A DNA stretch of 64,000 bases from a virus. The stretch lies in the IMG/VR virus record IMGVR_UViG_3300023184_009648, positions 1 through 64,000 of that record; one strand, written 5' to 3'. The translations under genes and the position numbers were made by a program. Position 1 is the stretch's first letter. The number at the start of each line of letters is the position of its first letter. A model generated the notes under the pieces. The model saw nothing but the letters and a program-made list of their open reading frames with translations, had not been told where the DNA came from and ran no database searches. Positions 1-64,000 of the stretch are shown here, in pieces.

Positions 1-2523
1 ATGGCTCCGATATGGTCTGACTTTTTTCGTATCTTTGCCTACAGTGCTGAACCCGATCCGCTGACTCGTCGTAAAGACCCTCGGCAATTCAGTTCTGCTG
101 GCATCGCTCAACCTGAAGCCATGGGTGCTGACATTAACAGTGGCCAAGTCAGTGGTGGCTTAAGCAGTTATCGTCAAACCAATGACATGATTGACACTAC
201 AACACTGTCTAATCGTGCCATGAGATATAAAGAGTATGAGCGCCTTCGTAATGTACCTGAAATTGAAAGTGCAATGACAGTATTTGCTGATGAGGCTTGC
301 GTTGCAGGCGATACTCCTATTGCTACTCCTTTCGGATATATCACTATCAAAGAATTAGCCGAAAAAAAATCAGATGAACGCTTTTTGACTTATTGTTATG
401 ATTTTCAGAAAAATGATTATACACTTGGCTGGGCTTATGCTCCTCGTCTTGTAAAGACCGCTCCAACCAAAAAAATTCTTCTTGATGATGGAACACATTA
501 CACTGCCACTGATGATCATCGTGTGCTTATGCGTGACGGATCATGGTCTGAAACTGGTAAATTAAAATTCGGCGACCAACTTATGCCGTTTTATAGAATT
601 CCATCAAGTCAAAATCATACAAAAATTAAACACTCTCAATATCCTCGCATTTATTCAAATAATAAAGGTTGGATTCACGAACGCCAGTTTGTTGATGATT
701 GGCGTGCAGGAAAAACAACACCTGAACTTGAACTTGTAAATAAAGCTTGTCGCATGCTTGGCAATGGATTAACTACTCGTCAAACTATGGCGAAACTAGG
801 TTGTGATTGGCATACAATTGATTCTCGTCTTGCAAAAGAAGGGTTTTCTTATAAAGAAATCAAACGACTTTATAAATTACACCAAGACTATCGAAGAGTC
901 ATAGGAGTTGAAAATGGACCAGTACAACCAGTATATGACCTAAGTGTTGAAGAACACAAATGTTTTGCTACAAATTCTGTTATTTTGCATAATTGTCAAA
1001 AAGACGAATCAGGAAATATACTTAAAGTCATTACTGAAAATGAAGAAATTAAAGAAGAATTAGAATTTTTATTCTATAATCGACGAATGCTAAACATCAA
1101 CCGAAATGGTTGGATTTGGTTTAAAAATCTTTGCATAATGGGCGATCATTTTATTGATATTGTAATCAATACCGATAATCCCAAAGAGGGTATTTATCGT
1201 GCCGTGACACTGCCATGCGAAACCATGTATCGCATTGAAACAGTTAAAGGCAAACTTATTGAATTTCAACAAAGCAAAGAAGGTCCAGATTATCAAGCAA
1301 TTGTGCGTGGAAGTGTTACTGAATTAACTGATACTGAGTTAAATCAAACAACAGCCTTGCGTTTTGCTCCAAATCAAATCATTCATTTTCGAATTGGAGA
1401 TGATAGAAAAACATTTTATCCATATGGGCAAAGTTTAATTGAACCAGCCCGTGCTCCTGCACATAGCTTGAGATTGATGGAAGATGCGATGGTTGTTTAC
1501 AGGTTGGTTCGAGCACCTGAACGCCGTGTTTTTTATATAGATGTAGGCCAACTTCCGCCATTTAAAGCAGAGGCATTTATTGATCGATTGAAGGATCAAT
1601 TTAGAAAACGCAAAACAACCAATCAAAGCGGAAATTCTGGGGCAAACCAAGTCGAAGAACGATGGATGCCTCCCGCTCAAGATGAAGACTATTGGTTGCC
1701 TATTCGTCCAAATAGCAACACAAGAATCGACACACTTCCCGGTGCCGAAAATCTAGGAGAAATTGATGATGCTGTTTATTTTAGAAACAAACTTCTAACA
1801 GCCCTCAATTTTCCTAAAAACTACTTCAACAATGAAGATCCCGGTAGCACTCGAATTACTCTTTCGGCACAAGACAGCCGATTTGCAAGACTTATTGAGC
1901 GTTTGCAAAGTCATTTTGAAGATGGACTTTTAGAAATCGCCGAACGCCATTTGCAACTTCGAGGTTATCCAGAAAGCAATTATCGTGATCTTAAAATAAA
2001 AATGACACCTCCATCAGATTGGAGAGAATTAAGTCGTTCTGAAGTTGTTAGTGCCCGCTACAACAATGCGGGTGCCCTTAAAAGTGGCATGCTAATGAGT
2101 GATTATGATATTTATACTAAAATTCTTCGATATAGCCATGATGATGCAGAAGAAATGTTAGCAAGGTTGAAGATTCAAAAACTTGAAGACTTAAAGATAC
2201 AAATTATGGCTCAAAATCCACAGCTTCTTGGAGTGGGCATTCCGGGTCAGGAAAGCCAAGAACAAGAACTTGGAGCAGAAGCTGGTGGGCCAGCGGCTCA
2301 ACCTTCACCAAGTGGAGAACTAGCTGCTCCAAGCGGAGAAGAATCTGAAGGTGGTGCACAAGCACTTCCCTCACCAGAACAAGGTGCTGCTGAAAAAACA
2401 CAAACAGAACCTGCAAATTTACCAAATGCTTCTGAAGAAGATATCAAAAAATATGATCTTGAAATTCAAGATTATGATTCAGAAAGTGATATTGAAGATA
2501 TTGACTATAGCGTGGAGGACTGA
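1..2523 (+). CDS. 20: Portal vertex protein (T4 gp20-like) interrupted by an intein
   Basis: The dodecameric portal forms the DNA entry and exit ring of the head. The 840-residue reading frame has portal-like exteins (residues 1-99 and 332-840) around a 232-residue intein. After splicing the portal would be about 608 residues, somewhat longer than T4 gp20. The extein contains the typical run of FRIGDDRKTFYPYGQSLIEP and a FPKNYF segment, and the C-terminal tail is rich in Glu, Pro and Ala. The first codon coincides with base 1 of the window, so no ribosome site can be checked and a start further upstream is possible. Protease gp21, scaffold and capsid genes follow on the same strand, as in T4. 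Family assignment is confident. Confidence 0.9.
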   Translation: MAPIWSDFFRIFAYSAEPDPLTRRKDPRQFSSAGIAQPEAMGADINSGQVSGGLSSYRQTNDMIDTTTLSNRAMRYKEYERLRNVPEIESAMTVFADEACVAGDTPIATPFGYITIKELAEKKSDERFLTYCYDFQKNDYTLGWAYAPRLVKTAPTKKILLDDGTHYTATDDHRVLMRDGSWSETGKLKFGDQLMPFYRIPSSQNHTKIKHSQYPRIYSNNKGWIHERQFVDDWRAGKTTPELELVNKACRMLGNGLTTRQTMAKLGCDWHTIDSRLAKEGFSYKEIKRLYKLHQDYRRVIGVENGPVQPVYDLSVEEHKCFATNSVILHNCQKDESGNILKVITENEEIKEELEFLFYNRRMLNINRNGWIWFKNLCIMGDHFIDIVINTDNPKEGIYRAVTLPCETMYRIETVKGKLIEFQQSKEGPDYQAIVRGSVTELTDTELNQTTALRFAPNQIIHFRIGDDRKTFYPYGQSLIEPARAPAHSLRLMEDAMVVYRLVRAPERRVFYIDVGQLPPFKAEAFIDRLKDQFRKRKTTNQSGNSGANQVEERWMPPAQDEDYWLPIRPNSNTRIDTLPGAENLGEIDDAVYFRNKLLTALNFPKNYFNNEDPGSTRITLSAQDSRFARLIERLQSHFEDGLLEIAERHLQLRGYPESNYRDLKIKMTPPSDWRELSRSEVVSARYNNAGALKSGMLMSDYDIYTKILRYSHDDAEEMLARLKIQKLEDLKIQIMAQNPQLLGVGIPGQESQEQELGAEAGGPAAQPSPSGELAAPSGEESEGGAQALPSPEQGAAEKTQTEPANLPNASEEDIKKYDLEIQDYDSESDIEDIDYSVED
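298..993 (+). other. Mini-intein inside the portal gene
   Basis: Residues 100-331 of the portal frame form an intein. Block A begins at Cys100 (CVAGDTPIATPFG), block B has a TxxH motif (T170, H173), block F reads VYDLSVEEHKCF, and block G ends VILHN followed by Cys332 as the +1 residue. All classical splicing residues are present, so splicing is probably active. Between blocks B and F there is no LAGLIDADG motif. About 90 residues there include a helix-turn-helix-like stretch (GLTTRQTMAKLGCDWHTID), perhaps what remains of an HNH-type homing nuclease. The insertion point is inside the DEA motif of the portal wing. Confidence 0.88.
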
Positions 2524-2777
2524 TGAGCTTAGGATTTGCTCAATTGCCTAATTTGGCTTTTAAAAATCGACGATTAGTCGAACAAAGCCAAATTGCGGGA
2601 TGTTATCATTGCGGAAAAACTTTTTTACCTAAAGAAATAAAACAATATACAGACAATGAACAAACAATTATTTGTCCATTATGTGGTGTTGATGCAGTTT
2701 TGGGTGATATGGCAGGATTTTCAATTACAGAACAAAATTTGCAAAATGCCCAATATTATTGGTTTAAAAAGAATTAA
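2523..2777 (+). CDS. Small zinc-ribbon protein
   Basis: An 84-residue protein translated from an ATG overlapping the portal stop codon (TGATG), so it is probably translationally coupled; GGAGG lies just upstream. It has two CxxC pairs, CYHC at residues 27-30 and CPLC at 51-54, spaced as in a zinc ribbon, followed by GVDAVLGD. Similar short single-ribbon proteins occur in bacteria and phages without known function. Its place in the capsid operon suggests late expression. No function is assigned. Confidence 0.75.
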   Translation: MSLGFAQLPNLAFKNRRLVEQSQIAGCYHCGKTFLPKEIKQYTDNEQTIICPLCGVDAVLGDMAGFSITEQNLQNAQYYWFKKN

Positions 2778-3121
2778 ACTTTGTAGCCATCTGCAGAATT
2801 AGGATAAAGAGCTTCTTCTTCGCCAGAACGATCACCTAAACCTTTGTCGTTAAAAGTGCCATTCTGTTTGCTTTTTACATCTGGAAAAGAATCAAGACGA
2901 AAATCGTTTAGCATTCTTTTGATATCTGGCTCATTTCTTTGCTGGTTTAGAAAAGCAATAATAATTTCTGGACGACTTTCTAGAATTTTTTGAACAGCCC
3001 TCATAGCTATTTCAACAGCTTGTGCAGATTTTGGGTCACGCTCTTGATTTTCAGCATCTTTTTCAGACTTTTCATAAGAAGCTAATTCACGAAAAGATAC
3101 ATAATCGCCAAATGTTTTCAT
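2774..3121 (-). CDS. Putative capsid-targeted internal protein
   Basis: A 115-residue protein. The start was set at the second in-frame ATG because GAGGAAAGAA sits directly before it. The N-terminus MKTFGDYVSFRE matches the recurring capsid-targeting-like signal of this window, with FRE as a possible gp21 cleavage site. The rest is charged and probably helical, with an acidic tail (RSGEEEALYP). It lies on the opposite strand between the portal and core-protein genes, with its own TATATAAG promoter-like site upstream. Mature function is unknown; head packaging is inferred from the signal only. Confidence 0.7.
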   Translation of the reverse strand: MKTFGDYVSFRELASYEKSEKDAENQERDPKSAQAVEIAMRAVQKILESRPEIIIAFLNQQRNEPDIKRMLNDFRLDSFPDVKSKQNGTFNDKGLGDRSGEEEALYPNSADGYKV

Positions 3122-3147
3122 TTCTTTCCTCATTTTTACATTCTACA

Positions 3148-3160
3148 GCATACTTATATA
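3148..3160 (-). promoter_or_regulatory. Candidate late promoter for the 2774-3121 gene
   Basis: Read on the minus strand the site is TATATAAGTATGC, about 27 bases before the gene start. An almost identical TATAAGTATGC lies before the minus-strand gene starting at 6761. This resembles the T4 late octamer TATAAATA used with gp55, and a gp55-like gene is present in the window. Confidence 0.4.
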
Positions 3161-3281
3161 CTAGGCGGAACAAATTTTATTCCACGAAGAATAGAATATG
3201 AGATTGAAGTATACATACTTCATCTGCAAGCACCGAACCGCATGTAATTCGGATACTACCAGCACAGGGAGCTTAGTTATT

Positions 3282-5036
3282 ATGAAGAGAAAACTGATCA
3301 GCTTCGATGCATTTAAGAAAATCGAAGAAAGTTCACTTACAAAAACACAACAAGAATTGATCAAGGCTGAAGAAGTGCTTGCAAGAACACTGGGAGTCGA
3401 TGAACTCAAGCTGTTCTCGTTCGGCGAATCTGATGTCACATATCAGACGACGGACGGCAACTTCATTCATGCCGTTTATACTATTGATAACAATTCTGTT
3501 ATACTCGAAAACATAGAATTGCTCGTTATTGAAGAAGAAAGCGAGCGTTCTTCCGCAAAGAAAATTCTCAACGATCTCGTTGACAGCATTCTTGAAAACA
3601 AGGTTGCTGAAGCCGATTTGTTGTTTGAGAATTATTTCAATCTTCCTTGCATTCGTCGCACTATAACGAATGAAGGTGCAAAAGCTTCTCCTCTTAAAGG
3701 TCACAAACAAGATGCGGCTCTTATTGCAAAGCGCACAGCGTCACGCAATAGAACCTTATCTCTTATGAGCTCTACCTTGCGTAAATCCAAGCTTGGTGGC
3801 AAAAAGAAGAAGCCTTTTAAACTTTTCTTCAAGAAAATGAGCGAAAAGAAGATGAAGGATTGTGCTACCGTAGCTGAAAATGTTTTAGGTTACATCAATT
3901 TTCAACAATATGGCCCAATAATCAATGAATCTGCTGTTCGAACGGATAATCAAGGTTCTGTGACAGCTGTTCGCATTCCAACTGAATTAAAGCGCAATGA
4001 ATCTAAAGTTTTAAGCTTGGGCTATAAGACCATGGACACCGAATTAAAGGTTCTTCGTGGTAAGTTGAAGCACATTAACGAAGATCAAACTTTCGTTAAA
4101 GCTATGGCTGATCTCAAGCGTTACAATAACATTTCAGACAATAGGGCTTTGGAAGAAACACTTGAATCTATTGTTTCTCGTTGGCCTGATCTTCTCTACA
4201 TTAGCGAAGCAGAATTGTCAGATCAAATTGCTGCTGCTTTAGAAACCGCAAATGTAAAGAATTATGATGACCGCACATGTGCTTTTATGGCTGAAGCCAT
4301 TTTACGCACTGCACATCATGCTTACACTGATCGTGTTCGCAAGATTGGCGTTCTTGGTGGTGCTAAATCTGATATTACCGCTGAGTGCAAAACTTGTGAA
4401 GACGCTTATAAGTCTTTTTCCTCTGTTTCTGAAAGTTTGTTTAATCAACTTGACGAAAGCGAAGAGAACGAACTTCATATTTTTGCCGATCTTTACAACG
4501 CCTTGAACGAAGTTCATCGTGCTGCTGTTGAAGCAAACGATGAGGCAACCCGAATTGAAGTCTCTGACTTTATGAAGGAATGTGCTGCTATCGTAAATCG
4601 CAAAACCGAAATCAACATGGAATTGGCTGAATCTATTGCCGATTACCTTGCAAATATTTTTGAAGGCGATGAAGGCTCACATTGGGATACTGGCGTTGAA
4701 GTTGACGCTATTGGAAACCACAGCATGACTAAGTGGAACGCTAAGCAATCTGCTGTTGCTAGCAATAACACTGGCATGTGGAAAAGCCCTGCTCCCGTAA
4801 GCAACGGCAAGAGTTATTCTGATGGTCTTGAAAATGAAGCTGGTCTCGGAAATATTGCCTCGGATTCTACTTGGCCCGATGTCAAGAATCCCTATCTTCT
4901 CCAAAGTCAAATGCCAAAAATGAAAGAAAAGAATGTGGCTGATGAGGATGGATTAGGCGGAACCGATGGAAATACTTGGCCTAACCTTAGCAATCCCATG
5001 GCTCTCAAGCCTGTGATGCCCAAACCTGTTGTTTAA
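3282..5036 (+). CDS. Putative large prohead core / internal head protein
   Basis: A 584-residue protein between portal and prohead protease, the position where T4-like phages often carry small core proteins (gp67, gp68). The chosen ATG has AGGGAGC upstream and gives the N-terminus MKRKLISFDAFKKIEES, which fits the capsid-targeting-like signal (IEE site). A longer in-frame start at 3198 lacks a ribosome site. The middle is Lys-rich (LGGKKKKPFKLFFKKMSEKK, near residues 170-190). The tail has two similar segments ending in TWPDVKNPYLL and TWPNLSNPMAL. A role in the core or as an internal protein is inferred from position and signal. No enzymatic motif was recognised. Confidence 0.75.
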   Translation: MKRKLISFDAFKKIEESSLTKTQQELIKAEEVLARTLGVDELKLFSFGESDVTYQTTDGNFIHAVYTIDNNSVILENIELLVIEEESERSSAKKILNDLVDSILENKVAEADLLFENYFNLPCIRRTITNEGAKASPLKGHKQDAALIAKRTASRNRTLSLMSSTLRKSKLGGKKKKPFKLFFKKMSEKKMKDCATVAENVLGYINFQQYGPIINESAVRTDNQGSVTAVRIPTELKRNESKVLSLGYKTMDTELKVLRGKLKHINEDQTFVKAMADLKRYNNISDNRALEETLESIVSRWPDLLYISEAELSDQIAAALETANVKNYDDRTCAFMAEAILRTAHHAYTDRVRKIGVLGGAKSDITAECKTCEDAYKSFSSVSESLFNQLDESEENELHIFADLYNALNEVHRAAVEANDEATRIEVSDFMKECAAIVNRKTEINMELAESIADYLANIFEGDEGSHWDTGVEVDAIGNHSMTKWNAKQSAVASNNTGMWKSPAPVSNGKSYSDGLENEAGLGNIASDSTWPDVKNPYLLQSQMPKMKEKNVADEDGLGGTDGNTWPNLSNPMALKPVMPKPVV

Positions 5037-5050
5037 ATAAAGGAGTTTTC

Positions 5051-5728
5051 ATGGATAACAATCAGGTCTTATTTATTGATTGCTGCACCAACGGCGGCTT
5101 CCACATGAATCTGAACGAGTCAGTCACCGATAGGGGACTGACTAAGTTTAGAGGAAAGTTCCAAGAAGCTGAAGCTGTCAATAAAAACAAGCGTATCTAT
5201 CCCTTTTCAGTACTCGACGAAAATGTCAAGAAACTGAATCCTATTATTGAAGCTCGTGGATTGATTGGTGAGTTAGATCACCCTACCGATTCAATCATCC
5301 ACTTTGACAAATGCTCCCATGTTGTTACAAAACTATGGTGGGAAGGCAATAATCTTATGGGCGAAGGCGAAATTCTCAATACACCTTATGGAAAGATATT
5401 AAAAACTCTTTTAAATGATGGTGTGCGTGTTGGAATTAGCAGCCGTGGCGTCGGAAATGGACGCAGCGACGAAAATGGAATTCTAGTAATTGGTGAAAGC
5501 TACAAACTCATTACATTTGATGCCGTAGCAGATCCTTCAACTCATTCAGCATTCCAAGAAAAAGTCGTGGGTGGCAAGAAAGAAAGCTATGTTCCGACTG
5601 AAAGCCAAGCTCCTGCTAAATTCTTAACAAAAAATGAATCCAAGAAACATGTTTCGAAAGACGCACTCTTGGCCTGCATTAGTGGCATCATTAAGAATGA
5701 AGCATCTGCTATCGCATCTAGGATCTAA
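5051..5728 (+). CDS. 21: Prohead core protease (T4 gp21-like)
   Basis: A 225-residue serine protease that cleaves scaffold, capsid and internal proteins during T4-type head maturation. The catalytic His lies in GELDHP (H77) and the nucleophile in GISSRG (S130 or S131). FDAVADPS near residue 161 matches the conserved acidic region. AAAGGAG precedes the ATG. It sits between the putative core protein and the scaffold, separated from the latter by a LAGLIDADG-type gene on the other strand. In T4 this enzyme prefers (L/I)-x-E sites, and such sites end most of the N-terminal signals catalogued in this window, so it is the likely processing enzyme for them. Confidence 0.93.
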   Translation: MDNNQVLFIDCCTNGGFHMNLNESVTDRGLTKFRGKFQEAEAVNKNKRIYPFSVLDENVKKLNPIIEARGLIGELDHPTDSIIHFDKCSHVVTKLWWEGNNLMGEGEILNTPYGKILKTLLNDGVRVGISSRGVGNGRSDENGILVIGESYKLITFDAVADPSTHSAFQEKVVGGKKESYVPTESQAPAKFLTKNESKKHVSKDALLACISGIIKNEASAIASRI

Positions 5729-5749
5729 ATTTGTAAATAATTTGCCTAA

Positions 5750-5784
5750 CAAGGAACGCTTAATGCGTTCCTTGTTTGTTTTTA
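5750..5784. terminator. Hairpin terminator after gp21
   Basis: CAAGGAACGC (5750-5759) pairs perfectly with GCGTTCCTTG (5765-5774) around a five-base loop, followed by a T-rich run. It overlaps the 3' end of the convergent LAGLIDADG-type gene. Confidence 0.8.
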
Positions 5785-6761
5785 TATTGATCCCATTTAC
5801 GACTCAACCTTGGAAGATTGATTGACATAAGTTTTTCAATAATATATTTCGCTCTAACACCTAACAAAAAATATTTAAATAAAGACTTTTTATACTTTTT
5901 TATATCTAATATTTTTTTGTTTAAAGGTGGATACCATATGTCAAACCATGACTTTATCCAAAGCAAAATAAATTGATTTCCCTTTATCTGCATACCATAA
6001 TCATATTTTTGTTTATTGTCATTTAAATCTCCATTGCCATCAAAATAACCAATGATATATGACAAAGCCTCTTTTTCAGATAAATCAATAGGTGGTTTTA
6101 AATTTAAATGTTTTTTAGCAGTGATAGAAAAGTTTTTTGATAAATCTTTTATCCATTTTTCAGCTGAATGAAATTGCAATAATATTATTTTTTCATCTAA
6201 TTCATGAATCAGACCAGTATGACAAGAATCATCCTGAAATTGCTGTAAATGTTTTTTATCTTGTTGATTTAGTTTTATATAAACAGTATTCTTTTGAGGT
6301 GAAATATTTCCCACAGCTGCCAAATAACCAGCCCAATAACATGAAATTAAAGATTTTTTAGAAAAAAAATCTTCATTAAATGAATATTTACGCCCTTTAC
6401 CTTTTCTAGCCTTGATATTTACTACAGAACAATCACCTTGCAAATCTAAATATTGTGCCCGACTCTTTATAGATGCCAAAGTAATGCCACCAAGAGCTTT
6501 AGATATAATGCTACGAGGCTCTTTTCCATACATATTTCTTAATATTTCGTCTTGTTCTTTAGTCCATTCATGATGCAGACAATATTTGCATCCCTCTTTT
6601 CTTTTTATTCTTCTTTTAAATTTATCAAGGCTTATATTACCAAGCCTTCCACATTTACATTGATATTCTAAAGGAACAGAACAAGAGGCGTAAGAACTGA
6701 TGAGCCTACATCCATAGTCTTCAAAAATACTAAAAACTTCTTCTTGGGTTAATTTTTTCAT
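5760..6761 (-). CDS. LAGLIDADG homing-endonuclease-like protein, catalytic acids lost
   Basis: A 333-residue protein inserted between the protease and scaffold genes on the opposite strand, as free-standing homing genes often are. It has an N-terminal zinc-binding part (CKC near 35-37, CKYC near 58-61), then a Myb/GcrA-like helical segment starting WTKEQDEIL, then two LAGLIDADG repeats. Repeat 1 reads WAGYLAAVG (residues 143-151) and repeat 2 reads IIGYFDGNG (236-244). The eighth position, normally the metal-binding Asp, is Val in repeat 1 and Asn in repeat 2, so cleavage activity is doubtful. The fold assignment is good. Whether it cuts, or only binds DNA or RNA, is open. Confidence 0.85.
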   Translation of the reverse strand: MKKLTQEEVFSIFEDYGCRLISSYASCSVPLEYQCKCGRLGNISLDKFKRRIKRKEGCKYCLHHEWTKEQDEILRNMYGKEPRSIISKALGGITLASIKSRAQYLDLQGDCSVVNIKARKGKGRKYSFNEDFFSKKSLISCYWAGYLAAVGNISPQKNTVYIKLNQQDKKHLQQFQDDSCHTGLIHELDEKIILLQFHSAEKWIKDLSKNFSITAKKHLNLKPPIDLSEKEALSYIIGYFDGNGDLNDNKQKYDYGMQIKGNQFILLWIKSWFDIWYPPLNKKILDIKKYKKSLFKYFLLGVRAKYIIEKLMSINLPRLSRKWDQYKNKQGTH

Positions 6762-6792
6762 TTCGTTATTTTTGAAAAAAATAAATACAGCT

Positions 6793-6804
6793 GCATACTT
6801 ATAT
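6793..6804 (-). promoter_or_regulatory. Candidate late promoter for the LAGLIDADG-type gene
   Basis: Read on the minus strand it is ATATAAGTATGC, about 32 bases before the gene start at 6761. It shares TATAAGTATGC with the site at 3148-3160. Confidence 0.4.
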
Positions 6805-6890
6805 TATGCAACATGTTCACAAAAAGCCAAATTACGATTTTGCCTTGATGGGTGGAATGGTTTTTTTGATTAAAAATTTTGTTGTCAGCA

Positions 6891-6898
6891 TATATAAA
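6891..6898 (+). promoter_or_regulatory. Candidate late promoter for the scaffold gene
   Basis: TATATAAA lies 27-34 bases before the scaffold start at 6925, a spacing expected for a T4-type late promoter (TATAAATA). Confidence 0.45.
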
Positions 6899-6924
6899 AA
6901 CATCTAAAGCGAGGATAGGCTAAC

Positions 6925-7827
6925 ATGGACAAGATTTTAGAAGCATTGAAAAATCTCTTACCTGAAGCAGAAGTCAATGAAGTGGCTAATGCTATTAACG
7001 GTTTGTTGGAGCAGGCTAAACAAGACCTAGAAACTGAATACAATTCTAAACTTGAAGAAGCCTATGCCGAGCTTACTACCGAATTAGGTAATGCTGAAGA
7101 AACTGCAGAGACTGGCTACGAAGAAGCTTACGCCATTATTGGCGACCTTCGTAATCGTCTTGAAGTTCAAGGCCAAGAATACCAAGCCGCTCTTGAAGAG
7201 GGCTATGAAGAAGCGTATCAGATGCTTAAAGCTGAACGCTCCAAAAATCAAAATATCGAAGTTGAAATGTATGAAGAATACGACAAGAAACTTCGTGAGA
7301 TGAAAGAATACATTGTTAACAATGTAGATAAGTATCTCCAATTCAAAGGTCAAGAAGTTTACGAACAAGTTCGTCGTGAAGTTCTTGCTGATCCTCGTAT
7401 TGTTGAGCACAAGGTTGCTCTTGATAAGATTATCGGCATTACCTCCAATTATGTGTCTGCTGACGAATTCGCTGGCGTGAACAACGCTAAGGTCGAAGAA
7501 GCCATCAAGCAAGTTGATGAACTTAAAGGTCAGTTACGCATTCTTGAAGCTCGCAATATCCGAATCAGCACGGAAAACACCAAGCTGAATGAGGCTGTTC
7601 GTCAAGCTCAAGATGTTATCAATGAGAGCCGACAAGTCGTTTCTCGTGAAAAGAAAGCCGCTGTTATCAGCGAGCAGAATGAAAGAGTACAGAAAGCAAA
7701 GAATGTAACGGGGAGAGGAAACACTTCCAGCCAACAAGTTGTCATTGCGGAACATGCCAACAGTGCTGGTGGTAACGCCGATTTGGACCAAATGTTGGTT
7801 CTATCGGGCTTGAAACGAGCTAACTAA
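6925..7827 (+). CDS. 22: Prohead core scaffolding protein (T4 gp22-like)
   Basis: A 300-residue, highly charged, almost entirely helical protein placed between protease and major capsid genes, the T4 order. It assembles the internal core of the prohead and is then degraded by gp21. Near residues 59-90 there are two similar Glu-rich segments, TGYEEAYAII and EGYEEAYQML. Long coiled-coil stretches follow to about residue 250, and the tail LDQMLVLSGLKRAN is typical of T4-like scaffolds. GAGGAT upstream and a promoter-like site support the start. Confidence 0.88.
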   Translation: MDKILEALKNLLPEAEVNEVANAINGLLEQAKQDLETEYNSKLEEAYAELTTELGNAEETAETGYEEAYAIIGDLRNRLEVQGQEYQAALEEGYEEAYQMLKAERSKNQNIEVEMYEEYDKKLREMKEYIVNNVDKYLQFKGQEVYEQVRREVLADPRIVEHKVALDKIIGITSNYVSADEFAGVNNAKVEEAIKQVDELKGQLRILEARNIRISTENTKLNEAVRQAQDVINESRQVVSREKKAAVISEQNERVQKAKNVTGRGNTSSQQVVIAEHANSAGGNADLDQMLVLSGLKRAN

Positions 7828-7866
7828 ACCTCCTTTTAGTCTAAAAACAGATAAGGAAAACAACCT

Positions 7867-9300
7867 ATGAACGCTAATGCAGCATTTTTGAACGAGGCTA
7901 AGGAGTTGGAAACTCGCTGGTCTAAGACCGGACTCCTCGAAAACATTCAGGATCGATATGTCCGTGCTACGACAGCAGTCCTTCTCGAAAACCAAAGGCT
8001 TATGAACGAAACCAGCACCGACACAGGTGATGTGGCCCAGTTCAAACGCATCTCGATCCCGCTGGTTCGCCGTATTTATCCCCAGCTGATCGCTAACAAG
8101 ATCGTTTCTGTCCAGCCATTGCTTGGACCAACCGGTCTCGTTTACTATCTCCGTTTCCGTTACGCATCCAATAAGGGTGCTACCCGTGGAGCAGACAAAC
8201 TCGGCTTCCCCGGCGATGACGCTAACTCCCTCATGCAGAGGGCTGACGGTACAGCCAATTTGGATGTATTCTACTCCAGCCAATTCGTGCAAAATGAAGT
8301 GAGCGCAACTGACGCTGGTCTCACCACCACCGCTTCTTACGCCGCTTTTGAGCACACCCCCATTCTTGCTGGAACCGTAACTGGTACCATCTATGATGGT
8401 GGCACAGCTATCCAGACCTTTACTGTGTCTGCAGCTGGTGCTTTCGCTTTCAATGATATCGGATCTCCTTCCCCCAAGGTGACCGCTGGTAGCCTTAGCC
8501 TTACCTCTGGTGAGCTTACCTTGACTTGGAACAGCGCTCCCGGTAGCAACAATGTTGTTATATCTTATGAATACAACATGGAATGCAACCAAGATCTTCC
8601 CGAAATCAACCTCGTTGTTGAAGGCGAAGAAATCGCTGCTAAAACTCGCAAGCTCAAGGCTGTATGGAGCTATGAAGCTCAACAAGACCTTCGCAGCCAG
8701 CACAATCTGGACGCTGAGGCTGAATTGACAGCTGTTCTTGCTCAGGAAATCAACCTCGAAATCGACCGTGAAGTTCTCGGCGACTTGCGCAACAACGCAG
8801 GTACCGTTAGTGCATGGGATTTCAACACCGCTCTAGGCGAAACCATCAAGGAAAAATACGAAAGCCTTTATGTTAAGGTTGTAGAAATTTCCAATGTTAT
8901 CCACAGAAAGACCCTTCGTGGTGGTGCTAACTGGATCGTGACCAGCCCAGAAGTTGCCTCGATCTTCGAGACCGCTACCGCTGGCTTCGCTCCTGCTCCT
9001 AGCGAAACCTTCACAAGCTCCATCGGCGTTCAATATGTCGGTACTGTGAACAATCGTTGGAGGCTCTACAAAGATCCTCTCTTCCCAAGCAATCAAATCC
9101 TCATGGGTTACAAGGGCGATAGCTACATGGACAGCGGTTATTTCTACTGTCCTTATGTTCCTCTCACCCAAACCCCTGTTGTGTTAGATCCTGAGAGCTT
9201 CTGCCCTCGTAAAGGAATTTTAACACGCTATGGTAAGAAATTGCTCCGTGAAGGTGCTAAGTTCTACGCCCGTATGTCGATTGCAAACTTCGTAATCTAA
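7867..9300 (+). CDS. 23: Major capsid protein (T4 gp23-like)
   Basis: A 477-residue HK97-fold capsid protein. Family hallmarks are VQPLLGPTGLVYYLRFRY near residue 80, an inserted beta-rich domain at about 165-240 (AGTVTGTIYDGG to VVISYEYN), the EGEEIAAKTRKLKAVWSYE segment near 257, and a C-terminal YARMSIANFVI. T4 gp23 loses an N-terminal propeptide to gp21; here LLE at residues 39-41 or MNE near 46-48 are possible sites. Codon use is more G+C-rich than in neighbouring accessory genes, as expected for a highly expressed protein. A strong terminator follows. Confidence 0.95.
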   Translation: MNANAAFLNEAKELETRWSKTGLLENIQDRYVRATTAVLLENQRLMNETSTDTGDVAQFKRISIPLVRRIYPQLIANKIVSVQPLLGPTGLVYYLRFRYASNKGATRGADKLGFPGDDANSLMQRADGTANLDVFYSSQFVQNEVSATDAGLTTTASYAAFEHTPILAGTVTGTIYDGGTAIQTFTVSAAGAFAFNDIGSPSPKVTAGSLSLTSGELTLTWNSAPGSNNVVISYEYNMECNQDLPEINLVVEGEEIAAKTRKLKAVWSYEAQQDLRSQHNLDAEAELTAVLAQEINLEIDREVLGDLRNNAGTVSAWDFNTALGETIKEKYESLYVKVVEISNVIHRKTLRGGANWIVTSPEVASIFETATAGFAPAPSETFTSSIGVQYVGTVNNRWRLYKDPLFPSNQILMGYKGDSYMDSGYFYCPYVPLTQTPVVLDPESFCPRKGILTRYGKKLLREGAKFYARMSIANFVI

Positions 9301-9332
9301 CGAAAACCCTTTTAAAAAGGGCAATAAATCAA

Positions 9333-9364
9333 AAAACCCTCGACGAAAGTCGGGGGTTTTTTTG
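9333..9364 (+). terminator. Rho-independent terminator after the major capsid gene
   Basis: ACCCTCGAC and GTCGGGGGT pair around a GAAA tetraloop, with one T-G wobble, followed by seven T. A weaker CCCTTT/AAAGGG hairpin lies just upstream, near 9307-9321. Confidence 0.9.
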
Positions 9365-9445
9365 TTTAATTTTTTTTGTCCTTAAAATGGAATTATAATG
9401 TTCAAAGAAATATAATGTAAATAAAGTTGTTTTAAAGGAGTTGTT

Positions 9446-10249
9446 ATGTCAAACCTTAGATTTCGCCGTTATCATTGGCACACATCTAAAAAGGCCGGAA
9501 CTGTTTATTTGGATTCTTCCTACGAACTTAAAGCTGCTTTGATTCTAGACAATGATGATGACATTTTATTTTACGAACTACACCAAGAGTTCTTGAACGA
9601 AAGCGGTCGGAAAAGAATCACAGATTTTCTGGTAACCTATAAATCAGGCAAAAAAAAGCTTATCGAAATTAAGCCAGCTAGAAGAATCTGCCAATTCACT
9701 GAGCAAATTGAAGACAACAAAAAATACGCTTTTTCCAATGGTTATGATTTTCAAATTTGGAGCGAAAAAGAACTTGGTTTTGCATCGGAAAAAGACGCAA
9801 CCGAATGGGCTGATAAGTATCTTTCAATTACCACAAATACAGATTACACAGCAATTCGCAAAGAGCGTGGAAAAATTAGAAGTAAAAAACATTATCTCAA
9901 GAAGATTGCCGATGACCAAGTAACCCTATATTGCGAGTTTTGCAAAAAAGAACACACCGCTCTAAAGCTCACCCACGACCGCAATCTGGCTCGGAATGGA
10001 CGATACATTTGTGAGCGGGAAGGTGGTCATATAGCAGGGAGTCTACCGAAGTTGCATTTGAGGAAGGACAATCCTCATGTGGCTGATGGCAAGAAGGAGT
10101 GTGCCTCCTGTCAGACGGTGAAGTTATTTGAGGCATTCAGCCCTGACAAGAGTAAGAGAGACGGGTATTGCCGCATGTGCAAGGAGTGTCGCAGCGCCAA
10201 GATGAAGGCTGCATATGAGGCAAAGAAAGCTAACAAGACTGCTGATTAG
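9446..10249 (+). CDS. TnsA-like PD-(D/E)XK endonuclease with C-terminal zinc finger
   Basis: A 267-residue protein with AAAGGAG before the ATG. The N-terminal half follows the TnsA/restriction-fold pattern: an early Glu in SSYELKAALIL (near residue 26), ITDFLVTY (Asp near 61) and KLIEIKP (Glu-x-Lys, near 72-74). Two cysteine clusters follow: CEFC near 160, and CASC followed by CRMCKEC near 220-246. The latter resembles the zinc module attached to phage HNH and homing proteins. Similar proteins in phages are annotated as TnsA N-terminal-domain endonucleases; a role in DNA processing or head completion is possible. It follows the capsid terminator, so it has its own promoter. Confidence 0.7.
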   Translation: MSNLRFRRYHWHTSKKAGTVYLDSSYELKAALILDNDDDILFYELHQEFLNESGRKRITDFLVTYKSGKKKLIEIKPARRICQFTEQIEDNKKYAFSNGYDFQIWSEKELGFASEKDATEWADKYLSITTNTDYTAIRKERGKIRSKKHYLKKIADDQVTLYCEFCKKEHTALKLTHDRNLARNGRYICEREGGHIAGSLPKLHLRKDNPHVADGKKECASCQTVKLFEAFSPDKSKRDGYCRMCKECRSAKMKAAYEAKKANKTAD

Positions 10250-10509
10250 TATGAACTCTTTTTCCACCAAGGTTCAAACAGTTTTTTGATTCTTTCTTTG
10301 AAAGGAATTTGCCGTAGGTTACATTGTGCGGTATCAGAAAGAATTCCAGCTGCGAAGATATAAAACCAACCAACAATAGAAAGACTTGCAAGAAAGCCTA
10401 CGAACATAGAAATGCGAATCAAGTGCACTGGTGTGCCCGACCATTCTGAAAGGCCTGAGCAGACTCCCAGAATAATACCTGTATTGCTGTTTTTTCTTAT
10501 AGCTGTCAT
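10246..10509 (-). CDS. PspC-domain small membrane protein
   Basis: An 87-residue protein convergent with and overlapping the TnsA-like gene by four bases. It opens with a PspC-type motif (NTGIILGVCSGLSEW), followed by a hydrophobic segment near residues 30-55, the usual length of a stand-alone PspC domain. In bacteria PspC senses or relays envelope stress. A phage copy could protect the inner membrane during late infection or interfere with the host Psp response; this is inference. The ribosome site is weak. Confidence 0.75.
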   Translation of the reverse strand: MTAIRKNSNTGIILGVCSGLSEWSGTPVHLIRISMFVGFLASLSIVGWFYIFAAGILSDTAQCNLRQIPFKERIKKLFEPWWKKSSY

Positions 10510-10566
10510 GATTTATTTCTTGTTATATTTATTTTTGTAATATAAAAAAATTATTGACTAATTTTT

Positions 10567-10574
10567 TATAAATA
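10567..10574 (+). promoter_or_regulatory. Exact T4-type late promoter octamer
   Basis: TATAAATA occurs 37 bases before the ATG of the small open frame at 10611 and upstream of the larger gene at 10756. The exact match plus a gp55-like sigma gene supports a functional late promoter. Confidence 0.55.
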
Positions 10575-10610
10575 AAATACTCCTTTATAAGTTTACTTTT
10601 AAGGTTTAAA

Positions 10611-10763
10611 ATGTATGGTTTTTCAACAAATCATTTAGGATGGCCAATAAGTTGCTGCTCTCACAGCAGATTAACTGGGGGTTATACAAAAAATGATGAT
10701 AGTAGTAATACCATTAGTCTAATAAGCATTTCATTTCTTTATTTGCAGGAGTCCTATGTTTAG
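10611..10763 (+). CDS. Possible small protein upstream of the 10756 gene
   Basis: A 50-codon open frame beginning MYGFSTNHLGWPISCC, with AAGG about eight bases before its ATG and a late promoter octamer 37 bases upstream. Its stop overlaps the start of the next gene. It has no recognised domain, and a leader transcript without translation is equally possible. Confidence 0.35.
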   Translation: MYGFSTNHLGWPISCCSHSRLTGGYTKNDDSSNTISLISISFLYLQESYV

Positions 10764-11547
10764 CTTTAATCCTACTTTACTTTCTTGGCCATCAATTGGT
10801 GGTTATGCCACATATACAGGCGGTTTTCCCGATACAGACGATGAAGGTGCAAGTGCTTCTGTTGCAATTGCTGATTTTGCGATGAATGGCACTGTTTATA
10901 ACACGCTTTGGTTTAGCACAAACGGTTCTGTTACATTTAATTCTGCTACAAGTGCCTATGAGGGATATCCTTCTGAATCGACACAAATTTGTGCAAATAA
11001 TGATGATATGGAATTAGACCCAAACAATATAACGCTTACTGACGGCGATGTGCATAACATTTACTACATGCTTGGATCAAATTTCACAAAAATTATATGT
11101 CATCAAGGTTATCACGAAGACCCAACTGCTGTTGGTTCTTGGTTATTGAATATCTATCGTGACGAGAAATATCAGTGGATAGAAACAAGGCTTAAAGTGC
11201 CAAACGAGGACGAAATATATTCTGGTCCTTACAATGAACCGAACGCTGATGTTTCTGTTCCAGTTTCTACTAGTAGCCAAGTTTGGAGAAGTGATTTGCT
11301 TGGCCAAAACTGGGAATTTATGGGCACAGGAAGTGTTGGTAACATGGTCGAAACCACCTGCAGTCCTTTGAATTGCGATGTTCCAGCATTCAAGTGTTAT
11401 TTGGGTACAAGCAAGTCTTGCACATGTGCTCGTTGGAAGTATTTCACAGCACAGTGCACAAGAAACCAACAAGCTTTAGGTATTTGCAATGGTACATCTG
11501 GTGCGTTTGTGCCAGCAATTACTGTTTGCAACCAACGCTTGCTTTAA
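10756..11547 (+). CDS. Hypothetical beta-rich protein, possible virion surface protein
   Basis: A 263-residue protein with AGGAG before the ATG. The N-terminal two thirds are beta-rich and contain LWFSTNGSVTF, reminiscent of Nidogen-like extracellular modules. The last 70 residues carry about ten cysteines (SPLNCDVPAFKC, SKSCTCARW, FTAQCTRN, GICNGTSG), suggesting disulfides or metal. No signal peptide is visible. Its place between capsid and small decoration-like genes suggests a virion protein, but this is not shown by homology that I can recognise. Confidence 0.6.
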   Translation: MFSFNPTLLSWPSIGGYATYTGGFPDTDDEGASASVAIADFAMNGTVYNTLWFSTNGSVTFNSATSAYEGYPSESTQICANNDDMELDPNNITLTDGDVHNIYYMLGSNFTKIICHQGYHEDPTAVGSWLLNIYRDEKYQWIETRLKVPNEDEIYSGPYNEPNADVSVPVSTSSQVWRSDLLGQNWEFMGTGSVGNMVETTCSPLNCDVPAFKCYLGTSKSCTCARWKYFTAQCTRNQQALGICNGTSGAFVPAITVCNQRLL

Positions 11548-11681
11548 TTGGTTGTTTAATTAGGTAAAAAAACAAGAAACTTTCCAAAAGAAAATCATTA
11601 TCTTTGTTTTGGTCAACTATACTTTTTTTATTTTAATACAAAAATAATATATAATGTAGTTCTTTAACAAGGAGGGGAACC

Positions 11682-11969
11682 ATGAAATTCTCTGATTTTT
11701 CCGCTGCTATGAATGAGCACAAAGATGCTAGTTTTGCCGTCGTTGGCCTTAAGGGCAAAATGATGGACGCTGTTATTGCTGACAATCTTGTGAAGTTATC
11801 ACTTGTTGAACAGCCCAAAAAGCATTTTGAAACTGTTGCCAATGTACTTGTAGTTATTGGCAAACTTGATGCTGCTGCAGCTGCCAATTTGGAAGTTGTA
11901 GTAAATGGCAAAGTTATTACTTCTGCTGAGTTCAATGGCGAAGACTATATGGTTTGCAAAGTTTCCTAA
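11682..11969 (+). CDS. Small protein with capsid-targeting-like N-terminus
   Basis: A 95-residue protein with a very strong ribosome site (AAGGAGGGG). The N-terminus MKFSDFSAAMNE fits the recurring signal, though less perfectly than others, with MNE as a possible cleavage site. The rest is Ala/Val-rich with a mixed alpha-beta pattern. It is followed at 27 bases by a second small gene with an equally strong ribosome site, so the two are probably co-transcribed and abundant. Confidence 0.65.
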   Translation: MKFSDFSAAMNEHKDASFAVVGLKGKMMDAVIADNLVKLSLVEQPKKHFETVANVLVVIGKLDAAAAANLEVVVNGKVITSAEFNGEDYMVCKVS

Positions 11970-11996
11970 GGCATAATTTAATAAAGGAGTTTTAAA

Positions 11997-12473
11997 ATGG
12001 CTACTCAAAGCACTACTGGCGTTGGTAACGGTTCTGCCGAAGGCTTAAATAAAGGCCCCGGCAACAAGCGTACTATTTACGCTCCTCTCAATGGCCCTTG
12101 CGTTCTCGCTGCTGGCGAAGTTTGGGACAATGATGATGTTTGGCAACTTGAAGTTCGTATTCCCGGTATTAACGAAAATCCTGACGATATTACTGTTCTC
12201 GTTACTCAATCTGACTGGACTAACTACGATGGTCGTGGCGACAATCCTCCTCACATTGAGAAGATTGACAGCAATGGCAATAACTTCGAAGATTCTGATT
12301 ATATCGAAGATTGCAGTGGTGATTATTGCGTGTACAAATGGGAACCCGGTGTAACTTTCGCTGGTTTTATCATTCACACAGGTGATGACGATGGAACCGA
12401 TTCGGGCTATCCCCGCAAGTTTGGTTATATCGTTCTTAAGACTGGTGGTGGCAAGAGCTTCGGTTCTTACTAA
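11997..12473 (+). CDS. Small beta-rich protein, possible capsid decoration protein
   Basis: A 158-residue protein with AAAGGAG before the ATG and codon use like the major capsid gene, suggesting high expression. It is acidic and rich in Asp, Asn and Gly (PGINENPDDITVLV, DGRGDNPPHIEK), without signal peptide or membrane segment. Position close to the capsid genes, size and composition resemble head decoration proteins, but no family was recognised. A strong terminator follows directly. Confidence 0.65.
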   Translation: MATQSTTGVGNGSAEGLNKGPGNKRTIYAPLNGPCVLAAGEVWDNDDVWQLEVRIPGINENPDDITVLVTQSDWTNYDGRGDNPPHIEKIDSNGNNFEDSDYIEDCSGDYCVYKWEPGVTFAGFIIHTGDDDGTDSGYPRKFGYIVLKTGGGKSFGSY

Positions 12474-12499
12474 CTTTAAAAATAAGAGTACATCTCTTG

Positions 12500-12529
12500 G
12501 CCCAGCAATTTATTTGCTGGGCTTTTTTT
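12500..12529 (+). terminator. Rho-independent terminator
   Basis: GCCCAGCAA (12500-12508) pairs with TTGCTGGGC (12514-12522) and is followed by seven T. It closes the 11682-12473 transcription unit. Confidence 0.9.
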
Positions 12530-12546
12530 ATAATTTGATTATAAGC

Positions 12547-13410
12547 TTATTTTCTTTTTTTGATTTCTTCAACTAAATTTGATACAAGCTTTACGGCAGC
12601 GTCGATAAGTTCGCTTTTTTTAGCCTCTATATTATTAACGCTATAAGCTTTTTTATAACCAAAAACATGCCCTGATATACAATTTTCGGGTACAAAAATG
12701 CCTGAATATCGGCATTGATTAACAATCGGCATAATAGCTTGTTCTGGGCTTATATAATAGTTACTTTTCATTTCGGCCATAGCAAGTGGCATACGACGAC
12801 CAACATAGTCATTTGCTCCATCATCGCCATGGATAAAGAAAGCTCCAACCTTACCTTCATAATGATTTTTAAGTAGCTCCCTATGCTTTCCTGATCTTTC
12901 CATAGCAATAGTCACAGATGGATCTTTAAATTTATCACCCATAATTTTTTTTGCATCTTTTTGATTAAGTGTCAAACTAACACAAACAAGACGATCAAAA
13001 AATGCTTTAACTTGGGTTGAAGGGGCATACCAGTGAACTGGGGTAAATACGGCAAAACCATCTGCTTCTTCCATTTTTTTATAAACATCTTCTTCGTGCA
13101 TGTAATCATTAGTTCCATCGCCTTTTGAATAGCAAGAACAAGGATAATGGCAATGGAAGCCGTTTGATGTTGCCACACATCCTTTGCATGGTCGAACTAC
13201 GGGATCTGTATCCATAACTCTGAGATTAAGGGGTATAACCTTAATGTCTTTTGCAAGTGATTGTAGGGCTTTATTATAAATAAATTCAGTTTTTGAATCA
13301 CCGCCAGAACATGAGTCTTTAGTTCTAGGGCTGCCTTGAATAACAACGATTTTGATGCCTTCATCATTGTTTTTAGTAGTTTCTGCGAGATATTCAACAA
13401 ATGTCTTCAT
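12547..13410 (-). CDS. NADPH-dependent FMN reductase-like flavoprotein with capsid-targeting-like N-terminus
   Basis: A 287-residue flavodoxin-fold protein. An in-frame start at 13587 would add a low-complexity Phe/Ser stretch antisense to the neighbour, so MKTF at 13410 was chosen. Residues 1-10, MKTFVEYLAE, closely match the T4 internal-protein targeting sequence and end in LAE. The enzyme begins at about residue 19: IVVIQGSPR holds the phosphate-binding loop for FMN, PCKGC and CHYPCSC (residues 75-93) resemble the cysteine cluster of iron-sulfur flavoproteins, and FTPVHWYAPSTQVKAFFDR is the conserved NADPH-FMN reductase segment. It may be packaged into the head as a redox enzyme; that is inferred from the signal. 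Its partner gene diverges upstream. Confidence 0.82.
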   Translation of the reverse strand: MKTFVEYLAETTKNNDEGIKIVVIQGSPRTKDSCSGGDSKTEFIYNKALQSLAKDIKVIPLNLRVMDTDPVVRPCKGCVATSNGFHCHYPCSCYSKGDGTNDYMHEEDVYKKMEEADGFAVFTPVHWYAPSTQVKAFFDRLVCVSLTLNQKDAKKIMGDKFKDPSVTIAMERSGKHRELLKNHYEGKVGAFFIHGDDGANDYVGRRMPLAMAEMKSNYYISPEQAIMPIVNQCRYSGIFVPENCISGHVFGYKKAYSVNNIEAKKSELIDAAVKLVSNLVEEIKKRK

Positions 13411-13430
13411 GTCTTTATGTATGTTTGAGA

Positions 13431-13438
13431 TATATAAG
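13431..13438 (+). promoter_or_regulatory. Candidate late promoter in divergent spacer
   Basis: TATATAAG lies 16-23 bases before the plus-strand gene at 13454, in the 43-base spacer between two divergent genes that both carry the capsid-targeting-like signal. Confidence 0.35.
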
Positions 13439-13453
13439 TTAAGGAGAACTACG

Positions 13454-13783
13454 ATGAAATCATTTAATGAATATTTGGCGGAAAAAGATGAGATAAACAT
13501 ACATGAAGTTGCAAAAAAAACTGCTACGAAAAAAGATGTAAAGAAAAAAGATGTAAAGAAAAAATCATCAACTGTTCCAAGCAGCAATCGTATTAAGGGT
13601 ATGGTTGCACTGGTCGATTCGCTTAAAAAGTTTTTTGGCGAATATGACTTACCTACCCGTCAATTTCTTTGGAACAGGCTTACCACACCAAAAGGCAAGG
13701 AATTATTGGAAAAAGTGCTAAGAAATCCTAATGCAAATCTTACGAATAGTGTTTTTGTGCAATTGGTTACAACAAAGAAATAA
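13454..13783 (+). CDS. Basic putative internal head protein
   Basis: A 109-residue protein with AAGGAGAA before the ATG. MKSFNEYLAE at residues 1-10 is one of the best matches to the T4 capsid-targeting sequence, with an LAE cleavage site. A Lys-rich linker (KKDVKKKDVKKK) follows, then a small helical domain near residues 45-105. The strong positive charge suits binding to packaged DNA, like the T4 internal proteins. It diverges from the flavoprotein gene. Confidence 0.75.
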   Translation: MKSFNEYLAEKDEINIHEVAKKTATKKDVKKKDVKKKSSTVPSSNRIKGMVALVDSLKKFFGEYDLPTRQFLWNRLTTPKGKELLEKVLRNPNANLTNSVFVQLVTTKK

Positions 13784-13857
13784 TTGTAGTTGATATTCAG
13801 CACTGATCGTGGTATTATATCTTTGCACACGGAATGTGCAGAAAGAGAGAGTGTTTT

Positions 13858-14136
13858 GTGAAAAAGTTTGCTTTTTTGGCGTGCGCTTTGGCTTTGTCTG
13901 GTGTAGTTGCTGCTGAGGCACAAGCGGGATGTCGTCCCGGTTTGTTTTCTCGGTTTGGAGGTCGCAATGGTGGTAGCTGCTCTTCCAACAGCAGTTGCAG
14001 TAATTCCACTTGTGGCAGCTGTACGGTGACTACCACCAAGACCAGAACGGTAGAAAAGAAGGCTGCTCCTTCTCCTGTGACTGAAAAGGCACAGGCTCCT
14101 ACCACTGATAAGAAGGCTGCTCCTAGTCTTCGCTAA
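13858..14136 (+). CDS. Small secreted Ser/Cys-rich protein
   Basis: A 92-residue protein started at GTG, which has GAGAGAG upstream and gives a clean signal peptide (KKFAFLACALALSGVVAAEA, then QAGC). An upstream ATG at 13834 would place CRKREC before it. The mature part has GCRPGLFSRFGGRNGG, a Ser/Cys-rich stretch and a Lys/Pro/Ala-rich tail. This architecture resembles short exported proteins I associate with planctomycetes, suggesting host-derived sequence; that is a weak inference. Short tandem CTAATGTGCTCG repeats follow the stop, then a terminator. Confidence 0.65.
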   Translation: MKKFAFLACALALSGVVAAEAQAGCRPGLFSRFGGRNGGSCSSNSSCSNSTCGSCTVTTTKTRTVEKKAAPSPVTEKAQAPTTDKKAAPSLR

Positions 14137-14179
14137 TGTGCTCGCTAATGTGCTCGTTAATCTCATCGTGAGATGCGAA

Positions 14180-14210
14180 AAAAGCCCAAGAAATTATTCT
14201 TGGGCTTTTT
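14180..14210 (+). terminator. Rho-independent terminator
   Basis: AAGCCCAAGAA (14182-14192) pairs with TTCTTGGGCTT (14197-14207), then T-rich. It separates the secreted-protein gene from convergent minus-strand genes and could act in both directions. Confidence 0.9.
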
Positions 14211-14213
14211 TAT

Positions 14214-14594
14214 TTAATCTTTTTTAGAATCACTTTTAGGCTTTTCATATCGATCTATATTGTTCTTTTTATCATACGCTCCCAGCATATGTCCTTGTCT
14301 ATAATCTTCATTTGAAGACCAACGAAAAAATAGAGCTTTTTTTCCATTATATCCTTCCCAATATCCTGTAATAAAATCTTTACTAGGAACATATTCTTTC
14401 TTTTTATCTTTATCTAATTTTAATTCTTCGTTTTTATCTGGTTTTGTAAAATCATTTTTTGATTCAGCATTTTTTTGAGTTTCGTGATTGCCTTCAATAG
14501 GATGAACTTTATAACGCTCCATGACTTGAATAGTCACATAAGGCGTAAGAAAAACAAATAAGACAATAACAATACCGATTAAAAATTTTCTCAT
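14214..14594 (-). CDS. Membrane-anchored small hypothetical protein
   Basis: A 126-residue protein with one N-terminal membrane segment (residues 5-24, GIVIVLFVFLTPYVTIQV) and a highly charged remainder. The C-terminal half has an aromatic core (GYWEGYNGKKALFFRW) flanked by Lys-rich linkers. It probably faces the periplasm or cytoplasm as a single-pass protein. No family recognised. It lies ten bases downstream of the DUF6321-like gene. Confidence 0.6.
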   Translation of the reverse strand: MRKFLIGIVIVLFVFLTPYVTIQVMERYKVHPIEGNHETQKNAESKNDFTKPDKNEELKLDKDKKKEYVPSKDFITGYWEGYNGKKALFFRWSSNEDYRQGHMLGAYDKKNNIDRYEKPKSDSKKD

Positions 14595-14603
14595 ATTGCT
14601 TCC

Positions 14604-14948
14604 TTAATTTGAGCACCTACATTTCCAAACTCTGAGTGCAGCATTGATTTTGCTATTAGGATCATTAGCTGTTGCAGCAGAGGTGTTGTGTTTACGCATA
14701 CCGCACATGCGACTGCAAAAACTTTTGCGTCGAGCTTGGGTTTTTTCTGACATCTTGCTGACTCCACCTTTTCGTTCTGCTTCTCGCTTAGTTTCAATTC
14801 CTGCGTGAATTCCAAGTTTTTTTGCATAAGAAGGCTTTAATCCACCTTCAGGATGATGTTTTTTAGGGTTAAAGCCTCTAAATGGTTTTTTGTTTTCATC
14901 CAGAATTTTTGGATCACGGTTATTCAGCCATTCGTGAAAACTTTGCAT
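14604..14948 (-). CDS. DUF6321-like basic protein with capsid-targeting-like N-terminus
   Basis: A 114-residue basic protein; GAGGAGC precedes the ATG. It begins MQSFHEWLNNRDPKILDE, a variant of the recurring signal (EWLxxRDP). The rest, with GGLKPSYAKKLGIHAG, RRKSFCSRMCGMRK, DPNSKINAALRVW and a KCRC tail, matches a small conserved phage protein type that I recall as DUF6321. Four cysteines may bind zinc. It diverges from the 15000-15176 gene, which carries the same signal. Confidence 0.75.
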   Translation of the reverse strand: MQSFHEWLNNRDPKILDENKKPFRGFNPKKHHPEGGLKPSYAKKLGIHAGIETKREAERKGGVSKMSEKTQARRKSFCSRMCGMRKHNTSAATANDPNSKINAALRVWKCRCSN

Positions 14949-14999
14949 AATGCTCCTCGTTCTTTTACATTTATTTATGAAAGAAACCTAAATATCTTT

Positions 15000-15176
15000 A
15001 TGACATTCAAAGAGTGGCTTACGAAGATTGAAGAGGCTTGGTTTAGTAAGGGCAAAGGTCGTCCTATGAAGCCTAATGCTAGAGATGTTAAGCCTAAACC
15101 TCATGATCTGCATAATTGCGGACAAGGTGGTGGACCCGGCCCTTGCGATGGCGGAGCTCCAGTTGCTGCTGGCTAA
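15000..15176 (+). CDS. Very small protein with capsid-targeting-like N-terminus
   Basis: A 58-residue protein. The start gives MTFKEWLTKIEEAW, a close match to the signal with an IEE site; the ribosome site is weak. After the signal it is basic (FSKGKGRPMKPNARDVKPK) and then Gly/Pro-rich (GQGGGPGPCDGGAP). It lies head-to-head with another signal-bearing gene at 14948. Cleavage would leave a peptide of about 46 residues. Confidence 0.6.
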   Translation: MTFKEWLTKIEEAWFSKGKGRPMKPNARDVKPKPHDLHNCGQGGGPGPCDGGAPVAAG

Positions 15177-15541
15177 AAATGTTCCATATCACAACAAATC
15201 ATTTGAACAACAATAAAATCAACATTACTTGTACAATTAGCATCAACAATTTTTAGAGAAGTAAATACACAATCGTGAAAAATACTTGTCTTAAAAAGTG
15301 TATCATTTGCTTTTACAGCTAAGCAAATTGCTATTTGTTTATGTGAAATGTCACACAACAAGTTGTAAAGCAAATTCTTTTGATAAAAATTTTGAATTGG
15401 AAAAATCAATTCAACTTCAAACTTATTTGTAAAGCCATGACCTTTTAAAATATTGTATTCTAAAAGGTCGTGTGCGTCTGATATATTTTCCCAACTAAAG
15501 CTGTCATGTAATACACAAGAAAAACATCCAATCTTGCGCAT
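15173..15541 (-). CDS. Hypothetical protein
   Basis: A 122-residue cysteine-rich protein (eight Cys) with an alternating hydrophobic pattern typical of a beta sheet, for example NKFEVELIFPIQNF and NVDFIVVQMICC. No signal peptide, membrane segment or known motif was recognised. It is convergent with the 15000-15176 gene, overlapping it by four bases. Confidence 0.55.
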   Translation of the reverse strand: MRKIGCFSCVLHDSFSWENISDAHDLLEYNILKGHGFTNKFEVELIFPIQNFYQKNLLYNLLCDISHKQIAICLAVKANDTLFKTSIFHDCVFTSLKIVDANCTSNVDFIVVQMICCDMEHF

Positions 15542-15592
15542 TGTTTTATTGCTCCATTACTATTTTTAATTCATTTTAACAAAATTTAAAAA

Positions 15593-16165
15593 TTAGTCAA
15601 AATAATTTATCATAGTCATTGGAAGTTTTGGAGCAACATATCTGAGTAATTCTGCAGCACCTTTATTACTAAAAACAATTTCAAAACGATTACGACATTG
15701 ATGTGCTTCACAATCACAATCGAGACTGTTGAAGTAATTTGCAATAATTTTTGTGCCTTCTTCACCAAATTTATGAGTACGAAGATATGCTTTTCGTTTG
15801 CTTTTTCTGCCTGCATCAATAAACCAAGTCATCCACGCTTCATCTGTTAATATTTCAAGCAATTCTGAAGTAACGATTTTTTCACCATTCTTATAGAATG
15901 TGTGATATACATCATTAAAAATTGGATAGGCAATACTATAACAACGAAAAGTATTTTTGTCTTGTTTGATGGTGTTTTGATCTACTTTAAATAGATCAGA
16001 GAGAACCTCAACTTTGTGTTTTAGCCAAATTTCATTGCTATCTCTCATAGCAAGATAGCAATTCTTGCCTCTATCTGGCTTGATAATACTGGAACCACCC
16101 AAAATCGTGCCATACAAAAGCTGTTTTTGATTATCTTTGAGGGTCGGACCATATTGATATGTCAT
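15593..16165 (-). CDS. Second LAGLIDADG-type protein, catalytic acids lost
   Basis: A 190-residue protein of the LAGLIDADG DNA endonuclease family found alone in phages and group I introns. The ATG at 16165 has GAGG nine bases upstream. Motif 1 is LLYGTILGGSSI (residues 16-27), where families usually have LLGDG. Motif 2 is WMTWFIDAGRKS (111-122), where an acidic DDG or DGG is usual. The metal-binding acids are thus Gly and Ala. A C-terminal CDCEAHQC cluster may bind zinc. It stands alone, not inside a gene. It may be a decayed homing enzyme or a DNA/RNA-binding derivative. Confidence 0.78.
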   Translation of the reverse strand: MTYQYGPTLKDNQKQLLYGTILGGSSIIKPDRGKNCYLAMRDSNEIWLKHKVEVLSDLFKVDQNTIKQDKNTFRCYSIAYPIFNDVYHTFYKNGEKIVTSELLEILTDEAWMTWFIDAGRKSKRKAYLRTHKFGEEGTKIIANYFNSLDCDCEAHQCRNRFEIVFSNKGAAELLRYVAPKLPMTMINYFD

Positions 16166-16180
16166 AGCATTATACCTCAC

Positions 16181-16189
16181 ATTTATATA
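16181..16189 (-). promoter_or_regulatory. Candidate late promoter for the second LAGLIDADG-type gene
   Basis: TATATAAAT on the minus strand, 16 bases before the gene start and just upstream of its GAGG ribosome site. Confidence 0.35.
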
Positions 16190-16243
16190 TGTTAATTTTG
16201 TTCACTTCGCAATATTTTGACCAAAGATGATTAAATTCAGAAT

Positions 16244-16807
16244 TTAATCTTCGTCTTTGGGACGAAAAAACTTGATATTTTTATCAGCCCATTCTATAGC
16301 CATGTGCGAACCACGGGAAAGAAGGCCTACGAGTTGAGTGGGGTTTCCACTTCCTTCAATGGCGATATTATCTCTTTCAGCATTTTCGATCCAAACAAGA
16401 GCAAAGGTAAGACCTTGGCGTTGTTTGAGTTCGTTAGCCATTTGTCTGATCGTGAGCAATGAAAGGTCTGGAATACCTAGTTCTTTTTGTTTGGCTTTTT
16501 TTAAACTGTTATTGTTTTCAAGAACATTTTCTAATTTCTTGGAAAGCATTTTAATCGCAGGAAGTTTATTGCTATCTTCAAGGACTAGTTGATATGAATA
16601 TTCCTTTGGTTCAGTTTGACTGGCAAGAACAAGCAAATTGCATGGTGTATATTCTTTTACTTCGCTAATTTGGACAGATATTAAATTAAGGCTTTCATCG
16701 TTATTTAATTTAAAATGAATCCATGAAAAATCAGCGCTAGTATCAATAAGGGTGAAGCCCACAAATTTGTTGAGGGCTTTTACAAGTCTTTCAAATTCCT
16801 TTTCCAT
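16244..16807 (-). CDS. Hypothetical phage protein
   Basis: A 187-residue protein three bases downstream of the SWIM-type gene, so the two are probably an operon. It is mixed alpha-beta, with a conserved-looking C-terminal half (LLTIRQMANELKQRQGLTF, then ALVWIENAERDNIAIEGSG). No membrane segment or catalytic motif was recognised. Co-transcription with a capsid-targeted candidate is its main context. Confidence 0.6.
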   Translation of the reverse strand: MEKEFERLVKALNKFVGFTLIDTSADFSWIHFKLNNDESLNLISVQISEVKEYTPCNLLVLASQTEPKEYSYQLVLEDSNKLPAIKMLSKKLENVLENNNSLKKAKQKELGIPDLSLLTIRQMANELKQRQGLTFALVWIENAERDNIAIEGSGNPTQLVGLLSRGSHMAIEWADKNIKFFRPKDED

Positions 16808-16810
16808 TTG

Positions 16811-17347
16811 TTAATCCTCCAAGACTCCAGCATCATTTAGAGACCGAGCAAGTTTTATAAGATGTTTGCACATACCGGGCAGTTCCAAAGGATTGGAAGA
16901 GCCGGGATTTACTTTCGCTTCATACTTTGATCGCACACGCCCATATAACAACTTGCGAAGACTGTCCTCGTAATTGAAACGCCAATAAAAATCGGCACAA
17001 TTACAACGAACTACGACTTCGTTGGTGTAGTTAATTTTTTCAAAGACATGTTTGCGTCCATCACTTGCAACAATCTCAATCCAGTTACGGTTCTGCTTAG
17101 AATCGTGGTAATTAACCTTTTTAAACAAGATGAGAGGCTTGTATTCCTTGCCATTTCCTTCATTCTTGGCCAACCCTTTGACCAATAGAGTTTTAACACC
17201 TTTAAAGGGTGTCCAGTCCATTTGACGAACAACAATTTCATCTATTGCGTGTTGTCGCTTGGTGGTTCTAGGGAAAGCCCTAATTGTGTCTGCGTACAAA
17301 CCTGAAAGATTTGCCTCTTGCAGGGATAACCATTTTGTAAACTCCAT
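16811..17347 (-). CDS. SWIM-type zinc-finger protein with capsid-targeting-like N-terminus
   Basis: A 178-residue protein beginning MEFTKWLSLQEANL, which fits the signal with LQE as possible cleavage site. The C-terminal part has RCNCADFYWRF (C115, C117) and GMCKHLIKL (C160, H162), the CxC...CxH pattern of SWIM zinc fingers, with a conserved YGRVRSKY linker. Similar proteins occur in large T4-like and cyanophage genomes. SWIM domains bind nucleic acid or protein. Head packaging is inferred from the N-terminus. Confidence 0.72.
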   Translation of the reverse strand: MEFTKWLSLQEANLSGLYADTIRAFPRTTKRQHAIDEIVVRQMDWTPFKGVKTLLVKGLAKNEGNGKEYKPLILFKKVNYHDSKQNRNWIEIVASDGRKHVFEKINYTNEVVVRCNCADFYWRFNYEDSLRKLLYGRVRSKYEAKVNPGSSNPLELPGMCKHLIKLARSLNDAGVLED

Positions 17348-17441
17348 ACCATATGTACGAAGTAATTATTTAATTAAAATTACAAACACTCTTATAAACA
17401 GCAGGATTCAAGCTTTACGGCAATATTCATGCGAGGTAACC

Positions 17442-17732
17442 ATGACCGATAATAATTTGACACCAAAAGAAAAAGGAATGAAAAAATTTCAAGTAATGGT
17501 GCGCCCTGCGAAGGGCGGAGGAATTGAAAAGGCAGTATTTATTGATGATCAAATGCTTGATTGGCAAGTAGATCTTATGAGCTATGCAGAGGCCATGAAA
17601 ATGGGACCTGAATATGTCGTAGAAGTACAAAAAAGTATTGCCAAACATTTTATTGAAGCAGTTTCTGATACTTTAGGACGCAAGGTTACTATTGATGAAA
17701 TTAAGAAGGCCACAAAAACTGGCTGGATCTAA
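17442..17732 (+). CDS. Small hypothetical protein upstream of structured RNA
   Basis: A 96-residue protein; the ATG at 17442 has GCGAGG upstream, whereas the open frame extends further without a ribosome site. It is mixed alpha-beta with VMVRPAKGGGIEKAVFIDD in its first half and a helical C-terminus. No family recognised. Its stop codon is immediately followed by a candidate pseudoknot RNA and a bidirectional terminator, so the RNA is probably part of its 3' untranslated region. Confidence 0.6.
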   Translation: MTDNNLTPKEKGMKKFQVMVRPAKGGGIEKAVFIDDQMLDWQVDLMSYAEAMKMGPEYVVEVQKSIAKHFIEAVSDTLGRKVTIDEIKKATKTGWI

Positions 17733-17820
17733 ACCCTGCAAGTTTGCCCGATGTTAATATGATGAGGGGGTGATTTCCAATTTACATCCCGCCGCAGGGT
17801 GCTTGGCGGCAAAGGCAAAC
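17733..17820 (+). ncRNA. Candidate pseudoknotted RNA element
   Basis: Two perfect seven-base helices interleave. ACCCTGC (17733-17739) pairs with GCAGGGT (17794-17800), and GTTTGCC (17742-17748) pairs with GGCAAAC (17814-17820), giving an a-b-a'-b' pseudoknot. A third hairpin, GGGGTG with CATCCC (about 17767-17789), fills the central loop. A competing hairpin GCCGC/GCGGC (17791-17795 with 17806-17810) and a second GGCAAA copy at 17808-17813 would allow switching. It starts one base after a stop codon. No known riboswitch or ribozyme class was matched. Confidence 0.5.
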
Positions 17821-17821
17821 A

Positions 17822-17857
17822 AAACAAAGCCAGTTGTTCTATCAACTGGCTTTGTTT
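17822..17857. terminator. Bidirectional terminator
   Basis: AAACAAAGCCAGTTG (17822-17836) pairs perfectly over 15 bases with 17843-17857 around a six-base loop, with A-rich and T-rich flanks. It ends the plus-strand unit and the convergent glycine-zipper gene. Confidence 0.9.
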
Positions 17858-17859
17858 CT

Positions 17860-19983
<2,124 letters not shown>

Positions 19984-19993
19984 TCTAATATAC

Positions 19994-20770
19994 CTATTTT
20001 GGAATTGAATATTTATATCTTTGCAACTGTAGCTTAACATATGGCAATACAGGCAAAGATTTATCATCTATATATAGCTGAGAAATACAGTTATCTGTCT
20101 CATCATCCCAAATTTTAAGCTGTTTAATATCAGTAAAATATGATTGTTTGGTCATGATTTGATCTTTATAGTTTCTAACAGCCCTACAGATACCAACAAC
20201 CTTATAATCGAAGAAAAGTGGGCCTCCGCTATCGCCAAATACGCTATAAACATTTGTTCTTATAGTTCCTGAAAAACTTTCTGGGCGATGAGTTTTAGGC
20301 TGTGTAACAATTCCATGATCAATTCTAGCATCATCCATCAATCCAAATCCAACACGCATAACTTTTGTACCAATATAAAGATTGTGATCAAAATCTAATT
20401 GAACAACAGGCAATTTTTCATCGCTTTCAAAAACGCCTATGGCTAAATCATTTTTTTCACTTTTATAACAAATAAAAACAGGATATTGTTTTTCTTTATC
20501 AAAATTAGACCAATCTTTATATTTAATCCAATTCAAAATATATGAACTATCTGCTTCAACAACATGATGGGCTGTAATAAAAGCGTTTCTATATTTATTT
20601 TCATGCTTAGTTGAACGAATTATGAAGCCTGTACCACCAGATTTTCCATCAGCGTTCAAAATCATCACGGTTGGGTGAAGACAGTTGGTGTGAAATTTAT
20701 AATCAATTTCCTGAGTGAAGGAGGTTGAAGAAAAAACAAACAAAAAAATGAAGGATAAAAATTTATACAT
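19994..20770 (-). CDS. Secreted trypsin-like serine protease
   Basis: A 258-residue S1-type protease. GGGAGG precedes the ATG at 20770, giving a signal peptide (LSFIFLFVFSSTSF, residues 5-18). The catalytic triad is visible: H69 in TAHHV, D108 in KNDLAIG and S181 in GDSGGPLF. GGTGFII near residue 45 is the typical start of the fold. It ends 11 bases before the glycine-zipper gene, inside that gene's upstream region. Export to the periplasm is expected. A role in lysis, envelope remodelling or virion processing is inference. Confidence 0.85.
   Translation of the reverse strand: MYKFLSFIFLFVFSSTSFTQEIDYKFHTNCLHPTVMILNADGKSGGTGFIIRSTKHENKYRNAFITAHHVVEADSSYILNWIKYKDWSNFDKEKQYPVFICYKSEKNDLAIGVFESDEKLPVVQLDFDHNLYIGTKVMRVGFGLMDDARIDHGIVTQPKTHRPESFSGTIRTNVYSVFGDSGGPLFFDYKVVGICRAVRNYKDQIMTKQSYFTDIKQLKIWDDETDNCISQLYIDDKSLPVLPYVKLQLQRYKYSIPK
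20010..20017 (-). promoter_or_regulatory. Exact T4-type late promoter octamer
   Basis: TATAAATA on the minus strand, 27 bases before the glycine-zipper gene start, within the 3' end of the protease gene. Confidence 0.6.
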
Positions 20771-20806
20771 GAAATGCCTCCCAATGTAGTTAGAGGAGGG
20801 ATGTAA

Positions 20807-20839
20807 TAAAAAAACCACACTGTTTCCAGTGTGGTTTTT
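20807..20839. terminator. Terminator between small virion-like gene and protease gene
   Basis: CCACACTG (20815-20822) and CAGTGTGG (20827-20834) pair around TTTC, flanked by A and T runs on both sides. It follows the 20861-21097 gene on the minus strand. Confidence 0.85.
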
Positions 20840-20860
20840 AATTGTTTTATTGAATAAAAC

Positions 20861-21097
20861 TTAGACGATAAAGAATCCACCAGCACCATTGCTGATTTCA
20901 GTAAGAGCTTGAGGAGCGTCTGAGAAAGAAGCACCATCAAAAATCTCATGAACAACACGATTGCTGCTAGAATCAACAGTCTCGATGTAACCAGTGCGCT
21001 GAATCGAAACGCCGTTAACAACGGAAGTATCGAGAGAGCCTTCGGTGCCGAGATTGCGAATAGTCGGGGTCAACTGGAGGGTATAGCTTGTAGACAT
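20861..21097 (-). CDS. Small abundant-type hypothetical protein
   Basis: A 78-residue protein with AAGGGA upstream, codon use like the capsid gene, its own terminator, and a TATATA site about 30 bases before the start. The sequence is beta-rich (YTLQLTPTIRNLGTEGSLDT) with a Gly-rich tail. These traits suggest a highly expressed small virion protein. No family recognised. Confidence 0.6.
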   Translation of the reverse strand: MSTSYTLQLTPTIRNLGTEGSLDTSVVNGVSIQRTGYIETVDSSSNRVVHEIFDGASFSDAPQALTEISNGAGGFFIV

Positions 21098-21151
21098 AAT
21101 TTTTCCCTTATAAAAAGAGGTTTAATGTATATATGCCGCTCGGAAAAAAAT

Positions 21152-21493
21152 TCACGAAGGAGTTAAAGGGTCCAAGGTAAAATTCAGAACGGTCGTGCCC
21201 GAATTAGCAAAAATACTAACACAGACATTTCTGCTAAAAGGGTCAAAAGAGTTAATTACCCAATTTGGATTAAGAACTAACATCTTTCTGGGCAGCAACT
21301 GTTCGTAGTACACCCAGACTTTCTTATTTATGTTTGTTTGTATTACATTTTTTGAAATACCAGAAATATCAATTACTTCACCAGTTGTAGCAACTACTGC
21401 CTTACTATAATCAGGGTTGGTCTTCAACATAGCCAAAAGTGTAGATTTTGGAAGAGTATATGGATTTGAACAAGCTTGCGGTGAAATTATCAT
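21152..21493 (-). CDS. Hypothetical protein
   Basis: A 113-residue beta-rich protein with GAGAAAGG upstream of the ATG. The second half (WVYYEQLLPRKMLVLNPNW, NSGTTVLNFTLDP) looks like a virion accessory protein. No signal peptide or membrane segment. It lies upstream of the small abundant gene on the same strand. Confidence 0.55.
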   Translation of the reverse strand: MIISPQACSNPYTLPKSTLLAMLKTNPDYSKAVVATTGEVIDISGISKNVIQTNINKKVWVYYEQLLPRKMLVLNPNWVINSFDPFSRNVCVSIFANSGTTVLNFTLDPLTPS

Positions 21494-21522
21494 GTGACCT
21501 TTCTCTACTACTAATGATATTT

Positions 21523-21741
21523 ATGAACAATACCACACAAAATGAAGATTGTTATTTTTACATTGACGGCTCAGTTCCTGAGGAAGAGCAAGTCATTAGC
21601 TGTAGATGTGTTGAATGTGAAAAGAAAAATCAATCGTCAGGTTGGTTTTGGCAAGGTTCTAAAACAGGTTATGGCAAAAATAATGTTACTTGTAAAATGT
21701 GTGGCCATCAAATTAGCGCTATACCTAAAGGGAATATATGA
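21523..21741 (+). CDS. Small zinc-ribbon protein upstream of Dam methylase
   Basis: A 72-residue protein with two cysteine pairs, CRCVEC and CKMCGHQ, forming a probable zinc ribbon. The start is uncertain: MNNTTQNEDCYF at 21523 was chosen over upstream ATGs because the extra residues are hydrophobic and antisense to the neighbour. Its stop overlaps the methylase start by four bases (ATGA), so the two are translationally coupled. Confidence 0.55.
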   Translation: MNNTTQNEDCYFYIDGSVPEEEQVISCRCVECEKKNQSSGWFWQGSKTGYGKNNVTCKMCGHQISAIPKGNI

Positions 21742-22478
21742 AGTTTTCTCGTCCCCTCATTAAATTTCAAAGAGAAAAATGGCCACTGAGACAATGGGTC
21801 TTGTCTTTATTTCCTTCTAATTATGAAGCAATGACCTATATTGAGCCCTATAGTGGTGGTGGCAATCTTCTTTTTACAAAAAAGCCATCACAAATAGAAA
21901 TTCTCAATGATATTGATGGTGAATTGATTGGTCTTTTTCACGCTGTTAGAGATGAATCCGATGAACTCATTCGTCGCATGAATCTTTATAAATACTGTGC
22001 AGAATCGTTTGAAACGATAGAAAATAAAACAAATTTTGAAGATTATCTCGATAAAGCCTTACATGACATAATGTTGCGTAAAATGAGCAAAAATGGTCTT
22101 AAACAAAAATATGCAAAACCTGCTGGTCAAACAGCATGGAGGAATAATATTTCTACTTTAGAAGGTTACGCAGAACGCATGCGAGAAGTTTTTATTTTAA
22201 ATAAAAACGCTTTAGAAGTAATTACAGCATTTAATTCACCTGATACAATGCTTTACTGCGATCCACCTTACCTATATGATGGCAAAGAGATCACTTCCGA
22301 TATAAGTGTTGAAGAACACATGGAATTATCTCGATTGTTAAATTCATTTAGTGGAAAAGTTGTCTTAAGTGGTTGCATATCACCTCTTTATAAAAGATTT
22401 TATAAAAATTGGAATATTTTTAAAAAGAAGATAAATAAGTCCAACAAGGAAACTGAGATTATTTGGACTAATTTTTAG
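21738..22478 (+). CDS. dam: DNA adenine methylase (Dam, D12 class)
   Basis: A 246-residue N6-adenine methyltransferase. The SAM-binding motif is YIEPYSGGGNLLF (residues 34-46) and the catalytic motif is DPPY (175-178). The upstream end KFQREKWPLRQWVLSLFP fits the family, and the length is normal. T4-like phages use Dam to mark their DNA against restriction. The recognition sequence cannot be deduced. It is coupled to the preceding zinc-ribbon gene and followed at eight bases by another cysteine-containing small gene. Confidence 0.9.
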   Translation: MKFSRPLIKFQREKWPLRQWVLSLFPSNYEAMTYIEPYSGGGNLLFTKKPSQIEILNDIDGELIGLFHAVRDESDELIRRMNLYKYCAESFETIENKTNFEDYLDKALHDIMLRKMSKNGLKQKYAKPAGQTAWRNNISTLEGYAERMREVFILNKNALEVITAFNSPDTMLYCDPPYLYDGKEITSDISVEEHMELSRLLNSFSGKVVLSGCISPLYKRFYKNWNIFKKKINKSNKETEIIWTNF

Positions 22479-22485
22479 AGGTTCA

Positions 22486-22722
22486 ATGCAGTGTAATATG
22501 CCTAATTGCAAAAATTTGAGTGCAAAAAAACTATGTAGCACAGAAATAGTCAATGGTGTTCATACAGGATTGCTAACCTTTTATGCCTGTCCAAATCATC
22601 CTCCTCTAGAGGTTTATCAACAAGTCAAAAAAACTTTTGAGGCAAAAGCTGCAAGTTTGCAAATTTCCAATCCTTTAAAAGAAGTAAAGATGCATAAGAA
22701 TACTGCTTCACCAGCTAAATAA
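22486..22722 (+). CDS. Small putative zinc-binding protein
   Basis: A 78-residue protein with AGAGG before the ATG. CNMPNCKN and KKLC are followed by YACPNHPP, giving a possible CxxxxC...CxxH zinc site in the first 45 residues; the tail is helical. It lies between Dam and the run of capsid-targeting-like genes. Function unknown. Confidence 0.6.
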   Translation: MQCNMPNCKNLSAKKLCSTEIVNGVHTGLLTFYACPNHPPLEVYQQVKKTFEAKAASLQISNPLKEVKMHKNTASPAK

Positions 22723-22725
22723 GTT

Positions 22726-22932
22726 ATGTTACCGGGATTCAAACAATGGTTAGAAGAACTACTCTCTAAGGATAGTCCTTCTTCTGCAGGCGATTTGGAT
22801 GACAGTCAATCCAATTCTGATCGTGCTTTTGGCCGTAGTGGCGCAAAAAGCAAAAATTTTGCTCCCGGCAAGCCAGAAAATATTACGATCCGCAATCCTG
22901 AAAAAATGTTTGGCAAGAAGGAAAAGTCATGA
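22726..22932 (+). CDS. Small protein with capsid-targeting-like N-terminus (first of four in a row)
   Basis: A 68-residue protein starting MLPGFKQWLEELLS, a good match to the signal with LEE as candidate cleavage site. The rest is Ser/Asp/Lys-rich and probably disordered (GDLDDSQSNSD, then KNFAPGKPENITIRNPEK). It overlaps the next gene by four bases (ATGA). The four consecutive genes from here to 24035 all carry the signal. Confidence 0.65.
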   Translation: MLPGFKQWLEELLSKDSPSSAGDLDDSQSNSDRAFGRSGAKSKNFAPGKPENITIRNPEKMFGKKEKS

Positions 22933-23240
22933 ATTTTCAACGCTTGTGGGAAAGCATAGAATTAGCAAAAGAAAAAAAGCAGCCTGTGGAAAATAAGGCT
23001 ACATCAGCTATCCGCACGGGAATTGGGATTGATGAAAATTTTTGGGACAATTTTCTTCTTCTTCTAAATAATGCTGAAGGTTTAGGAGAGCTTCTTGATG
23101 TTGATGCAGATGTAATTGGAACATGGGCAAATAAAATCAATAATGCTCGCAAACAAGTTTCTGATTCTGATGATCAAGAAGATGTAAAGAAAAATAAAAA
23201 ACTTATAAAAACAAGCATTCCTGAGGGTGAACCAAAATGA
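22929..23240 (+). CDS. Small protein with capsid-targeting-like N-terminus (second of four)
   Basis: A 103-residue protein beginning MNFQRLWESIELAKEKK. After the signal there is a helical domain with FWDNFLLLLNNAEGLGELL and a charged tail. Overlaps both neighbours by four bases, indicating coupled translation. Mature function unknown. Confidence 0.65.
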   Translation: MNFQRLWESIELAKEKKQPVENKATSAIRTGIGIDENFWDNFLLLLNNAEGLGELLDVDADVIGTWANKINNARKQVSDSDDQEDVKKNKKLIKTSIPEGEPK

Positions 23241-23593
23241 AAAGTTTTTCTCAATGGAAAATGCAAGAAGCACAAAACCCTGTTTGGGAAAATCTTAAAT
23301 CAACTAATTTAAATGTTAACGATAGTGTTCGCCAATTAGCTTTGCCTAAACTGGAAAAAATTCAAGAAGAATTAGTGCGTCGATTAGTTGGTCAAAAAAT
23401 TCAAAGTTACCGTGATGTGCCACCAAATTTACGAGATATGTATGCCCAAACACTTGTCTCTTGTATTTTAGAAATTTTTTACCCCAACACAACAGCCCCT
23501 ACAGATATAGAAATACCAAAATTAAAACGATCAACTGAACCTGTTTATTTACCACAAGATCAGTTTGTAACACCAGCAGCATCAAAGGGATAA
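23237..23593 (+). CDS. Small protein with capsid-targeting-like N-terminus (third of four)
   Basis: A 118-residue protein with the signal MKSFSQWKMQEA (MQE site). The body is helical (LALPKLEKIQEELVRRLV, near 36-53) with a C-terminal Pro-containing tail. Its ATGA overlap with the preceding gene and one-base gap to the next show a tight operon. Confidence 0.67.
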   Translation: MKSFSQWKMQEAQNPVWENLKSTNLNVNDSVRQLALPKLEKIQEELVRRLVGQKIQSYRDVPPNLRDMYAQTLVSCILEIFYPNTTAPTDIEIPKLKRSTEPVYLPQDQFVTPAASKG

Positions 23594-23594
23594 A

Positions 23595-24035
23595 ATGAAA
23601 AGTTTTTATGAATTTTGTCGTTTATTAGAGAACAATCAAATTGCATCAGCTGGTGATATGCCAGCAGAAAAAGCTGTTGGTGCTGGTCAAATGCCTCCTG
23701 TTTCTGGCGAGCCTCAACCTCAAATGCAGCAAGATGAGCCAGAACAAATTCAACCTAAAATACCAACTGCTCCGGGTGGACCTGAAGAAGCCAAAACTCT
23801 TGAAGATGTTGGAAATGCTATTCGTAAAGTTTTAGAAGAGAAGCTTTTTCCTGCACTTGATAAAAAACAAATTAGCAAAGAAGTTGCAATGGAATTGTAC
23901 AATACAATTGCATCTGAAATATCTAATCGTTATGGCATAACCGCATCTAAGACAAATCAAGGAATGAATAATGCCATGGCTACTAATTCAGAACCTCGTT
24001 CTCCTTCTCCAAAGCAACCTACGGCACAAGGCTAA
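23595..24035 (+). CDS. Small protein with capsid-targeting-like N-terminus (fourth of four)
   Basis: A 146-residue protein with the signal MKSFYEFCRLLEN (LLE site), then a Pro/Gln/Glu-rich disordered stretch to about residue 70, a helical segment (DVGNAIRKVLEEKLFPALD) and a Ser/Pro-rich tail. The stop overlaps the start of the glycosyltransferase-like gene by one base. Confidence 0.67.
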   Translation: MKSFYEFCRLLENNQIASAGDMPAEKAVGAGQMPPVSGEPQPQMQQDEPEQIQPKIPTAPGGPEEAKTLEDVGNAIRKVLEEKLFPALDKKQISKEVAMELYNTIASEISNRYGITASKTNQGMNNAMATNSEPRSPSPKQPTAQG

Positions 24036-24919
24036 TGAAACATCGTGGTAGAATTCAAAGCGATGAAGAAAAACAAAGACGGATTGAGCAAGCATTAAAA
24101 AATCGCCGCCATCCGCCACAACCTATCAAATTGCCTAATCCAGAACCACGCCGTGTTGTTAGTCGCATTCATCGTTCTGGAACAATAATAAAATCTAAAC
24201 CTTTAATAATTAGACCATTTTCTCCATTTACTGCAACATTCAAGCACTCAGGTGATCTTGGAGATTTATGGTATAGTTTGCCAGTAATACGGTATCTTGG
24301 AGGTGGATCACTTTATTTAAATCCTGATGGTCTTAAAACTAGAAAACCTGACGGTACAATAAGCGGTCTTAATCCAGAACTTATAAAGATGAGCATTCCA
24401 TTATTAGAATTGCAACATTACATAAAAAAAGTAGAAAAATGGAATCAGCATCAAAAAGTATCTCTTGATATTGATATATTTAGAAAAATATTTCCTCCAA
24501 AGCCAAGCTTGTGTGAAAAAATTTTAGCTTCTTTTTCTGTTCCTTTTTCTGAGATACAGAAACCTTGGATTGAATGTGATTCTAAAAATATAGCCAAGGT
24601 TGTTTTTAACCGATCTTTTAGATACAGAAATGAAAATACAAAATACAAAGAAATACTTGCAGACAATAAAGAAAGTTCTGTTTTTATAGGTCTTCCAGAA
24701 GAGCATCAAGACTTTGAAAGCAAATTTGGAAAAATTGATTATTATAAAATTAAAGATTTTCTTGAAATGGCACAAATTATAAACGGAGCAGAATTATTTG
24801 TAGGAAACCAAAGTAGTTCATTAGCTTTAGCAATAGCTATGCACAAACCATTCATTCAAGAAGCTTACATCCATGGAGCAGATTGCAAAATTGAAATTTC
24901 TAATGCAAAATACATGTAA
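24035..24919 (+). CDS. Glycosyltransferase-like protein (GT-B, heptosyltransferase-type C-terminus)
   Basis: A 294-residue protein. The N-terminal 50 residues are basic. The body has FKHSGDLGDLWYSLPVIRYL near residue 70, a pattern of GT9-like transferases (GDxxDxLxxLP). Near the end MAQIINGAELFVGNQSSSL, followed by ALAIAMHKP, matches the nucleotide-sugar-binding end of heptosyltransferases. Substrate unknown. It overlaps the pyruvyltransferase-like gene, so the two probably act on the same glycan. Confidence 0.65.
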   Translation: MKHRGRIQSDEEKQRRIEQALKNRRHPPQPIKLPNPEPRRVVSRIHRSGTIIKSKPLIIRPFSPFTATFKHSGDLGDLWYSLPVIRYLGGGSLYLNPDGLKTRKPDGTISGLNPELIKMSIPLLELQHYIKKVEKWNQHQKVSLDIDIFRKIFPPKPSLCEKILASFSVPFSEIQKPWIECDSKNIAKVVFNRSFRYRNENTKYKEILADNKESSVFIGLPEEHQDFESKFGKIDYYKIKDFLEMAQIINGAELFVGNQSSSLALAIAMHKPFIQEAYIHGADCKIEISNAKYM

Positions 24920-25883
24920 ATTTTTACTTACTGGCGCAAATAAAAACAATTCTACTGATGGTGTAATTGTCAGTGGAATCACACATATACTTAAAAACTT
25001 TTTTCCAAATTGCAAAACAGACTATATTACTCTGCAAGATTTAATCCCCATGGAAAAAAGCAAATTACTAACAGAAAAAAAATATGACATGTTATTTGTT
25101 TGCGGAACTCCATGGTTGTGGCATAATTTTCAAGTTTCTACAAAGTATAAAAATTTAATCAGATTATTTGAAGCACATCCAGAATGTAAAAAAATTTTTT
25201 TGGGTGCTGGGTCATGTTTAAATATTTCAGATATCAACAGTGATATTTTAAAAAGTTCAGAAGAAATTAACGGCATTCAAAAATTGTATCTACAATGTAT
25301 CAACATTGTAAGAGACAATATTGCACATGAACTTCTTCAAAATGCCAAAGTAAATTCTACATTATTGCCATGTCCATCTTATTTTTGCTATGGCACAGAA
25401 TCTATCAACGAAGGACTTAGAAAAAATAATGTACTTGTTTATATTGATCCTCGAAAATCTATATCTGAATCGGGGTGGCAATGCTCTAAAAAATTAGATC
25501 ATTTTAATGAATTGAATTTATACTTTTACAATCAATTTAAACCAAAAGTATATGTTGCAAATAGATTAGATATCGAAGGAGCTATGTCTGCTGGTTTGCC
25601 AAGACCGTTATTGTTAAAAAACTACTATCAAACTTTAAAAGTTATGGAAGAAGCTGATTATGTACTTTCTTCTCGTGTTCATTGTGCAGTTCCGGGTTTT
25701 GTACAAGGAAAAGCAATTGGTTTAATTCCTATTGATAGTCGCAGTAAAACTCTTGAAGATTTTGGTTGCTTAATGATTGATGATGTGAAAGATTTTGCAA
25801 AACTAAAACATGAAAAACGCCATTTTTTAAATGCACTAAAAACTTATAAAGAATTGTTGATTCCAATGACAGAAAACAATTGA
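24903..25883 (+). CDS. Polysaccharide pyruvyltransferase-like protein
   Basis: About 326 residues from MQNTCKFLLTG; an upstream ATG at 24873 would overlap the previous gene by 47 bases and lacks a ribosome site as well. The fold pattern fits the CsaB/WcaK pyruvyltransferase family: LFVCGTPWLWH, IFLGAGSCLN, and YVLSSRVHCAVPGFVQGKA near the end, the conserved S-x-R-x-H segment. Such enzymes add pyruvate ketals to surface polysaccharides. Together with the preceding GT-like gene it suggests modification of a virion or host glycan. Confidence 0.65.
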   Translation: MQNTCKFLLTGANKNNSTDGVIVSGITHILKNFFPNCKTDYITLQDLIPMEKSKLLTEKKYDMLFVCGTPWLWHNFQVSTKYKNLIRLFEAHPECKKIFLGAGSCLNISDINSDILKSSEEINGIQKLYLQCINIVRDNIAHELLQNAKVNSTLLPCPSYFCYGTESINEGLRKNNVLVYIDPRKSISESGWQCSKKLDHFNELNLYFYNQFKPKVYVANRLDIEGAMSAGLPRPLLLKNYYQTLKVMEEADYVLSSRVHCAVPGFVQGKAIGLIPIDSRSKTLEDFGCLMIDDVKDFAKLKHEKRHFLNALKTYKELLIPMTENN

Positions 25884-25928
25884 ATGTAAAAGAGTCATAT
25901 ATAATTTATAAAAACATAAAGAGGTAAT

Positions 25929-26369
25929 ATGCAAAAAGATTTAACCACTGATGAAGTGCAAGAAGCTTTAAAAAAGCTAAATATTTTTCTAGACGATGCA
26001 AAAAAACAATGGGATGCTCAAAATCCCAATCCCAAAAGTTGGTTTGGGATTAACCGTGGTGTTTTGTTAAAAGCAACAACTTTTCTTACATGCATCACCG
26101 ATGAACTTATTCAATATGTTGAAACGATTATTGATAAAGGACCAGATAAAAGAGCAGCTGTTATTTTAACAATGGGACAATTATTTGATTATGTAATGCA
26201 ATCATTTGCACCCTTGTGGCTCAAGCCTATGCTGCCTGCAATGAAACAAATTGTTGTTACCATTGTTATTGGAAACTTAATTGAATTTATTGTGGCAAAA
26301 TACAGAGCAGGATATTGGAAAATGGAGCAAAAAAATGAGTCTGTCAATCAACCTATCAGCGCTAATTAA
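25929..26369 (+). CDS. Hypothetical protein with C-terminal hydrophobic segment
   Basis: A 146-residue protein with AAAGAGG upstream. The N-terminal half is charged. Residues about 95-125 are hydrophobic (LPAMKQIVVTIVIGNLIEFI) and may cross the membrane. Size and shape would allow a holin or an antiholin, but nothing specific supports that. Its end overlaps the subtilase start by 35 bases, so both are probably expressed together. Confidence 0.55.
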   Translation: MQKDLTTDEVQEALKKLNIFLDDAKKQWDAQNPNPKSWFGINRGVLLKATTFLTCITDELIQYVETIIDKGPDKRAAVILTMGQLFDYVMQSFAPLWLKPMLPAMKQIVVTIVIGNLIEFIVAKYRAGYWKMEQKNESVNQPISAN

Positions 26370-27306
26370 CAAAATTGGGTTACTTCCATTCACAAGAGAA
26401 GAAGTTCTTTCTGTTCAAGATGTAGAACAGAGATCCGGTTGGGAAATTACTGCTTTTGATCTTCCTGAGTCTTGGAACTACACTCAAGGAGAAGGTGTTG
26501 TTGTAGCCGTACTAGACACTGGGGCTGATCTTAATCATCAAGACCTTGCCCCCAACCTTCTTCAAGGTAAAAACTTCGTTGATCCAAGCAAACCTCCCCA
26601 AGATGATAATGGCCATGGCAGTCATGTATCAGGAATTATTTGTGCCTTAAATAACAATATTGGGATTGTAGGCGTTGCACCCAAAACTAAAGTAATGCCA
26701 GTGAAAGTTCTTGATTCATTGGGAAATGGTAATTTAGATGTAGTAGCAGAAGGAATTAGATGGGCAACAAATCAAGGAGTAGATTTTATTACTATGTCGC
26801 TTGGTTCGCCATCACAAATACCTGTTGTAGAAGATGCAATAAAATACGCAACTGATCGTGGAGTTATTATTTGGTGTGCCGCAGGAAATGCTGGTAAAAC
26901 TCGTCAAATATTTTATCCAGCAGCTTATCCGCAATGCATTGGTATTGGAGCAATTGACGAAAGCTTTAATCGTGCAGACTTTAGCTGTACTGGTCCAGAT
27001 CTTGATTTTGTAGCACCGGGTGTAAAGATTTTGAGCACCGTACCAGACAATTGGTATGCAGTACTTTCTGGTACAAGCATGGCAAATCCTTTTGCCGTAG
27101 GTATTGGATGCCTTCTATTATCATATAAGCGTAAAACAGGAATGAATTTACGACTCAATAATGCCCAAGATTACATTGAAGCATTGAAGCAATATACTAT
27201 TCCAACCACAAACCCTAATTTTGGAAATCAACATTTTTTTGAAGGATTTGGAATCATTGACGCTCGTAAAATGAATGAATGGATTGCGTCACACAACAAT
27301 AGTTAA
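26335..27306 (+). CDS. Subtilisin-like serine protease (S8 family)
   Basis: A 323-residue protease started at the ATG preceded by GGAGCAAAAAA. The catalytic residues are all present: D61 in AVLDTGADLNH, H94 in NGHGSHVSG, N185 in CAAGNAG (oxyanion), S248 in SGTSMANP. There is no signal peptide and only a short N-terminal extension, so it resembles intracellular subtilases. Its gene overlaps the previous membrane-type gene. Possible roles are host protein degradation, or maturation of the packaged proteins; neither is shown. Confidence 0.92.
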   Translation: MSLSINLSALINKIGLLPFTREEVLSVQDVEQRSGWEITAFDLPESWNYTQGEGVVVAVLDTGADLNHQDLAPNLLQGKNFVDPSKPPQDDNGHGSHVSGIICALNNNIGIVGVAPKTKVMPVKVLDSLGNGNLDVVAEGIRWATNQGVDFITMSLGSPSQIPVVEDAIKYATDRGVIIWCAAGNAGKTRQIFYPAAYPQCIGIGAIDESFNRADFSCTGPDLDFVAPGVKILSTVPDNWYAVLSGTSMANPFAVGIGCLLLSYKRKTGMNLRLNNAQDYIEALKQYTIPTTNPNFGNQHFFEGFGIIDARKMNEWIASHNNS

Positions 27307-27914
27307 TCTTTTTCTGGTAATTTAATTGGTGGAAGTTCATAAAGCATAAACTCTTGTTCTTGACTCAAACTTCCATCTTTTCCTTGGCCTTTTTTTCCAT
27401 CTTCTTTGCCATATCCCTCAGGATTTTGCTGTCCTTCACCTTTTGCTTTGCCTTGAGAACCACCAACCTTTTTACCTTTAGCTAAAGATTGCATGGCTTG
27501 TTGAACTTTTTCATGTGTTTCACGAGTATAAGGAAGTCTATAAACTCGTGGTTCATCAGAATTTTTTTTAGATGAAAAAGGAGCTAGCCAAGAATTGGGT
27601 TTAGTTTCAACAATTTCATTTTCATCATCAAGAGCGTTGGCCCAAATAAGAATATAACCCTTTTTATTGAAATCACTGTTAGATGGCTCATGAACAAAAG
27701 CCCAAAGCATGCCAAATTTTTTTGGCAAAGGCGATTCAGCAGCCCACCCAGATATATTTCCTAAACTGTTCCAGATTACAAAATTAAAATAAAGAACAAG
27801 AGGAACTGCTATAACTTTAATTAACCAATGTCCTTTGCCAAGAATAATAAACCAAAGCAATACTGCACAAATAACTACAAAGGTGAATGGTATGCCAATT
27901 AAAGATAAATCCAT
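27303..27914 (-). CDS. Membrane protein, third gene of TolQ/TolR-like cassette
   Basis: A 203-residue protein with two N-terminal membrane segments (about residues 5-25 and 33-52) and a soluble tail. The tail has a folded-looking part (WAFVHEPSNSDFNKKGYILI) and a Gly/Lys-rich linker (GKAKGEGQQNPEGYGKEDG). AGGAAG precedes the start and it lies two bases after the TolR-like gene, so it is in the same operon. Function unknown; a partner of the TolQ/TolR-like pair is plausible. Confidence 0.7.
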   Translation of the reverse strand: MDLSLIGIPFTFVVICAVLLWFIILGKGHWLIKVIAVPLVLYFNFVIWNSLGNISGWAAESPLPKKFGMLWAFVHEPSNSDFNKKGYILIWANALDDENEIVETKPNSWLAPFSSKKNSDEPRVYRLPYTRETHEKVQQAMQSLAKGKKVGGSQGKAKGEGQQNPEGYGKEDGKKGQGKDGSLSQEQEFMLYELPPIKLPEKD

Positions 27915-27916
27915 GT

Positions 27917-28534
27917 TTAGCTTCCTTTTTGCTTAAGAGCCTGCGTTAATGATTTTGGCAGTGTATTATGACTCACCATATCACCAGATTTGTTTAGTTT
28001 AAAACGCAATAAAGTTTTTTCGTCTCCTGATTTTTCAAGTATCAATTCATTTACAATCAATGTTTTTACTTGTGGATTTAACTTTTCGACCATAACACTA
28101 ACTTTACAAGGTTTTGGATCATTTTTACGATAGGCGTGAGCATTTATGCAATATTCACCTTCTTCAAAGCCACGAAGTGTGACGATCTCTCTGTTATATG
28201 GATATCTAATTTGTCCATTTGGGGTTTCTACAAAATCATTTCTATGACCAAGATCATCTCGATCAAGATGCATGAGTCCATCTTCTCTACGACGGAAACA
28301 AACAAGTGCACCTCTTGGATCTTCTACATAAAGATCAATATCATCATCCATTTCGTCGTTCCAAGACAAAGTTATCATATATTCTGCTTTGATTTGCACA
28401 GAAGATTTTTTATTTTCTTTGTCTACATTTATCATCGCAAAAGCCAAAACAAACATAGCTGTAAAAGCAAGAAGCATATTAAAAAGAAGATCAAGAAAAG
28501 AAGTGTTGCAGCTATAAAGCCTTTTCATCTGCAT
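27917..28534 (-). CDS. TolR/ExbD/MotB-like membrane protein with periplasmic domain
   Basis: A 205-residue protein (ATG at 28534, GAGGAG upstream). It has one N-terminal membrane helix, CNTSFLDLLFNMLLAFTAMF, in which D15 sits where TolR, ExbD and MotB carry the essential ion-conducting Asp. The periplasmic part starts with DDDIDLYVEDPRGALVCF, then GLMHLDRDDLG, and continues as a beta-rich domain to about residue 170. This is not the usual TolR or peptidoglycan-binding domain. It overlaps the TolQ-like gene by 23 bases, as expected for complex partners. Confidence 0.8.
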   Translation of the reverse strand: MQMKRLYSCNTSFLDLLFNMLLAFTAMFVLAFAMINVDKENKKSSVQIKAEYMITLSWNDEMDDDIDLYVEDPRGALVCFRRREDGLMHLDRDDLGHRNDFVETPNGQIRYPYNREIVTLRGFEEGEYCINAHAYRKNDPKPCKVSVMVEKLNPQVKTLIVNELILEKSGDEKTLLRFKLNKSGDMVSHNTLPKSLTQALKQKGS

Positions 28535-29045
28535 TGGACTCCTCACTTATATGATTTTTAAAAACTTCTAATCTTTGAGCGAAAAGAAAATACTGTAGCT
28601 TAAGCAACTGCCCGCAAATCAAACCAACAAGTGTGGTGTAAAGTGCTGTTGCCATGCTTTTTCCCAATTCAGAAAGAAGTCCTTGTACTGTTTTTATATT
28701 TTGAAGATCAAGTGTTTCAAACCCTGTAAGCATCATAATGAAACCTATAATAGTGCCTAACATGCCAAGGTTCAGGCAAAACTCACTCATAAACCAACCT
28801 AGTTCTTCACGACGAGCAAAAAGTTCATAGGTTTCTTTATCCATACTTTTACGGCCTCCCATATTGAGAATATGATTGCCACAGTTTGTAGATTGAATGA
28901 CAAATATCAAAAATGTAAAAGCACTAAGATAACTTGCATCCTTTGACCAAATAGTTTGTGGAATTTGCAAAAAAAATGCATAAGCAGTACCAACAATCAT
29001 CAAAATATAAAATAACCACCACTTAAGAAATGTTTCATTTCGCAT
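28512..29045 (-). CDS. MotA/TolQ/ExbB-like proton channel protein
   Basis: A 177-residue membrane protein with GGAG upstream. It has membrane segments at about 9-28, 40-54, 91-108 and 131-148. The last two read LGMLGTIIGFIMMLTGFE and GKSMATALYTTLVGLICGQL, the conserved core of the TolQ/ExbB/MotA family. The linker between TM2 and TM3 is short. Followed by a TolR-like gene, it makes a complete ion-driven motor pair. Such pairs energise outer-membrane transport, cell division, motility or Zorya defence; a phage-encoded pair is unusual and its role is unknown. Confidence 0.87.
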   Translation of the reverse strand: MRNETFLKWWLFYILMIVGTAYAFFLQIPQTIWSKDASYLSAFTFLIFVIQSTNCGNHILNMGGRKSMDKETYELFARREELGWFMSEFCLNLGMLGTIIGFIMMLTGFETLDLQNIKTVQGLLSELGKSMATALYTTLVGLICGQLLKLQYFLFAQRLEVFKNHISEESNADEKAL

Positions 29046-29535
29046 CTTTAATCTCCTTTTTTAACTCTTCAATTTTATTTTTTAACATTGCAGCAATTTC
29101 ATAATTTTCAACTTTTACAGCTTTAACTATTTTTTCTTCCAATATTTGAATTTGTTCTTTGATGTTTTCTAAAAAATAATGATCTTCAAAATTTTTGGGC
29201 ATTTTGCCTACATGCTTACATGATTTCTGACAACGGCTAAATATTTGTAAGGCAATAGTTTTATGAGCATCGTAACAATCAGGACAACCAAAAAAATGTT
29301 TACTAGCAATTTCTGTTAATGATGTTCCACAAAATTTACAAATATATTTTTGTAATTTTGATGCGTCTTGTAAAATAAACATATTTAAATTATTTTTCAG
29401 TTGGCAAATTAGAAAATAAGATGGGCCACATACTTGACAAGCGTCACAATTTATTTCAATGTTATTTTCTAATTTTGGAACCTGCATATTTTTGGGATTG
29501 GGGCAGGGATTGTTGGTGAAAGGACAATTATCCAT
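29035..29535 (-). CDS. McsA-like protein with zinc fingers and UVR motif
   Basis: A 166-residue protein with many cysteines (CDACQVC near 30, CKFCGTSL near 65, FGCPDC near 83, CQKSCKH near 102) and a C-terminal UVR motif (LEEKIVKAVKVENYEIAAML). This is the layout of McsA, which activates the arginine kinase McsB in Firmicutes; similar proteins also occur in planctomycetes. It overlaps the TolQ-like gene by 11 bases and so belongs to that operon. A phage adaptor of host proteolysis is possible. Confidence 0.72.
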   Translation of the reverse strand: MDNCPFTNNPCPNPKNMQVPKLENNIEINCDACQVCGPSYFLICQLKNNLNMFILQDASKLQKYICKFCGTSLTEIASKHFFGCPDCYDAHKTIALQIFSRCQKSCKHVGKMPKNFEDHYFLENIKEQIQILEEKIVKAVKVENYEIAAMLKNKIEELKKEIKDAK

Positions 29536-29538
29536 GCT

Positions 29539-30069
29539 TTATTCCTTTTTAGAAGTTAAATTATTTTTAAATTTCAAAGCTTTATTCTGCAAAGATTTTT
29601 TTTCAGGTTCTGTGATATCATTTTTTAAAATGATCAAAACATTTTCAACAAATTGACAATAAGAATTTACAAATTCACGACGAACTTCAAGCAAATCATT
29701 ATAATAACTTTGCACTTGTTTTTTTGTTAAAGTTGATTTGTATTCTGGATCATTAAACTTATCTATCTCTTTGGCCCAAATGCTTTGAAGTTTTTCAGAT
29801 TGCTCCAATAATTGATTAGCTAAAACAATTATAAAAACATGTTGTTGAAGATTTGATAATTCAGTAAAAGATTTTGTTTTATTGTCGTCCTTATCAGTTA
29901 CCTCTATGGTTTTCCAAAACTCAGTATTAAAAATTCGTTTGTTATAGCGTCGATTTAATTCAATAACAGACTCATAATTTTCAGCTTTTGCCTGAAATTG
30001 AGGCTGGTCTGCAAAATTGCATATTATGAGCAAAAAAGCAATAGCTGTTATCATTTGCACTCTTTTCAT
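29539..30069 (-). CDS. Secreted hypothetical protein
   Basis: A 176-residue protein with an N-terminal signal peptide (MITAIAFLLIICNFA, residues 6-20) and a helical, charged mature part. It overlaps the virion-like gene by one base (TAATG) and precedes the McsA-like gene by three bases, so it is in the same transcription unit. A periplasmic role next to the motor-like pair is plausible. Confidence 0.62.
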   Translation of the reverse strand: MKRVQMITAIAFLLIICNFADQPQFQAKAENYESVIELNRRYNKRIFNTEFWKTIEVTDKDDNKTKSFTELSNLQQHVFIIVLANQLLEQSEKLQSIWAKEIDKFNDPEYKSTLTKKQVQSYYNDLLEVRREFVNSYCQFVENVLIILKNDITEPEKKSLQNKALKFKNNLTSKKE

Positions 30070-30902
30070 TAAGGCAAAGCTGTGCCTGATACTCTCATTG
30101 TAAATCCATCATCCTGAGTAGCAGCAGCATTAGGTGGAACAACACGCTTTATCCAAACAGGTATAACATCTAGATTTCTAATTTGTCCAACTTGAAATGC
30201 AGAGGTACTAAAAACAACATTTGTAGGAGGAGTTATTTCTGTATCAATAGAATCAGCTTCACTGTTAATAGGACTCCCGCTAACAGCTTTATAAATATTT
30301 AAAACTGGCTGAGAATAACCACTATAAGTTAAATTGTTATTTGTTTCAACTAAAATTTCATGAAATCGATATCCAGCCAAGCCAATAAAATTTATTTCAA
30401 ATGTTGTAGAATCTGAAATAGAATCATAACTGCCAGAAACTGTTATATCTTCAAGATTTGGAACGGTTCTAAGAGCACTTTGAATGTTCAGTGCCCAATC
30501 TACGACACTGACACTCCAATTTGCAACAAGACCACCATGAACACTAGTGTCTGAATAAGAAAAAACATTATTGCCACCGGTAATAGTAGATGCATTGGTT
30601 ACCGTGATAAACTGACGATCATTTTGTAATAAATACCCAAGATTAACATCAGCACCAGATGGAACATCATATTGAACAAAAATAGATGCATTATACAAAG
30701 TCTCAGTAAGATTATCATTGCTAAGATAAATACAACGATATTTAGTAGAACCAGCAGTTGCTTCACTTGTTGATACATCCTGAAACAATGTGGTTCCAGC
30801 AATAGGATTTACAGACGGAGCACCGCCAAGAGAGGCATTAGGATCAGTATTTGTCAATCCGCCTGAAAGTAAAAACTTTAAATCTCCTGCTCCAATTAAC
30901 AT
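30069..30902 (-). CDS. Phage virion-type structural protein
   Basis: A 277-residue, almost entirely beta-structured protein without signal peptide; GAGGAAG precedes the ATG. It begins MLIGAGDLKFLLSGG, followed by NPNASLGGAPS, and ends with IPVWIKRVVPPNAAATQDDG before FTMRVSGTA, features I associate with virion or fibre-associated proteins of large phages. It is the first gene of the minus-strand unit that continues to 27303. Confidence 0.62.
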   Translation of the reverse strand: MLIGAGDLKFLLSGGLTNTDPNASLGGAPSVNPIAGTTLFQDVSTSEATAGSTKYRCIYLSNDNLTETLYNASIFVQYDVPSGADVNLGYLLQNDRQFITVTNASTITGGNNVFSYSDTSVHGGLVANWSVSVVDWALNIQSALRTVPNLEDITVSGSYDSISDSTTFEINFIGLAGYRFHEILVETNNNLTYSGYSQPVLNIYKAVSGSPINSEADSIDTEITPPTNVVFSTSAFQVGQIRNLDVIPVWIKRVVPPNAAATQDDGFTMRVSGTALP

Positions 30903-31054
30903 TAAGCTTCCTCGTTGAGATTCCTAGAAATTATATAAGAAACATTACGGCTACTGTAGTCAGCAACATTAAGAATTTCGTCAACGGTCAGTCAATGCCA
31001 TATATATTTAAAATTTTTTCACCATATTTTTTCAACCTATTTGGTGAAATCTGA

Positions 31055-31204
31055 TTATGATGAAAAGTATAATAAATTTTTGCTTGTGATCGCCCTATTA
31101 AAAGGGATAATTTCAGCGATTTTCACATCGAAATCATGCAAATAAAGCTGAATAAGCTTAGCATTATCTCCGCTAATATCGATGAAACAACGAAATCCAT
31201 GCAT
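31055..31204 (-). CDS. Possible small protein in the 30903-31300 spacer
   Basis: A 49-residue open frame (MHGFRCFIDISGDNAKLIQL at its start) with a regular amphipathic pattern. No clear ribosome site. It is the only plausible coding content in a spacer of almost 400 bases, which otherwise is AT-rich with TATATA-like sites. Confidence 0.35.
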   Translation of the reverse strand: MHGFRCFIDISGDNAKLIQLYLHDFDVKIAEIIPFNRAITSKNLLYFSS

Positions 31205-31300
31205 AACATATGTACTGAATAGATACTTTTTTTACTAAAATTGGTTGTCCGTTTTATTTAATCATATAAAATGGTTTATCTGTCTTACCGGAAAGGCGGT

Positions 31301-32128
31301 ATGCAAATCCTTAATACAGACAATGCAAGTGAAGGTCTTCGCTTACCGCTCAAGACCTATAAACGAAATATTGTTTGGTATAATGAACCAAATAGTTATA
31401 CTATTTTACAAATTTATAAGAAGGGACTTGAATACGCATTGGTTTCAGACAAATACCAACAATGCCACCAATTTGTGTGGTGTAAAGATTTTTTACACGA
31501 TGTTGTTCATGCTACCGTGAATAATTTTGGGTTTGAATTGTATGGATTTTTATATAGCCCTTTAAATGATCCAAAACCTTGTTTAAAAGAAATAAGGCTT
31601 CTTATAAGTAATTCTAAAGATAAAAAACTTGCTTCTCTAATTCCATCTTGTGTTGATTTTTTAAATCAAATTGAAGCTCGGATTAAAATGTCAAAAACAA
31701 TTGTGCGAAAAGTAGCCAATCCACAATGTGATCGTAAAAAAACTGGTGTTTTTCTTTTTCAAGGCAACAGTCGTTGGTTGATGTCTCCTCCGATGTTGTC
31801 GCTTTATACTTGGTTAATAAGAATAGGATTATGTCATAAAATAGGAACATCATTTAAAGAAACAATCAAAGCTCTAAAAGAGAAAACTATTAGCCCATAT
31901 CAAGTTAAAGATGCTCAATGGATTAAAGATTGTGAAGTTGCATTGCACAAAATTATTCGACTAGGTGATAAAAAAATATTTTATCGTGATATAAAAATGA
32001 ATTATCCCGAGTCGCTTAATATAGATGAAGTTCACAATCGATTGGGTATTCTTTCATACTCATTTGATATTATCGTGCATTCGCTTAAGCAAAAAGTGCC
32101 AATTCCATATTGGCATCGATTGCGTTAG
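31301..32128 (+). CDS. Hypothetical protein
   Basis: A 275-residue protein. ATG at 31301 is preceded by AAAGGCGGT, whereas the in-frame ATG at 31271 has no ribosome site. It is helical in its second half and has a short motif FLFQGNSRWLMSPPMLSLY near residue 155. Cys residues are scattered. No family recognised. It is followed by the amidoligase gene at 24 bases. Confidence 0.6.
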   Translation: MQILNTDNASEGLRLPLKTYKRNIVWYNEPNSYTILQIYKKGLEYALVSDKYQQCHQFVWCKDFLHDVVHATVNNFGFELYGFLYSPLNDPKPCLKEIRLLISNSKDKKLASLIPSCVDFLNQIEARIKMSKTIVRKVANPQCDRKKTGVFLFQGNSRWLMSPPMLSLYTWLIRIGLCHKIGTSFKETIKALKEKTISPYQVKDAQWIKDCEVALHKIIRLGDKKIFYRDIKMNYPESLNIDEVHNRLGILSYSFDIIVHSLKQKVPIPYWHRLR

Positions 32129-32152
32129 TTTTCTTTTTAACAAGGAGCTTTT

Positions 32153-33070
32153 ATGGAATTCACTTTCGGAACTGATCCTGAATTTATGGTCTCTCGTTGG
32201 GATGATCTGCAAAGTGCTATTTCTTTACTTCCCAGAAAAGAAGCTGCACTTAGTCGAAATGGTAGTAAATTTTATTATGATAATGTTCTTGCAGAAATTG
32301 CTGTTAAACCCAGCAAAAATCGAGCAGAAGCAACTGAAAATATATGTAAAGCATTACAAAATCTTTCTAAGATCCTTAAACCTGCTCGCTTTACCATTCA
32401 AGCATCAGCTAAATATCCAATCAAACAACTTAATGACAAAGACGCAAGGATTGCTGGTTGTAATCCAGAATGGGACGCATATACTTTGCGTTGTATTTTG
32501 CCGCCTGATGAAGTTATTTCTAAAACAGCTTTTAGAACTGCTGGGGGGCATATTCACATTGGAGCTAAGGATTTTTCTGATTCAATAAACGCATTAAATG
32601 CCATTCGCATGATGGACTTGTTTATTGCTATTCCTGCCTTGTTAATGGATACAGATGAAACTTCCAAAGATCGCCGTAAAGTTTACGGACATGCTGGCAG
32701 TCATCGTGGCACTGATTATGGATTTGAGTATCGAACTCTTGGTAATTTTTGGCTCTCTAGCCCTAATCATGTTAATTTGATTTATGATTTAACATCTTTC
32801 GTTCTGGATTTTGTAAAAGAAGAAATGCATAAAAAGTTTTGGTCATTTGATGAATCTTTATTGCAAAAAGGAGATCCTTGCAAAGCATTTAAATGCACAG
32901 GCTATGATGTAAAACTATTGTGCAAATGTATCAATACATGCGATAAAAAGCAGGCAGAAAAATTTATGCTTATTGTTCAAAACTATTTGCCTGACAACCT
33001 AGTTCAAGAAATTGAAAAATTATCCAGCAATCCCTTGCCTGATCCATATGAGGCATGGGGCATTTCATGA
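32153..33070 (+). CDS. Phage-type amidoligase (COOH-NH2 ligase type 2)
   Basis: A 305-residue protein with AAGGAGC upstream. It begins FTFGTDPEFMVS, and continues with YYDNVLAEIAVKP, FRTAGGHIHIGA and YGFEYRTLGNFWLSSP, the conserved blocks of the phiEco32-type COOH-NH2 ligase family (glutamine-synthetase-like fold; Glu and His residues bind metal and ATP). These enzymes are predicted to form amide bonds on peptides or the cell wall. It is coupled by ATGA overlap to an alpha/beta hydrolase, suggesting a make-and-trim pair. Substrate unknown. Confidence 0.8.
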   Translation: MEFTFGTDPEFMVSRWDDLQSAISLLPRKEAALSRNGSKFYYDNVLAEIAVKPSKNRAEATENICKALQNLSKILKPARFTIQASAKYPIKQLNDKDARIAGCNPEWDAYTLRCILPPDEVISKTAFRTAGGHIHIGAKDFSDSINALNAIRMMDLFIAIPALLMDTDETSKDRRKVYGHAGSHRGTDYGFEYRTLGNFWLSSPNHVNLIYDLTSFVLDFVKEEMHKKFWSFDESLLQKGDPCKAFKCTGYDVKLLCKCINTCDKKQAEKFMLIVQNYLPDNLVQEIEKLSSNPLPDPYEAWGIS

Positions 33071-33720
33071 TTGTTTTCAAGCACACTGTCAGTGTGCCAA
33101 AAAATAAAAAAAGAGGCGTTCTTGTTTTATTTTCCGGTCGAGGCTCTAAAGCCAAATATTTGCTTAATACTTATGCAAATACCGGAGGACTGCAAGAATT
33201 CCTCTTAATTGGTGTTGATCCAGAAAAAGAGTGGTATCCCTTACCAAATGGTAAAGATGATCAATTACAAGCTATTATCGGATTGCAAGAAACAATAATT
33301 AAACTTAAAAGTTTCTTACAAAACCTGCAAACAGAATATGACTTTAAACCAGAACAAACTGTATTGGCAGGGTTTTCTGCAGGAGCCGTAGTTGCTTTGC
33401 AGTTGGCTTTAACTGGAATAGAAGAATATAACATGGTTATATCACACAATGGTGCAATTTTTCAACCTGATGAAATTCCACCTGCTTCTAAAAAAACAAT
33501 CTTTGTGTTGCTGCATGCTCAAGATGATGATTGTTTTAAATGGATGGAAAGATACATTCCAACAAAACAAGGATTAAACAATAAAGGTCATAAAATTGTG
33601 GCTATTGAAAGACCTATTGGGGGACATAAAATTCATGAAAACGACATTGTTACTATGGGGAAGCATTTAAAAACTAGATTCAATTATTATTCGAACTACA
33701 ATCAGGAATGTTCATTTTAA
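33067..33720 (+). CDS. Alpha/beta hydrolase (carboxylesterase-type)
   Basis: A 217-residue hydrolase with the nucleophile in GFSAG (S104), an acidic residue in HAQDDDC (about D153) and the His in IGGHKIH (H187), the usual order of the triad. Its ATG overlaps the amidoligase stop, so the two are translationally coupled. It might hydrolyse an ester or amide made by that pathway. No signal peptide. Confidence 0.8.
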   Translation: MIVFKHTVSVPKNKKRGVLVLFSGRGSKAKYLLNTYANTGGLQEFLLIGVDPEKEWYPLPNGKDDQLQAIIGLQETIIKLKSFLQNLQTEYDFKPEQTVLAGFSAGAVVALQLALTGIEEYNMVISHNGAIFQPDEIPPASKKTIFVLLHAQDDDCFKWMERYIPTKQGLNNKGHKIVAIERPIGGHKIHENDIVTMGKHLKTRFNYYSNYNQECSF

Positions 33721-34430
33721 TAATCTAAAATTTTTCGCAACTCCCGCACATTATCTCGTAGATCAATTTTTCGACAACCTCTACATAACCAGCGACTATT
33801 CATAGATTGTAAAACTCTTACCTCAAGCATTAAGCGTTTTTTGTGCATGAAATACTTGTTCAAACAATTATTACATTGTGTGTTTATATGATTACTTTTT
33901 TTGCGACGAAGAGTTCTTTTTTTTGATTTATTTAAAACCTTGACAATTTCAGGTTGTTTTTTATTTCTAAGATAAAAATTTAGTAGCTCAGGAGGCATGG
34001 GAGGTATAGGGAATTTACTTCCAAAAAGCCAATTGTATTGAGTGCCATCTTCGTGAATAGATGGAGGAACAACAGACTGATGTTTATGTGCTCTAAATTC
34101 TATGCCACCAACGACAAGACGAGTTAAATTTGGGTCAGGGTTAATGAATAAGTTGTGAATCGACTTAGAGCTACGAAATTTGGGCCTTATTGCTCCATCA
34201 ATCATGCGTTCCAATAAATCATTTGCTTCTTCAGTATCGCCTTCTACATCGACAATATCGCCGAGTAAAATGCCCATGTTATAATTTCCTGTCTGAAAAT
34301 GTGGTCGCCAGCGTTCCACACTCCAATTTTCATTCCAACCTACAGCAATAGGCTTTTTTGTGTCAGGATGTACTGCTATAGGACGCAATCCTGCGGCAGT
34401 ATATTTGTCAAAAAAAGCTAAAATATGCAT
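33717..34430 (-). CDS. Bifunctional primase/polymerase (Prim-Pol) N-terminal-domain protein with zinc tail
   Basis: A 237-residue protein. GLRPIAVHPDTKKPIAVGW starts the domain, GILLGDIVDVEGD (residues 53-65) holds the acidic residues, SKSIHNLFI gives the His, and HKHQSVVPPSIHEDGTQYNW is the hallmark C-terminal segment of the archaeo-eukaryotic primase superfamily. The usual C-terminal helicase is missing; instead there is a basic linker and a CxxC...CxxC zinc element (CNNC, CRGC). It stands alone among accessory genes. It could be a repair or priming enzyme. Confidence 0.75.
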   Translation of the reverse strand: MHILAFFDKYTAAGLRPIAVHPDTKKPIAVGWNENWSVERWRPHFQTGNYNMGILLGDIVDVEGDTEEANDLLERMIDGAIRPKFRSSKSIHNLFINPDPNLTRLVVGGIEFRAHKHQSVVPPSIHEDGTQYNWLFGSKFPIPPMPPELLNFYLRNKKQPEIVKVLNKSKKRTLRRKKSNHINTQCNNCLNKYFMHKKRLMLEVRVLQSMNSRWLCRGCRKIDLRDNVRELRKILDY

Positions 34431-34496
34431 AAAAAAGCCATAATTTTTACATGGGTGCGATTATTTTTACTTTACTGTATTAGATGGAGGTTTGCA

Positions 34497-35402
34497 ATGA
34501 AAATTACAGCGCTCGTGACAGGAGCAACAGGATTTATTGGTAGCCATTTGTGCAATTGGTTGCATTCAAACAATTATAAGGTTTATGCTATTGGCATCCA
34601 AAAAGAAAACCGCCCCAAATGTGAAAAATTATTTAAAGTACCTGTTGATGAAATACCTTGGCATAAATTACCAAATATTGATGTTTGCTTTCATCAAGCA
34701 GCAAACAACAACACAACTGATTCAGATTTTGAAAGCATGTATGAATCAAATGTAAATCAAACAATTAGATTATTTGATTTACTTCACAATTTAAAAAACT
34801 GTAAAAAATTTGTCTATGCATCTAGTTGTTCTATTTATGGAAAACAACCAGCCCCTTACATAGAAGAAAAAACTAGACCAAATCCTTTAAACGCCTATGC
34901 TCAATCTAAGTTACTTCTTGAAGAATATGCAGAGCAGTTTTCTGAAGAAAATGACGCAGTAATTGTTGGCCTTAGATACACAAATGTTTTTGGACCTAAT
35001 GAAGGACATAAAAAACTTAGAGCAAGCATGATACATCAAATCATTGAAACAGTTGTTGAAAATAAACAACCAAATTTATTTAAATGGGGAGAACAAAAAA
35101 GAGATTGGGTTTATATAGATGATGTTGTGAATGCTAATATTTTAGCAAGTAAGGCAAAAAAATCTGCAGTTTACAATGTAGGATCGGGAAAATCTGAAGC
35201 ATTTATCCACTTGTTGCAATTTATTTCAAAAACAACTGGTAAAAAAATAAAACCTATTTTTAAAGATTGCCCTTTTGAAGCGGCATATCAAAAACATGTT
35301 GAAGTTGATTTATCTTTGATTAAAAAAGAATTAGGATATAAGCCAAAATGGTCTGTAGATAAAGGCATACAAGACATGTATAAAAAAAGAGACGGAAAAT
35401 AA
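34497..35402 (+). CDS. NAD-dependent nucleotide-sugar epimerase/dehydratase
   Basis: A 301-residue extended short-chain dehydrogenase with GGAGG before the ATG. NAD binding: GATGFIG (residues 9-15). Catalysis: YASSCSIYG (Ser near 109-112) and Y134-x3-K138 (YAQSK). The C-terminal part (DWVYIDDVVNANILA, YNVGSGKSEAF) is typical of UDP-glucose 4-epimerase-like enzymes. It probably supplies an NDP-sugar for the glycosyltransferases in this window. A terminator follows. Confidence 0.87.
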   Translation: MKITALVTGATGFIGSHLCNWLHSNNYKVYAIGIQKENRPKCEKLFKVPVDEIPWHKLPNIDVCFHQAANNNTTDSDFESMYESNVNQTIRLFDLLHNLKNCKKFVYASSCSIYGKQPAPYIEEKTRPNPLNAYAQSKLLLEEYAEQFSEENDAVIVGLRYTNVFGPNEGHKKLRASMIHQIIETVVENKQPNLFKWGEQKRDWVYIDDVVNANILASKAKKSAVYNVGSGKSEAFIHLLQFISKTTGKKIKPIFKDCPFEAAYQKHVEVDLSLIKKELGYKPKWSVDKGIQDMYKKRDGK

Positions 35403-35418
35403 TTCCGTCTCTTTTTTT
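35382..35418. terminator. Bidirectional terminator
   Basis: GAGACGGAA (35389-35397) pairs with TTCCGTCTC (35403-35411), flanked by A7 and T7. It ends the epimerase gene and the convergent Asp/His-rich gene. Confidence 0.92.
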
Positions 35419-35432
35419 ATATAAATATAAAA

Positions 35433-36485
35433 TTAACCATCAGAACGAACAGCTTGATACAAGTTATTGGTATCAATAGAAGTGAAAAGACCATCACTAA
35501 ATTTATGGTTAGGGTCAATTCCCATCATATTTCTAACGCTGTTCCACCAAGCATCCTCAGAAGATTCATCCTTCTTTTCAGCTTTCTTCTCAGCCTTTTT
35601 CTTAGCATGCATTAACTTGAAATCTTTGGCATCAATTTTGCCATCTTTATTTATGTCTAGTTTATGTTGACCACCCTTGAGCATCTTCTTCTTAGACATC
35701 ATGGGTTTAGAAACTTTGGCACTTTCTTCATCGCCGTCTTCTTCTTCATGATCTTCGTGATCGTCATGATCTTCGTGATCGTCATGATCTTCATGATCGT
35801 CATGATCTTCATGATCGTCATGATCTTCATGATCTTCATGATCTTCATGATCTTCGTGATCGTCATGATCGTCATGATCTTTTTCTTCCTCTTCATGATC
35901 TTCGGCATCTTCAGGAGTATTAGGACCTTCGTCTGAATACATTTTCTTTTTGGACTTCATGCAAGAAGATTTTTCTTTCTTATCTTCTTTTTTATCCTTA
36001 TCTTTTTCTTTTTCTTTTTTGTCTTTAGACTTTTCTGATTCATCATCTTCATCAGACCATCCATCTTCTCCATCCATCTTCTTTTTAGACATCATTCCTT
36101 TGCCACACATCATGCATTTTTTTGCCCAAGCTTTAGCTTTTACACCACACAGCTTGCCACATGATGAGCAAAGACCAGCTTTATCTTTTTTAGATTTTTC
36201 TTCGTCATGATCTTCATGATCTTCATGATCTTCGTCTTCGTCATTATCGACATCAACATCAACATCAATTTCTTCGTCATCTTTTTTGGGTTCGTCCTTC
36301 TTTGAAGAAGGATCAACGATTTCGCCATCACCTGTGGGCATCTTTTTCTTTTTCTTCTTATCATGTTTAGCTTCTTCAAAACCAAACTGAGTAACAATGC
36401 CTAAATTATTAGGGCTGTATAAGCCTAAATTAAAACTGGAAAGTGCAGATTCATTCAATGACTTCCAATGTTTATATGACAACAT
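35433..36485 (-). CDS. Asp/His-repeat acidic protein with zinc motif, EF-hand and capsid-targeting-like N-terminus
   Basis: A 350-residue protein; AGGGAAAAC precedes the ATG at 36485. N-terminus MLSYKHWKSLNESAL fits the signal (LNE site). Then come Lys/Asp-rich stretches, a cysteine group (LCSSCGKLCG, then KKCMMCGKG), a long run of Asp-His-Glu repeats, and an EF-hand/dockerin-type calcium loop DINKDGKIDAKDF near residue 290. The C-terminus is a short folded segment (AWWNSVRNMMGIDPN). It is likely a strong metal binder. If packaged, it might carry zinc, calcium or other ions in the head. Confidence 0.72.
   Translation of the reverse strand: MLSYKHWKSLNESALSSFNLGLYSPNNLGIVTQFGFEEAKHDKKKKKKMPTGDGEIVDPSSKKDEPKKDDEEIDVDVDVDNDEDEDHEDHEDHDEEKSKKDKAGLCSSCGKLCGVKAKAWAKKCMMCGKGMMSKKKMDGEDGWSDEDDESEKSKDKKEKEKDKDKKEDKKEKSSCMKSKKKMYSDEGPNTPEDAEDHEEEEKDHDDHDDHEDHEDHEDHEDHDDHEDHDDHEDHDDHEDHDDHEDHEEEDGDEESAKVSKPMMSKKKMLKGGQHKLDINKDGKIDAKDFKLMHAKKKAEKKAEKKDESSEDAWWNSVRNMMGIDPNHKFSDGLFTSIDTNNLYQAVRSDG
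35747..35881 (+). repeat. Nine-base tandem repeat encoding Asp-His-Glu/Asp
   Basis: About fifteen tandem copies of a nine-base unit (CATGATCTT and variants CATGATCGT, CGTGATCTT). A second short block lies at 36202-36232. The units encode alternating D-H-E and D-H-D on the minus strand. Variants differ at third codon positions, so selection on the protein is likely. Confidence 0.9.
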
Positions 36486-36580
36486 GTTGTTTTCCCTTTT
36501 TTTTGTGCGGGTAAATGTCTTAAGAGACATAGCTTTAATCTATATATGTCGAGTAAAATTATTTTGCCCAAGGAATCCTT

Positions 36581-37387
36581 ATGAGAAAATTCATGCTTGG
36601 TGCAATATTTGTATTGGGATTTTTTATAATATTTTCAATATATCAACATAAAAATAAAAAATCACCTTTTGATCTAGACTGTGAAACATTAAATCCAGAA
36701 AATAAAAATTATAAAAACCCTGTAGTTTTTGCACTTATTGATAAAATCAATGATAAAAACAATAGAATTTATAACATTTATGTAAAACAAATGCCCATAT
36801 GGCTAACCATAAACAATATAACATTCAAAGCTCGTGGTGAATTAGCTCATCAAAAAGACAAGCTTTTTCGACTTCATATTAACACAATCATTACTGGCAA
36901 AGAAATGGATTTAGGATCAAATAATGATATATTTTGGTTCTGGTCTAAACGAATGGAACCATCTTATCTTTATTATTCTCGTCATGAAAATATTTCTAAA
37001 ACAAATCTTAAAACTCCTCTCAACCCAATGTGGATGATTGAATCGCTTAATTTTAACTTAATTGATAAGGGAACAATTCAAGCGATGATAGAAAAAAATG
37101 AAATGTATTACATTTATCAAAACAGAACCAGTGCTTCAGGCGAACCCATAATCCTTATTACAATATTAGACCCAAAAAGTGAAAGTGTGATTGGTCGCCT
37201 AATGCTCAATCAAATAAAAGAAAATATTGTAACAATTACCTATAAAAACAAAAGTATGAAAACAATTTGGCACAATGAAGCAATATCCATGGAATGGGAT
37301 ATGAGCAGTATTTGCTACAATACAGAATTGCCGGGAAAATTATGGATTTTACCTGATTATAAAAACAAATTTGACATTGGAAAATAA
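36581..37387 (+). CDS. Membrane-anchored LolA-like hypothetical protein
   Basis: A 268-residue protein with AAGGAATCC before the ATG. One N-terminal membrane or signal segment (GAIFVLGFFIIFSIY, residues 7-21) is followed by a beta-rich periplasmic domain. MDLGSNNDIFWFWSKR and SYLYYSRHEN near residues 105-130 recall a motif of exported LolA-like proteins that I associate with planctomycetes. That resemblance is from memory and needs a search. It has its own terminator. Confidence 0.6.
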   Translation: MRKFMLGAIFVLGFFIIFSIYQHKNKKSPFDLDCETLNPENKNYKNPVVFALIDKINDKNNRIYNIYVKQMPIWLTINNITFKARGELAHQKDKLFRLHINTIITGKEMDLGSNNDIFWFWSKRMEPSYLYYSRHENISKTNLKTPLNPMWMIESLNFNLIDKGTIQAMIEKNEMYYIYQNRTSASGEPIILITILDPKSESVIGRLMLNQIKENIVTITYKNKSMKTIWHNEAISMEWDMSSICYNTELPGKLWILPDYKNKFDIGK

Positions 37388-37415
37388 AAATGCCGCTTTA
37401 TTAAAGCGGCATTTT
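37387..37415. terminator. Bidirectional terminator
   Basis: AAAATGCCGCTTT (37387-37399) pairs perfectly with 37403-37415 around three bases. Convergent genes end on both sides. Confidence 0.88.
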
Positions 37416-37437
37416 GCATAACAACAAATATAGTTGA

Positions 37438-37674
37438 TTATTTGTTAAATGCTTTGCGAATAGCGTTTCGTCGCAAAGCTTGAACTTTGCGTTTTTCAGC
37501 TGCTATACCGCCTTGATTCAAAGGTTGTTGCGGTGGAATTGCTTGCTGAGCCCTTTGTTGAGTTGGACTCATAGAAGCCGCAATTCCTCCTTGAGTGCTG
37601 CGTGCTGAAGTAATAGAACGAACTATAGGAGTTCTAGATTTATACTTAACTCCTTTATTGCAAGAACAAGCCAT
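37438..37674 (-). CDS. Small basic CSC-motif protein
   Basis: A 78-residue protein with GGAGG before the ATG. It starts ACSCNKGVKYKSRTPIVRSI and is then Gln/Ala-rich with two QGGIAA repeats and a basic C-terminus. The first 20 residues resemble those of the gene directly upstream (37689-37868), suggesting duplication of a small module. Function unknown. Confidence 0.6.
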   Translation of the reverse strand: MACSCNKGVKYKSRTPIVRSITSARSTQGGIAASMSPTQQRAQQAIPPQQPLNQGGIAAEKRKVQALRRNAIRKAFNK

Positions 37675-37688
37675 TTTTCCTCCATCGG

Positions 37689-37868
37689 CTACAGAGATGA
37701 TCTTAACCGTGTTTTATAAGTTTTAGACTTTCGAACATATACTGCTTTAATGATATTTTCCAAATCCTTTTGGTAATCATCTAAAGACTCGATGGAAACA
37801 GTGGGTATAATAGTTTTGACTGATGTTTTAGTCTTACAACTACAATTATTTGTTGATACTGCTTCCAT
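37689..37868 (-). CDS. Small CSC-motif protein, paralogue-like neighbour
   Basis: A 59-residue protein with GAGGG upstream of its ATG. Residues 8-29 (NCSCKTKTSVKTIIPTVSIE) align with the start of the 37438-37674 product (CSC, then K-rich, P, V/I, SI). The rest is helical and basic. It lies head-to-head with the TPR-glycosyltransferase gene. Confidence 0.5.
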   Translation of the reverse strand: MEAVSTNNCSCKTKTSVKTIIPTVSIESLDDYQKDLENIIKAVYVRKSKTYKTRLRSSL

Positions 37869-37896
37869 GATGTATTTATCCCTCAGAGGTTAAAAT

Positions 37897-39414
37897 ATGG
37901 TAGTGAGCCATGAAGAAACAAAAGAACTTGTGGAACAAGCCTTTAATCTTGCTTGTAAAAAATTTGCGGAACAAAAATATGAACAAACAGTTGTTATTCT
38001 CGACCAAGCTCTTAAAGTAGACCCTAAAAACGCCAATATTCTTCAAATTTTAGGATTGGCCTACCATGCTTTAAAAAACAATGAAAAAGCCAGAGAACAC
38101 TTATTTGCATCTTTGCTTATAGAACCCAATAATTCTGAAACTTTGAATAATATTGGGCTTAGTTATTCTAACACATATGATTATGACAAATCAATTGATT
38201 ACATCAATAAAGCTATTTGTTTAAAACCTGAAAATCCATCTCTTTACAGCAATTTAGGATTGCAATATCGTCATTTGCAGCAATATGAAAAAGCAATTGA
38301 ATGTTTTAATAAATCATTATCTTTAAGAGAAGACGCAACTGCGTATGCCATGCTTGGTGGTTGTTATGGAGAAATGAAAAATCTTCAAAAAGCCAAGGAA
38401 ATGATATACAAAGCATTAAAAATAAATCCTAATTTTGCAGCTGCTCATGTTGATTTAGCATCGATTTTACAGCTTGAAGGCAACTGGACTGAGGGATTCA
38501 ATGAATATGAATGGAGATACACGGTTTATGACCAATTGAAACAATGGGAACGCATTTATGATCCAATCAAAAAATGGAAAGGCCAAAATATTCAAAACAA
38601 AATAATTATCGTTCACACCGAACAAGGCCATGGAGATGCAATTCACTTCAGTCGTTATTTGTCTAATTTAAAATATTTAAAACCAAAAAAAATCATATTG
38701 CATTGTGGAAAATCACTCGAACGCCTTTTTGAAGAAATGGCAAATTTTATATTTACTATTGATCCTGTGCAATTGCCAGAGTATAAAAACGCCAAAGACA
38801 ATCTGATTCCCGAACACGATTATCATTGTTCCATCTTGAGTTTACCTTATTTGCTTGGATTTCCTCCAGTGCCAGCAACGCCTTATTTGTTTAGCAAAAA
38901 AAAGTTTGATATGTCAAATTATAAAAATGATTATAAAATTGGAATTGTATGGGCTGGAAATCCACAACACTCTCAAGATCGATGGCGATCTTGTAAATTG
39001 GAAATGTTTAAGGAAATTAGTCAAATTTCAGGAGTTAAACTTTTCAGCTTGATGAAAGACACAAGGTCTCGTGCTTATGTTACGCAAAATCAACCTATTG
39101 ATTTAAGTGAAAACACAGAAGACATGAAGATTGTAGATATGTCAAGTTATATGGAAGACTTTCAAAGCACAGCTGACATTATTTCATCTCTCGATCTAAT
39201 AATTGGCGTAGATACAAGCGTAATTCACTTGGCTGGAGCTCTTGATAAACCAACTATTGCTTTAATTGCATGGAATTGTGATTGGCGTTGGACAATAGAT
39301 GGCGATAAGAGTATTTGGTATAGAAGCTTGAAACTTGTTCGCCAAACTAAAAAAGGCGAATGGGATGATGTTTTTGAAAAAGCAAAACAAGAAGTTTTAA
39401 AATTAGTGAAATAA
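37897..39414 (+). CDS. TPR-repeat glycosyltransferase
   Basis: A 505-residue protein with AGAGG before the ATG. Residues about 10-200 form five or so TPR repeats (for example NLGLQYRHLQQYEKAIECFN). The C-terminal 300 residues are a GT-B transferase: HTEQGHGDAIHFSRYL near 245, IGIVWAGNPQHSQDRWRSC near 347, and DLIIGVDTSVIHLAGALDKP near 430, the pattern of TPR-linked GT9/GT41-like enzymes. It may glycosylate a phage or host protein. Terminator follows. Confidence 0.82.
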   Translation: MVVSHEETKELVEQAFNLACKKFAEQKYEQTVVILDQALKVDPKNANILQILGLAYHALKNNEKAREHLFASLLIEPNNSETLNNIGLSYSNTYDYDKSIDYINKAICLKPENPSLYSNLGLQYRHLQQYEKAIECFNKSLSLREDATAYAMLGGCYGEMKNLQKAKEMIYKALKINPNFAAAHVDLASILQLEGNWTEGFNEYEWRYTVYDQLKQWERIYDPIKKWKGQNIQNKIIIVHTEQGHGDAIHFSRYLSNLKYLKPKKIILHCGKSLERLFEEMANFIFTIDPVQLPEYKNAKDNLIPEHDYHCSILSLPYLLGFPPVPATPYLFSKKKFDMSNYKNDYKIGIVWAGNPQHSQDRWRSCKLEMFKEISQISGVKLFSLMKDTRSRAYVTQNQPIDLSENTEDMKIVDMSSYMEDFQSTADIISSLDLIIGVDTSVIHLAGALDKPTIALIAWNCDWRWTIDGDKSIWYRSLKLVRQTKKGEWDDVFEKAKQEVLKLVK

Positions 39415-39415
39415 A

Positions 39416-39443
39416 AAGGCGTGTCTTTAAAAGACACGCCCTT
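39416..39443. terminator. Bidirectional terminator
   Basis: GGCGTGTCTT (39418-39427) pairs with AAGACACGCC (39431-39440). A-rich before, T-containing after. Convergent genes end on both sides. Confidence 0.8.
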
Positions 39444-39462
39444 CTAAAAAGTCAAAATAAAC

Positions 39463-39819
39463 TTACGAACGAGACGAATTGCTACACTGAGTTGCACTTG
39501 AACCAGAAGATTTTTGAGTCTTCTGAGTCTTTTGAGTCTTTTGAGAAGACTTAGTTGCAACAGAAGACTTCTTAGCCGCCTTCTTTGCATTTGCAGCAAT
39601 AGTATTTGCATCAACAATAGTTACATCACTGTAACCAAGAGCCTTAGCTACATTTCGAGCACGCCCAGCAACAGCAGAGCGAGTCGGAAAACGGGTGGTA
39701 TTATCGGCTTGACGAACCAACTTAGTAGGCCGAACACCAAGAATATTGGCGGTACCTTCGTAATAGTCTCCAGCAGTAGACTTACAAACTGAAACACGGA
39801 CGGAAAGAGTATTGCTCAT
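39463..39819 (-). CDS. Small basic protein with Lys/Ser/Thr-rich tail
   Basis: A 118-residue protein started at MSNTLSVRV; the longer frame to 39864 adds an unlikely leader. Residues 1-75 look folded (SVCKSTAGDYYEGTANILGV, with RSAVAGRARNVAKALGYSDV). The tail is Lys-rich with TQK repeated three times and Ser runs, like histone-H1-type DNA-binding tails. Codon use suggests good expression. A DNA-binding or virion role is possible. Confidence 0.62.
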   Translation of the reverse strand: MSNTLSVRVSVCKSTAGDYYEGTANILGVRPTKLVRQADNTTRFPTRSAVAGRARNVAKALGYSDVTIVDANTIAANAKKAAKKSSVATKSSQKTQKTQKTQKSSGSSATQCSNSSRS

Positions 39820-39912
39820 AGTAACTCGTTTGCCTTTCTTAAATAGCGAATAAATTAACCACACTCGTGATTAAAACGCTGCATTCAATATTATGTTTAA
39901 TAAAATAACAAG

Positions 39913-40620
39913 TCAAGTAAATTTCTTACAATCGAAGCTTTGCGAATCAAAATTACGCAATTTAGTTGATGAAATACGATCAGGAATATGTAAAGTGCCA
40001 CAATTAGTAAAGGTGGGTATAAGCATATAACGATTTTTAGGACGCTGACGCTTTTGAAAAAATTCTTCAATAGACTTGCGATATTTTTGAAAAAATTCTG
40101 CTGTATCAATTCCATGTACATTATTTTTTAAATTAAAACAAACAAGTATGTTTACTATCGTGCGGTAAACATCATCAATTGTTTGATGCTTTTTTCCTCC
40201 ACCAATTTGTGCAAAGTTAATAAACCATAGATAAGTGTCTGGGTCATATAAGAACGCTGGATTTGTCAATCCAGTCTGTCTATGTGATTCAATACAATCT
40301 TCAATCTCGCTTAACCACATTTTTTCGCTTGTATTGCTCAAGTATTTGTAATAATACAGCCATGCAATAATAGCTCGAAAACTAAGAATCAATATATCTT
40401 TGCAATTTTTGGTGTGAAAACCATTTCTTAAACAAAAAGCACAATAATAACCATTACCACCACTCATTTTCTCACATATTTCACGATTTAAATCATTTGA
40501 ATGACACTTTTTTCTACAAAAACTACAATAACGAATAAATACATCAAATAACTCACCTGTAATAGTAGGTGGTAAAATTTCTAGATCTATTTGACTTACT
40601 GACAATTTTTGCAGCTTCAT
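39913..40620 (-). CDS. Hypothetical cysteine-rich protein
   Basis: A 235-residue protein with a zinc-binding-like N-terminal third: YCSFCRKKC near 31-39 and YYCAFCLRNGFHTKNC near 58-73. The remainder is helical, with aromatic residues. The ribosome site is weak. No family recognised. Confidence 0.58.
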   Translation of the reverse strand: MKLQKLSVSQIDLEILPPTITGELFDVFIRYCSFCRKKCHSNDLNREICEKMSGGNGYYCAFCLRNGFHTKNCKDILILSFRAIIAWLYYYKYLSNTSEKMWLSEIEDCIESHRQTGLTNPAFLYDPDTYLWFINFAQIGGGKKHQTIDDVYRTIVNILVCFNLKNNVHGIDTAEFFQKYRKSIEEFFQKRQRPKNRYMLIPTFTNCGTLHIPDRISSTKLRNFDSQSFDCKKFT

Positions 40621-40697
40621 GAATCACCAGATTTAAAAAAACCTGCATAGATATTATTAAGTGAGTCAGTTCACTCAAGCTTGAGATGAGGAAAAAA

Positions 40698-40922
40698 ATG
40701 AAAACATTCGTTCAATGGGCTGAAACAGTAAAGAAAGAACTTCCAGTTTATGTGCAAGACGAGGCGACTCGTCGTGCCGGTATTGCATATTGGGCTTACC
40801 CTGATGCTTATATTCGCAATCAATATCCCGATTCTTGGTTCACTCCTTATGCTGCTGATGCTGCTTTCAAGCTAGGCTATGCAAAAGGTGGTCCAAAAGC
40901 TGGTAAGGAAATTGCGGGTTAA
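40698..40922 (+). CDS. Capsid-targeting-like small protein, first of tandem paralogues
   Basis: A 74-residue protein; GAGGAAAAAA precedes the ATG at 40698, favouring it over the ATG twelve bases earlier. MKTFVQWAETV is a good match to the signal (WAE site). The body has AGIAYWAYPDAYIRNQYPDS, shared with the next gene. The stop overlaps the next start by one base. The pair looks like a recent tandem duplication. Confidence 0.7.
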   Translation: MKTFVQWAETVKKELPVYVQDEATRRAGIAYWAYPDAYIRNQYPDSWFTPYAADAAFKLGYAKGGPKAGKEIAG

Positions 40923-41230
40923 TGAAAACTTTTTTACAATGGGCTGAAATTAAACATCGGGAACTTCCTGTCTATCAGACAGATGAAGGCGGTGGCAGCA
41001 CAGCACGCAACGGCATAGCTTATTGGGCTTACCCAGACGGCTATATTCGTTCACACTATCCTGATGCTTACTTTATGAGTCGTGCTCCTGACGCTCTTTG
41101 GAAAATGTCTCCCGGACCTCCAATTACGCCTCATAAACATCATGTTCATCACATGACGCCACCTGATTATGCGATTGGACCTGATGGACAGGTAAGAAAA
41201 GAAAAAGAAGTCGAATACGAAACTGATTGA
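40922..41230 (+). CDS. Capsid-targeting-like small protein, second tandem paralogue
   Basis: A 102-residue protein with the signal MKTFLQWAEIK. The segment NGIAYWAYPDGYIRSHYPDA aligns with the previous gene. The tail is extended, with a His-rich stretch (HKHHVHHM) that may bind metal and a charged end. Translation is coupled to the first paralogue. Confidence 0.7.
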   Translation: MKTFLQWAEIKHRELPVYQTDEGGGSTARNGIAYWAYPDGYIRSHYPDAYFMSRAPDALWKMSPGPPITPHKHHVHHMTPPDYAIGPDGQVRKEKEVEYETD

Positions 41231-41262
41231 TTTACTCATTTACCATGTGTAAAAGGAGTACC

Positions 41263-41293
41263 GATGCCGTCCGAAAAGACGGCATCAGCTTTT
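41263..41293 (+). terminator. Hairpin terminator after the paralogue pair
   Basis: GATGCCGTC (41263-41271) pairs with GACGGCATC (41278-41286), then AGCTTTTT. A perfect AAAGGAG with an ATG and 15 codons overlaps the hairpin (41264-41311), which may be chance. Confidence 0.75.
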
Positions 41294-41300
41294 TATAGTT

Positions 41301-41636
41301 TTAACTTTTAGCTTTATCAATTCTTTTTTTGTGATCATCATCAGTCATGCTGGTTTTTTCATTTGGGATCATATGTGGAACTCGATCCCAATAACCCCAT
41401 TGATCTTCGTTTTGTGGATTTTGAAAAACCATACCTTTTTTCCAATATTTATTTAAAAGTTCTTCGACTCTCTGTTTAGAAAGACCCGATTCTTTAGCAA
41501 TAGCTGCAATTGATCGCCATTGCCACTTGGCATTTCGAGAAAGAGCAATAAAAAATTCTTGTTCTTCATCCCCAGATTTACAGCCTTGTGGATACACATC
41601 CCACCAGTTGGGAAGTTTTTTACTGGTAGCATTCAT
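41301..41636 (-). CDS. Winged-helix-like putative DNA-binding protein
   Basis: A 111-residue protein with GAGGAG before the ATG. A helix-turn-helix pattern is visible (WRSIAAIAKESGLSKQRVEE, about residues 40-59) followed by a wing-like segment (GMVFQNPQNEDQWGYWDRV). Such small winged-helix proteins occur in several large phages. It could be a transcriptional regulator. No partner genes indicate the target. Confidence 0.62.
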   Translation of the reverse strand: MNATSKKLPNWWDVYPQGCKSGDEEQEFFIALSRNAKWQWRSIAAIAKESGLSKQRVEELLNKYWKKGMVFQNPQNEDQWGYWDRVPHMIPNEKTSMTDDDHKKRIDKAKS

Positions 41637-41734
41637 GAAAATCTCCTCAGAAACTAAAAACAGTTCATACTATAATATCGAGGTGTTTGGAGAAAATATT
41701 ATTTCTTCAGCCCCACACACAAAAAGAAGGTAAA

Positions 41735-42220
41735 ATGAAATATACATCGAAAATGAATCGTCACGAAAGGCGTCAAGCACAAATAGCAAAATTGGAAAAC
41801 AATTTAATTGGCACTGGACTCTATATTTATGAAAATAATACAGCAGGTGACCTTAAACTCCCAAAGCCCACTGCCAGCGGAGTTCGTGTTGTTGGTCCAA
41901 GAAAAAGATTTCAAGGGGATAGCTACTTTATGCAGTTAGTTGGACATCCAATGAATCTTTTAAGACTTGTTGAAGAAATCCAACCCAAAATGACAACGCA
42001 AGACATTGCGGAAAAAATTAAAAAGGAGAATGCCGTGGCAGGAGAAAAACTTATTCTGGATCAACCAGATACCATTACAAACAAGGGTAAAGTTGAACAT
42101 GTTGTTTCAGACGAACAATCTAAGCCCCTTAATGACAATAATCTTTCTGGACAGCCTCAGCCCGAGGTGCTTTTAAATGAACAGCCTCTTGCTGGTTTAG
42201 AAATAATTAAAAAAACTTAA
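41735..42220 (+). CDS. Hypothetical protein
   Basis: A 161-residue protein. The ATG at 41735 is preceded by GAAGG; an upstream in-frame ATG at 41687 is not. It starts basic (KMNRHERRQAQIAKLE), has a compact middle region (GVRVVGPRKRFQGDSYFMQL) that may bind a small ligand or form part of a virion, and ends in a disordered acidic tail. No family recognised. Confidence 0.6.
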   Translation: MKYTSKMNRHERRQAQIAKLENNLIGTGLYIYENNTAGDLKLPKPTASGVRVVGPRKRFQGDSYFMQLVGHPMNLLRLVEEIQPKMTTQDIAEKIKKENAVAGEKLILDQPDTITNKGKVEHVVSDEQSKPLNDNNLSGQPQPEVLLNEQPLAGLEIIKKT

Positions 42221-42271
42221 TGAATTGAAGGTCTTTGTAGGTTGTAATAGTGCTAATGACTATATACCTGC

Positions 42272-42751
42272 ATGGGCAATCGTTGGATTCGACAACGCAA
42301 TGGGACTACATGTGGTCCCATTGCTATTATGAACCTCCTCAAATGGCTAGGTCGGCCAATTACCTATCATAAAGATTATAAATATTATAAGAAAAAATGC
42401 CGTTGCAAAGAGTATGGAACAGAACTAAGTGATTTTGTATCAGTACTTTATGGAATAGAAGGCATAAAAATAAGTCCAAGAACTGTTCCAAATATAGGCG
42501 TAATTGATGAGGCTATTTCTCAAGGCCGAGCCGTAGTAATGAAATCCGCCCTTATAGAAGGCGGCGAAATTTTAGGTCATTATTTTATTGTCACAGAAAG
42601 AACTGACAAATCATTTTTTTGCGTAAATGTTAACAACAAACATAGCTGGATTTCTAAACCAGCTTTTAGAAATCAATATCTACAACATCACGCACATTAT
42701 TGCTATTTGTGTGGTATAGCACCATATTGCTGGATTATTAGGGCAGAATAG
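42272..42751 (+). CDS. C39-like papain-fold cysteine peptidase
   Basis: A 159-residue protein. NGTTCGPIAIMNLLKWLG (C14) is the catalytic segment of the C39 peptidase family, which normally cleaves bacteriocin leader peptides after a double glycine. GHYFIVTER gives the His (H103), with N119 as possible third residue. CRC and YLCGIAPYCW may bind zinc. No signal or transporter domain is attached, so it is a free peptidase. Substrate unknown. It is convergent with the Nudix gene. Confidence 0.72.
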   Translation: MGNRWIRQRNGTTCGPIAIMNLLKWLGRPITYHKDYKYYKKKCRCKEYGTELSDFVSVLYGIEGIKISPRTVPNIGVIDEAISQGRAVVMKSALIEGGEILGHYFIVTERTDKSFFCVNVNNKHSWISKPAFRNQYLQHHAHYCYLCGIAPYCWIIRAE

Positions 42752-43226
42752 TAGGGTCTCTATATTGAACCCAATCGGAAAAAGATTTTCTGAAATGGTA
42801 CAAAATTTTACGCTTAAAAAATGGCCAAGATTCTTTAAAGCTAGAGTGTAATTTTAAATTTTCTACTTCATCAATGTTAACCCAAACACTATCACTATGT
42901 TCGTCAGAAATACTTACTTTAAAAGGTTTATCAATAGCATAAAAAAAAGTAGTAAAACGAAATCTTCCATCAATATCTTCATAATCACCAAAACGATAAC
43001 CTTCAAAATTTCCACATTCTTCAATAGCTTCTCGTTTGGCAGCATCTATAGTACTTTCGCCTTGTTCAACTTTTCCACCGGGTATGCACCAGCTTTCAAA
43101 GTGATTTCCTTTAGTGGCTCGTTTCAATAAAAGAATTTTTTGGCCATCAGTGAAAAGAATGCCAGCACCTGATTTGCCCCAATATTTTCTTCCATCTCTA
43201 CCAATCCGATGATACTGTTCGTTCAT
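42738..43226 (-). CDS. Nudix hydrolase
   Basis: A 162-residue protein with a full Nudix box, starting GGKVEQGES and continuing to REAIEECG (G51, E57, R65, E66, E69, E70). It hydrolyses a nucleoside-diphosphate-linked compound; the substrate cannot be read off. The C-terminus ends SFSDWVQYRDPTIL, which resembles the N-terminal signal EWLNNRDPKIL of the 14604-14948 product. Its ATG overlaps the stop of the upstream gene. Confidence 0.88.
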   Translation of the reverse strand: MNEQYHRIGRDGRKYWGKSGAGILFTDGQKILLLKRATKGNHFESWCIPGGKVEQGESTIDAAKREAIEECGNFEGYRFGDYEDIDGRFRFTTFFYAIDKPFKVSISDEHSDSVWVNIDEVENLKLHSSFKESWPFFKRKILYHFRKSFSDWVQYRDPTILP

Positions 43227-43816
43227 CGCTTTGGACCTCTCTTCAACGGAACCGGTTTAAGCTTTTCTATTTGTCGATCTGGCTGATCTTTAAAATAATG
43301 CATTGTATTAGTTAATTCACGGCTAATTTCAGATGCAGAAGTGCCTGTGCATTTTGTGGAGTTTTGTAATGAAACTGTTTTACGATCACGGTTGTAAAAT
43401 CCTTTACTCAAAACAAAACATCTAAGTTCAGGATGCCAAGTTACAACGCCTACCCATTCACCATCATCCCAATTACGAGATGAAACAATTAGGCGTAAAG
43501 GTTTTTCACTATAAACATGTTTTGTGTGATAACCTTGATTTTTCATTGCAGCACTAATATAGCCAAGACAAATGCGAGCAAAACCTTCAAGGGCTTCGTC
43601 GGCTTTTGTACGATAATTGACCTCAACACTGTAGCGTGAGGTTTCAACAGCTTCTACTAGGTTTTTTTGACGATATTCTTGAAAAGTCTTCATAGAACCA
43701 CGAAGAGTGGCTCCAAAATATTCTTTGCAAATTTGAACAAAATCTTCTTGTGAGACTTCTTTAGGCATAAAGTCTGCAAGACTCTGTTCCTTGCGCCAAT
43801 TAAAAAAATCTTTCAT
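43223..43816 (-). CDS. Protein with two capsid-targeting-like segments
   Basis: A 197-residue protein; GGAGACAAAG precedes the ATG at 43816. It begins MKDFFNWRKEQSLADF, then at about residue 42 has a second, even better signal, MKTFQEYRQKNLVEA. An internal start at 43693 is possible but lacks a clear ribosome site. The remainder is a mixed alpha-beta domain (YSVEVNYRTKADEALEGFAR, then WVGVVTWHPELRCFVLS). It is coupled to the Nudix gene and diverges from the HExxH gene. Confidence 0.7.
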   Translation of the reverse strand: MKDFFNWRKEQSLADFMPKEVSQEDFVQICKEYFGATLRGSMKTFQEYRQKNLVEAVETSRYSVEVNYRTKADEALEGFARICLGYISAAMKNQGYHTKHVYSEKPLRLIVSSRNWDDGEWVGVVTWHPELRCFVLSKGFYNRDRKTVSLQNSTKCTGTSASEISRELTNTMHYFKDQPDRQIEKLKPVPLKRGPKR

Positions 43817-43842
43817 CTTTGTCTCCATCTACTATATATTGC

Positions 43843-44487
43843 ATGAAGATTTCTAATTTTAAACAATGGCTTCAAGAGCAAGAAAGATCTGGTGATTTTT
43901 TTGAAACCACCATTGGAACTGAAGAAGTTGAAGCTGGACAAATTGAAAGTATTTATTCTAAAGCCAAAATTTCAGTAATGATGGTTCGTCTTTATGATCA
44001 AATGACTGGTCAAAAACTCTTGACAAATATATCAACAATTGCCAATTTATCTGGAAGTGCTTATGGCGTTTATGTTAGCAGCGAAAATAAAAAAGCAATT
44101 GGTTCAGATGTCATAAATCAAATTAAACTTATTTATCCTAATGACCCAGCCTTAGGTCAAAAACTACAAAAACTGCCGAAGAAAACAATTGCTCAATACA
44201 TTCCTCAGATTGATCCCAAAAAAATCATTCCTTCAGATGTGATTCATGTTGATGTTTTAAAGCACATGAGAGAATTAGGTGATACACCAGCAGCTATTGT
44301 TGAAATTGCATCAACAATTGTTCATGAAGCAACACATGTTAAAGAATTTGAAGAAATTGGTAGTACCCGAGATGGTCCGGGAACTGCTGTTGATGTGGCA
44401 GAAAAAAGTTTTAAAAATTGGGCCAAACAAAATTGGCCAATGTTAAGTCAAAAATTTAATTTTCAAGGACCATTTCCTTTTAAATAA
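43843..44487 (+). CDS. HExxH putative metallopeptidase with capsid-targeting-like N-terminus
   Basis: A 214-residue protein. The ATG at 43843 gives MKISNFKQWLQEQE, a clear match to the signal with LQE as cleavage site. STIVHEATHVKEFEE (H161, E162, H165) is a zinc-metallopeptidase motif at the end of a helix, with acidic residues 170-171 as possible third ligand region. There is no export signal. If packaged, it would enter the host with the DNA. Peptidase activity is predicted from the motif alone. Confidence 0.72.
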   Translation: MKISNFKQWLQEQERSGDFFETTIGTEEVEAGQIESIYSKAKISVMMVRLYDQMTGQKLLTNISTIANLSGSAYGVYVSSENKKAIGSDVINQIKLIYPNDPALGQKLQKLPKKTIAQYIPQIDPKKIIPSDVIHVDVLKHMRELGDTPAAIVEIASTIVHEATHVKEFEEIGSTRDGPGTAVDVAEKSFKNWAKQNWPMLSQKFNFQGPFPFK

Positions 44488-45357
44488 TTACATCATTCTA
44501 GGTCCAAGCAAATCGCCAAAGCGAACCAAGAGACGATCTTCAAAATCTTTCTTTTCTTGAAGACCTTCAGCAAGAATGATAGCTCCATCTAACTGAACGC
44601 CGCCATTAGGACCCGGAGGATTTCCAATCCTACTTCTAATGCGACCTAAAATTATTTTAGCAAAAGCAAGTGCACCTTCTTGCATTGCTTGTGTAACCAT
44701 TTTAAAATCGGGTTTTTTAGGAAGGTAACGAACTGCAACAGGATAATTACGATATGGAACTGGATAAATCTTGATGTGTTCATAACCACCAAGAAACTCC
44801 CATCCGCCTTGCTGACCTGATATTCGGTTATACATATCTTCATATTGTTTGTAAAGAACCCAATCACTCATTTTGCCCCAAACTGGTTGTTGAGGGTTGA
44901 TACCACCGGCAATACTTCCGTAAGCTCCTGCTCCCATGTATTCAAGGGGAATCACACCACCAAGATCAGAAGCACTAAAGGCGTAATTGGCTGTTTCTTT
45001 ATATGAAACACTTCGAATAAATCCTACATCTACTGGCATTTTATAAACACTTTGACCTGCATTTGTGTAAAAAGTATAGTATTGAAAATATTCCATAGGA
45101 GCATAATCTTCAAAAATTTGAAGAGCAAAATCTATACAATTTTCAAGTTGTTGATCATCTATTTCTAGTGGAAGAACTGGAGCTCCGAGCATAGTAAGAA
45201 CATAATCTTTAATTTGCTCTCGAACCTTAGCTCTATTACGACGAGGACCAATTCGATCAAGTGGATCAGTGGGGCCAAGATTGTTACAACCCGTACCACA
45301 AGAAAGTGCATTATATTGATCTTGGGTCGGTCTAGGAATAAAAAGGGTGTTACTCAT
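44488..45357 (-). CDS. 13: Neck protein (T4 gp13-like)
   Basis: A 289-residue protein; GGAAG precedes the ATG at 45357. After a short N-terminal arm it has VREQIKDYVLTMLGAPVLPL, followed by QLENCIDFALQIFEDYAP, the hallmark of T4 gp13-like head-completion proteins (in T4 a run ending LGAPI, followed by DCIQRALE). Aromatic beta strands follow. gp13 seals the filled head and joins the tail. It is on the opposite strand to the other virion genes nearby, unlike in T4. Confidence 0.65.
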   Translation of the reverse strand: MSNTLFIPRPTQDQYNALSCGTGCNNLGPTDPLDRIGPRRNRAKVREQIKDYVLTMLGAPVLPLEIDDQQLENCIDFALQIFEDYAPMEYFQYYTFYTNAGQSVYKMPVDVGFIRSVSYKETANYAFSASDLGGVIPLEYMGAGAYGSIAGGINPQQPVWGKMSDWVLYKQYEDMYNRISGQQGGWEFLGGYEHIKIYPVPYRNYPVAVRYLPKKPDFKMVTQAMQEGALAFAKIILGRIRSRIGNPPGPNGGVQLDGAIILAEGLQEKKDFEDRLLVRFGDLLGPRMM

Positions 45358-45447
45358 GGCTTCCATATGAAAAATTGTGTTTAGTTATGGTTATATATTC
45401 TATCGAGTTGAGATATTTGAATTTCAAGAACACTCCAAAGGTAAGTT

Positions 45448-48258
45448 ATGCAAACATCATTCAGAGAATTTCTATTTCAAGCCATTGAAAAAGATGGAGC
45501 TTATAAGTTTTTAAAGCCAACGATTCGTAAAATCGATGAAATGGCTTTATACGGGGATGTTTCTCGTATGCCAATCAATATCGACAAAGATGATATTGAT
45601 TTTTTAAAACAATTTCCACATCAGTATTGGCCCGAGGCGATGCATCAAAGATATCAATATCTTTTTCATGCAATTAAAAAACAACATGAAACTCGTAAAG
45701 CAATGGGGTGGGATGAATTAGAAGATGCTATTATTGATGCTATGAAAACTGGCGATTATTCTAAGTTAGAAACCCTTGAAGAGCCTCTTGCTTTAGACAA
45801 AAAAGAAATAGAAAAAATTAAAGAATTCAAACCAGAGTATACCGCCACTCTTGAAGACGATGAAATAGAAAAAATCGCAGACAAAATTGCATGGGAACAT
45901 TTAAAAAAATCTACAGATTTTGTTGATGACCCAGAAACTCTTGAGTTTTCTTTTAAAGAAAAACTACTTCATCCAACAACTGGTAAGCCTATTAAAACTC
46001 GTACTCAACGGCGTTTTACAAAAACAGCTAAGCCATTCTTAAATCGTCTTTATCATAAAATTGAGCGCACCGCTGGATTGCCTCATATATCGGGTTCCGG
46101 TCTTGAAGGAGAAATTGCAAAGTATGGCTATGATCTTCGTAACCCGATTGAAGATCCAGAAGGAGCTCATGCTACCACTGGATTTGCTATTCCTAAACTT
46201 GGAGCAATTAAAGATCGTATGCGTGCTTTTATGAATTTAAACGCACACAGCATGTTTGGAAAAATTGATGATCCTGATGTTGTTTGGAAGCCTGTTAATG
46301 CAGAAGATAGTGAAACTGCTGAACAATATCTTAATGTTTATCGCAAAGAATTTGAAGCTCAGCTTAAGAAAAACAAAAATTTGACAATGGATCAGGTTCA
46401 ATCTCAGGCTCGGAAGCTATCAAAGGAAAAATTAGCTGAAAAATTTCCTAATGGAACACTTCGTGGCCCTGCATATCCGGGCGTCGAAGGTGCTGAAAAT
46501 GGTTTTCCAGTAACATTTAAGCGCAAAGAAAATGGTGAAATTCAAGTAATAAATCCACCACTCTATATGCCTTTCAAAAAAATGCCTAATGGCGAACTTG
46601 CTCCTTATCCTGAGGTAAAATCCGCCCATTTCTACCGACCTCTTAGAGACAGTGAATATGTGCGAGATGATCAAGGAAACAAAGTTAAAGATGAAAACGG
46701 TAATTTTAAAACAACAGTAAACCCTGAAAAATTAACTGGTCACAAAAAAGACCATGTTAAAATTGATGATGATGAATTTCAATATGGAATCGATATTCAA
46801 AAAGATGCTGCGATTGATCCTAATCATAACACTCAAAAGAAAGATTTTTTAGTTCGTGGAACATCCGAATACGAAGAAGCTTTTAGTAAAGTTTTTGCAA
46901 ATCAATCTGAAGTTGATGTTGTAAATGGAAGAATGGTTGATGCTCCTCACAGTGGTCTCTATCGAGATATTATACAAGGAATTTTAAATTGCGTTCGCAA
47001 CAAATGTGGAGACATGACTGATTTTGAAGCTGCAATTATGATGCAGAATATATCACAAATTCATGGTTTGATCTATATGTCTATGCTTGAAAGTCTAAAT
47101 CTAAAAAAACAAGCTAGAAGCTTAAGTGATAAAAATAATCGTGTAGAATGGGCTTTCAAAAAGGCTTCATCTTATGCTCAAAAAGATCATGGTGGAGGCA
47201 CACGCCGTCTTCGTGCTCTTAGCGATGCTGCTCGTGCTACACAAACTCGTCGTCACACAACAAGGCGTCGTTTCGACACTTCGGGAATGAAATTCCCTTA
47301 TCGAATTGAAAACTACAATAAGTTTCTTCAAGATCTTGCTGACTTGCGTGAGCGTGCTGCAAAGGCTGATGCTGAAGCAAAACAAGCTGTAGCAGCTGTG
47401 TCTCGTCGTCGTTCTGCATCAGAAGGAATTGGAAATTTACTCACAACATCTTTGCAAGACCGTGCTAAAGTAGCTGATGACCTTGTATTGTTATTAGCTG
47501 TTATTCACCAAGAGTTTGGCGAAGGCACAACTGATTCTCAAAAATACGCAGAAGACACAATTAAGTCTTTCATTGAACAAGGTATGGACTCTATTCAACT
47601 TGTAACAGCTTTTCAAAATTTAGATGTTGTTAAAAAGGCAAAAGAAGAACTCAAGGTTGAACCAGATGTTGGCTCTACCGAAGAACCTAAAGTCAGTACT
47701 GATTCTGATATGCAAAGAGAAATTAGAGATGCTAACAACATCTTTGGCAACGATTTCAATATTGATTTGCAAAGGGTTTCTGGAAACAAACAACATCCTG
47801 AAATTTTATCAAAATACAAAGCAACCATCTCCGGAGCTCTTAGTCGATATGTAAGCACAGAATTAAAACAAAAAATTAAAGGTGAACATCAATGGCTTAG
47901 CATGCCCGAAGGTGCTGAAGATCTAGACAAAGTTCTTAAAGCCGTTCAAAAGGCAATTGATGAACGCATGGCTATGCCAGAATTACCTAGAGGTGCAGAA
48001 ACAGGAGGACAAGCTCGTGTTCGCATAGGAACAGATTCCGGCAAAAACTGGTTTCAAAATCTTCAATCACAAACACCAGAAGGCTATTTTCATGTAGCAC
48101 ATGATCCAATTTTTCATAAAAGGGCTCCAGTAGAAAAATTAAAAGATTTGAAAAATTATTTTAATCAAAACGCAGATAAATTTCACCCTGAAGACCATGC
48201 ATCAGCATTGAATGCATTAGATGCAGCAATCAGAGAAAAAAAGGTGACTAATGGCTAA
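45448..48258 (+). CDS. Very large putative internal/ejected protein with capsid-targeting-like N-terminus
   Basis: A 936-residue protein, the largest non-structural candidate here. It starts MQTSFREFLFQAIEKDG, consistent with the signal. Residues to about 230 are helical; a middle region (VQSQARKLSKEKLAEKFPNG, then RPLRDSEYVRDDQGNKVKDE) looks folded; a basic Arg-rich stretch lies near 590-615 and a coiled coil near 640-660. No enzyme motif was recognised. Size and signal suggest an internal head protein delivered with DNA. Confidence 0.72.
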   Translation: MQTSFREFLFQAIEKDGAYKFLKPTIRKIDEMALYGDVSRMPINIDKDDIDFLKQFPHQYWPEAMHQRYQYLFHAIKKQHETRKAMGWDELEDAIIDAMKTGDYSKLETLEEPLALDKKEIEKIKEFKPEYTATLEDDEIEKIADKIAWEHLKKSTDFVDDPETLEFSFKEKLLHPTTGKPIKTRTQRRFTKTAKPFLNRLYHKIERTAGLPHISGSGLEGEIAKYGYDLRNPIEDPEGAHATTGFAIPKLGAIKDRMRAFMNLNAHSMFGKIDDPDVVWKPVNAEDSETAEQYLNVYRKEFEAQLKKNKNLTMDQVQSQARKLSKEKLAEKFPNGTLRGPAYPGVEGAENGFPVTFKRKENGEIQVINPPLYMPFKKMPNGELAPYPEVKSAHFYRPLRDSEYVRDDQGNKVKDENGNFKTTVNPEKLTGHKKDHVKIDDDEFQYGIDIQKDAAIDPNHNTQKKDFLVRGTSEYEEAFSKVFANQSEVDVVNGRMVDAPHSGLYRDIIQGILNCVRNKCGDMTDFEAAIMMQNISQIHGLIYMSMLESLNLKKQARSLSDKNNRVEWAFKKASSYAQKDHGGGTRRLRALSDAARATQTRRHTTRRRFDTSGMKFPYRIENYNKFLQDLADLRERAAKADAEAKQAVAAVSRRRSASEGIGNLLTTSLQDRAKVADDLVLLLAVIHQEFGEGTTDSQKYAEDTIKSFIEQGMDSIQLVTAFQNLDVVKKAKEELKVEPDVGSTEEPKVSTDSDMQREIRDANNIFGNDFNIDLQRVSGNKQHPEILSKYKATISGALSRYVSTELKQKIKGEHQWLSMPEGAEDLDKVLKAVQKAIDERMAMPELPRGAETGGQARVRIGTDSGKNWFQNLQSQTPEGYFHVAHDPIFHKRAPVEKLKDLKNYFNQNADKFHPEDHASALNALDAAIREKKVTNG

Positions 48259-48517
48259 TTGGATGGATTATTTAATGAACCCTCGTGGCCACATGATTAA
48301 AAAGGCCATGTTTGAAGTTCTTAAAGAAAGATATAGTCAAAATGAAAGCATAATAGAAAGAGTTAGCGCACATCTAGTAACAGAAGATGATGTTAAGTCT
48401 TTTTACAAATTGATAACAGATGTATATGAAAAAGCTTATTTCAAAGCTGTTCAGGACCATAGAGAGCAATTGGAAAAAGCTGGATTAGCCGCTAAAATAG
48501 TGCCTAATAAATCTTAA
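48251..48517 (+). CDS. Small protein coupled to the large internal-protein gene
   Basis: An 88-residue helical protein beginning ANWMDYLMNPRGHMIKKAMF, a weak relative of the signal. It overlaps the end of the large gene by eight bases, so its translation is probably coupled. No family recognised. Confidence 0.6.
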   Translation: MANWMDYLMNPRGHMIKKAMFEVLKERYSQNESIIERVSAHLVTEDDVKSFYKLITDVYEKAYFKAVQDHREQLEKAGLAAKIVPNKS

Positions 48518-49206
48518 TTTTCTTCGAAAGATGGCTGATAATCTGAAATTAAACAATTCAGAAGCCAGCCATTTGCTTTTTGTTCTTTTTTTCTTACACG
48601 CCACCAGCGTTTAAAATTTGTTTTAGGATATAAAACACTACCTTCACCAATATCGGTGGCATCTGTCCAAATAATCATACCCATATCTTCTTGTTGAAGA
48701 ATTATACCTTCAAAAGAAGTAGGATTACCGTATTGGATAGTTTGAAAAACATCACCATAAAGATCGTCTTTTTTTGTGCGGATTTTTGCTGGCAAACAAT
48801 GAATAAAAACTTTTTCAAGTTGTTCTTTTTGAATTTCTTTTTCTCGCTGTTTATCAGGAATTACTACAGTTTTGCGATCTACAAATTCCTGTTGTGCATT
48901 GGCAGATAAATCCTGCTTAGGTTGATCAGATGCTGGTTCTATAATTTTAATATCATGCTTTAAAGTCGTATCCTTTTTAGGTGGGATAATTTTTATAGGA
49001 GGTTTAGTTTCTTTTAATTCGTCCAAAAATGTTTTTTTAATATTGAGATCAGTACTTATGGGATTTATTTCCATAGTATTTTTGTATTTTTCTGAATCCC
49101 ATTTCATATTGTGAAGTTGAAAATTAGACCATGTATCCTGTTCTTTCATGGCTGGATTAGGGCCAAAAAGCTTATATACAGATCCGTCTTTATTATACAG
49201 TGCCAT
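48514..49206 (-). CDS. Hypothetical protein sharing N-terminal motif with the gp14-like protein
   Basis: A 230-residue protein whose start, MALYNKDGSVYKLFGPNPAM, parallels MALKNLDGTPYQVRGSYQMY of the 50762-51304 product. A long charged linker follows (residues 70-130). The last 90 residues form a beta-rich domain (FEGIILQQEDMGMIIWTD, then FKRWWRVRKKEQKANGWLL). A neck or baseplate-associated role is plausible. Confidence 0.58.
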   Translation of the reverse strand: MALYNKDGSVYKLFGPNPAMKEQDTWSNFQLHNMKWDSEKYKNTMEINPISTDLNIKKTFLDELKETKPPIKIIPPKKDTTLKHDIKIIEPASDQPKQDLSANAQQEFVDRKTVVIPDKQREKEIQKEQLEKVFIHCLPAKIRTKKDDLYGDVFQTIQYGNPTSFEGIILQQEDMGMIIWTDATDIGEGSVLYPKTNFKRWWRVRKKEQKANGWLLNCLISDYQPSFEEN

Positions 49207-49330
49207 AAATGAGCCTGTTTCTGTGAAAGGTTGTTAGAATATTGTAGATAAAATACTATCTATTTTGATAAGACAACAAAAACAGTTTGAATAAAAATGT
49301 CTTATATTCAATTGAACACAAGGATTTAAA

Positions 49331-49756
49331 ATGGCTTTAGTTGTACCAAATACTGCCGATGTGTTGATGCTTAAGTTTATTGTGAATCAACTTAAACAAG
49401 ATGGTTCATCTGGAGATCCATCTGGTGAACGCTTATTGAAACTATTCACCAATAATATCGTACCATCAAAAACAACAGTGCTCGGTGATGTTACGGAAGC
49501 AACTCAATCTGGATATACAGCTACAACTTTGTCTGGTGCAAACTGGACAGTTTCCACATCTACAGCAGGAACAAACTCGGCTGTTTATACTGAAAAAGTT
49601 TTTACTTTCACCACAGCGGCAACAGTTTATGGATACTATGTTACCAATCTTGGAGGAGGCGAATTACTTTGGGTCGAAAGATTTTCAACAGCGCCTTTTA
49701 GTTTACCTAGTGGCGGTGGAGAAATTGGCGTTACTGCCAGATTGACTTTAGACTAA
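49331..49756 (+). CDS. Phage structural-type protein
   Basis: A 141-residue beta-rich protein with AAGGA before the ATG. The pattern LKLFTNNIVPSKTTVLGDVT, followed further on by VYGYYVTNLGGGELLWVERF, is common among small virion proteins of tailed phages, probably tail- or fibre-associated. No exact role assigned. Confidence 0.65.
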   Translation: MALVVPNTADVLMLKFIVNQLKQDGSSGDPSGERLLKLFTNNIVPSKTTVLGDVTEATQSGYTATTLSGANWTVSTSTAGTNSAVYTEKVFTFTTAATVYGYYVTNLGGGELLWVERFSTAPFSLPSGGGEIGVTARLTLD

Positions 49757-49828
49757 AAATTTTTTGGATATAGTCTTTTTATTTAAAAAAACAAAATACA
49801 AAGGTAAATAAAGTTAAAGAGGTAAATC

Positions 49829-50743
49829 ATGCGTATCCCAGAATTTAAGAGTTGGTTTGTTGAGCAAGAAACATTTACTTTTATTGAGGTCATCCGTGAG
49901 GTTCTTGAATTAAGAAATCTTACTGAGAGCATTCAAGCTCTTGAAGATGAAATTTCTAAGGCAACTGGCGTTCAAGCAAACTGGGTAAATATTTTAGGAG
50001 CTAAAGCCATGCGTAGTGGCAGATTTTCGCCAAGAGATTTGCGTGGCGAACATGCTGCATTCGAAGCTCTTACTAGAATTCTTATGGATCTTCAACCGGG
50101 TAAAAATTTAAAAAATACAGTTGATGAAATTGGTGATCGTTTAGCTGATAATCCAGAGCGAAAAAACAAAGAAATCATTGCTCTTTTAACTTCAGTTGCA
50201 GGAAAAAGAGGCATTGATGTTCGCAAGCGCATTACAAGCAAAGATGATGAAGGTGCTCCTATAGGGGTTGGATCTATTGATAGCGAAGAGGGAATGGGAG
50301 CTATGCACACGGCTCTTAGTGGCCGAAGAGGCGGAAGCGTAACTGGTGCTGATTTGAGCGAATTTGAGGAAATGATGATCAATGCTCTTCGCCAAATGCA
50401 ACAGGGAGCAACTCGTCCTACCCAAGAACGCCTTGAGCAAGCTATTAAAATTGTTCCAGATCGTCTCAAAGGCATGACGGATACTGAGCTTGCTGCTCAT
50501 CACAATTTAAGCGATTCAAGAGTTGAACAAATTATGCAAGACATTTTTGCTGCTATGGAAAAGGCAGCCCAACAACTTGGCGAGCCATGGATTAGTCAAG
50601 TCCGTCGTCAGTTGGCAATGCGTCGAAGGCCTCGTGCTGTTGTAGAGCCTACTTCAGCTAGTTCTTCTATTGGTTCGTCAACAGCTACCGCTCATCCTGC
50701 ACCTTCACCGTTGATTCACGGGTCTGCTGAAACAGGACTGTAA
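49829..50743 (+). CDS. Putative internal protein with sigma-like helix-turn-helix
   Basis: A 304-residue protein starting MRIPEFKSWFVEQETF, a match to the signal (FVE). The middle is helical and charged. Near residues 218-250, MTDTELAAHHNLSDSRVEQI and the helix after it resemble the region-4 helix-turn-helix of sigma factors. The C-terminus is disordered (Ser/Thr/Pro-rich). If packaged, it could be a DNA-binding protein injected with the genome. Confidence 0.65.
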   Translation: MRIPEFKSWFVEQETFTFIEVIREVLELRNLTESIQALEDEISKATGVQANWVNILGAKAMRSGRFSPRDLRGEHAAFEALTRILMDLQPGKNLKNTVDEIGDRLADNPERKNKEIIALLTSVAGKRGIDVRKRITSKDDEGAPIGVGSIDSEEGMGAMHTALSGRRGGSVTGADLSEFEEMMINALRQMQQGATRPTQERLEQAIKIVPDRLKGMTDTELAAHHNLSDSRVEQIMQDIFAAMEKAAQQLGEPWISQVRRQLAMRRRPRAVVEPTSASSSIGSSTATAHPAPSPLIHGSAETGL

Positions 50744-50761
50744 TCTATCGAGGAGGACAAG

Positions 50762-51304
50762 ATGGCCTTAAAAAATCTCGATGGAACACCATATCAAGTA
50801 AGAGGCAGCTATCAGATGTATGATCCAAATGATCGTACACATGATTTGTTTAATCTTTGGGATCAAGAAGCAATTAAAAGAGGCGGCTCTCCAATTTACT
50901 ATTACGAGGTCATCATTTCTCCAAATATGATTGACCCCATTTATCTTGAAGCTCGCAACAAATTGTTTTCAAACAATCCAGTACAATTGTGGTGTAATTA
51001 TGAGCCTATTCCATCTCAGAATCTTATCAATCAATTTGGAATAGATGCTCCAGATGAAATGAAATTTGAATTAAATTACAGAGCCCTTTTACAAGCTGTG
51101 GGACATCCTCCCAAGATTGGATCTCGTTTATTCACTCCTCATTTGCGAGAAAATTGGGTAATTGTACAAAGAAATCTTGGTGAGTTTAAAATGTGGGGAG
51201 CTTTGCGTATTGAATTGATATGTCAAAGATTTCAAGAAGATGTTGTTACTGGCGATGGTAAGGTTTCTCAAAAAGAACCTGATCTTAAAATTAAAATTGT
51301 ATAA
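50762..51304 (+). CDS. 14: Neck protein (T4 gp14-like)
   Basis: A 180-residue protein with GAGGAGG before the ATG. The central pattern (EAIKRGGSPIYYYEV, IDPIYLEARNKLF, INQFGIDAPDEMKFEL, PPKIGSRLFTP, ENWVIVQR) follows that of T4 gp14, which joins head to tail. It is shorter than T4 gp14. It precedes another signal-bearing gene and gp15. Identification rests on pattern, not alignment. Confidence 0.55.
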   Translation: MALKNLDGTPYQVRGSYQMYDPNDRTHDLFNLWDQEAIKRGGSPIYYYEVIISPNMIDPIYLEARNKLFSNNPVQLWCNYEPIPSQNLINQFGIDAPDEMKFELNYRALLQAVGHPPKIGSRLFTPHLRENWVIVQRNLGEFKMWGALRIELICQRFQEDVVTGDGKVSQKEPDLKIKIV

Positions 51305-51313
51305 AGGAAAATA

Positions 51314-51628
51314 ATGCTATCATTCTATGAATTAAACCAAAAAATGATTAAAGAAGCTGGTCCGGGTATGGTAGCTGGTCCGGGCATGGCGGCTGGTATG
51401 GCTGGTGCTCCACAACAATCTTTGGCAGCCCAACCACCTGATCCTGCTATAATAAGTCTTCAAAAGGCTCTAACACAAATTAAAGATCCTCAAACAAAAA
51501 GTTCTTTATCAAATTTGGTTAATACAGCACTAAGTCAAAAAACATTAACAGGAAAAGTTCCACCTACAGCACAACAACTTAAAGCTGCTCAAACGATGCA
51601 AGCATACCAACCAACAAAAACGACTTAA
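51314..51628 (+). CDS. Small protein with capsid-targeting-like N-terminus
   Basis: A 104-residue protein with AAAGGAAAA before the ATG. The signal is MLSFYELNQKMIKEAG (IKE site), followed by a Gly/Met/Ala-rich stretch with two GPGM repeats and a helical C-terminal half. It lies nine bases after the gp14-like gene, so it shares its transcript. Confidence 0.65.
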   Translation: MLSFYELNQKMIKEAGPGMVAGPGMAAGMAGAPQQSLAAQPPDPAIISLQKALTQIKDPQTKSSLSNLVNTALSQKTLTGKVPPTAQQLKAAQTMQAYQPTKTT

Positions 51629-51630
51629 TG

Positions 51631-51795
51631 TTATTTGTTAAATGACAGATTAAATTTAGGTTTATAAAGTGCTGGTTTATTTACTTTAGAAATAAAAACA
51701 AAAGGCAATTTTGGCTTTTTGAAATAAGTAATCGGTTCGCCCGGAATATAAAGGTGGCGTCGTTCAGTCTTTTTTTTGATCCGAAAACCCTTCAT
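51631..51795 (-). CDS. Small basic protein
   Basis: A 54-residue protein with AGGAAGAAAA directly before its ATG; it overlaps the end of the upstream gene by 32 bases, an arrangement of coupled translation. It is very basic (GFRIKKKTERRHLY, KPKLPFVFISKVNKP). No family recognised. Confidence 0.5.
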   Translation of the reverse strand: MKGFRIKKKTERRHLYIPGEPITYFKKPKLPFVFISKVNKPALYKPKFNLSFNK

Positions 51796-52615
51796 TTTTC
51801 TTCCTTATAATTGGCTTAGTTTTAAACTTCATTACTTGTGGAGTGAGCAATTTATTATCTATTTCATCTAAAAATCGATTGACCCCATCTAACCCTTTTT
51901 TAACAAATATGTTATTTAGAATTTTATATTTATCATTAAAATTGTGCCCAATATAATCATGCCAATTGTTTTTGGATATTTTATGAGCATATTTGTTAAT
52001 ATTTTCATCTAAAAAATTTCTTTTAAAGGCTTCTTCTGAAGACATTTCTTTTATATCATATGAAATTCTTTGAGGTAGAATTAAAATTTGTCCAAAAGGT
52101 TCACCTTTACGGAATATAAGAGTCTGATCAGGCAATGGGTTTTTAAAAACTACAAAAAATATTTTTGGCCACCATGTTGTTGAAAGATGACCGGGAATAC
52201 AACATGGAACTGTATTGGTGTGATCAGTATAAAAGCGTGGATGGGGTTCTGTTCTCAAAACATAACCATTTGGTACTTTTATATCTAGGCACGATGACAT
52301 GCCAAAATGACCCGGAGCAAAAGTCATAAAAGGTGGCATTGTCATGTGAGGAAGTCGTATGGCATCCTTACTAAAATCACCAGAAAAAACAACCTTACCA
52401 TCAACTATAGTAACATGACACTCGCCTTCAAATGTGTAAATAAGTTCAAGACCATATGTGGAAGCTTCTACATATGGAGTGCAATGCCAAGGCTGTGGAA
52501 CATCTCCATCAGTGTGGGCATTTTTATCACCTGCCCATCCGGGTATTTGTAATTTAATTTGTTGAGGTGGTATTCCTTGATCCCAACATCGATATGTCAA
52601 AGGGATTTTTTCCAT
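51764..52615 (-). CDS. DUF6065-like hypothetical protein
   Basis: A 283-residue protein with GGGAAG before the ATG. The N-terminal half is beta-rich with WHCTPYVEASTYGLELIYTF, then HMTMPPFMTFAPGHFG and a second His-rich segment; the pattern recalls a family I remember as DUF6065, possibly cupin-like. The C-terminal third is helical and basic. Enzymatic function unknown. Confidence 0.55.
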   Translation of the reverse strand: MEKIPLTYRCWDQGIPPQQIKLQIPGWAGDKNAHTDGDVPQPWHCTPYVEASTYGLELIYTFEGECHVTIVDGKVVFSGDFSKDAIRLPHMTMPPFMTFAPGHFGMSSCLDIKVPNGYVLRTEPHPRFYTDHTNTVPCCIPGHLSTTWWPKIFFVVFKNPLPDQTLIFRKGEPFGQILILPQRISYDIKEMSSEEAFKRNFLDENINKYAHKISKNNWHDYIGHNFNDKYKILNNIFVKKGLDGVNRFLDEIDNKLLTPQVMKFKTKPIIRKKNEGFSDQKKD

Positions 52616-52655
52616 ATTTACTTCCCGAATGAATAACTAAACCAGAGGATTATAA

Positions 52656-53660
52656 ATGGGCACTGATTCACCGAATCATAATCAACAGAGAGATTACTCG
52701 CAATGCAATGATAAGTCAAGTCCACCAGACTTGAACTTAGATTCTTCTCCTCCATATTGCGAAAATCCAATTGACGCAAATATAGATGCTGAAAATAAAC
52801 GACGCATCAATGACGATAGTTTTAATTGGCTAAAAGACCAAACCATGAAAAAAACTGGATTTGGTGCTCGTGTTGATGGCGATGCTATGCAGCGTGGCCA
52901 AATCATCAATGATCCTGATCGACCTGAACGAGAGGTCATTTATCGTTATTCCAAATCAATTCGTGGTACAGATGAAGCAATGTTGGACATGTTTCGTAAT
53001 GTAGTTGTTTTAGATGAAGACGGCAAAGCATGGCCTATTCCTATAATGCTTGGCCCTCCAGAAAAAGCTGTAGCAGCAATTGTTCAAGAAAATGTACGCA
53101 AAGATGAAACTCTTGTTGTTAATCGTTTGCGTCTGCCTCTTATGGCATTAACGCAAACTAATATTGAATATGATACAACAAGATACATTTATCACAAAGC
53201 TATAAATTTTTGGCGTGATGCAACTGGCAAGCCGGGTAAACATATTAGTGAAAAATATAATCGAGATACAGTTTTTGGAACAGCTGCAGGCATTCCAGTA
53301 AACATTAGTTATCAACTAACAGCATGGACAATGTATCGAGAAGATATGAATCAAATAGTTGAACAAATTATGACAAAATTTAGTCAACTGGCATACATAC
53401 GAGTGACTGGTGTACCTTGGGAAATTGCCGTCAAGCTAGATTCAACTGCAAACAACCTGAATGCTGAACCGGGTAACCAAGCAATCAGGATAATTAAATT
53501 TGAATTTAATATGACAGCCCAAACATATATACCTCAACCAATTGTACGAAAGAAAGCAGTGCTGAAAACAAAAATTGATTTTGTTGACGGCTTGAATGAA
53601 GAGACCATAACGGCAGTGTTAGCGAGAATTGAAGCCTCAGTAAAGGAACTAGAATGTTAG
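52656..53660 (+). CDS. 15: Tail sheath stabiliser / tail terminator (T4 gp15-like)
   Basis: A 334-residue protein. The first 80 residues are a polar, disordered arm. The body has RLRLPLMALTQTNIEYD and PVNISYQLTAWTMYREDMNQ followed by IVEQIM, a pattern very close to T4 gp15 (IYELSIFTRYEDDMFQIVEQ). gp15 caps the tail tube and sheath where the neck attaches. It directly precedes sheath and tube genes, as expected. Confidence 0.82.
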   Translation: MGTDSPNHNQQRDYSQCNDKSSPPDLNLDSSPPYCENPIDANIDAENKRRINDDSFNWLKDQTMKKTGFGARVDGDAMQRGQIINDPDRPEREVIYRYSKSIRGTDEAMLDMFRNVVVLDEDGKAWPIPIMLGPPEKAVAAIVQENVRKDETLVVNRLRLPLMALTQTNIEYDTTRYIYHKAINFWRDATGKPGKHISEKYNRDTVFGTAAGIPVNISYQLTAWTMYREDMNQIVEQIMTKFSQLAYIRVTGVPWEIAVKLDSTANNLNAEPGNQAIRIIKFEFNMTAQTYIPQPIVRKKAVLKTKIDFVDGLNEETITAVLARIEASVKELEC

Positions 53661-53875
53661 AGATTACAAATCGAAAACGACATCCAGTACAGTTATTGAT
53701 TAGGTCTAGGAGGGCCAGTCGTTCTTTCACAACTCTCAATCTTCCGGGAGTGGGAGCAGGAAAAAATATTTTATTTTTAGAAGATGAAAGATCAACTACA
53801 TACATAGATAAAGCAGCAAACGATGGATTGATTTCCATTAAGCACATAAACAACACGATTCGAAAGGGAGAATAA
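53654..53875 (+). CDS. Small conserved protein between gp15 and gp18
   Basis: A 73-residue protein overlapping the gp15 stop by seven bases. It is mixed alpha-beta (HPVQLLIRSRRASRSFTTLN, ILFLEDERSTTYIDKA). Similar short proteins lie before sheath genes in other large phages. Role unknown, probably tail assembly. Confidence 0.6.
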   Translation: MLEITNRKRHPVQLLIRSRRASRSFTTLNLPGVGAGKNILFLEDERSTTYIDKAANDGLISIKHINNTIRKGE

Positions 53876-53879
53876 GACA

Positions 53880-56249
53880 ATGGCGATTCTAAAAGGGTTT
53901 CCCCCCTCTAACACAATAAGCCCCAGTGTTAGAATCACTGAAAAAGACCTAAGCTTCATCGCTCCAGACCAATCCTTCCATAGGGCTGGTTTGATCGGCT
54001 TTGCTTCTAAGGGTCCTGTAAACTTACCGACTTCTATTAGCACAAGTCGTCAACTTCATACCATCTTTGGCAATCCTCATCCTGATTCAGGCGACCCTTT
54101 CCTTCTTTATGCCGCTGATCAGTATCTTTTGGTTGCTAGCGAATTGTATGTTGTTCGTGTTGCTGACATCGATCCTGTTAGCGATGAACAAGCCACAACA
54201 GCTACTGTTGATGTACCTACAGCAGGTACTTTAATTGAGATTGAATCTGCAACTGCTGGACCTTATACATTTGATGATGATTCATTCTTCCGTTGGAAGT
54301 TAAATGGATCTCTTTCCACAAAGACTCTTGTGATTCTTGCTGGAACTTATGATGTTTCTGAAGTTGTTGATGGACTTAACTCCCAAATAGACTTTGAAAA
54401 CGATGGCATTCAGTTTTATCTTACCGATGAAAACGACGATAATAGTCCTATTGGCGTTCGCACTCTTTGGGCTTATGGACCAGACTCTTCACTAGAAATG
54501 ATTTCTGTTCAGAACTCAATTTATGGTGGATTAGTTTCTGGAGATCCTATTCGTGACAACCCTACAGGTCTTGGAACGGATATGACTGGTGCTGAAGTTA
54601 CAGGCTCTTTGACAAAATATCCCAACAATGGATATCAAGTAGCTGGCCAATATGATTTATCCGCTTTAAGTGACCTGAACCTAGAAATCGTTATTGACGG
54701 CACTGATAATGTACTCATCGATCAAGTTGTTCAAACAATTACTATCGATGCAGCTGATCAAAATATCGCTACAATCGTTGCTGCAATCAATGCTCAACGC
54801 ACAGAAGAGGCTGGAACTCTTCCGGGTGGTTGGGAAGCCATGGTTGATGGCGACAGCTTAAAATTCATGACAAAGAGTTATGGTGCTGACGCTCGTTTAC
54901 GCATTAAGCCAACAAGCACTGCCACAGACATTTTTGGTCTTTCTACCACAACTAAAGTTGGGGTGACTACTGAAGGCGTGTCTGGAGATGTAGGCATTGA
55001 AACATTTGGTTTAGTTAATGGAGGTCCTAATAACTCTGGCCTTCTTACATTTACAATTAACGCTGACTCACCCGGTATTGATGGCAACTTGACCCAAGTT
55101 GTCATTAAAAACAACATTTATGATAGGTACTTTAATGTTGAAGTATATAACAATTCAATTCAAGTTGAAGCTTGGGGTGGTCTTACAAAGGATTCTGCCA
55201 GTCGCTTCTATGTTGAAACCTATCTTGCTCTAGTGTCGGATTATGTTCGTGTAATCGACAACACTACCGAACTTGCAGGTCCTCTTGATGGCACCTATTC
55301 CTTGTCTGGTGGATCTGATGGTATTCCCGCCGATCCTGATCAACAAGATGTGCTCCTCATGGGCAGCCCTGTTGGTTTTACTGGCATCTATACCTTAAGC
55401 GAACCAGAACAAGTTGACATCGACTTGATCGCAGTTCCCGGACATTCCAGCACTGCTGTTGTACAAGAGCTTCTTGCATTCTGCCGTGATTATCGTCAAG
55501 ATTGCTTGGCAATTATTGATGCTCCTTTCGGCCTAACCGTAAAAGAAGTTGTAGATTGGCAAAATGGAACACATCCATTGAACAATGTACGCTTCGATTC
55601 CGATTTCGGTGCTCTTTACTGGCCTTGGGTCAAAATTTATGACTCATTTAACAAGGTTGATGTTTGGTGTCCTCCTAGCGGTTCCATCATGGCAACCATT
55701 GCTCGTAGCGACTTCCTTGGTGCACCTTGGTTCGCTCCTGCAGGTTTGACTCGTGGACTCGTTCCAAATGTGACCGATGTTTATAATCGTCCTACTTTGG
55801 AAGAGCGTGACTTAATGTATGGCAATCGCAACTGTGTAAATCCTATTGTGCAGTTCACAGACAGTCAAGGGTTTGTGGTGTTTGGTCAAAAGACTCTCCA
55901 ACGCCGTCCAACCGCTTTGGACAGAGTGAATGTTCGACGCTTGATGTTCTACATCGAGAAAAAGATTCGCACCTCTAGCCGTGTTCTCTTGTTCGATCCA
56001 AATGATGATGCCTTCCGCAGAACATTTACCCGTATTGCAGAAGAAATCCTTCGTGAAGTTCGTGTGGGTCGTGGTCTAAATGACTACATTATTCAAGCTG
56101 ATACCACTTTGAATACTCCCGATGTGATCGACCGCAACGAGTTCCGTGCAAGAATTGGCGTACAACCCACTCGTGCAGCTGAGTTCATGTTCATCGAGTT
56201 CTCGATCCACAGAACTGGCTCTTTTACTGAAAACGCTGAAACCTTCTAA
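53880..56249 (+). CDS. 18: Tail sheath protein (T4 gp18-like)
   Basis: A 789-residue contractile sheath subunit. The start FPPSNTISPSVRITEKDLSF, the RAGLIGFASKGPVN segment, the C-terminal FVVFGQKTLQRRPTALDRVN and RRLMFYIEKKIR, and the final AAEFMFIEFSIHRTGSF are diagnostic. Inserted beta domains in the middle (about 100-400) make it larger than T4 gp18. It is followed at 23 bases by the tube gene. Confidence 0.95.
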   Translation: MAILKGFPPSNTISPSVRITEKDLSFIAPDQSFHRAGLIGFASKGPVNLPTSISTSRQLHTIFGNPHPDSGDPFLLYAADQYLLVASELYVVRVADIDPVSDEQATTATVDVPTAGTLIEIESATAGPYTFDDDSFFRWKLNGSLSTKTLVILAGTYDVSEVVDGLNSQIDFENDGIQFYLTDENDDNSPIGVRTLWAYGPDSSLEMISVQNSIYGGLVSGDPIRDNPTGLGTDMTGAEVTGSLTKYPNNGYQVAGQYDLSALSDLNLEIVIDGTDNVLIDQVVQTITIDAADQNIATIVAAINAQRTEEAGTLPGGWEAMVDGDSLKFMTKSYGADARLRIKPTSTATDIFGLSTTTKVGVTTEGVSGDVGIETFGLVNGGPNNSGLLTFTINADSPGIDGNLTQVVIKNNIYDRYFNVEVYNNSIQVEAWGGLTKDSASRFYVETYLALVSDYVRVIDNTTELAGPLDGTYSLSGGSDGIPADPDQQDVLLMGSPVGFTGIYTLSEPEQVDIDLIAVPGHSSTAVVQELLAFCRDYRQDCLAIIDAPFGLTVKEVVDWQNGTHPLNNVRFDSDFGALYWPWVKIYDSFNKVDVWCPPSGSIMATIARSDFLGAPWFAPAGLTRGLVPNVTDVYNRPTLEERDLMYGNRNCVNPIVQFTDSQGFVVFGQKTLQRRPTALDRVNVRRLMFYIEKKIRTSSRVLLFDPNDDAFRRTFTRIAEEILREVRVGRGLNDYIIQADTTLNTPDVIDRNEFRARIGVQPTRAAEFMFIEFSIHRTGSFTENAETF

Positions 56250-56272
56250 GAGATATATAAGGAGAACTTATT

Positions 56273-56917
56273 ATGGACATGGGACTAGGACAACTGGGCA
56301 ATGACGCCTTAGTTTTTAAAAGAAAATATCGCTGGACACTGCAGTTGAGCCCCAACTGCGGTGGTACCATTCCCGAAGCTTTCGTAAAGGTTGCGGCTCG
56401 CCCCAGCCTAACGATTGATGAGCAGGAAATCAACTACTTGCATGGCAAGATGTGGATTCCCGGCAAAGGCACTTGGGAAACAATGTCGGTAACTTATTAT
56501 GATATAGGCAATGCTGGCCCCGGCATGACTGCCTTGTTCAGTTGGTTGGCTTCTGTGTATCAATTCACAAATCCAACCACATTGTATCAAGCTTCCACCT
56601 CTGCTGGCTATGCTTGCACAGGCGTTCTCACCATGTATGATGGTGTTGGAGCCGCTATGGAAACTTGGACAATGCGTAAAATGTGGCCAACTGCTGTTAA
56701 TTTTGGCGAACTAGATTATAGCAACACTGAACCTGCCACAATTGATCTTACTCTGCGTTATAGCGAAGTACAGTACACTAGTCTTTGCGGTGGCGTTCAG
56801 ATCAATCCTTGCCATACTGGCTGCTCTGCTCCTAGCACAAATGGTCAGCAACAACGCAGCAATAGTGGTTCAACTGGCACTCAAGTTGTTACTGGCGGTG
56901 GATATCCAGTTATATAA
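56273..56917 (+). CDS. 19: Tail tube protein (T4 gp19-like)
   Basis: A 214-residue tube subunit. KRKYRWTLQLSPNCGG, IDEQEINYLHGKMWIPGKG, VLTMYDGVGAAMETWTMRKM and TIDLTLRYSEVQY are conserved in the family. The C-terminal 40 residues are Cys/Ser/Gln-rich and probably disordered. A paralogue follows after a strong hairpin. Confidence 0.92.
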   Translation: MDMGLGQLGNDALVFKRKYRWTLQLSPNCGGTIPEAFVKVAARPSLTIDEQEINYLHGKMWIPGKGTWETMSVTYYDIGNAGPGMTALFSWLASVYQFTNPTTLYQASTSAGYACTGVLTMYDGVGAAMETWTMRKMWPTAVNFGELDYSNTEPATIDLTLRYSEVQYTSLCGGVQINPCHTGCSAPSTNGQQQRSNSGSTGTQVVTGGGYPVI

Positions 56918-56950
56918 AATCTATTTTTTGGATTTATATTACTAATATAT

Positions 56951-56993
56951 AAGAAACAGACCTTGTACATAATACAAGGTCTGTTTCTTTTTA
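56951..56993 (+). terminator. Strong hairpin between tube gene and its paralogue
   Basis: A perfect 17-base stem (56951-56967 with 56973-56989) around a five-base loop, then a short T-run directly followed by the AAGGAGG of the next gene. It may limit read-through and so lower expression of the paralogue. Confidence 0.85.
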
Positions 56994-57005
56994 AGGAGGT
57001 TATAT

Positions 57006-57638
57006 ATGGGAATTGATATGGGATTTGGCTTTAATATAGCCGACACAACCACTGTTTTTATGAGAAAACATCGTTGGTTGTTTAAAATTCCAGAAATCAG
57101 TGCAGAAGGCGTTGATGCACTTCCACCTTTTAAAGGAGCAAGACCTTCTTTAAGCTTTAAAGAATTAGAAGCCAATCATCTTACAGAAACAATATATTTT
57201 CCCGGACGAGCCGATTGGAAGCCAATTCCTTTAACTCTTTACGAACTCAAAAGAGCACAAGGTAGCGGTCATAATCCAATTTGGAAATGGATAAAAGAAT
57301 ATTATGATCCTAAAAATGAATCAAAAATAAAACCATCAGCAGAAGGTTTTAAAAAACCACAAGCAATTCTTGAGCTTTATGATGGTATAGGAAATGCTTG
57401 TGAAACTTGGATTTTTGAAACTATATGGTTACAAAGTATAGAATTTGGAGATCTTGACATGGGCAATGCAGATATTATTACCTGCGATTTAACACTTAGG
57501 TTTGATCGTGCTTATTTGCAAGAAGAAGAATTAAAACCTGCTGTCAATAATCCATTAGGAGGAGGAGGAGGAGGAGAAGCAGGAGCAGTTGCCGCAGGAA
57601 TTGCTGGAGGGATTTTTAGAAGTGGAGGAATTTTTTAA
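57006..57638 (+). CDS. Second tail-tube-like protein
   Basis: A 210-residue paralogue of the tube protein. The same blocks occur in order: MRKHRWLFKIPEISAE, FKELEANHLTETIYFPGR, LELYDGIGNACETWIFETIW and ITCDLTLRFDRAY. The tail is Gly-rich. In T4 gp54, a gp19 relative, starts the tube at the baseplate; this product may do that. Placement behind a strong terminator fits a low-copy protein. Confidence 0.8.
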   Translation: MGIDMGFGFNIADTTTVFMRKHRWLFKIPEISAEGVDALPPFKGARPSLSFKELEANHLTETIYFPGRADWKPIPLTLYELKRAQGSGHNPIWKWIKEYYDPKNESKIKPSAEGFKKPQAILELYDGIGNACETWIFETIWLQSIEFGDLDMGNADIITCDLTLRFDRAYLQEEELKPAVNNPLGGGGGGEAGAVAAGIAGGIFRSGGIF

Positions 57639-57761
57639 ATCAGATAATTCAATTGTTGTAATTGATAGCGATTTATAAAAATATACAACTATTTTCTAAT
57701 TAAATTTAGAAAATTTACAGCTAACGCAAAAAATTTCACTTATTTGCAAGAACAAGAATAA

Positions 57762-58034
57762 TTACTCGTCATCTTCATTTTCTTCTGATTTATCAAGTTG
57801 CATTTCTTTTTTAAGCAATTCTTGACATGCTTTTATAGCTTCTTCTAATTCTTTAGGCTTACATTTTAAAACACGACAAGCTCCACTTTTATTTAGACGA
57901 CCTTTTTTAGTATAAACTTTTGAGTCGTTCAATAAAAAAGCATCGACTAATTTGCCGAATCCAGAAGCAATCAATTTCTCAATTAACTCTTGGTTTTCAA
58001 TATTATCAAATAAACTTTTTCCTGATTTTGTCAT
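57762..58034 (-). CDS. Small putative DNA-binding protein
   Basis: A 90-residue helical protein started at ATG 58034 (the frame extends to a TTG). It has KVYTKKGRLNKSGACRVLKC in the middle and an acidic tail. The central segment resembles a helix-turn-helix. It lies downstream of gp55 on the same strand, so a link with late transcription is possible. Confidence 0.58.
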   Translation of the reverse strand: MTKSGKSLFDNIENQELIEKLIASGFGKLVDAFLLNDSKVYTKKGRLNKSGACRVLKCKPKELEEAIKACQELLKKEMQLDKSEENEDDE

Positions 58035-58100
58035 ATAGATAGTTACCAAATAACCCCTGTTCGGGGAAGTTAAAAAATTATATACTAAATGATTTCAATA

Positions 58101-58646
58101 TCAAGTTTCGCTGACTATGTTATGTTTTTTATACAAGTTTTTTGTTTTAGTAACTTGAAATTGATGAGACATTTGAATTTGAACATGATCCAAATATTTG
58201 CGTTTTAGTTCATTATAGTTGCGTGCAGTTCTGTATAACTGTCGAAAATGATTTAGTACACAAGTAGTCATATAATTAAAAGCTTTGCCCTTTTTAGGAT
58301 CAAAACGATCAATCTTTTCAAAACAAATCATTACACCTTCTTGAATGGCATCATCTTGATCAATTAAATTAAATTTTGCATATCTAACGATATTTTCAGA
58401 CAATGTATAAAATGCAATTGCAAGATTTTCTTGAGCTTCAGAATATTCAACAGAAATAGAAGTAAAAGTTTTTTCTATAATAGCCCAACCTGAAGGTTGT
58501 TGATATTTGCCTCGATTTAAAGTCCTTTGTTGAGCTCCACGAATATCATCCATGAGTAGTAAATATTTTACCCGTTCTTTTTTGGCTTGCTGAAATCTAA
58601 CTATAAGCTTTTCAAAAGTTTTATTGTTCAAATATTCTGTGGCCAT
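58101..58646 (-). CDS. 55: Late transcription sigma factor (T4 gp55-like)
   Basis: A 181-residue protein with AAGGAG before the ATG. It starts TEYLNNKTFEKLIVRFQQA, and has NIVRYAKFNLIDQDDAIQEG, FDPKKGKAFNYMTTCVLNHF and RQLYRTARNYNELKRKY, the sigma region 2-like pattern of gp55. gp55 directs host polymerase to TATAAATA promoters, several of which are seen here. A short CCCC/GGGG hairpin (58054-58066) follows the gene as a possible weak terminator. Confidence 0.85.
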   Translation of the reverse strand: MATEYLNNKTFEKLIVRFQQAKKERVKYLLLMDDIRGAQQRTLNRGKYQQPSGWAIIEKTFTSISVEYSEAQENLAIAFYTLSENIVRYAKFNLIDQDDAIQEGVMICFEKIDRFDPKKGKAFNYMTTCVLNHFRQLYRTARNYNELKRKYLDHVQIQMSHQFQVTKTKNLYKKHNIVSET

Positions 58647-58702
58647 TAAACTCCTTAAATCTGAACTTTATTTTAGTTGCAATTTAATTACTTTTTTGAC
58701 AC

Positions 58703-58894
58703 ATGCTTATGAACATAGCCAAAATTTTTATTGAACTGCTTGATAAACCCGATGTTCCTCGATATTATCGTGAGCTTCAAAAGCACTACATTTCTGTTGA
58801 TATGCTAGAAGAAGCAGCAGCCATAGCATCTCTACTAGAGCGTAAGTTTGAGAAAAAAAATGAAATCTCCACTGACAATTCATCTGTTGACTAA
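58703..58894 (+). CDS. Small conserved helical protein
   Basis: A 63-residue helical protein (MNIAKIFIELLDKPDVPRYY, EEAAAIASLLERKF). Two ATGs (58703, 58709) lie close together and neither has a clear ribosome site. Similar short proteins occur in T4-like phages. It overlaps the glycosyltransferase start. Confidence 0.6.
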   Translation: MLMNIAKIFIELLDKPDVPRYYRELQKHYISVDMLEEAAAIASLLERKFEKKNEISTDNSSVD

Positions 58895-59822
58895 AGACAA
58901 TGCTGATACCATCATGTCTTGCTTAGATTCATTAAATGAATTGAATTGCGAATTATTGGTAGGAGATTTGGGCAGCAAAGACAATACTTTACATATTTGC
59001 AACAGTTATAAAGCAAAAACAATCCGATTATCTCTTAAAGACGATATCTCTGATGCTCGCAACCATATGATTGCGACATCCACAACGCCTTGGCAAATGC
59101 TTATTGAACCATGGGAAATTTTAATTTCAGGATTAGATGAAATTAAGCAAGCAGTTGCAGGAAAAAAAGCATGTTATCGTTTTAACATTTTAGAAAATGA
59201 CATTGCAAGTAAATCTTCTCGATTGTGGCATCGAAGCGAAAATAGAAAATTTGAAAATCCTATATTCTCAAGCCTTTCAGGATCATCAACAGATTTATCT
59301 GTTTTTTTAAGTTCAATCCCAAATAAAAGCTCTATTGATATCAAACAGCTTACTCAAAAATGGTATGAAAGACAACCTCTTCAAGCTGAGCCAACATATT
59401 ATTTGTCTTGCATGGAACTAAAAGACAAAAATTGGGATTCATTTTTAAATTATGCTGATCTTTATTTACATCGAGAAAAGCAAAAAACTATGTCTTATTA
59501 CATGACTCACTATTACATGGCAATGGTTTATCTATATGTTAAAAAAAATTATCAGTTATCTTTGAATCACATTATAATTTGCACAATTGAATATCCAACT
59601 ATGGCAGAATATTGGTGTTTATTGGCCGATATTTATTATGCATTGTCCGATTATAAAAGAGCTTATGAATTATATGAAAATGCTATTTTACTAGGACAAA
59701 GAAGAAAGAAAAATTCTGAGTGGCCTATGGAAATATCAAAATATAAAGAATATCCTGAAAAAATGATGAATGCTTGTCTTAATTTAAACAAAAATTCAAA
59801 AATTTATATCAGCAACATTTAG
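58860..59822 (+). CDS. GT2-like glycosyltransferase with TPR-like C-terminus
   Basis: A 320-residue protein started at ATG 58860 (GAGAAAAAAA upstream). The GT-A pattern is PLTIHLLTKDNADTIMSCLD, ELLVGDLGSKDNTLHIC and DDISDARNHMIATSTTPWQM; a clear DXD is not seen. Residues 200-300 form TPR-like helices (AEYWCLLADIYYALSDYKRA). It may glycosylate a virion or host target. It overlaps the preceding small gene by 35 bases. Confidence 0.7.
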   Translation: MKSPLTIHLLTKDNADTIMSCLDSLNELNCELLVGDLGSKDNTLHICNSYKAKTIRLSLKDDISDARNHMIATSTTPWQMLIEPWEILISGLDEIKQAVAGKKACYRFNILENDIASKSSRLWHRSENRKFENPIFSSLSGSSTDLSVFLSSIPNKSSIDIKQLTQKWYERQPLQAEPTYYLSCMELKDKNWDSFLNYADLYLHREKQKTMSYYMTHYYMAMVYLYVKKNYQLSLNHIIICTIEYPTMAEYWCLLADIYYALSDYKRAYELYENAILLGQRRKKNSEWPMEISKYKEYPEKMMNACLNLNKNSKIYISNI

Positions 59823-60199
59823 TACAAAATATCTAATTCATTTACAATTACTGTAATCATATCTTCATAACGAGCCACTGCAAGTTGTTTTCTTCCGGGA
59901 GGTAGAGATTTCAATTTTTCTTCAAGTTCATCTTTGTGACAATTGATAACACGCCAATTGTTTTCTGCTAATTTTTTTGCTTCTTCATCAAGATTGGCTA
60001 TATTTCTATTTGGATAATATGCTTGTAATTGTTGACGAGCCTCTGTCATTAGACGCTTATAAAGCGGTACATTACAAGCACAGCCCGGATTGTTAAGGTA
60101 TTTTTGAATATCTTGTTGAAAAGTAATAGGAAGACTTTCTCGAAATCGAGCATCTCTTAGAGCTTGTTTAACATCCATCAAACCAACAGATCTACTCAT
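59819..60199 (-). CDS. Small conserved T4-like phage protein
   Basis: A 126-residue protein with GAGG before the ATG. ITFQQDIQKYLNNPGCACN and LPPGRKQLAVARYEDMITV, followed by NELD, are segments I recall in uncharacterised proteins of large T4-like phages. The cysteine pair may bind metal. First gene downstream of a run of overlapping minus-strand genes. Confidence 0.65.
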   Translation of the reverse strand: MSRSVGLMDVKQALRDARFRESLPITFQQDIQKYLNNPGCACNVPLYKRLMTEARQQLQAYYPNRNIANLDEEAKKLAENNWRVINCHKDELEEKLKSLPPGRKQLAVARYEDMITVIVNELDILY

Positions 60200-60456
60200 T
60201 TTTTGTCCTCTATATGCTTGTTTGGATCATAAGCTTTCATTGCAAATCCACATTTAGGGCAGCGAAATAATTTAGTCCGTTTTAAAAGCGGAGGATTATA
60301 TTGTGTTCTGGTCTTAGGATCATATTTAACGCCACCTAATTGAAAATTACTATTTTTTATTTGAACAAGATCATTCAAATCATCACCATTAGTGTAACGC
60401 TTATACTTACACTGTTGACAAAAAATCATGTACTTAAAATTATTATTGCTGGCCAT
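60196..60456 (-). CDS. Small zinc-ribbon protein
   Basis: An 86-residue protein; AGGCGGAAA precedes the ATG at 60456. FCQQCKYKRY and RCPKCGFAM supply two CxxC pairs. It overlaps the upstream gene by 14 bases and the downstream one by four. Confidence 0.65.
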   Translation of the reverse strand: MASNNNFKYMIFCQQCKYKRYTNGDDLNDLVQIKNSNFQLGGVKYDPKTRTQYNPPLLKRTKLFRCPKCGFAMKAYDPNKHIEDKK

Positions 60457-60784
60457 TTTCCGCCTGATCAGGAAGACTAACAATTGTTGCTGCTTCCAAA
60501 TAATTTAAAATAACCGCTGCTAAATTAGATAAAAATCCCCCAGCACATCCACAGGCAAAAATTTGCAATGGATTTTCTGTGAGCCAAACATAACCCATTA
60601 AAAACCCAGTCCAAGTACCAGCACAAAGATAGCAATCAACTATGCTGCCAATTTTTGGATAGCCTACTTTTTGAGAAAAGCTTTTAACAAGATCACGAAA
60701 CCATTGGAGAATGGTTCCGTCTACAATAATGTGACACATGCCAACTGTACTAAAAACAAACAAAAACAAAGAAATAGCGCTCAT
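60443..60784 (-). CDS. Small membrane protein (DUF1360-like)
   Basis: A 113-residue protein with AAGGAAAAAA before the ATG. It has hydrophobic segments at about 4-22, 56-73 and 77-95 and the signature VDCYLCAGTWTGFLMGYVWL, a Cys-x-x-Cys membrane motif seen in DUF1360-like phage proteins. Function unknown. Confidence 0.65.
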   Translation of the reverse strand: MSAISLFLFVFSTVGMCHIIVDGTILQWFRDLVKSFSQKVGYPKIGSIVDCYLCAGTWTGFLMGYVWLTENPLQIFACGCAGGFLSNLAAVILNYLEAATIVSLPDQAENGQQ

Positions 60785-60798
60785 ATTTTTTCCTTGGG

Positions 60799-61158
60799 TT
60801 AACGCCAAAATGTAATTGATAACTGATCTTTACTGCGATGTAGACAGAAATCTTTATATTCAGTGAACTCACAAAGCCGATCAGCTTCATCCATGTTGCA
60901 ATTATAATGATCGACAATCTTATGATTCAAACGCTGCAAAAGCACAGATTCACCAAAATATGTTTCTAAAGTTTTTAAATGACGCTCTTCTAATGTATTA
61001 AGAACTTCAAAAACACTTCTTTGTCCATGAGCTTTAAGTCCGGGAATTCTATATGCTAATTGCCATTGATCGAATTGTTGCCTAAACTCTGGAAGAAGTG
61101 CTTGAACTTCTTTTTTAAAAAAAATTATTTCTTCAATGTTTCGAAGATTTATTTCCAT
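60799..61158 (-). CDS. Hypothetical helical protein
   Basis: A 119-residue mainly helical protein (FKKEVQALLPEFRQQFDQWQ, VFEVLNTLEERHLKTLETYF). The ribosome site is weak. First gene of the minus-strand run ending at 59819. No family recognised. Confidence 0.6.
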   Translation of the reverse strand: MEINLRNIEEIIFFKKEVQALLPEFRQQFDQWQLAYRIPGLKAHGQRSVFEVLNTLEERHLKTLETYFGESVLLQRLNHKIVDHYNCNMDEADRLCEFTEYKDFCLHRSKDQLSITFWR

Positions 61159-61223
61159 AATACTCTGACTATTTTAACCAATGAAGGATATACTCTAAAC
61201 TAGTATCCAAGGAGACTTTTCAA

Positions 61224-62384
61224 ATGGCTGATGATAATTTCCGTGTAAGAAAACCCGGTCAAGATGTTGGAAACACCAACCCCGATACTTTGGCTCAAGG
61301 TGAAACAGTTCGTGCTCAAGTTAACGAAGGTTCTACTCCACAATTTTCCGAAGGTGGATCACCCAGTGGAACTTTTCCCATGACTGGTCAGGTTCCTCCT
61401 GCATTTCAACAAGCTTTAAATGCAGCCCGTGCAGCAAGTGATCCCAATTTTCAACCACAACAACCTAAACAAGGTTTTGGGCAAATGAATCCTAGCTCCC
61501 AAGTAAATCCCAATGCTCAAATGAGCGCAAGTGGAATTGGACAATCTCCTGCCTTTACTAACACTCCTCAAAATCTAAGTTCCTCTGGACATTTACGAGA
61601 ACTGTTGGAAACTTTAAAGGGCAACAATGCCACTTATGAAGAGATCCAATTGCCTTCTAAGGGTCGATTTTACAATGGTGAAGACGGACCTGCAGATGGA
61701 GTTGTGGCCATTAGGCCTATGACCGGCGAAGAAGAACAAATTTTGGCTACGCCTCGTTTTGTCCGCAAAGGACAAGCAATCAATATGATTTTTCAAAAAT
61801 GTCTTAGGGAAAATTATCGCCCAGATTCTCTTCTCACTGTAGATAGAACTTATTTGCTTATTTACCTTCGTGGTATTAGTTACAGCACTAATTATGATGT
61901 AGAAATCAAATGCCCAGAGTGTGAAAAGAAATTTAGCACTAGCATCGATTTAAGTTCGCTTTATGTCGAATCTTGTCCTGATGACTATGGTCCTGTGCTT
62001 CAAGATGTTTTACCAACTACCAAGCTGCCTTTCCGCTATAAACTTTCTACCGGCAAGGACGAACAAGATATTCAAGATCATCGTGATCGTCGAATCAAGG
62101 CTTTTGGAGATGCATCGGCTGATGATACACTTCTTTACCGCACCGCAGTAATGTTAGTTGATATTGATGGCATCAATAACAAAAATGAAATTCAAATTCT
62201 GCTCAAGAGTTTGCCAATTAACGATGTGGCCTATATTCGCAACTGCATTACTGAACCTCCTTTTGGAGTTGATACGAATATAGAAATTGTCTGCCCAAGT
62301 TGTTTACAGGAGTTCGAAATGGATTTGCCACTTGAAGCAAATTTTTTCTTCCCTCGGCGGAAGAAGGGCAAGACCCAAGCTTAG
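61224..62384 (+). CDS. 26: Baseplate hub assembly protein (T4 gp26-like), zero-frame product
   Basis: A 386-residue protein with AAGGAG before the ATG. The N-terminal 130 residues are Gln/Pro/Ser-rich and disordered. The body has EEIQLPSKGRFYNGEDGP, VVAIRPMTGEEEQILATPRF and TVDRTYLLIYLRGISYSTNY, then two zinc pairs (CPECEKKF, CPSCLQEF), the pattern of the T4 gp26 baseplate family. It ends RRKKGKTQA. Near the end is a canonical -1 slippery heptamer that would create a longer product. Confidence 0.82.
   Translation: MADDNFRVRKPGQDVGNTNPDTLAQGETVRAQVNEGSTPQFSEGGSPSGTFPMTGQVPPAFQQALNAARAASDPNFQPQQPKQGFGQMNPSSQVNPNAQMSASGIGQSPAFTNTPQNLSSSGHLRELLETLKGNNATYEEIQLPSKGRFYNGEDGPADGVVAIRPMTGEEEQILATPRFVRKGQAINMIFQKCLRENYRPDSLLTVDRTYLLIYLRGISYSTNYDVEIKCPECEKKFSTSIDLSSLYVESCPDDYGPVLQDVLPTTKLPFRYKLSTGKDEQDIQDHRDRRIKAFGDASADDTLLYRTAVMLVDIDGINNKNEIQILLKSLPINDVAYIRNCITEPPFGVDTNIEIVCPSCLQEFEMDLPLEANFFFPRRKKGKTQA
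62339..62345 (+). promoter_or_regulatory. Candidate -1 ribosomal frameshift site
   Basis: The heptamer A AAT TTT lies in frame with the gp26-like gene. Eight bases downstream TCGGCG (62354-62359) can pair with CGCCGA (62401-62406), and GGAAGAAG (62359-62366) with CTTCTTCC (62416-62423), giving a possible pseudoknot. A simpler hairpin TTCTTCC/GGAAGAA (62346-62365) competes. Confidence 0.6.
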
Positions 62385-62572
62385 CGCTTTGGACATCTCT
62401 CGCCGAAGAAATTTTCTTCTTCCAATATCACATGGGGCTAGAAATGTCTGGCTCCATGAGACTGCCAATTAGGATGAGACGCTGGTTAATCGATAGATTT
62501 ATTCAGCAAAAAGAAAACGAAAACAAAGCAATGGAAGCTGAGCAACGAAAAGCCAAATCAAGGTCTAGATAA
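62345..62572 (+). CDS. Frameshift extension of the gp26-like protein
   Basis: In the -1 frame the codons after the slip site stay open for 75 residues to TAA at 62570, with LWTSLAEEIFFFQYHMGLEM and LPIRMRRWLIDRFIQQKENE. The pattern (EEI, then Y-H, then LP and R-RWL) resembles domains fused by frameshift in tail assembly chaperones. A fused product would be about 449 residues. An internal ATG at 62434 could alternatively yield a separate 46-residue protein, but it has no ribosome site. Confidence 0.6.
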   Translation, partial: FLPSAEEGQDPSLALWTSLAEEIFFFQYHMGLEMSGSMRLPIRMRRWLIDRFIQQKENENKAMEAEQRKAKSRSR

Positions 62573-62575
62573 TCT

Positions 62576-63316
62576 ATGGTAAAAGAAAGAACGCAAAATC
62601 CGACTTGTGGCGACACCATCAATTTAAGGCTGTTTACTTATAACAGCAATAATAAAAGAGATGTACAGTCGATTAGTGATGTAAAAATTTACTTCATTGA
62701 TGAATCTCTCAGAACTACTCACAATCCTGAGGGATTGCATTTGATGCAAACTATAGATGGAACTGAAATAATTAAAGATGGCACAGGCCAATATAGAGTT
62801 CCACTTTATCTTGATTCAAATCTTTACAAGATTGGCACATACAGAGATGTATGGAGTGTAGTTTTTGAGGATGGAGAATGCCCTAGTGCATCCATTCACA
62901 ACAACTTTCAAATATATAGTGACTTGTGGTTTACTACTCCAACACCACCAATTTATGACTTCAAATTTGACTTTCGCCCCAACCGTATCAGGAAGGGCAC
63001 TAAGCGATATATACTAATCAGTGTTACTCCCAATGTTCCACGAGGGGCTGATATCTACCCTTATTATGAATCCCTAACCGTTGTTTCTGAGCTTAGAGTG
63101 TCTATGGAATTAGCGTGCGGGGATTGTGTGCCTGCTGAAGCCGATTTGCGTGTTGTAGTAGATAGGCAACTCGTGGAATATAGGGAAAAAAGTTATGGTT
63201 ATTTCTATTTAGACACAACTCTTTATGACGAAGGCATTTATAACATCTGGTTCGAAGTAGCCTTTGGAGAAAGCGTTTTTGTTTCAGAAAAGAACGCTTT
63301 GCAAATTTTCAGCTAA
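62576..63316 (+). CDS. Virion-type structural protein
   Basis: A 246-residue, beta-rich protein starting four bases after the frameshift-extension stop. Two similar halves are visible: each has a strand-rich domain with Y-I-LY-D (VPLYLDSNLYKIGTYRDVWS and FYLDTTLYDEGIYNIWFEV). RPNRIRKGTKRYILISVTPN lies between them. Probably baseplate or fibre-associated. No exact family recalled. Confidence 0.65.
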   Translation: MVKERTQNPTCGDTINLRLFTYNSNNKRDVQSISDVKIYFIDESLRTTHNPEGLHLMQTIDGTEIIKDGTGQYRVPLYLDSNLYKIGTYRDVWSVVFEDGECPSASIHNNFQIYSDLWFTTPTPPIYDFKFDFRPNRIRKGTKRYILISVTPNVPRGADIYPYYESLTVVSELRVSMELACGDCVPAEADLRVVVDRQLVEYREKSYGYFYLDTTLYDEGIYNIWFEVAFGESVFVSEKNALQIFS

Positions 63317-63351
63317 TCAAGTTTACGAATTGTATAAGAAGTGGTAAGATT

Positions 63352-63497
63352 CTTCGTTGGCATCAAAGGGAAAATCATTAGAAAATCCCTAGTTGCCGTT
63401 GCCAATCAACGAAGTCGTCAAAAATTTTTTTATTTTTTCAGACTGATCTTGAATGTCCTGCGATGGTCTATTGTCAGTAAGGGTTTGCTGACAATTA
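63352..63497 (+). ncRNA. Structured spacer before the AAA+ gene
   Basis: CTTCGTTG (63352-63359) pairs with CAACGAAG (63407-63414), enclosing an AGGGA/TCCCT helix; a T-rich run follows. A second hairpin, ATTGTCAG/CTGACAAT, lies near 63472-63497 just before the ribosome site of the next gene. The first may be a terminator, the second could affect translation. No coding capacity is convincing here. Confidence 0.35.
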
Positions 63498-63519
63498 TCA
63501 AACAAAAGGAGCTTATACA

Positions 63520-64000
63520 ATGTCTAGTGTTTTCAATGCTAAGTTAGATTTTTGGGTCAAAAATAATCAAAATGTACTTTTTATTGGCCGACATGGAGTT
63601 GGAAAAACTGCCATTGTTAAAGAAACATTTGAACGCCATGGTTTGAAGTGGAAATATTTTTCTGCGTCCACCATGGATCCTTGGGTCGATTTTGTTGGTG
63701 TACCTCGTGAAAAAACTGAGGATCAAATCCCCGAACAGTTTAATATTATCAAAGAACTAGGTCGTATCAATCAAAATTTGGCTATTGATTGGGTTGTCAA
63801 TAATTGGCACATGCCTCAAGATCAAGCAACTGTAGTAGTGCATCATGCACTTAATCGTCAAGAAGGCGTAACACACCTTGATATTGTACGCCCGTTTAGT
63901 TTTGCAACAGGCGAAGTAGAAGCTTTGTTTTTTGATGAATTTAATCGTAGTCCTAAAAAGATTAGAAATGCTGTAATGGAACTGATCCAGTTCAAATCTA
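63520..64000 (+). CDS. MoxR-like AAA+ ATPase (partial, runs off window)
   Basis: The first 160 codons are present; AAAAGGAGC precedes the ATG. Walker A is GRHGVGKTA (near residues 24-32). Walker B is ALFFDEFNRSPKKIRNAVME (near 137-156), the MoxR/RavA-type pattern. A DPWVDFVGVPR segment lies between them. MoxR ATPases act as chaperones, usually with a VWA-domain partner, so a VWA gene downstream of the window is a reasonable expectation. Confidence 0.82.
   Translation, partial: MSSVFNAKLDFWVKNNQNVLFIGRHGVGKTAIVKETFERHGLKWKYFSASTMDPWVDFVGVPREKTEDQIPEQFNIIKELGRINQNLAIDWVVNNWHMPQDQATVVVHHALNRQEGVTHLDIVRPFSFATGEVEALFFDEFNRSPKKIRNAVMELIQFKS

What the first reader, a model, noticed from the sequence alone, without database searches (positions are those of the whole stretch)
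2774..51628. About twenty unrelated proteins share a capsid-targeting-like N-terminus: a candidate packaged proteome
Genes starting at (strand) 3121(-), 3282, 11682, 13410(-), 13454, 14948(-), 15000, 17347(-), 19983(-), 22726, 22929, 23237, 23595, 36485(-), 40698, 40922, 43816(-), 43843, 45448, 49829 and 51314 begin with variants of M-K-[ST]-F-x-[EQ]-[WYF]-L-x-E, while the rest of each protein is different. T4 internal head proteins use MKTYQEFIAE for packaging and are cut after its Glu by gp21. Almost all copies here have a hydrophobic-x-Glu site at the right place, and gp21 is encoded in the window. The passengers include a flavoprotein, an HExxH protein, a SWIM protein and a 936-residue protein. 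This would be a modular cargo system much larger than that of T4.
Basis: partly seen in the sequence, partly recalled or inferred. Interest (0 to 1): 0.92.

Follow-up and report, generated by a model that had tools for sequence, protein, structure and literature searches.

The report
Packaging tags on many huge-phage proteins
A very large bacterial virus, and its relatives, put the same roughly 12-residue tag on the front of dozens of otherwise unrelated proteins; the tag matches the one phage T4 uses to load proteins into its head, so these viruses probably inject a much larger set of proteins with their DNA than any T4-type phage known to us.

Summary
A profile trained only on this phage finds the N-terminus in 10-45 proteins of each of seven independent relatives (165 found against about 12-13 expected above 8 bits), but hardly in a cyanophage or a more distant huge phage. 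The window is part of an 86-kb record whose nearest annotated-collection relative is a 595-kb uncultured phage. The leader (M-x-[TS]-F-[KR]-[EQ]-[WFY]-L-E-x-x-E) is aromatic at the positions that target T4 IPIII into the head, ends sharply after a conserved Glu, and sits on about 150 unrelated families, gained or lost between orthologues. A gp21-type protease is encoded beside it. Two findings go further. Leader genes share a gp55-type late-promoter box with virion genes (45% and 37%, against 11% of other genes), often 10-11 nt before ATG with no Shine-Dalgarno, which predicts leaderless late mRNAs. Promoter plus leader DNA is also duplicated in front of unrelated genes. Best explanation: a T4-like capsid-targeting system expanded about ten-fold and spread as a copy-paste "late promoter + packaging tag" cassette. 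Some predicted passengers are counter-defence or RNA-repair types. Packaging and cleavage themselves are inferred; no virion proteomics exists for this clade.

The parts
1..2523 (+). gp20-type portal protein carrying an intein (head module)
   Evidence: PF07230 E=2.2e-72, intein PF14890 E=6e-12
3282..5036 (+). 584-aa protein in the gp67/68 position between portal and protease; N-terminus MKRKLISFDAFKKIEE, leader-like and found in most relatives
   Evidence: position and orthologues in 7 relatives, leader-like in 4-5 of them; T4 gene order 20-67-68-21-22-23
5051..5728 (+). gp21-type prohead protease, the presumed leader-cleaving enzyme
   Evidence: PF03420 Peptidase_S77 E=3.6e-24, phrog_207 E=5.5e-48
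6925..7827 (+). gp22-position scaffold candidate, presumed docking partner of the leaders
   Evidence: position between gp21 and gp23 and 49% identity to the LR756511 orthologue; no PHROG match
7867..9300 (+). gp23 major capsid protein
   Evidence: phrog_138 E=2.4e-84; 79% identity to LR756511
58101..58646 (-). gp55-type late sigma factor, presumed reader of the late boxes
   Evidence: phrog_234 late sigma factor E=2.9e-8
2774..3121 (-). leader protein MKTFGDYVSFRE|LAS
   Evidence: homologues with leader in relatives; late-like box at 39 nt
11682..11969 (+). possible leader protein MKFSDFSAAMNE|HKD (weakest member)
   Evidence: leave-one-out score -3.3, no orthologue found; box at 34 nt
12547..13410 (-). 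leader + FMN-reductase/flavodoxin-type enzyme, MKTFVEYLAE|TTK
   Evidence: PF03358 from residue 19; leave-one-out 8.3
13454..13783 (+). leader protein MKSFNEYLAE|KDE
14604..14948 (-). leader protein MQSFHEWLNNRDPKILDE|N
15000..15176 (+). leader protein MTFKEWLTKIEE|AW, predicted leaderless (TAAATA 11 nt before ATG, no SD)
16811..17347 (-). leader + zinc-finger-like (SWIM-type) protein MEFTKWLSLQE|AN
   Evidence: phrog_18980; orthologues with leader in LR756511, G003, G001
17860..19983 (-). 707-aa leader protein MITFSQRLQIEKNK (no clear cut site)
   Evidence: leave-one-out 9.8
22726..22932 (+). leader protein MLPGFKQWLEE|LLS, predicted leaderless
   Evidence: leaders kept in G001 and G007 orthologues
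22929..23240 (+). leader protein MNFQRLWESIELAKE
   Evidence: weak alone, strong leaders in G001, G002, G008 orthologues
23237..23593 (+). leader protein MKSFSQWKMQE|AQ
23595..24035 (+). leader protein MKSFYEFCRLLE|NNQ
35433..36485 (-). leader + Asp/Glu/His-repeat protein MLSYKHWKSLNE|SA
   Evidence: similar leaders (MLSYKQWK..LNES) in G001, G003, G007, G008
40698..40922 (+). leader protein MKTFVQWAE|TVK
   Evidence: family of 10, 8 above 8 bits
40922..41230 (+). leader protein MKTFLQWAE|IKH, paralogue of the previous one
   Evidence: same family
43223..43816 (-). double-leader protein: MKDFFNWRKEQ at the start and internal MKTFQEYRQKNLVE|AVE from 43693
   Evidence: internal copy; single-leader orthologues in G008 and LR756511
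43843..44487 (+). leader + HEATH (HExxH) protein MKISNFKQWLQE|QER, predicted leaderless (TATATA 10 nt before ATG, no SD)
   Evidence: top leave-one-out score 21.6; alignment; residues 1-29 low confidence in model
45448..48258 (+). 936-aa protein with leader-like N-terminus MQTSFREFLFQAIE; weaker member
   Evidence: leader-like in G000, G003, G001 and degenerate in other orthologues; no fold found
49829..50743 (+). leader protein MRIPEFKSWFVE|QET
   Evidence: leave-one-out 10.5; box at 24 nt
51314..51628 (+). leader protein MLSFYELNQKMIKE|AG
   Evidence: leave-one-out 6.1

Best explanation
The shared N-terminus is a capsid-targeting sequence (CTS) of the T4 type. It is an amphipathic peptide, consensus M-x-[TS]-F-[KR]-[EQ]-[WFY]-L-E-x-x-E, whose two aromatic residues dock the newly made protein to the prohead scaffold core. 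The gp21 protease then cuts after a hydrophobic-x-Glu site and leaves the passenger in the head, to be ejected with the DNA. The carrier is a huge T4-related phage clade. Each large genome carries roughly 25-45 tagged genes. They are expressed late, with the virion genes, from gp55-type boxes (TAAATA/TATATA), often placed so close to ATG that the mRNA should be leaderless. The unit 'late promoter + ATG + ~12-codon tag' is small enough to be copied in front of any gene, which explains the variety of passengers. Shown: the tag, its enrichment, its modularity, the co-encoded protease, promoter sharing, and DNA-level duplication. Inferred: docking to the scaffold, cleavage, packaging, ejection, transcription start sites, and the functions of passengers.
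For: Enrichment in 7 independent relatives with a profile trained only on G000: LR756511 45 vs 4.9, G001 28 vs 3.1, G002 30 vs 1.3, G003 23 vs 1.4, G005 14 vs 1.5, G007 15 vs 0, G008 10 vs 0. GC ranges from 0.32 to 0.56, so the signal is at protein level. Near none in S-ShM2, Mel-JY01 and LR756508. 185 tagged proteins fall in 152 mature-part families. Column information drops to background after F+9, and Glu at F+5/F+8 persists when proteins are selected on F..WL only. Hydrophobic-x-Glu in 123/153 vs 58 +/- 5 shuffled. gp21 protease present. An IMG/VR-wide scan for MKTFx[EQ]WL gives at least 120 stretches (row-capped) vs 19 for a permuted pattern; 8 of 21 large records found this way encode S77 gp21, 0 of 6 control records do. 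The profile ranks T4 gp61.1, IPII, IPIII and IPI 1st, 5th, 6th and 7th of 247. Late box within 80 nt: tagged 57/126, structural 17/46, replication 3/25, rest 250/2359; tagged vs rest p=2.5e-21, tagged vs structural p=0.39. Hexamers of the same composition are mostly not enriched. Box 9-13 nt before ATG goes with loss of SD, 5-6% vs about 75%, matching TATAAATA at -13 to -6 (PMC1524935). Genes chosen by promoter geometry alone are 49/102 tagged against about 6% of all called proteins. Promoter + tag duplicated before unrelated genes. Tag gain or loss between orthologues: NUDIX, 2H/Acb1-like, PolyA_pol. Mature parts more basic.
Against: No virion proteomics, N-terminal sequencing or genetics exists for this clade. 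The gp22 partner is identified by position only, with no PHROG match. The preferred Glu position (F+8, F+5) differs from T4's F+6. About 20% of tagged proteins lack a clear hydrophobic-x-Glu site. Some tagged proteins are replication- or repair-like (UvrD; a primase family whose N-terminus only resembles the tag), and about 5-10% of hits above 8 bits are expected by chance. The promoter boxes were picked after inspection of about 30 hexamers, and tagged genes in two records have slightly AT-richer upstream regions. The control set for the gp21 association is small and its contigs are shorter.
Confidence: 0.8

Rival explanations
1. The N-terminus is a docking peptide, but for another phage structure (tail or baseplate, a replication or assembly body, or a membrane site) rather than the head core, and is not removed.
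For: Docking alone would explain the conserved aromatics and the variety of passengers. About 20% of tagged proteins lack a clear protease site. Some passengers are nucleic-acid enzymes.
Against: The conserved positions coincide with those of the T4 CTS, Glu is conserved as a gp21 cut site would need, the profile retrieves T4's true internal proteins, gp21 is co-encoded, and the information ends right after the Glu. No tubulin-based phage nucleus was found.
Confidence: 0.12
2. The motif is a translation or expression feature: codons after ATG that favour initiation on leaderless late mRNAs, with the peptide itself unimportant.
For: Tagged genes are over-represented among predicted leaderless late genes.
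Against: Many tagged genes have an SD and no box (59 of 185), and about half of the predicted leaderless genes score as untagged. The conservation is of amino acids (W/F/Y with different codons, Glu at F+8, K or R at F+1) across GC 0.32-0.56.
Confidence: 0.04
3. The proteins are diverged paralogues of one ancestral gene, so the shared N-terminus is residual homology rather than a modular tag; or the pattern is chance.
For: A few tagged genes are true paralogues (40698/40922) and short proteins diverge fast.
Against: 152 unrelated mature families including named unrelated folds; tag present or absent between orthologues; DNA identity stops at the end of the tag; chance expectation is far lower.
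Confidence: 0.03

Closest known systems
T4 internal-protein (IPI, IPII, IPIII, Alt) capsid-targeting-sequence system with gp21 processing
   Same: Short N-terminal peptide with aromatic at 4 and 7 and hydrophobic at 8, Glu cut site, gp20-67-68-21-22-23 type head cluster, T4-type protease, late sigma gp55, passengers variable between relatives.
   Different: About ten times as many tagged genes per genome, Trp preferred at position 7, Glu mostly at F+8 or F+5, tags on recognisable enzymes, predicted leaderless late promoters joined to the tag, DNA-level duplication of promoter + tag.
Head-protein propeptides of giant phages SPN3US / phiKZ
   Same: Large packaged and ejected protein load; protease cuts after x-x-Glu (AXE).
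   Different: Propeptides mostly longer than 100 residues, only eight processed proteins in SPN3US, no common short tag (PMC5694885, PMC7411985).
P1 DarB capsid-targeting N-terminus
   Same: N-terminal 30 residues suffice to send a reporter into the head.
   Different: No consensus among Dar proteins and no expansion (PMC9024508).
Polyvalent proteins and MuF/portal fusions that carry NUDIX, 2H and ART enzymes into phage heads
   Same: Same idea of pre-loaded counter-host enzymes, overlapping enzyme types (NUDIX, 2H).
   Different: Those are large fusions inferred from domain architecture; here a ~12-residue detachable tag does the work (PMC9503650).

Membership tests
T4-type CTS / internal-protein system | Short N-terminal leader with key residues at positions 4 and 7 (targeting) and 8 and 10 (processing) | tested here: met
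   F 92% and W/F/Y 92% at the equivalent positions, L 52% at the next; Glu shifted to F+8 or F+5 in most (T4 data)
T4-type CTS / internal-protein system | gp21-family (S77) prohead protease in the same phage | tested here: met
   PF03420 E=3.6e-24 at 5051-5728
T4-type CTS / internal-protein system | gp22-type scaffold core to which the leader binds | tested here: inconclusive
   A conserved 300-aa protein sits in the gp22 position but matches no PHROG; binding cannot be tested
T4-type CTS / internal-protein system | Hydrophobic-x-Glu cleavage site at the end of the leader | tested here: met
   123/153 vs 58 +/- 5 after shuffling; actual cleavage untested
T4-type CTS / internal-protein system | Leader is modular, passengers unrelated | tested here: met
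   152 families; cassette duplications
T4-type CTS / internal-protein system | Proteins physically in the mature head, leader removed | not testable with these tools
   Needs virion proteomics
T4-type CTS / internal-protein system | Proteins enter the host with the DNA | not testable with these tools
   Needs infection experiments
SPN3US/phiKZ-type propeptide system | Propeptides mostly over 100 residues, AXE sites | tested here: not met
   Leader information ends about 12 residues in; P3 is L/W/F/I rather than A
Nucleus-forming phages (rival destination) | PhuZ tubulin | tested here: not met
   No PF00091 match in five records, some of them fragments

The most novel reading that the evidence does not exclude
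A clade of huge T4-related phages has turned the capsid-targeting sequence into a copy-paste genetic cassette, a leaderless gp55-type late promoter joined directly to a ~12-codon packaging tag. Inserted before arbitrary genes, it yields dozens of head-loaded passengers, including 2H/Acb1-like, CCA-adding/PolyA_pol, NUDIX and SAM-decarboxylase types that could act on host defences before any phage gene is expressed.
Probability: 0.55. Interest if true: 0.88.

Novelty: new variant of a known kind. Interest (0 to 1): 0.82.

Why it matters
T4 loads a handful of proteins into its head. If this reading holds, huge phages preload tens of different enzymes, and a 12-residue tag lets anyone list the cargo from sequence alone, including in metagenomes. 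That makes directly testable what huge phages deliver in the first seconds of infection and how they forestall defences. It also predicts leaderless late mRNAs in T4-related phages and points to an overlooked T4 candidate, gp61.1. In the held open-access literature I found no report of an expanded CTS proteome in huge phages; subscription papers were not searchable.

Tried and rejected
My prior idea that this N-terminus is common in cyanophages was wrong for the one tested, S-ShM2. Two structure predictions gave little: the HExxH protein model is of middling confidence (pLDDT 63) with no PDB match, and the 936-aa model is poor (pLDDT 48). Sequence searches of the PDB with both families found nothing useful. 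tblastn of the 936-aa protein in phage records found nothing. The full octamer TATAAATA was not associated with tagged genes; the shorter TATATA and TAAATA were. PADLOC hits were dominated by one UvrD-type helicase and give no defence reading. Apparent tags on two membrane proteins (27917, 28512) and on a primase family were rejected as chance resemblance.
Full report
OBSERVATION. The window is part of an 86,320-bp virus record; its flank holds two more copies, MMTTFKQFFMEAD near 77989 and MISFKEWLKSIEEG at 78785. A ten-column profile built from the 23 seeds gives 20 hits above 8 bits among 101 called proteins, against 1.3 expected from internal methionines and under 1 from shuffled N-termini. 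Those hits include the seeds. Leave-one-out scores are 6 bits or more for 16 of the 21. Of the five weak ones, four have relatives with strong leaders; 11682 has none.

WHAT THE VIRUS IS. The head module reads gp20 portal (with an intein), an 84-aa protein, a 584-aa protein, gp21 protease, gp22-position protein, gp23, the T4 order 20-67-68-21-22-23. The nearest record with a similar major capsid protein in the phage collection is LR756511, 595 kb, at 79% identity; the next huge one is a 484-kb record at 44%, and Microcystis phage Mel-JY01 shows 34%. IMG/VR holds at least 381 relatives. The window is therefore probably a fragment of a huge phage.

INDEPENDENT TEST. The profile, trained on this record alone, was run on seven relatives: LR756511 45 hits vs 4.9 expected from internal methionines, G001 (533 kb) 28 vs 3.1, G002 (343 kb) 30 vs 1.3, G003 (254 kb) 23 vs 1.4, G005 14 vs 1.5, G007 15 vs 0, G008 10 vs 0. 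Controls: T4 3 vs 1.1, LR756508 2 vs 1.4, cyanophage S-ShM2 0, Mel-JY01 0 (a 41-kb stretch). GC runs from 0.32 to 0.56, so this is not a composition effect. Across all of IMG/VR, DNA for MKTFx[EQ]WL gives at least 120 stretches (capped) against 19 for a permuted pattern. Of 21 large records found this way 8 encode the gp21 peptidase, against 0 of 6 (mostly shorter) control records.

ANATOMY OF THE LEADER. In 156 representatives, counting F as 0: T/S at -1; F 92%; K/R at +1; E/Q at +2; W 55%, F 25%, Y 12% at +3; L 52% at +4; E at +5 (36%), +6 (19%), +8 (46%). Information falls to background beyond +9. Columns -1 to +8 were used for selection, so I repeated the count selecting on F..[WFY][LVIMFAK] only: E is still 35% at +5 and 36% at +8. 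A hydrophobic-x-Glu site lies in place in 123 of 153, against 58 +/- 5 after shuffling and 20% of other proteins. In T4 IPIII, residues 4 and 7 carry the targeting and 8 and 10 the processing (PMC9026906); the aromatics here fall on 4 and 7. A profile from this clade puts T4 gp61.1, IPII, IPIII and IPI at ranks 1, 5, 6 and 7 of 247 T4 proteins.

MODULARITY. With the first 22 residues removed, the 185 tagged proteins fall in 152 families of 1900. An alignment of 130 of them keeps little more than MxxFxxWL at the N-terminus. Tags appear or vanish between orthologues: a NUDIX protein starts MIEFSKWREKKLNEQFHRIGKD in G007 and MNEQYHRIGRDG in this record; a PolyA_pol-type protein, a 2H/Acb1-like protein and a C39-peptidase-like protein behave likewise. 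The product of 43223-43816(-) has a leader, a short domain and a second leader (MKTFQEYRQKNLVE), where two relatives have one leader only. At DNA level, promoter plus tag is duplicated before unrelated genes: in L305 a shared GGCCTAGATAGGGC-ATGAAAACATTTTATGAATGGCT run, 80% identical over 69 nt, then 26% downstream; in G005, genes 90152/90666 and 94128/96689.

LATE EXPRESSION. A gp55-type late sigma factor is encoded at 58101-58646(-). TATATA and TAAATA, halves or near-variants of the T4 late box, lie within 80 nt upstream of 45% of tagged genes, 37% of structural anchors, 12% of replication anchors and 11% of the rest (tagged vs rest p=2.5e-21; tagged vs structural p=0.39). Most hexamers of the same composition show no association; those that do mainly overlap the same box (ATATAT, CTATAT, ATAAAT). 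In this record 16 of 23 tagged genes have a box against 14 of 82 others. The boxes pile up 10-11 nt before ATG (49 tagged genes), and in that class only 5-6% have a Shine-Dalgarno against about 75% of genes without a box. The T4 late box spans -13 to -6 (PMC1524935), so TAAATA 11 nt before ATG puts the start at the A of ATG: leaderless mRNA. Chosen by this geometry alone, 49 of 102 genes carry the tag. The boxes were picked after looking at about 30 hexamers, but the p-values survive such a correction.

PASSENGERS. Among 130 representatives, Pfam recognises 41 families, each matched by about one protein, including NUDIX, PolyA_pol, 2'-5' RNA ligase / Acb1, tRNA-ligase phosphodiesterase, SAM decarboxylase, C39 peptidase, FMN reductase, NIF phosphatase, radical SAM and UvrD helicase. 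Functions are predictions from families, and some 5-10% of tags are chance. Mature parts are slightly more basic than other proteins. Sequence and structure comparison gave nothing for the HExxH and 936-aa proteins.

MECHANISM AND RIVALS. The leader most likely docks passengers to the scaffold core, is cut by gp21 after Glu, and leaves them in the head for ejection (0.8). A docking peptide for another structure is the main rival (0.12); a translation effect (0.04) and common descent or chance (0.03) are unlikely. The docking partner, cutting, packaging and ejection are inferred.

NOVELTY. The kind is known: T4 internal proteins, P1 DarB, SPN3US propeptides, head-borne polyvalent proteins. Apparently new are the scale, the shared short tag on named enzymes, the link to predicted leaderless late promoters and the promoter + tag duplications. 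I found no report of these in the open-access library.

Noticed in passing
AF158101 (T4) 18966-19130, L369: T4 gp61.1, of unknown function, starts MKTFKEFIKED, a near-perfect capsid-targeting sequence and the top hit of the clade profile in T4; it may be an unrecognised T4 internal protein. It shares a short G[NK]PENI[ST]I stretch with the product of window 22726.
   Followed up: partly
15000, 22726, 43843 (window), 78785 (record) and about 100 genes in relatives: Late-promoter-like box 10-11 nt before ATG with no Shine-Dalgarno: a class of predicted leaderless late genes, tagged and untagged.
   Followed up: yes
1-2523: The portal gene carries an intein; the LR756511 portal aligns over the same length, so it probably carries it too.
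   Followed up: partly
5760-6761 (-): A possible homing-endonuclease-like ORF lies on the opposite strand between gp21 and the gp22-position gene.
   Followed up: no
35433-36485 (-): Tagged protein with long Asp/Glu/His repeats (DHEDHEDH...), with a similar tag in several relatives; could bind metal or mimic DNA.
   Followed up: no
43223-43816 (-): Two tags in one polypeptide separated by a short domain, with a good cut site after the second; may be processed into two products or have an internal start.
   Followed up: partly
13834-14136 (+): Small secreted Cys-rich peptide of a type that, from memory, resembles planctomycete proteins; a possible host hint.
   Followed up: no
19994-20770 (-) and 26281-27306 (+): A trypsin-like protease (by eye) and a subtilisin-like protease (phrog_3677) in the same phage.
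   Followed up: partly
L242, L305: Three exact tag DNA copies within 2 kb in each of two other IMG/VR contigs: dense tag clusters outside the record studied.
   Followed up: partly

Follow-up and report, generated by a model that had tools for sequence, protein, structure and literature searches.

A gene in an IMG/VR virus record encodes what is probably an internal head protein: an NAD(P)H-dependent oxidoreductase with a flavodoxin fold that a large T4-like phage would package, process with a gp21-type protease and eject with its DNA into the host. The analysed window, a stretch of 64,000 nucleotides, is part of the 86,320-base record, and the gene occupies positions 12547-13410 on the minus strand, with the ATG at 13410 and the stop codon at 12547-12549. 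The 287-residue protein, which opens MKTFVEYLAETTKNNDEGIKIVVIQGSPR, consists of the decapeptide MKTFVEYLAE, a variable linker and a flavodoxin-fold FMN reductase domain, and its designation as a capsid-targeting-sequence (CTS)-tagged flavodoxin-fold FMN reductase is based on a match to the Pfam family PF03358 and on 14 full-length viral homologues. Read mechanically, the open reading frame could extend upstream to a TTG at 13587; the starts of the homologues coincide with the ATG at 13410, not with this TTG. The feature noted in this gene is confirmed and far exceeds what chance would produce.

The decapeptide (13381-13410, minus strand) is predicted to be a capsid-targeting tag with a prohead-protease cleavage site after E10, between L-A-E and T. 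In T4, the ten N-terminal residues of IPIII are enough for entry into the head; targeting depends on residues 4 and 7 of this sequence and processing on residues 8 and 10, and gp21 cleaves after L/I-x-E (PMC9026906). IPII and IPIII of T4 both open MKTYQEFIAEA (AF158101). The closeness of MKTFVEYLAE to the T4 targeting sequence, pointed out in the initial annotation, is borne out by the comparison: six of the ten residues are identical to MKTYQEFIAE of IPII/IPIII, three more are conservative changes (F/Y, Y/F, L/I), and all four critical T4 positions fit, with aromatic F4 and Y7 and with L8-A9-E10 as the L/I-x-E site. The strict tag pattern M..[FY]..[FYW][LIVM].E was counted at ATGs: the 86-kb record has 3,343, and the three that fit are all gene starts (13410 on the minus strand, 13454 on the plus strand and record position 78967 on the plus strand). 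The pattern occurs at 3 out of 6,074 ATGs in T4 (150 kb), which are those of ipII, ipIII and gp61.1 only; IPI is missed because its propeptide differs (MKTFKEFTS). A relaxed pattern, defined as two aromatics three apart, is also enriched at gene starts (15/88, versus 5.5% at other ATGs, p 1.7e-4), and loosely spaced tags are common in these phage genomes. Some of the relaxed matches, among them the N-terminus of a PrkA kinase in G001, look like native sequence, and the relaxed pattern was therefore dropped as proof, leaving the strict register alone as convincing.

The viral contigs were scanned twice for homologues of the flavoprotein, yielding 17 distinct loci. Fourteen full-length close homologues share 68-72% identity, some pairs being nearly identical. 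The tag is kept in all 14, with F or Y at position 4, Y at 7, L or I at 8 and E at 10 (shifted by one in L016, whose start lies one residue earlier than that of the other homologues), and the proteins start with MISFIEYLAEA, MRSYAEYLAEA, MKTFAEYLVEA, MRSFLEYIAEA and similar sequences. Codons were compared among 11 sequences, namely that of the window and ten homologues. Synonymous change among them is near saturation, and the tag residues are F/Y at 4, E at 6, Y at 7, L/I at 8 and E at 10, encoded by varying codons. Across these 11 sequences, pN/pS is 0.25 for the tag, 0.41 for the linker and 0.15-0.29 for the domain; the linker (residues 11-18; 13357-13380, minus strand) has the highest value of the compared regions, taken over residues 12-18, and is modelled with low confidence. 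The codon comparison indicates that the tag is under purifying selection. In L019 (54% identity) the tag is weakened (MESFNNYIESK), and L020 and L007 (43-44% identity), the latter located in a 735-kb uncultured phage, open MKVKKL[KQ][DE]YN, with the domain kept and neither the canonical tag nor the cleavage site present. Packaging by way of the tag would therefore not extend to every phage that has the enzyme. In the phylogenetic tree, the tagged sequences form one branch (99/99) and all phage sequences lie apart from the cellular ones, at a place where long branches meet, as the program warned.

The remainder of the protein (residues 19-287; 12550-13356, minus strand) is assigned to the flavodoxin-like FMN reductases on the basis of a Pfam match, an AlphaFold model and structural matches to RosB and ArsH. 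PF03358 (FMN_red, NADPH-dependent FMN reductase) covers residues 19-152 and scores 43.1 bits, the cut-off being 24 (E 4.1e-11), and Flavodoxin_2 is also above its own cut-off in the same protein (E 3.8e-7). No family for the tagged flavoprotein was found in PHROGs and NCBIfam, and the PDB sequence search gave no match at E 0.1 with this protein alone and only weak FMN/quinone-reductase matches with a phage-plus-cell profile. The AlphaFold model, built from 13 phage sequences, has a mean pLDDT of 73.8 and a pTM of 0.75; the loop that holds the Cys cluster is modelled poorly. Its top structural match in VIA-align is RosB (Z 16.4, rmsd 3.3 Å, 194 aligned residues), and further matches include SP1951 (Z 15.8), ArsH (Z 15.7, rmsd 3.2, 177 aligned residues) and chromate and azo reductases (Z ~15). 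As modelled, the fold is that of a flavodoxin/FMN reductase. Most structural matches begin at model residue 16-21, indicating that the tag, which is modelled as a separate short helix (residues 4-12) N-terminal to the domain, lies outside it. Strong conservation is seen in the FMN-loop region (TPVHWY..S.QVKA.FDRL), in the Cys cluster and at HGDDGA. The phage protein has the fold and the FMN-loop region in common with the PF03358 family (ArsH, ChrR, WrbA-like proteins and SsuE, as well as RosB) and scores above the Pfam gathering cut-off, but it differs in its conserved Cys/His cluster, its targeting tag and the greater length of its C-terminal half. FMN binding and NAD(P)H-dependent activity are predicted from the family and the conserved motifs.

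The five-Cys cluster of the FMN reductase-like domain, whose fusion to the tag had also been recognised at the outset and is confirmed here, comprises C75-x2-C78-x8-C87-x3-C91-x-C93 (13132-13188, minus strand). No close cellular homologue was found in the genomes of 84,980 bacterial and archaeal species in scans that were seeded on exact patterns and would miss distant ones. In a plasmid collection, 98 records contained matches with roughly 26-36% identity, the annotated ones being 'flavodoxin family protein', and five plasmid-borne cellular relatives were aligned with the phage proteins. C34, C75, C78, C87, H88, C91, C93 and C143 are invariant in the aligned phage and cellular relatives (11 sequences), and the spacing of the cluster is CX2CX8CX3CXC in the phage protein versus CX2CX7CX3CXC in the cellular flavodoxin family proteins. 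Since plasmid proteins from Sinorhizobium, Ensifer, Polaromonas and Gemmatirosa have these eight Cys/His positions in common with the phage protein, the cluster is a property of the enzyme subfamily. The plasmid proteins differ from the phage protein in their low identity (25-29%) and in a long unrelated N-terminal region that takes the place of the tag. Thus the same N-terminus on non-phage homologues, which would have spoken against a phage packaging signal, was encountered neither in the genome scans nor in the aligned plasmid relatives. As to the direction of change, we infer that the tag would be a phage addition. The initial annotation had further suggested an iron-sulfur flavoprotein, and in favour of a methanogen-type electron carrier of this name (Isf), the phage protein does combine a domain of the FMN_red type with a dense Cys cluster that precedes the FMN loop. 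However, the Isf motif is CX2CX2CX5-7C (PMC3164229), and the spacing found here does not match it and resembles that of the cellular flavodoxin family proteins. Isf membership was rejected because of this mismatch, and the protein is very unlikely to be such a carrier; the cluster might instead be a metal site or an Fe-S site of another kind.

The window carries the head and tail genes of a T4-type phage, including a portal gp20 with an intein, gp21, a candidate scaffold, gp23, a tail sheath and baseplate genes. The gp21-type prohead protease (Peptidase_S77; 5051-5728, plus strand) is recognised by Pfam (E 3.6e-24) and PHROG 207 (E 5.5e-48), and its conserved motifs GELDHP and GISSRG, from the catalytic region, align with GELNHP and GVSSRG of T4 gp21. 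Judged from its sequence, the prohead protease encoded by the phage is intact. A gp22-like scaffold candidate (6925-7827, plus strand) was assigned by its position between gp21 and gp23 and its Glu-rich composition, with no family match in Pfam and PHROG. The major capsid protein gp23 (7867-9300, plus strand; Pfam Gp23, E 3.2e-87) is 79% identical to that of LR756511, a 595-kb uncultured phage, and at most ~44% identical to the other matches listed, so that the phage genome is probably large and the record only a part of it. In addition, the portal gene (window 1-2523) contains an intein splicing domain (PF14890, E 6e-12), and a gene directly 3' of gp23 (9446-10249) has a weak TnsA-like endonuclease match (E 5.5e-5, below the NCBIfam cut-off).

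The flavoprotein gene lies back-to-back with a second tagged gene (13454-13783, plus strand), which encodes a small Lys-rich protein of 109 residues opening MKSFNEYLAEKDE, with the tag MKSFNEYLAE in exact register. Tagged homologues of this neighbour adjoin the flavoprotein gene in L005 (36% identity) and L006 (42%), and other tagged proteins are found on the same side of it in L003, L014 and L015. In L003, L009, L012 and L015, a few kb at most separate the flavoprotein gene from gp23. A palindromic TATATA (13431-13436) between the two divergent genes is a candidate late-promoter core for both. TATATA or TATAAAT is present at most 45 nt upstream in 8 out of 22 hand-chosen genes, among them the gp22-like gene and the one that follows the sheath (the tail-tube position), compared with 2.4% of random 45-mers (p about 3e-8), and also in 6 out of 11 homologue upstream regions. 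Because the gene set was hand-chosen and upstream regions are often AT-rich, it is only suggested that the flavoprotein gene is expressed with the late genes. Beside the tagged pair, a gene at 13834-14136 encodes a small Cys-rich protein with an apparent Sec-type signal peptide, and similar small secreted-looking proteins (MKKILFLAVVACSFLGADANAG...) adjoin the flavoprotein gene in L002, L005 and L013.

On all sequence tests applied, the tag reads as a T4-type targeting and cleavage signal: it is kept in the close phage homologues, absent from the cellular relatives and located in a phage that encodes an intact gp21 of its own. Since it fits the T4 signal and is kept in 14 viral homologues, the enzyme is probably packed in the particle and delivered with the DNA; its packaging in the head is, from the sequence, strongly inferred. 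In the proposed mechanism, the flavoprotein may be made together with the late genes, and the decapeptide would dock it into the prohead core via the aromatics at positions 4 and 7, as in T4. The gp21-type protease would then cut after L-A-E (E10), freeing a mature enzyme that begins at T11, and this enzyme would be packaged and ejected into the host with the DNA. Fused foreign proteins are delivered by T4 through head packaging and ejection (PMC9026906). In the host cytoplasm, the enzyme would carry out FMN-dependent reduction of a flavin, quinone or similar acceptor at the start of infection, as its family and conserved motifs suggest. Reduction of quinones, flavins or related compounds under oxidative or electrophile stress is a common role among structural relatives such as ArsH, ChrR, WrbA and NQO-type enzymes, and such a reduction is therefore the leading hypothesis for the flavoprotein. 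FMN would probably have to survive tail passage or be regained after it, which counts against the view of a delivered enzyme. Any effect on the host, including the action on redox state or oxidative defence that the initial annotation had proposed, is speculation. It may be proposed, doubtful as this is, that heads are pre-loaded with the Cys-cluster flavoenzyme and its back-to-back-encoded partner so that a redox-dependent host response, be it a defence (oxidative or electrophile-based) or a quinone/flavin-linked alarm, is disarmed ahead of any phage gene expression.

Two other explanations were considered for the tagged enzyme. It might be an ordinary auxiliary metabolic gene product that works in the infected cell only, its N-terminal helix being a part of the enzyme or a coincidence. 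Other phages have flavodoxin-fold reductases with no known packaging, as Synechococcus phage S-N03 and a WrbA-like protein, both among the fold matches, illustrate (the S-N03 flavoprotein was not located in the annotation of the first 50 kb), and L007 and L020 keep the domain without the canonical tag. However, the exact T4 register of the tag, its purifying selection, the variable linker that separates it from the domain and its lack in the cellular relatives, together with the recurrence of the same tag pattern on unrelated neighbours, make this explanation unlikely. Alternatively, the protein might be packaged but not delivered, serving as a core- or DNA-associated structural protein that uses the flavodoxin fold as a scaffold, or acting inside the assembling head. 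In T4, IPIII takes part in head morphogenesis (PMC9026906), and the proximity to gp23 at four loci would agree with such a function. The strong conservation of the FMN-loop region, the Cys cluster and HGDDGA is, however, that expected of a working enzyme, and the flavoprotein is patchily distributed among phages, with no match in LR756511, the phage with the closest gp23, so that this second explanation is very unlikely.

Packaging and delivery of the flavoprotein would have precedents in T4. The contents of T4-type heads are known to be mostly small proteins of unknown role, together with a restriction inhibitor and an ADP-ribosyltransferase. IPI, IPII and IPIII carry an N-terminal ten-residue propeptide with aromatics at positions 4 and 7 and, in IPII/IPIII, L/I-x-E, as in the flavoprotein, and both phages have gp20, gp21 and gp23 homologues; the predicted cargo here is a recognisable redox enzyme domain, unlike the small basic proteins or restriction inhibitor of T4. 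The T4 Alt ADP-ribosyltransferase is, by analogy, a head-carried enzyme that is ejected with the DNA and acts on the host at once, but it differs in its propeptide (MELITELFDE), its target (RNA polymerase) and its enzyme family. No flavoenzyme was found as capsid-targeting-sequence cargo in the titles and abstracts of the papers retrieved on these sequences, a set that covered subscription articles in small part. With a conserved oxidoreductase targeted to the head, the reach of capsid delivery would include redox chemistry, and a host process that needs to be changed at the moment of entry would be indicated. Moreover, a strict reading of the decapeptide can serve to find candidates for injected enzymes in the genomes of uncultured phages.

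Several other proteins were observed during the searches. T4 gp61.1 (AF158101, 18966-19130), annotated as hypothetical, opens MKTFKEFIKED and fits the targeting pattern like IPII and IPIII. A P-loop kinase-like protein in L016 (9000-9683, minus strand; AAA_33, PHROG polynucleotide kinase) opens MKAFAQWVEKAD and is possibly a second tagged enzyme. In L039 (7450-13221), from the record of L019, three large consecutive proteins have near-identical starts (MRFKQWLLLSEKIEVNGVQFRDKL) and form an apparent repeated tagged family. L050 (4192-6201), from the record of L002, lies on a viral contig of 225 kb and encodes a 669-residue PrkA-type serine protein kinase, which has an AAA_PrkA domain and a PrkA C-terminal domain.

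Follow-up and report, generated by a model that had tools for sequence, protein, structure and literature searches.

A programmed -1 frameshift at the end of a gp26-type gene was strongly supported by the comparison of related sequences, as described here for a stretch of viral DNA comprising positions 1 to 64,000 of the IMG/VR record IMGVR_UViG_3300023184_009648 (64,000 nucleotides in full; hereafter the window). We read this gene as a T4-type tail assembly chaperone produced in a short and a long form by means of a -1 slip on the heptamer T TTT TTC, and give this reading a probability of about 0.9. The preliminary description of the locus had proposed a canonical -1 signal at A AAT TTT within a baseplate gene; an in-frame slippery heptamer was borne out, but the conserved site was T TTT TTC and not A AAT TTT, and the arrangement most likely represents frameshifting in a tail assembly chaperone gene rather than a baseplate novelty. 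The features of the window that are relevant here were as follows.

61224-62384, + strand: gp26-type gene in the zero frame, 386 aa, predicted short form (TAC-N-like); PF12322, phrog_150 and AlphaFold2 core model
62342-62348, + strand: slippery heptamer T TTT TTC, putative conserved -1 shift site; 63/63 intact clade sequences
62339-62345, + strand: overlapping heptamer A AAT TTT, as first proposed; present in frame, lost in 12/63 clade sequences
62348-62572, + strand: extension in the -1 frame (74 codons, then TAA), putative TAC-C-like tail; open frame and codon-position differences
62382-62384, + strand: zero-frame stop TAG; read from the sequence
62432-62434, + strand: earliest ATG in the -1 frame, without conservation as a start; position varies across 34 representatives
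53880-56249, + strand: tail sheath gene (context); phrog_23, E 3e-78
56273-56917 and 57006-57638, + strand: two tandem tail tube-type genes (context); phrog_4542, E 3.5e-26 and 2.9e-19

The 3' end of the gp26-type gene reads ...GCA AAT TTT TTC TTC CCT..., and A AAT TTT indeed lies in frame with the gene, as had been pointed out. The -1 frame is open from just 5' of the T run to the TAA at 62570-62572; its openness and its end close to the next gene had been described correctly. The extension comprises 74 codons, with three bases between its stop and the next ATG (62576). A shift at either of the two heptamers would give the same junction, N-F-F-L-P, and thereby the same fusion protein, with a predicted length of 449 aa. 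Most ribosomes would stop at 62382 and release the 386-residue short form. On a minority, tandem re-pairing of two Phe tRNAs at T TTT TTC would move the reading back by one base, and translation would continue through the 74 codons of the -1 frame to yield a 449-residue long form having a largely helical C-terminal tail. That the slippage occurs on the ribosome, that it involves a minority of the ribosomes, and that the products act as chaperones, are what we infer. A Pfam search with the extension gave no match above cut-off, and a 63-aa phage family lacking an assigned function, phrog_20255, matched positions 62339-62569 with an E-value of 4.7e-4; the members of that family may be annotated fragments of such extensions. 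For the gene that follows the extension (62576-63316, 246 aa), the Pfam and PHROG searches gave no match.

We scanned IMG/VR for relatives and obtained 64 loci, of which one was set aside because its contig ended ahead of the site (L052) and another because its gp26 frame was broken in several places (L065). The remaining 62, together with the window, made up 63 intact sequences, from which 34 representatives having at most 90% DNA identity over 500 bases were selected. T TTT TTC was found in frame in 63/63 intact sequences, each with an open -1 frame that extended 179-197 bases beyond the zero-frame stop, and A AAT TTT was kept in 51/63; the conservation that the preliminary description had proposed as a check therefore applied to the -1 frame and to the later heptamer, but only partly to the one it had named. 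The two codons of the site were TTT in 34/34 and TTC in 34/34 representatives, and the codon preceding it was AAT in 31, AGT in two and GGT in one (encoding N, S or G), with T as third base in 34/34. As a control, an invariant Phe at codon -9 was encoded by TTC in 17 and by TTT in 17 representatives, and for invariant Leu, Pro and Ser residues close by the codons varied freely among synonyms. Since the wobble bases were fixed at the site only, with the Phe control evenly split, the heptamer must be kept beyond what chance would give. Pairwise differences in the -1 frame past the stop were 0.356, 0.216 and 0.563 at codon positions 1, 2 and 3, respectively (34 representatives), which is a protein-coding pattern and shows that the extension evolves as protein. 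The first ATG of the -1 frame was located 11-36 codons after the slip and moved between the 34 representatives, so that a start of its own is not conserved for the extension within this clade, and no homologue having such a start together with ribosome site in place of the heptamer, the case said to speak against a shift, was seen there.

A second sample was formed by relatives of cyanophage type, with 160 loci in IMG/VR. One of these ended before the site, leaving 159 intact loci and 88 representatives. All 159 carried T TTT TT[CT] in frame (158 with C and one with T), and the -1 frame was open for at least 40 codons in 156 of them, while in the other three it ran on until the contig stopped. 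The codon before the T run encoded S, D, A, N or G and had T as its third base in 88/88 representatives, as compared to 3244/4771 such codons in the background of the same genes. The run itself comprised six T in 87 of the 88 representatives and seven in one.

These data also bear upon other explanations of the arrangement. In a metagenomic contig, a broken frame might be put down to faulty sequencing or to decay of the gene, but this notion is refuted by the relatives, with the same arrangement recurring in 62 other contigs and 18 phage records. That the shift would instead take place at A AAT TTT, which fits the X XXY YYZ pattern in frame and is present in 51/63 sequences, is very unlikely, considering that this heptamer is lost in 12/63 sequences that retain both the extension and T TTT TTC, and that in relatives beyond the clade T TTT TT[CT] is retained even though different codons (AGT, TCT, GAT or GCT) precede the T run. 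RNA polymerase could also slip on the T run, thereby changing the frame in the mRNA and not on the ribosome; the run of six T, or seven in the one exceptional cyanophage representative, would allow this, and either route would give the same fusion. Six T is however a short run for polymerase slippage, and the run is held in the phase suited for tandem tRNA slippage, even if homology alone could fix that phase. We consider polymerase slippage improbable.

The extension could furthermore be made as a separate small protein, from an internal start or through reinitiation downstream of the zero-frame stop, without any fusion. An ATG is present at 62432 in the window, Cygsa01 has a TAATG, and in the cyanophage types the first ATG of the -1 frame is found three codons past the slip in 60/88 representatives and six codons past it in 19/88. 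Reinitiation is therefore conceivable in the cyanophages, since 79/88 have an ATG within six codons of the slip. Moreover, phage S-SCSM1 (L078, about 4185-4200) has, compared with its relatives, an insertion of 11 bases, placed after the slip site and ahead of the extension, that would break a -1 fusion but spares the ATG and the open reading frame started by it. Against this stands that the first ATG in the clade of the window, at 11 to 36 codons in, is not conserved, whereby most internal starts would lose conserved residues, and that reinitiation would have no need for fixed wobble bases in T TTT TTC. Production as a separate protein is thus quite unlikely, and we favor ribosomal slippage on T TTT TTC.

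A stem beginning eight bases after the heptamer, possibly forming a pseudoknot, had also been suggested. Folding of the window sequence just 3' of the site gave z-scores of -0.64 to +0.92, with no supported stem, and RNAalifold, applied to 34 sequences, predicted no consensus pairing within 50 or 70 bases 3' of the site, so the suggestion was not upheld. A 3' stem-loop or pseudoknot is not needed in every bacterial -1 frameshift.

With regards to the nature of the protein, its residues 138-374 matched PF12322 (T4_baseplate; E 9.2e-19, 68.4 bits against a curated cut-off of 24.5) and the 386-aa protein also matched phrog_150 (baseplate hub; E 4.4e-21), with the N-terminal region being outside any family match. 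Several observations nevertheless point to a chaperone rather than to a baseplate part. As judged from the sequence, a pair of short and long forms that share their N-terminal part would arise through a frameshift at the 3' end of the gene. In phages LIS04 and immuto the gp26-type gene sits between the tube and tape measure genes, and in SP-15 it is flanked by the tube gene and by a large gene annotated 'putative tail protein'; in long-tailed phages the chaperone gene has its place between those for tube and tape measure. No tape measure gene was recognized among the larger open reading frames scanned in the 86 kb record that includes the window. In one record or more (MH165274), gp26 already bears the name 'tape measure protein assembly chaperone'. 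T4 gp51 is required yet absent from the particle, according to a passage of PMC3004832.

An AlphaFold2 model of the core of the window protein reached a pLDDT of 83. No credible sequence relatives were found in the PDB, and Foldseek searches of the PDB with the core and gp51 models gave no E-value below 0.001. In a fold comparison with 491 chains, where a Z-score of 8 was regarded as a convincing match, the best and second best chains were 2OB9 (Z 5.8, 98 aligned residues, 6.2 A) and 3KLU (Z 5.6, 89 aligned residues, 3.9 A), both weak at Z <8. These structures, of the HK97 protein and of YqbN respectively, are both called tail assembly chaperones in a passage of PMC9603447. The aligned residues of the model differed, being 14-223 with 2OB9 and 1-98 with 3KLU, and given this together with Z-scores under 8 we take the matches as support but not as proof. 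With the gp51 model there was no chaperone among the matches listed, the best being C1QBP at Z 4.9. Going by the lambda pair gpG/gpGT, the role of the short form would be to coat the tape measure protein and that of the rare long form to bring in tube subunits, and both would leave before the tail is completed. The parallel with the chaperone genes of long-tailed phages drawn in the preliminary description is thus probably one of function, since the gene is better read as a chaperone than as the baseplate part it had been taken for.

We also analyzed 30 annotated phage records across the family, picked from hit lists and thereby not a random sample. Of these, 18 had a -1 extension behind a canonical site, T TTT TTC or T TTT TTT (LR756511, Atu_ph07, PAC2, PBECO4, RaK2, DSL-LC02, Bakedbeans, XacN1, Vibrio 2.275, SCTP-2, CM1, GAP32, Phosso, P-SSM7, pf16, Atu_ph04, Aeh1 and X1), while two had a -1 extension after a non-canonical ATT TTC (Cygsa01 and GG32). 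The extension was in the +1 frame in seven records (GXN1, SP-15, Mel-JY01, LR756508, LIS04, immuto and S-SCSM1, the last with the 11-base insertion that would break a -1 fusion) and three had two genes (T4, Aeromonas 31 and RB43). Further scans of IMG/VR added few loci, namely 10 with T4 gp51 as query, three with PBECO4 and one with SP-15.

In two clades, both starred in the tree, a homologous extension was thus located in the +1 frame, one comprising immuto, Mel-JY01 and LR756508 and the other SP-15, LIS04 and GXN1. For the immuto clade IMG/VR yielded 100 loci (L272-L371), three of which ended before the stop, with 97 being counted. TGG CC[TA] was present near the end of the gene in 95 of the 97, preceded by TTT in 56, CTT in 35 and CTA in four, such that TTT or CTT accounted for 91/95 and YTT TGG CCT GA was a nearly fixed site among the immuto relatives. 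In 92 loci the +1 frame stayed open for 40 codons or more beyond the stop, and in three more it ended with the contig. Judged from these codons, a YTT in the P-site could slip onto TTT before TGG, giving a shift of +1 or -2, and the site resembles the +1 site of bacterial prfB, which is CTT TGA. In a literature search that did not extend to the text of Vladimirov et al. 2022 we found no report of a +1 frame extension in this family. In two loci of the clade, L363 and L367, the extension appeared as a -1 frame open reading frame with an early ATG of its own, so these two may have lost the frameshift.

In T4 the same two forms would be made from two genes, 26 for the short and 51 for the long form. 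Both gp26 and gp51 of T4 matched PF12322 (E 8.8e-64 and 3.9e-52), the match of gp51 stopping at residue 201, and the gp51 tail beyond that residue matched the cyanophage extensions in hhalign with 97.3% probability and an E-value of 1.8e-11 (one comparison), as compared to at most 6.7% in 100 column-shuffled controls. Since both proteins belong to PF12322 and the gp51 tail matches the extensions, the two T4 genes resemble the short and the long form made separately. T4 gp26/gp51 thus share the family with the window gene, with gp51 having the extension in frame, but differ in being two genes without a frameshift. Direct hhalign comparison of the extension from the clade of the window gave no match with either the gp51 tails (0.5%) or the cyanophage extensions (0.3%). 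The same extension gave 95.7% with the SP-15 group (shuffled at most 23.1%) and 88.8% with the immuto group, and those two groups gave 75.9% and 92.9%, respectively, with the jumbo group; any link between the extension of the window's clade and the gp51 tails or cyanophage extensions would accordingly be through other groups only, as far as sequence comparison can indicate. In a tree of 35 rows the gp26 and gp51 rows of T4 type joined beside Aeh1, with support of 83/93 that was under the starred level, and Aeh1 still has its -1 site, unlike the two-gene T4. The simplest reading is that duplication replaced slippage in T4. On the whole we lean towards a single chaperone family in which the route to the long form changed more than once, with -1 slippage on T TTT TTY, +1 shifts in two clades and two genes in T4. 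If so, the family would present a naturally occurring set of interchangeable recoding routes to a single protein ratio.

The annotation of gp51 can also be corrected. Cyanophage 'gp51' is given as only about 20% of normal length in a passage of PMC3037559, where gp51 is also called missing in Aeh1. The annotated gp51 of P-SSM7 (L267, 2801-2896) and of S-SCSM1 (L078, 4210-4374) are pieces of the gp26 extension taken from an internal ATG, and in Aeromonas phage Aeh1 (L270, 3754 onward) T TTT TTC is followed by an unannotated gp51 counterpart in the -1 frame. Cyanophage 'gp51' is the -1 frame extension of gp26.

The preliminary description had known of no earlier account of frameshifting at gp26, but it is already in print for T4-like phages. 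Vladimirov, Gautam and Davidson 2022 (Virology 566:9-15) reportedly described frameshifted short and long chaperone forms in several T4-like groups and separate genes 26 and 51 in T4, which would be the same gene family and the same conclusion as here. A passage of PMC12846349 (2025) cites that study with regard to -1 slippage on poly-T in the chaperone genes of T4-like phages, and it stands in the reference list of PMC9603447. With T4-like chaperone frameshifting thus in print, the frameshift of the window is a further example and not a new kind. A passage of PMC5009743 (2016) has the G-T frameshift conserved in long-tailed phages 'except T4', a point that Vladimirov et al. reportedly addressed; our results, from an independent and large sample, support that this supposed exception is not general among T4-type phages. 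The lambda gpG/gpGT pair (Xu, Hendrix and Duda 2004, via a passage of PMC5009743) is likewise a frameshifted chaperone pair, but with a different slippery site and, as far as the searches show, of a different protein family, the window protein matching PF12322 with Cys pairs. In Vandenendeviridae and Andersonviridae the short-form chaperone gene ends in a conserved -1 shift that has a poly-T motif, GTTTTT, according to a passage of PMC12846349; these are other phage families, likened to the window gene by description only. Upstream in the window, the tandem tube-type genes at 56273-57638 (phrog_4542) suggest a duplicated tube protein.
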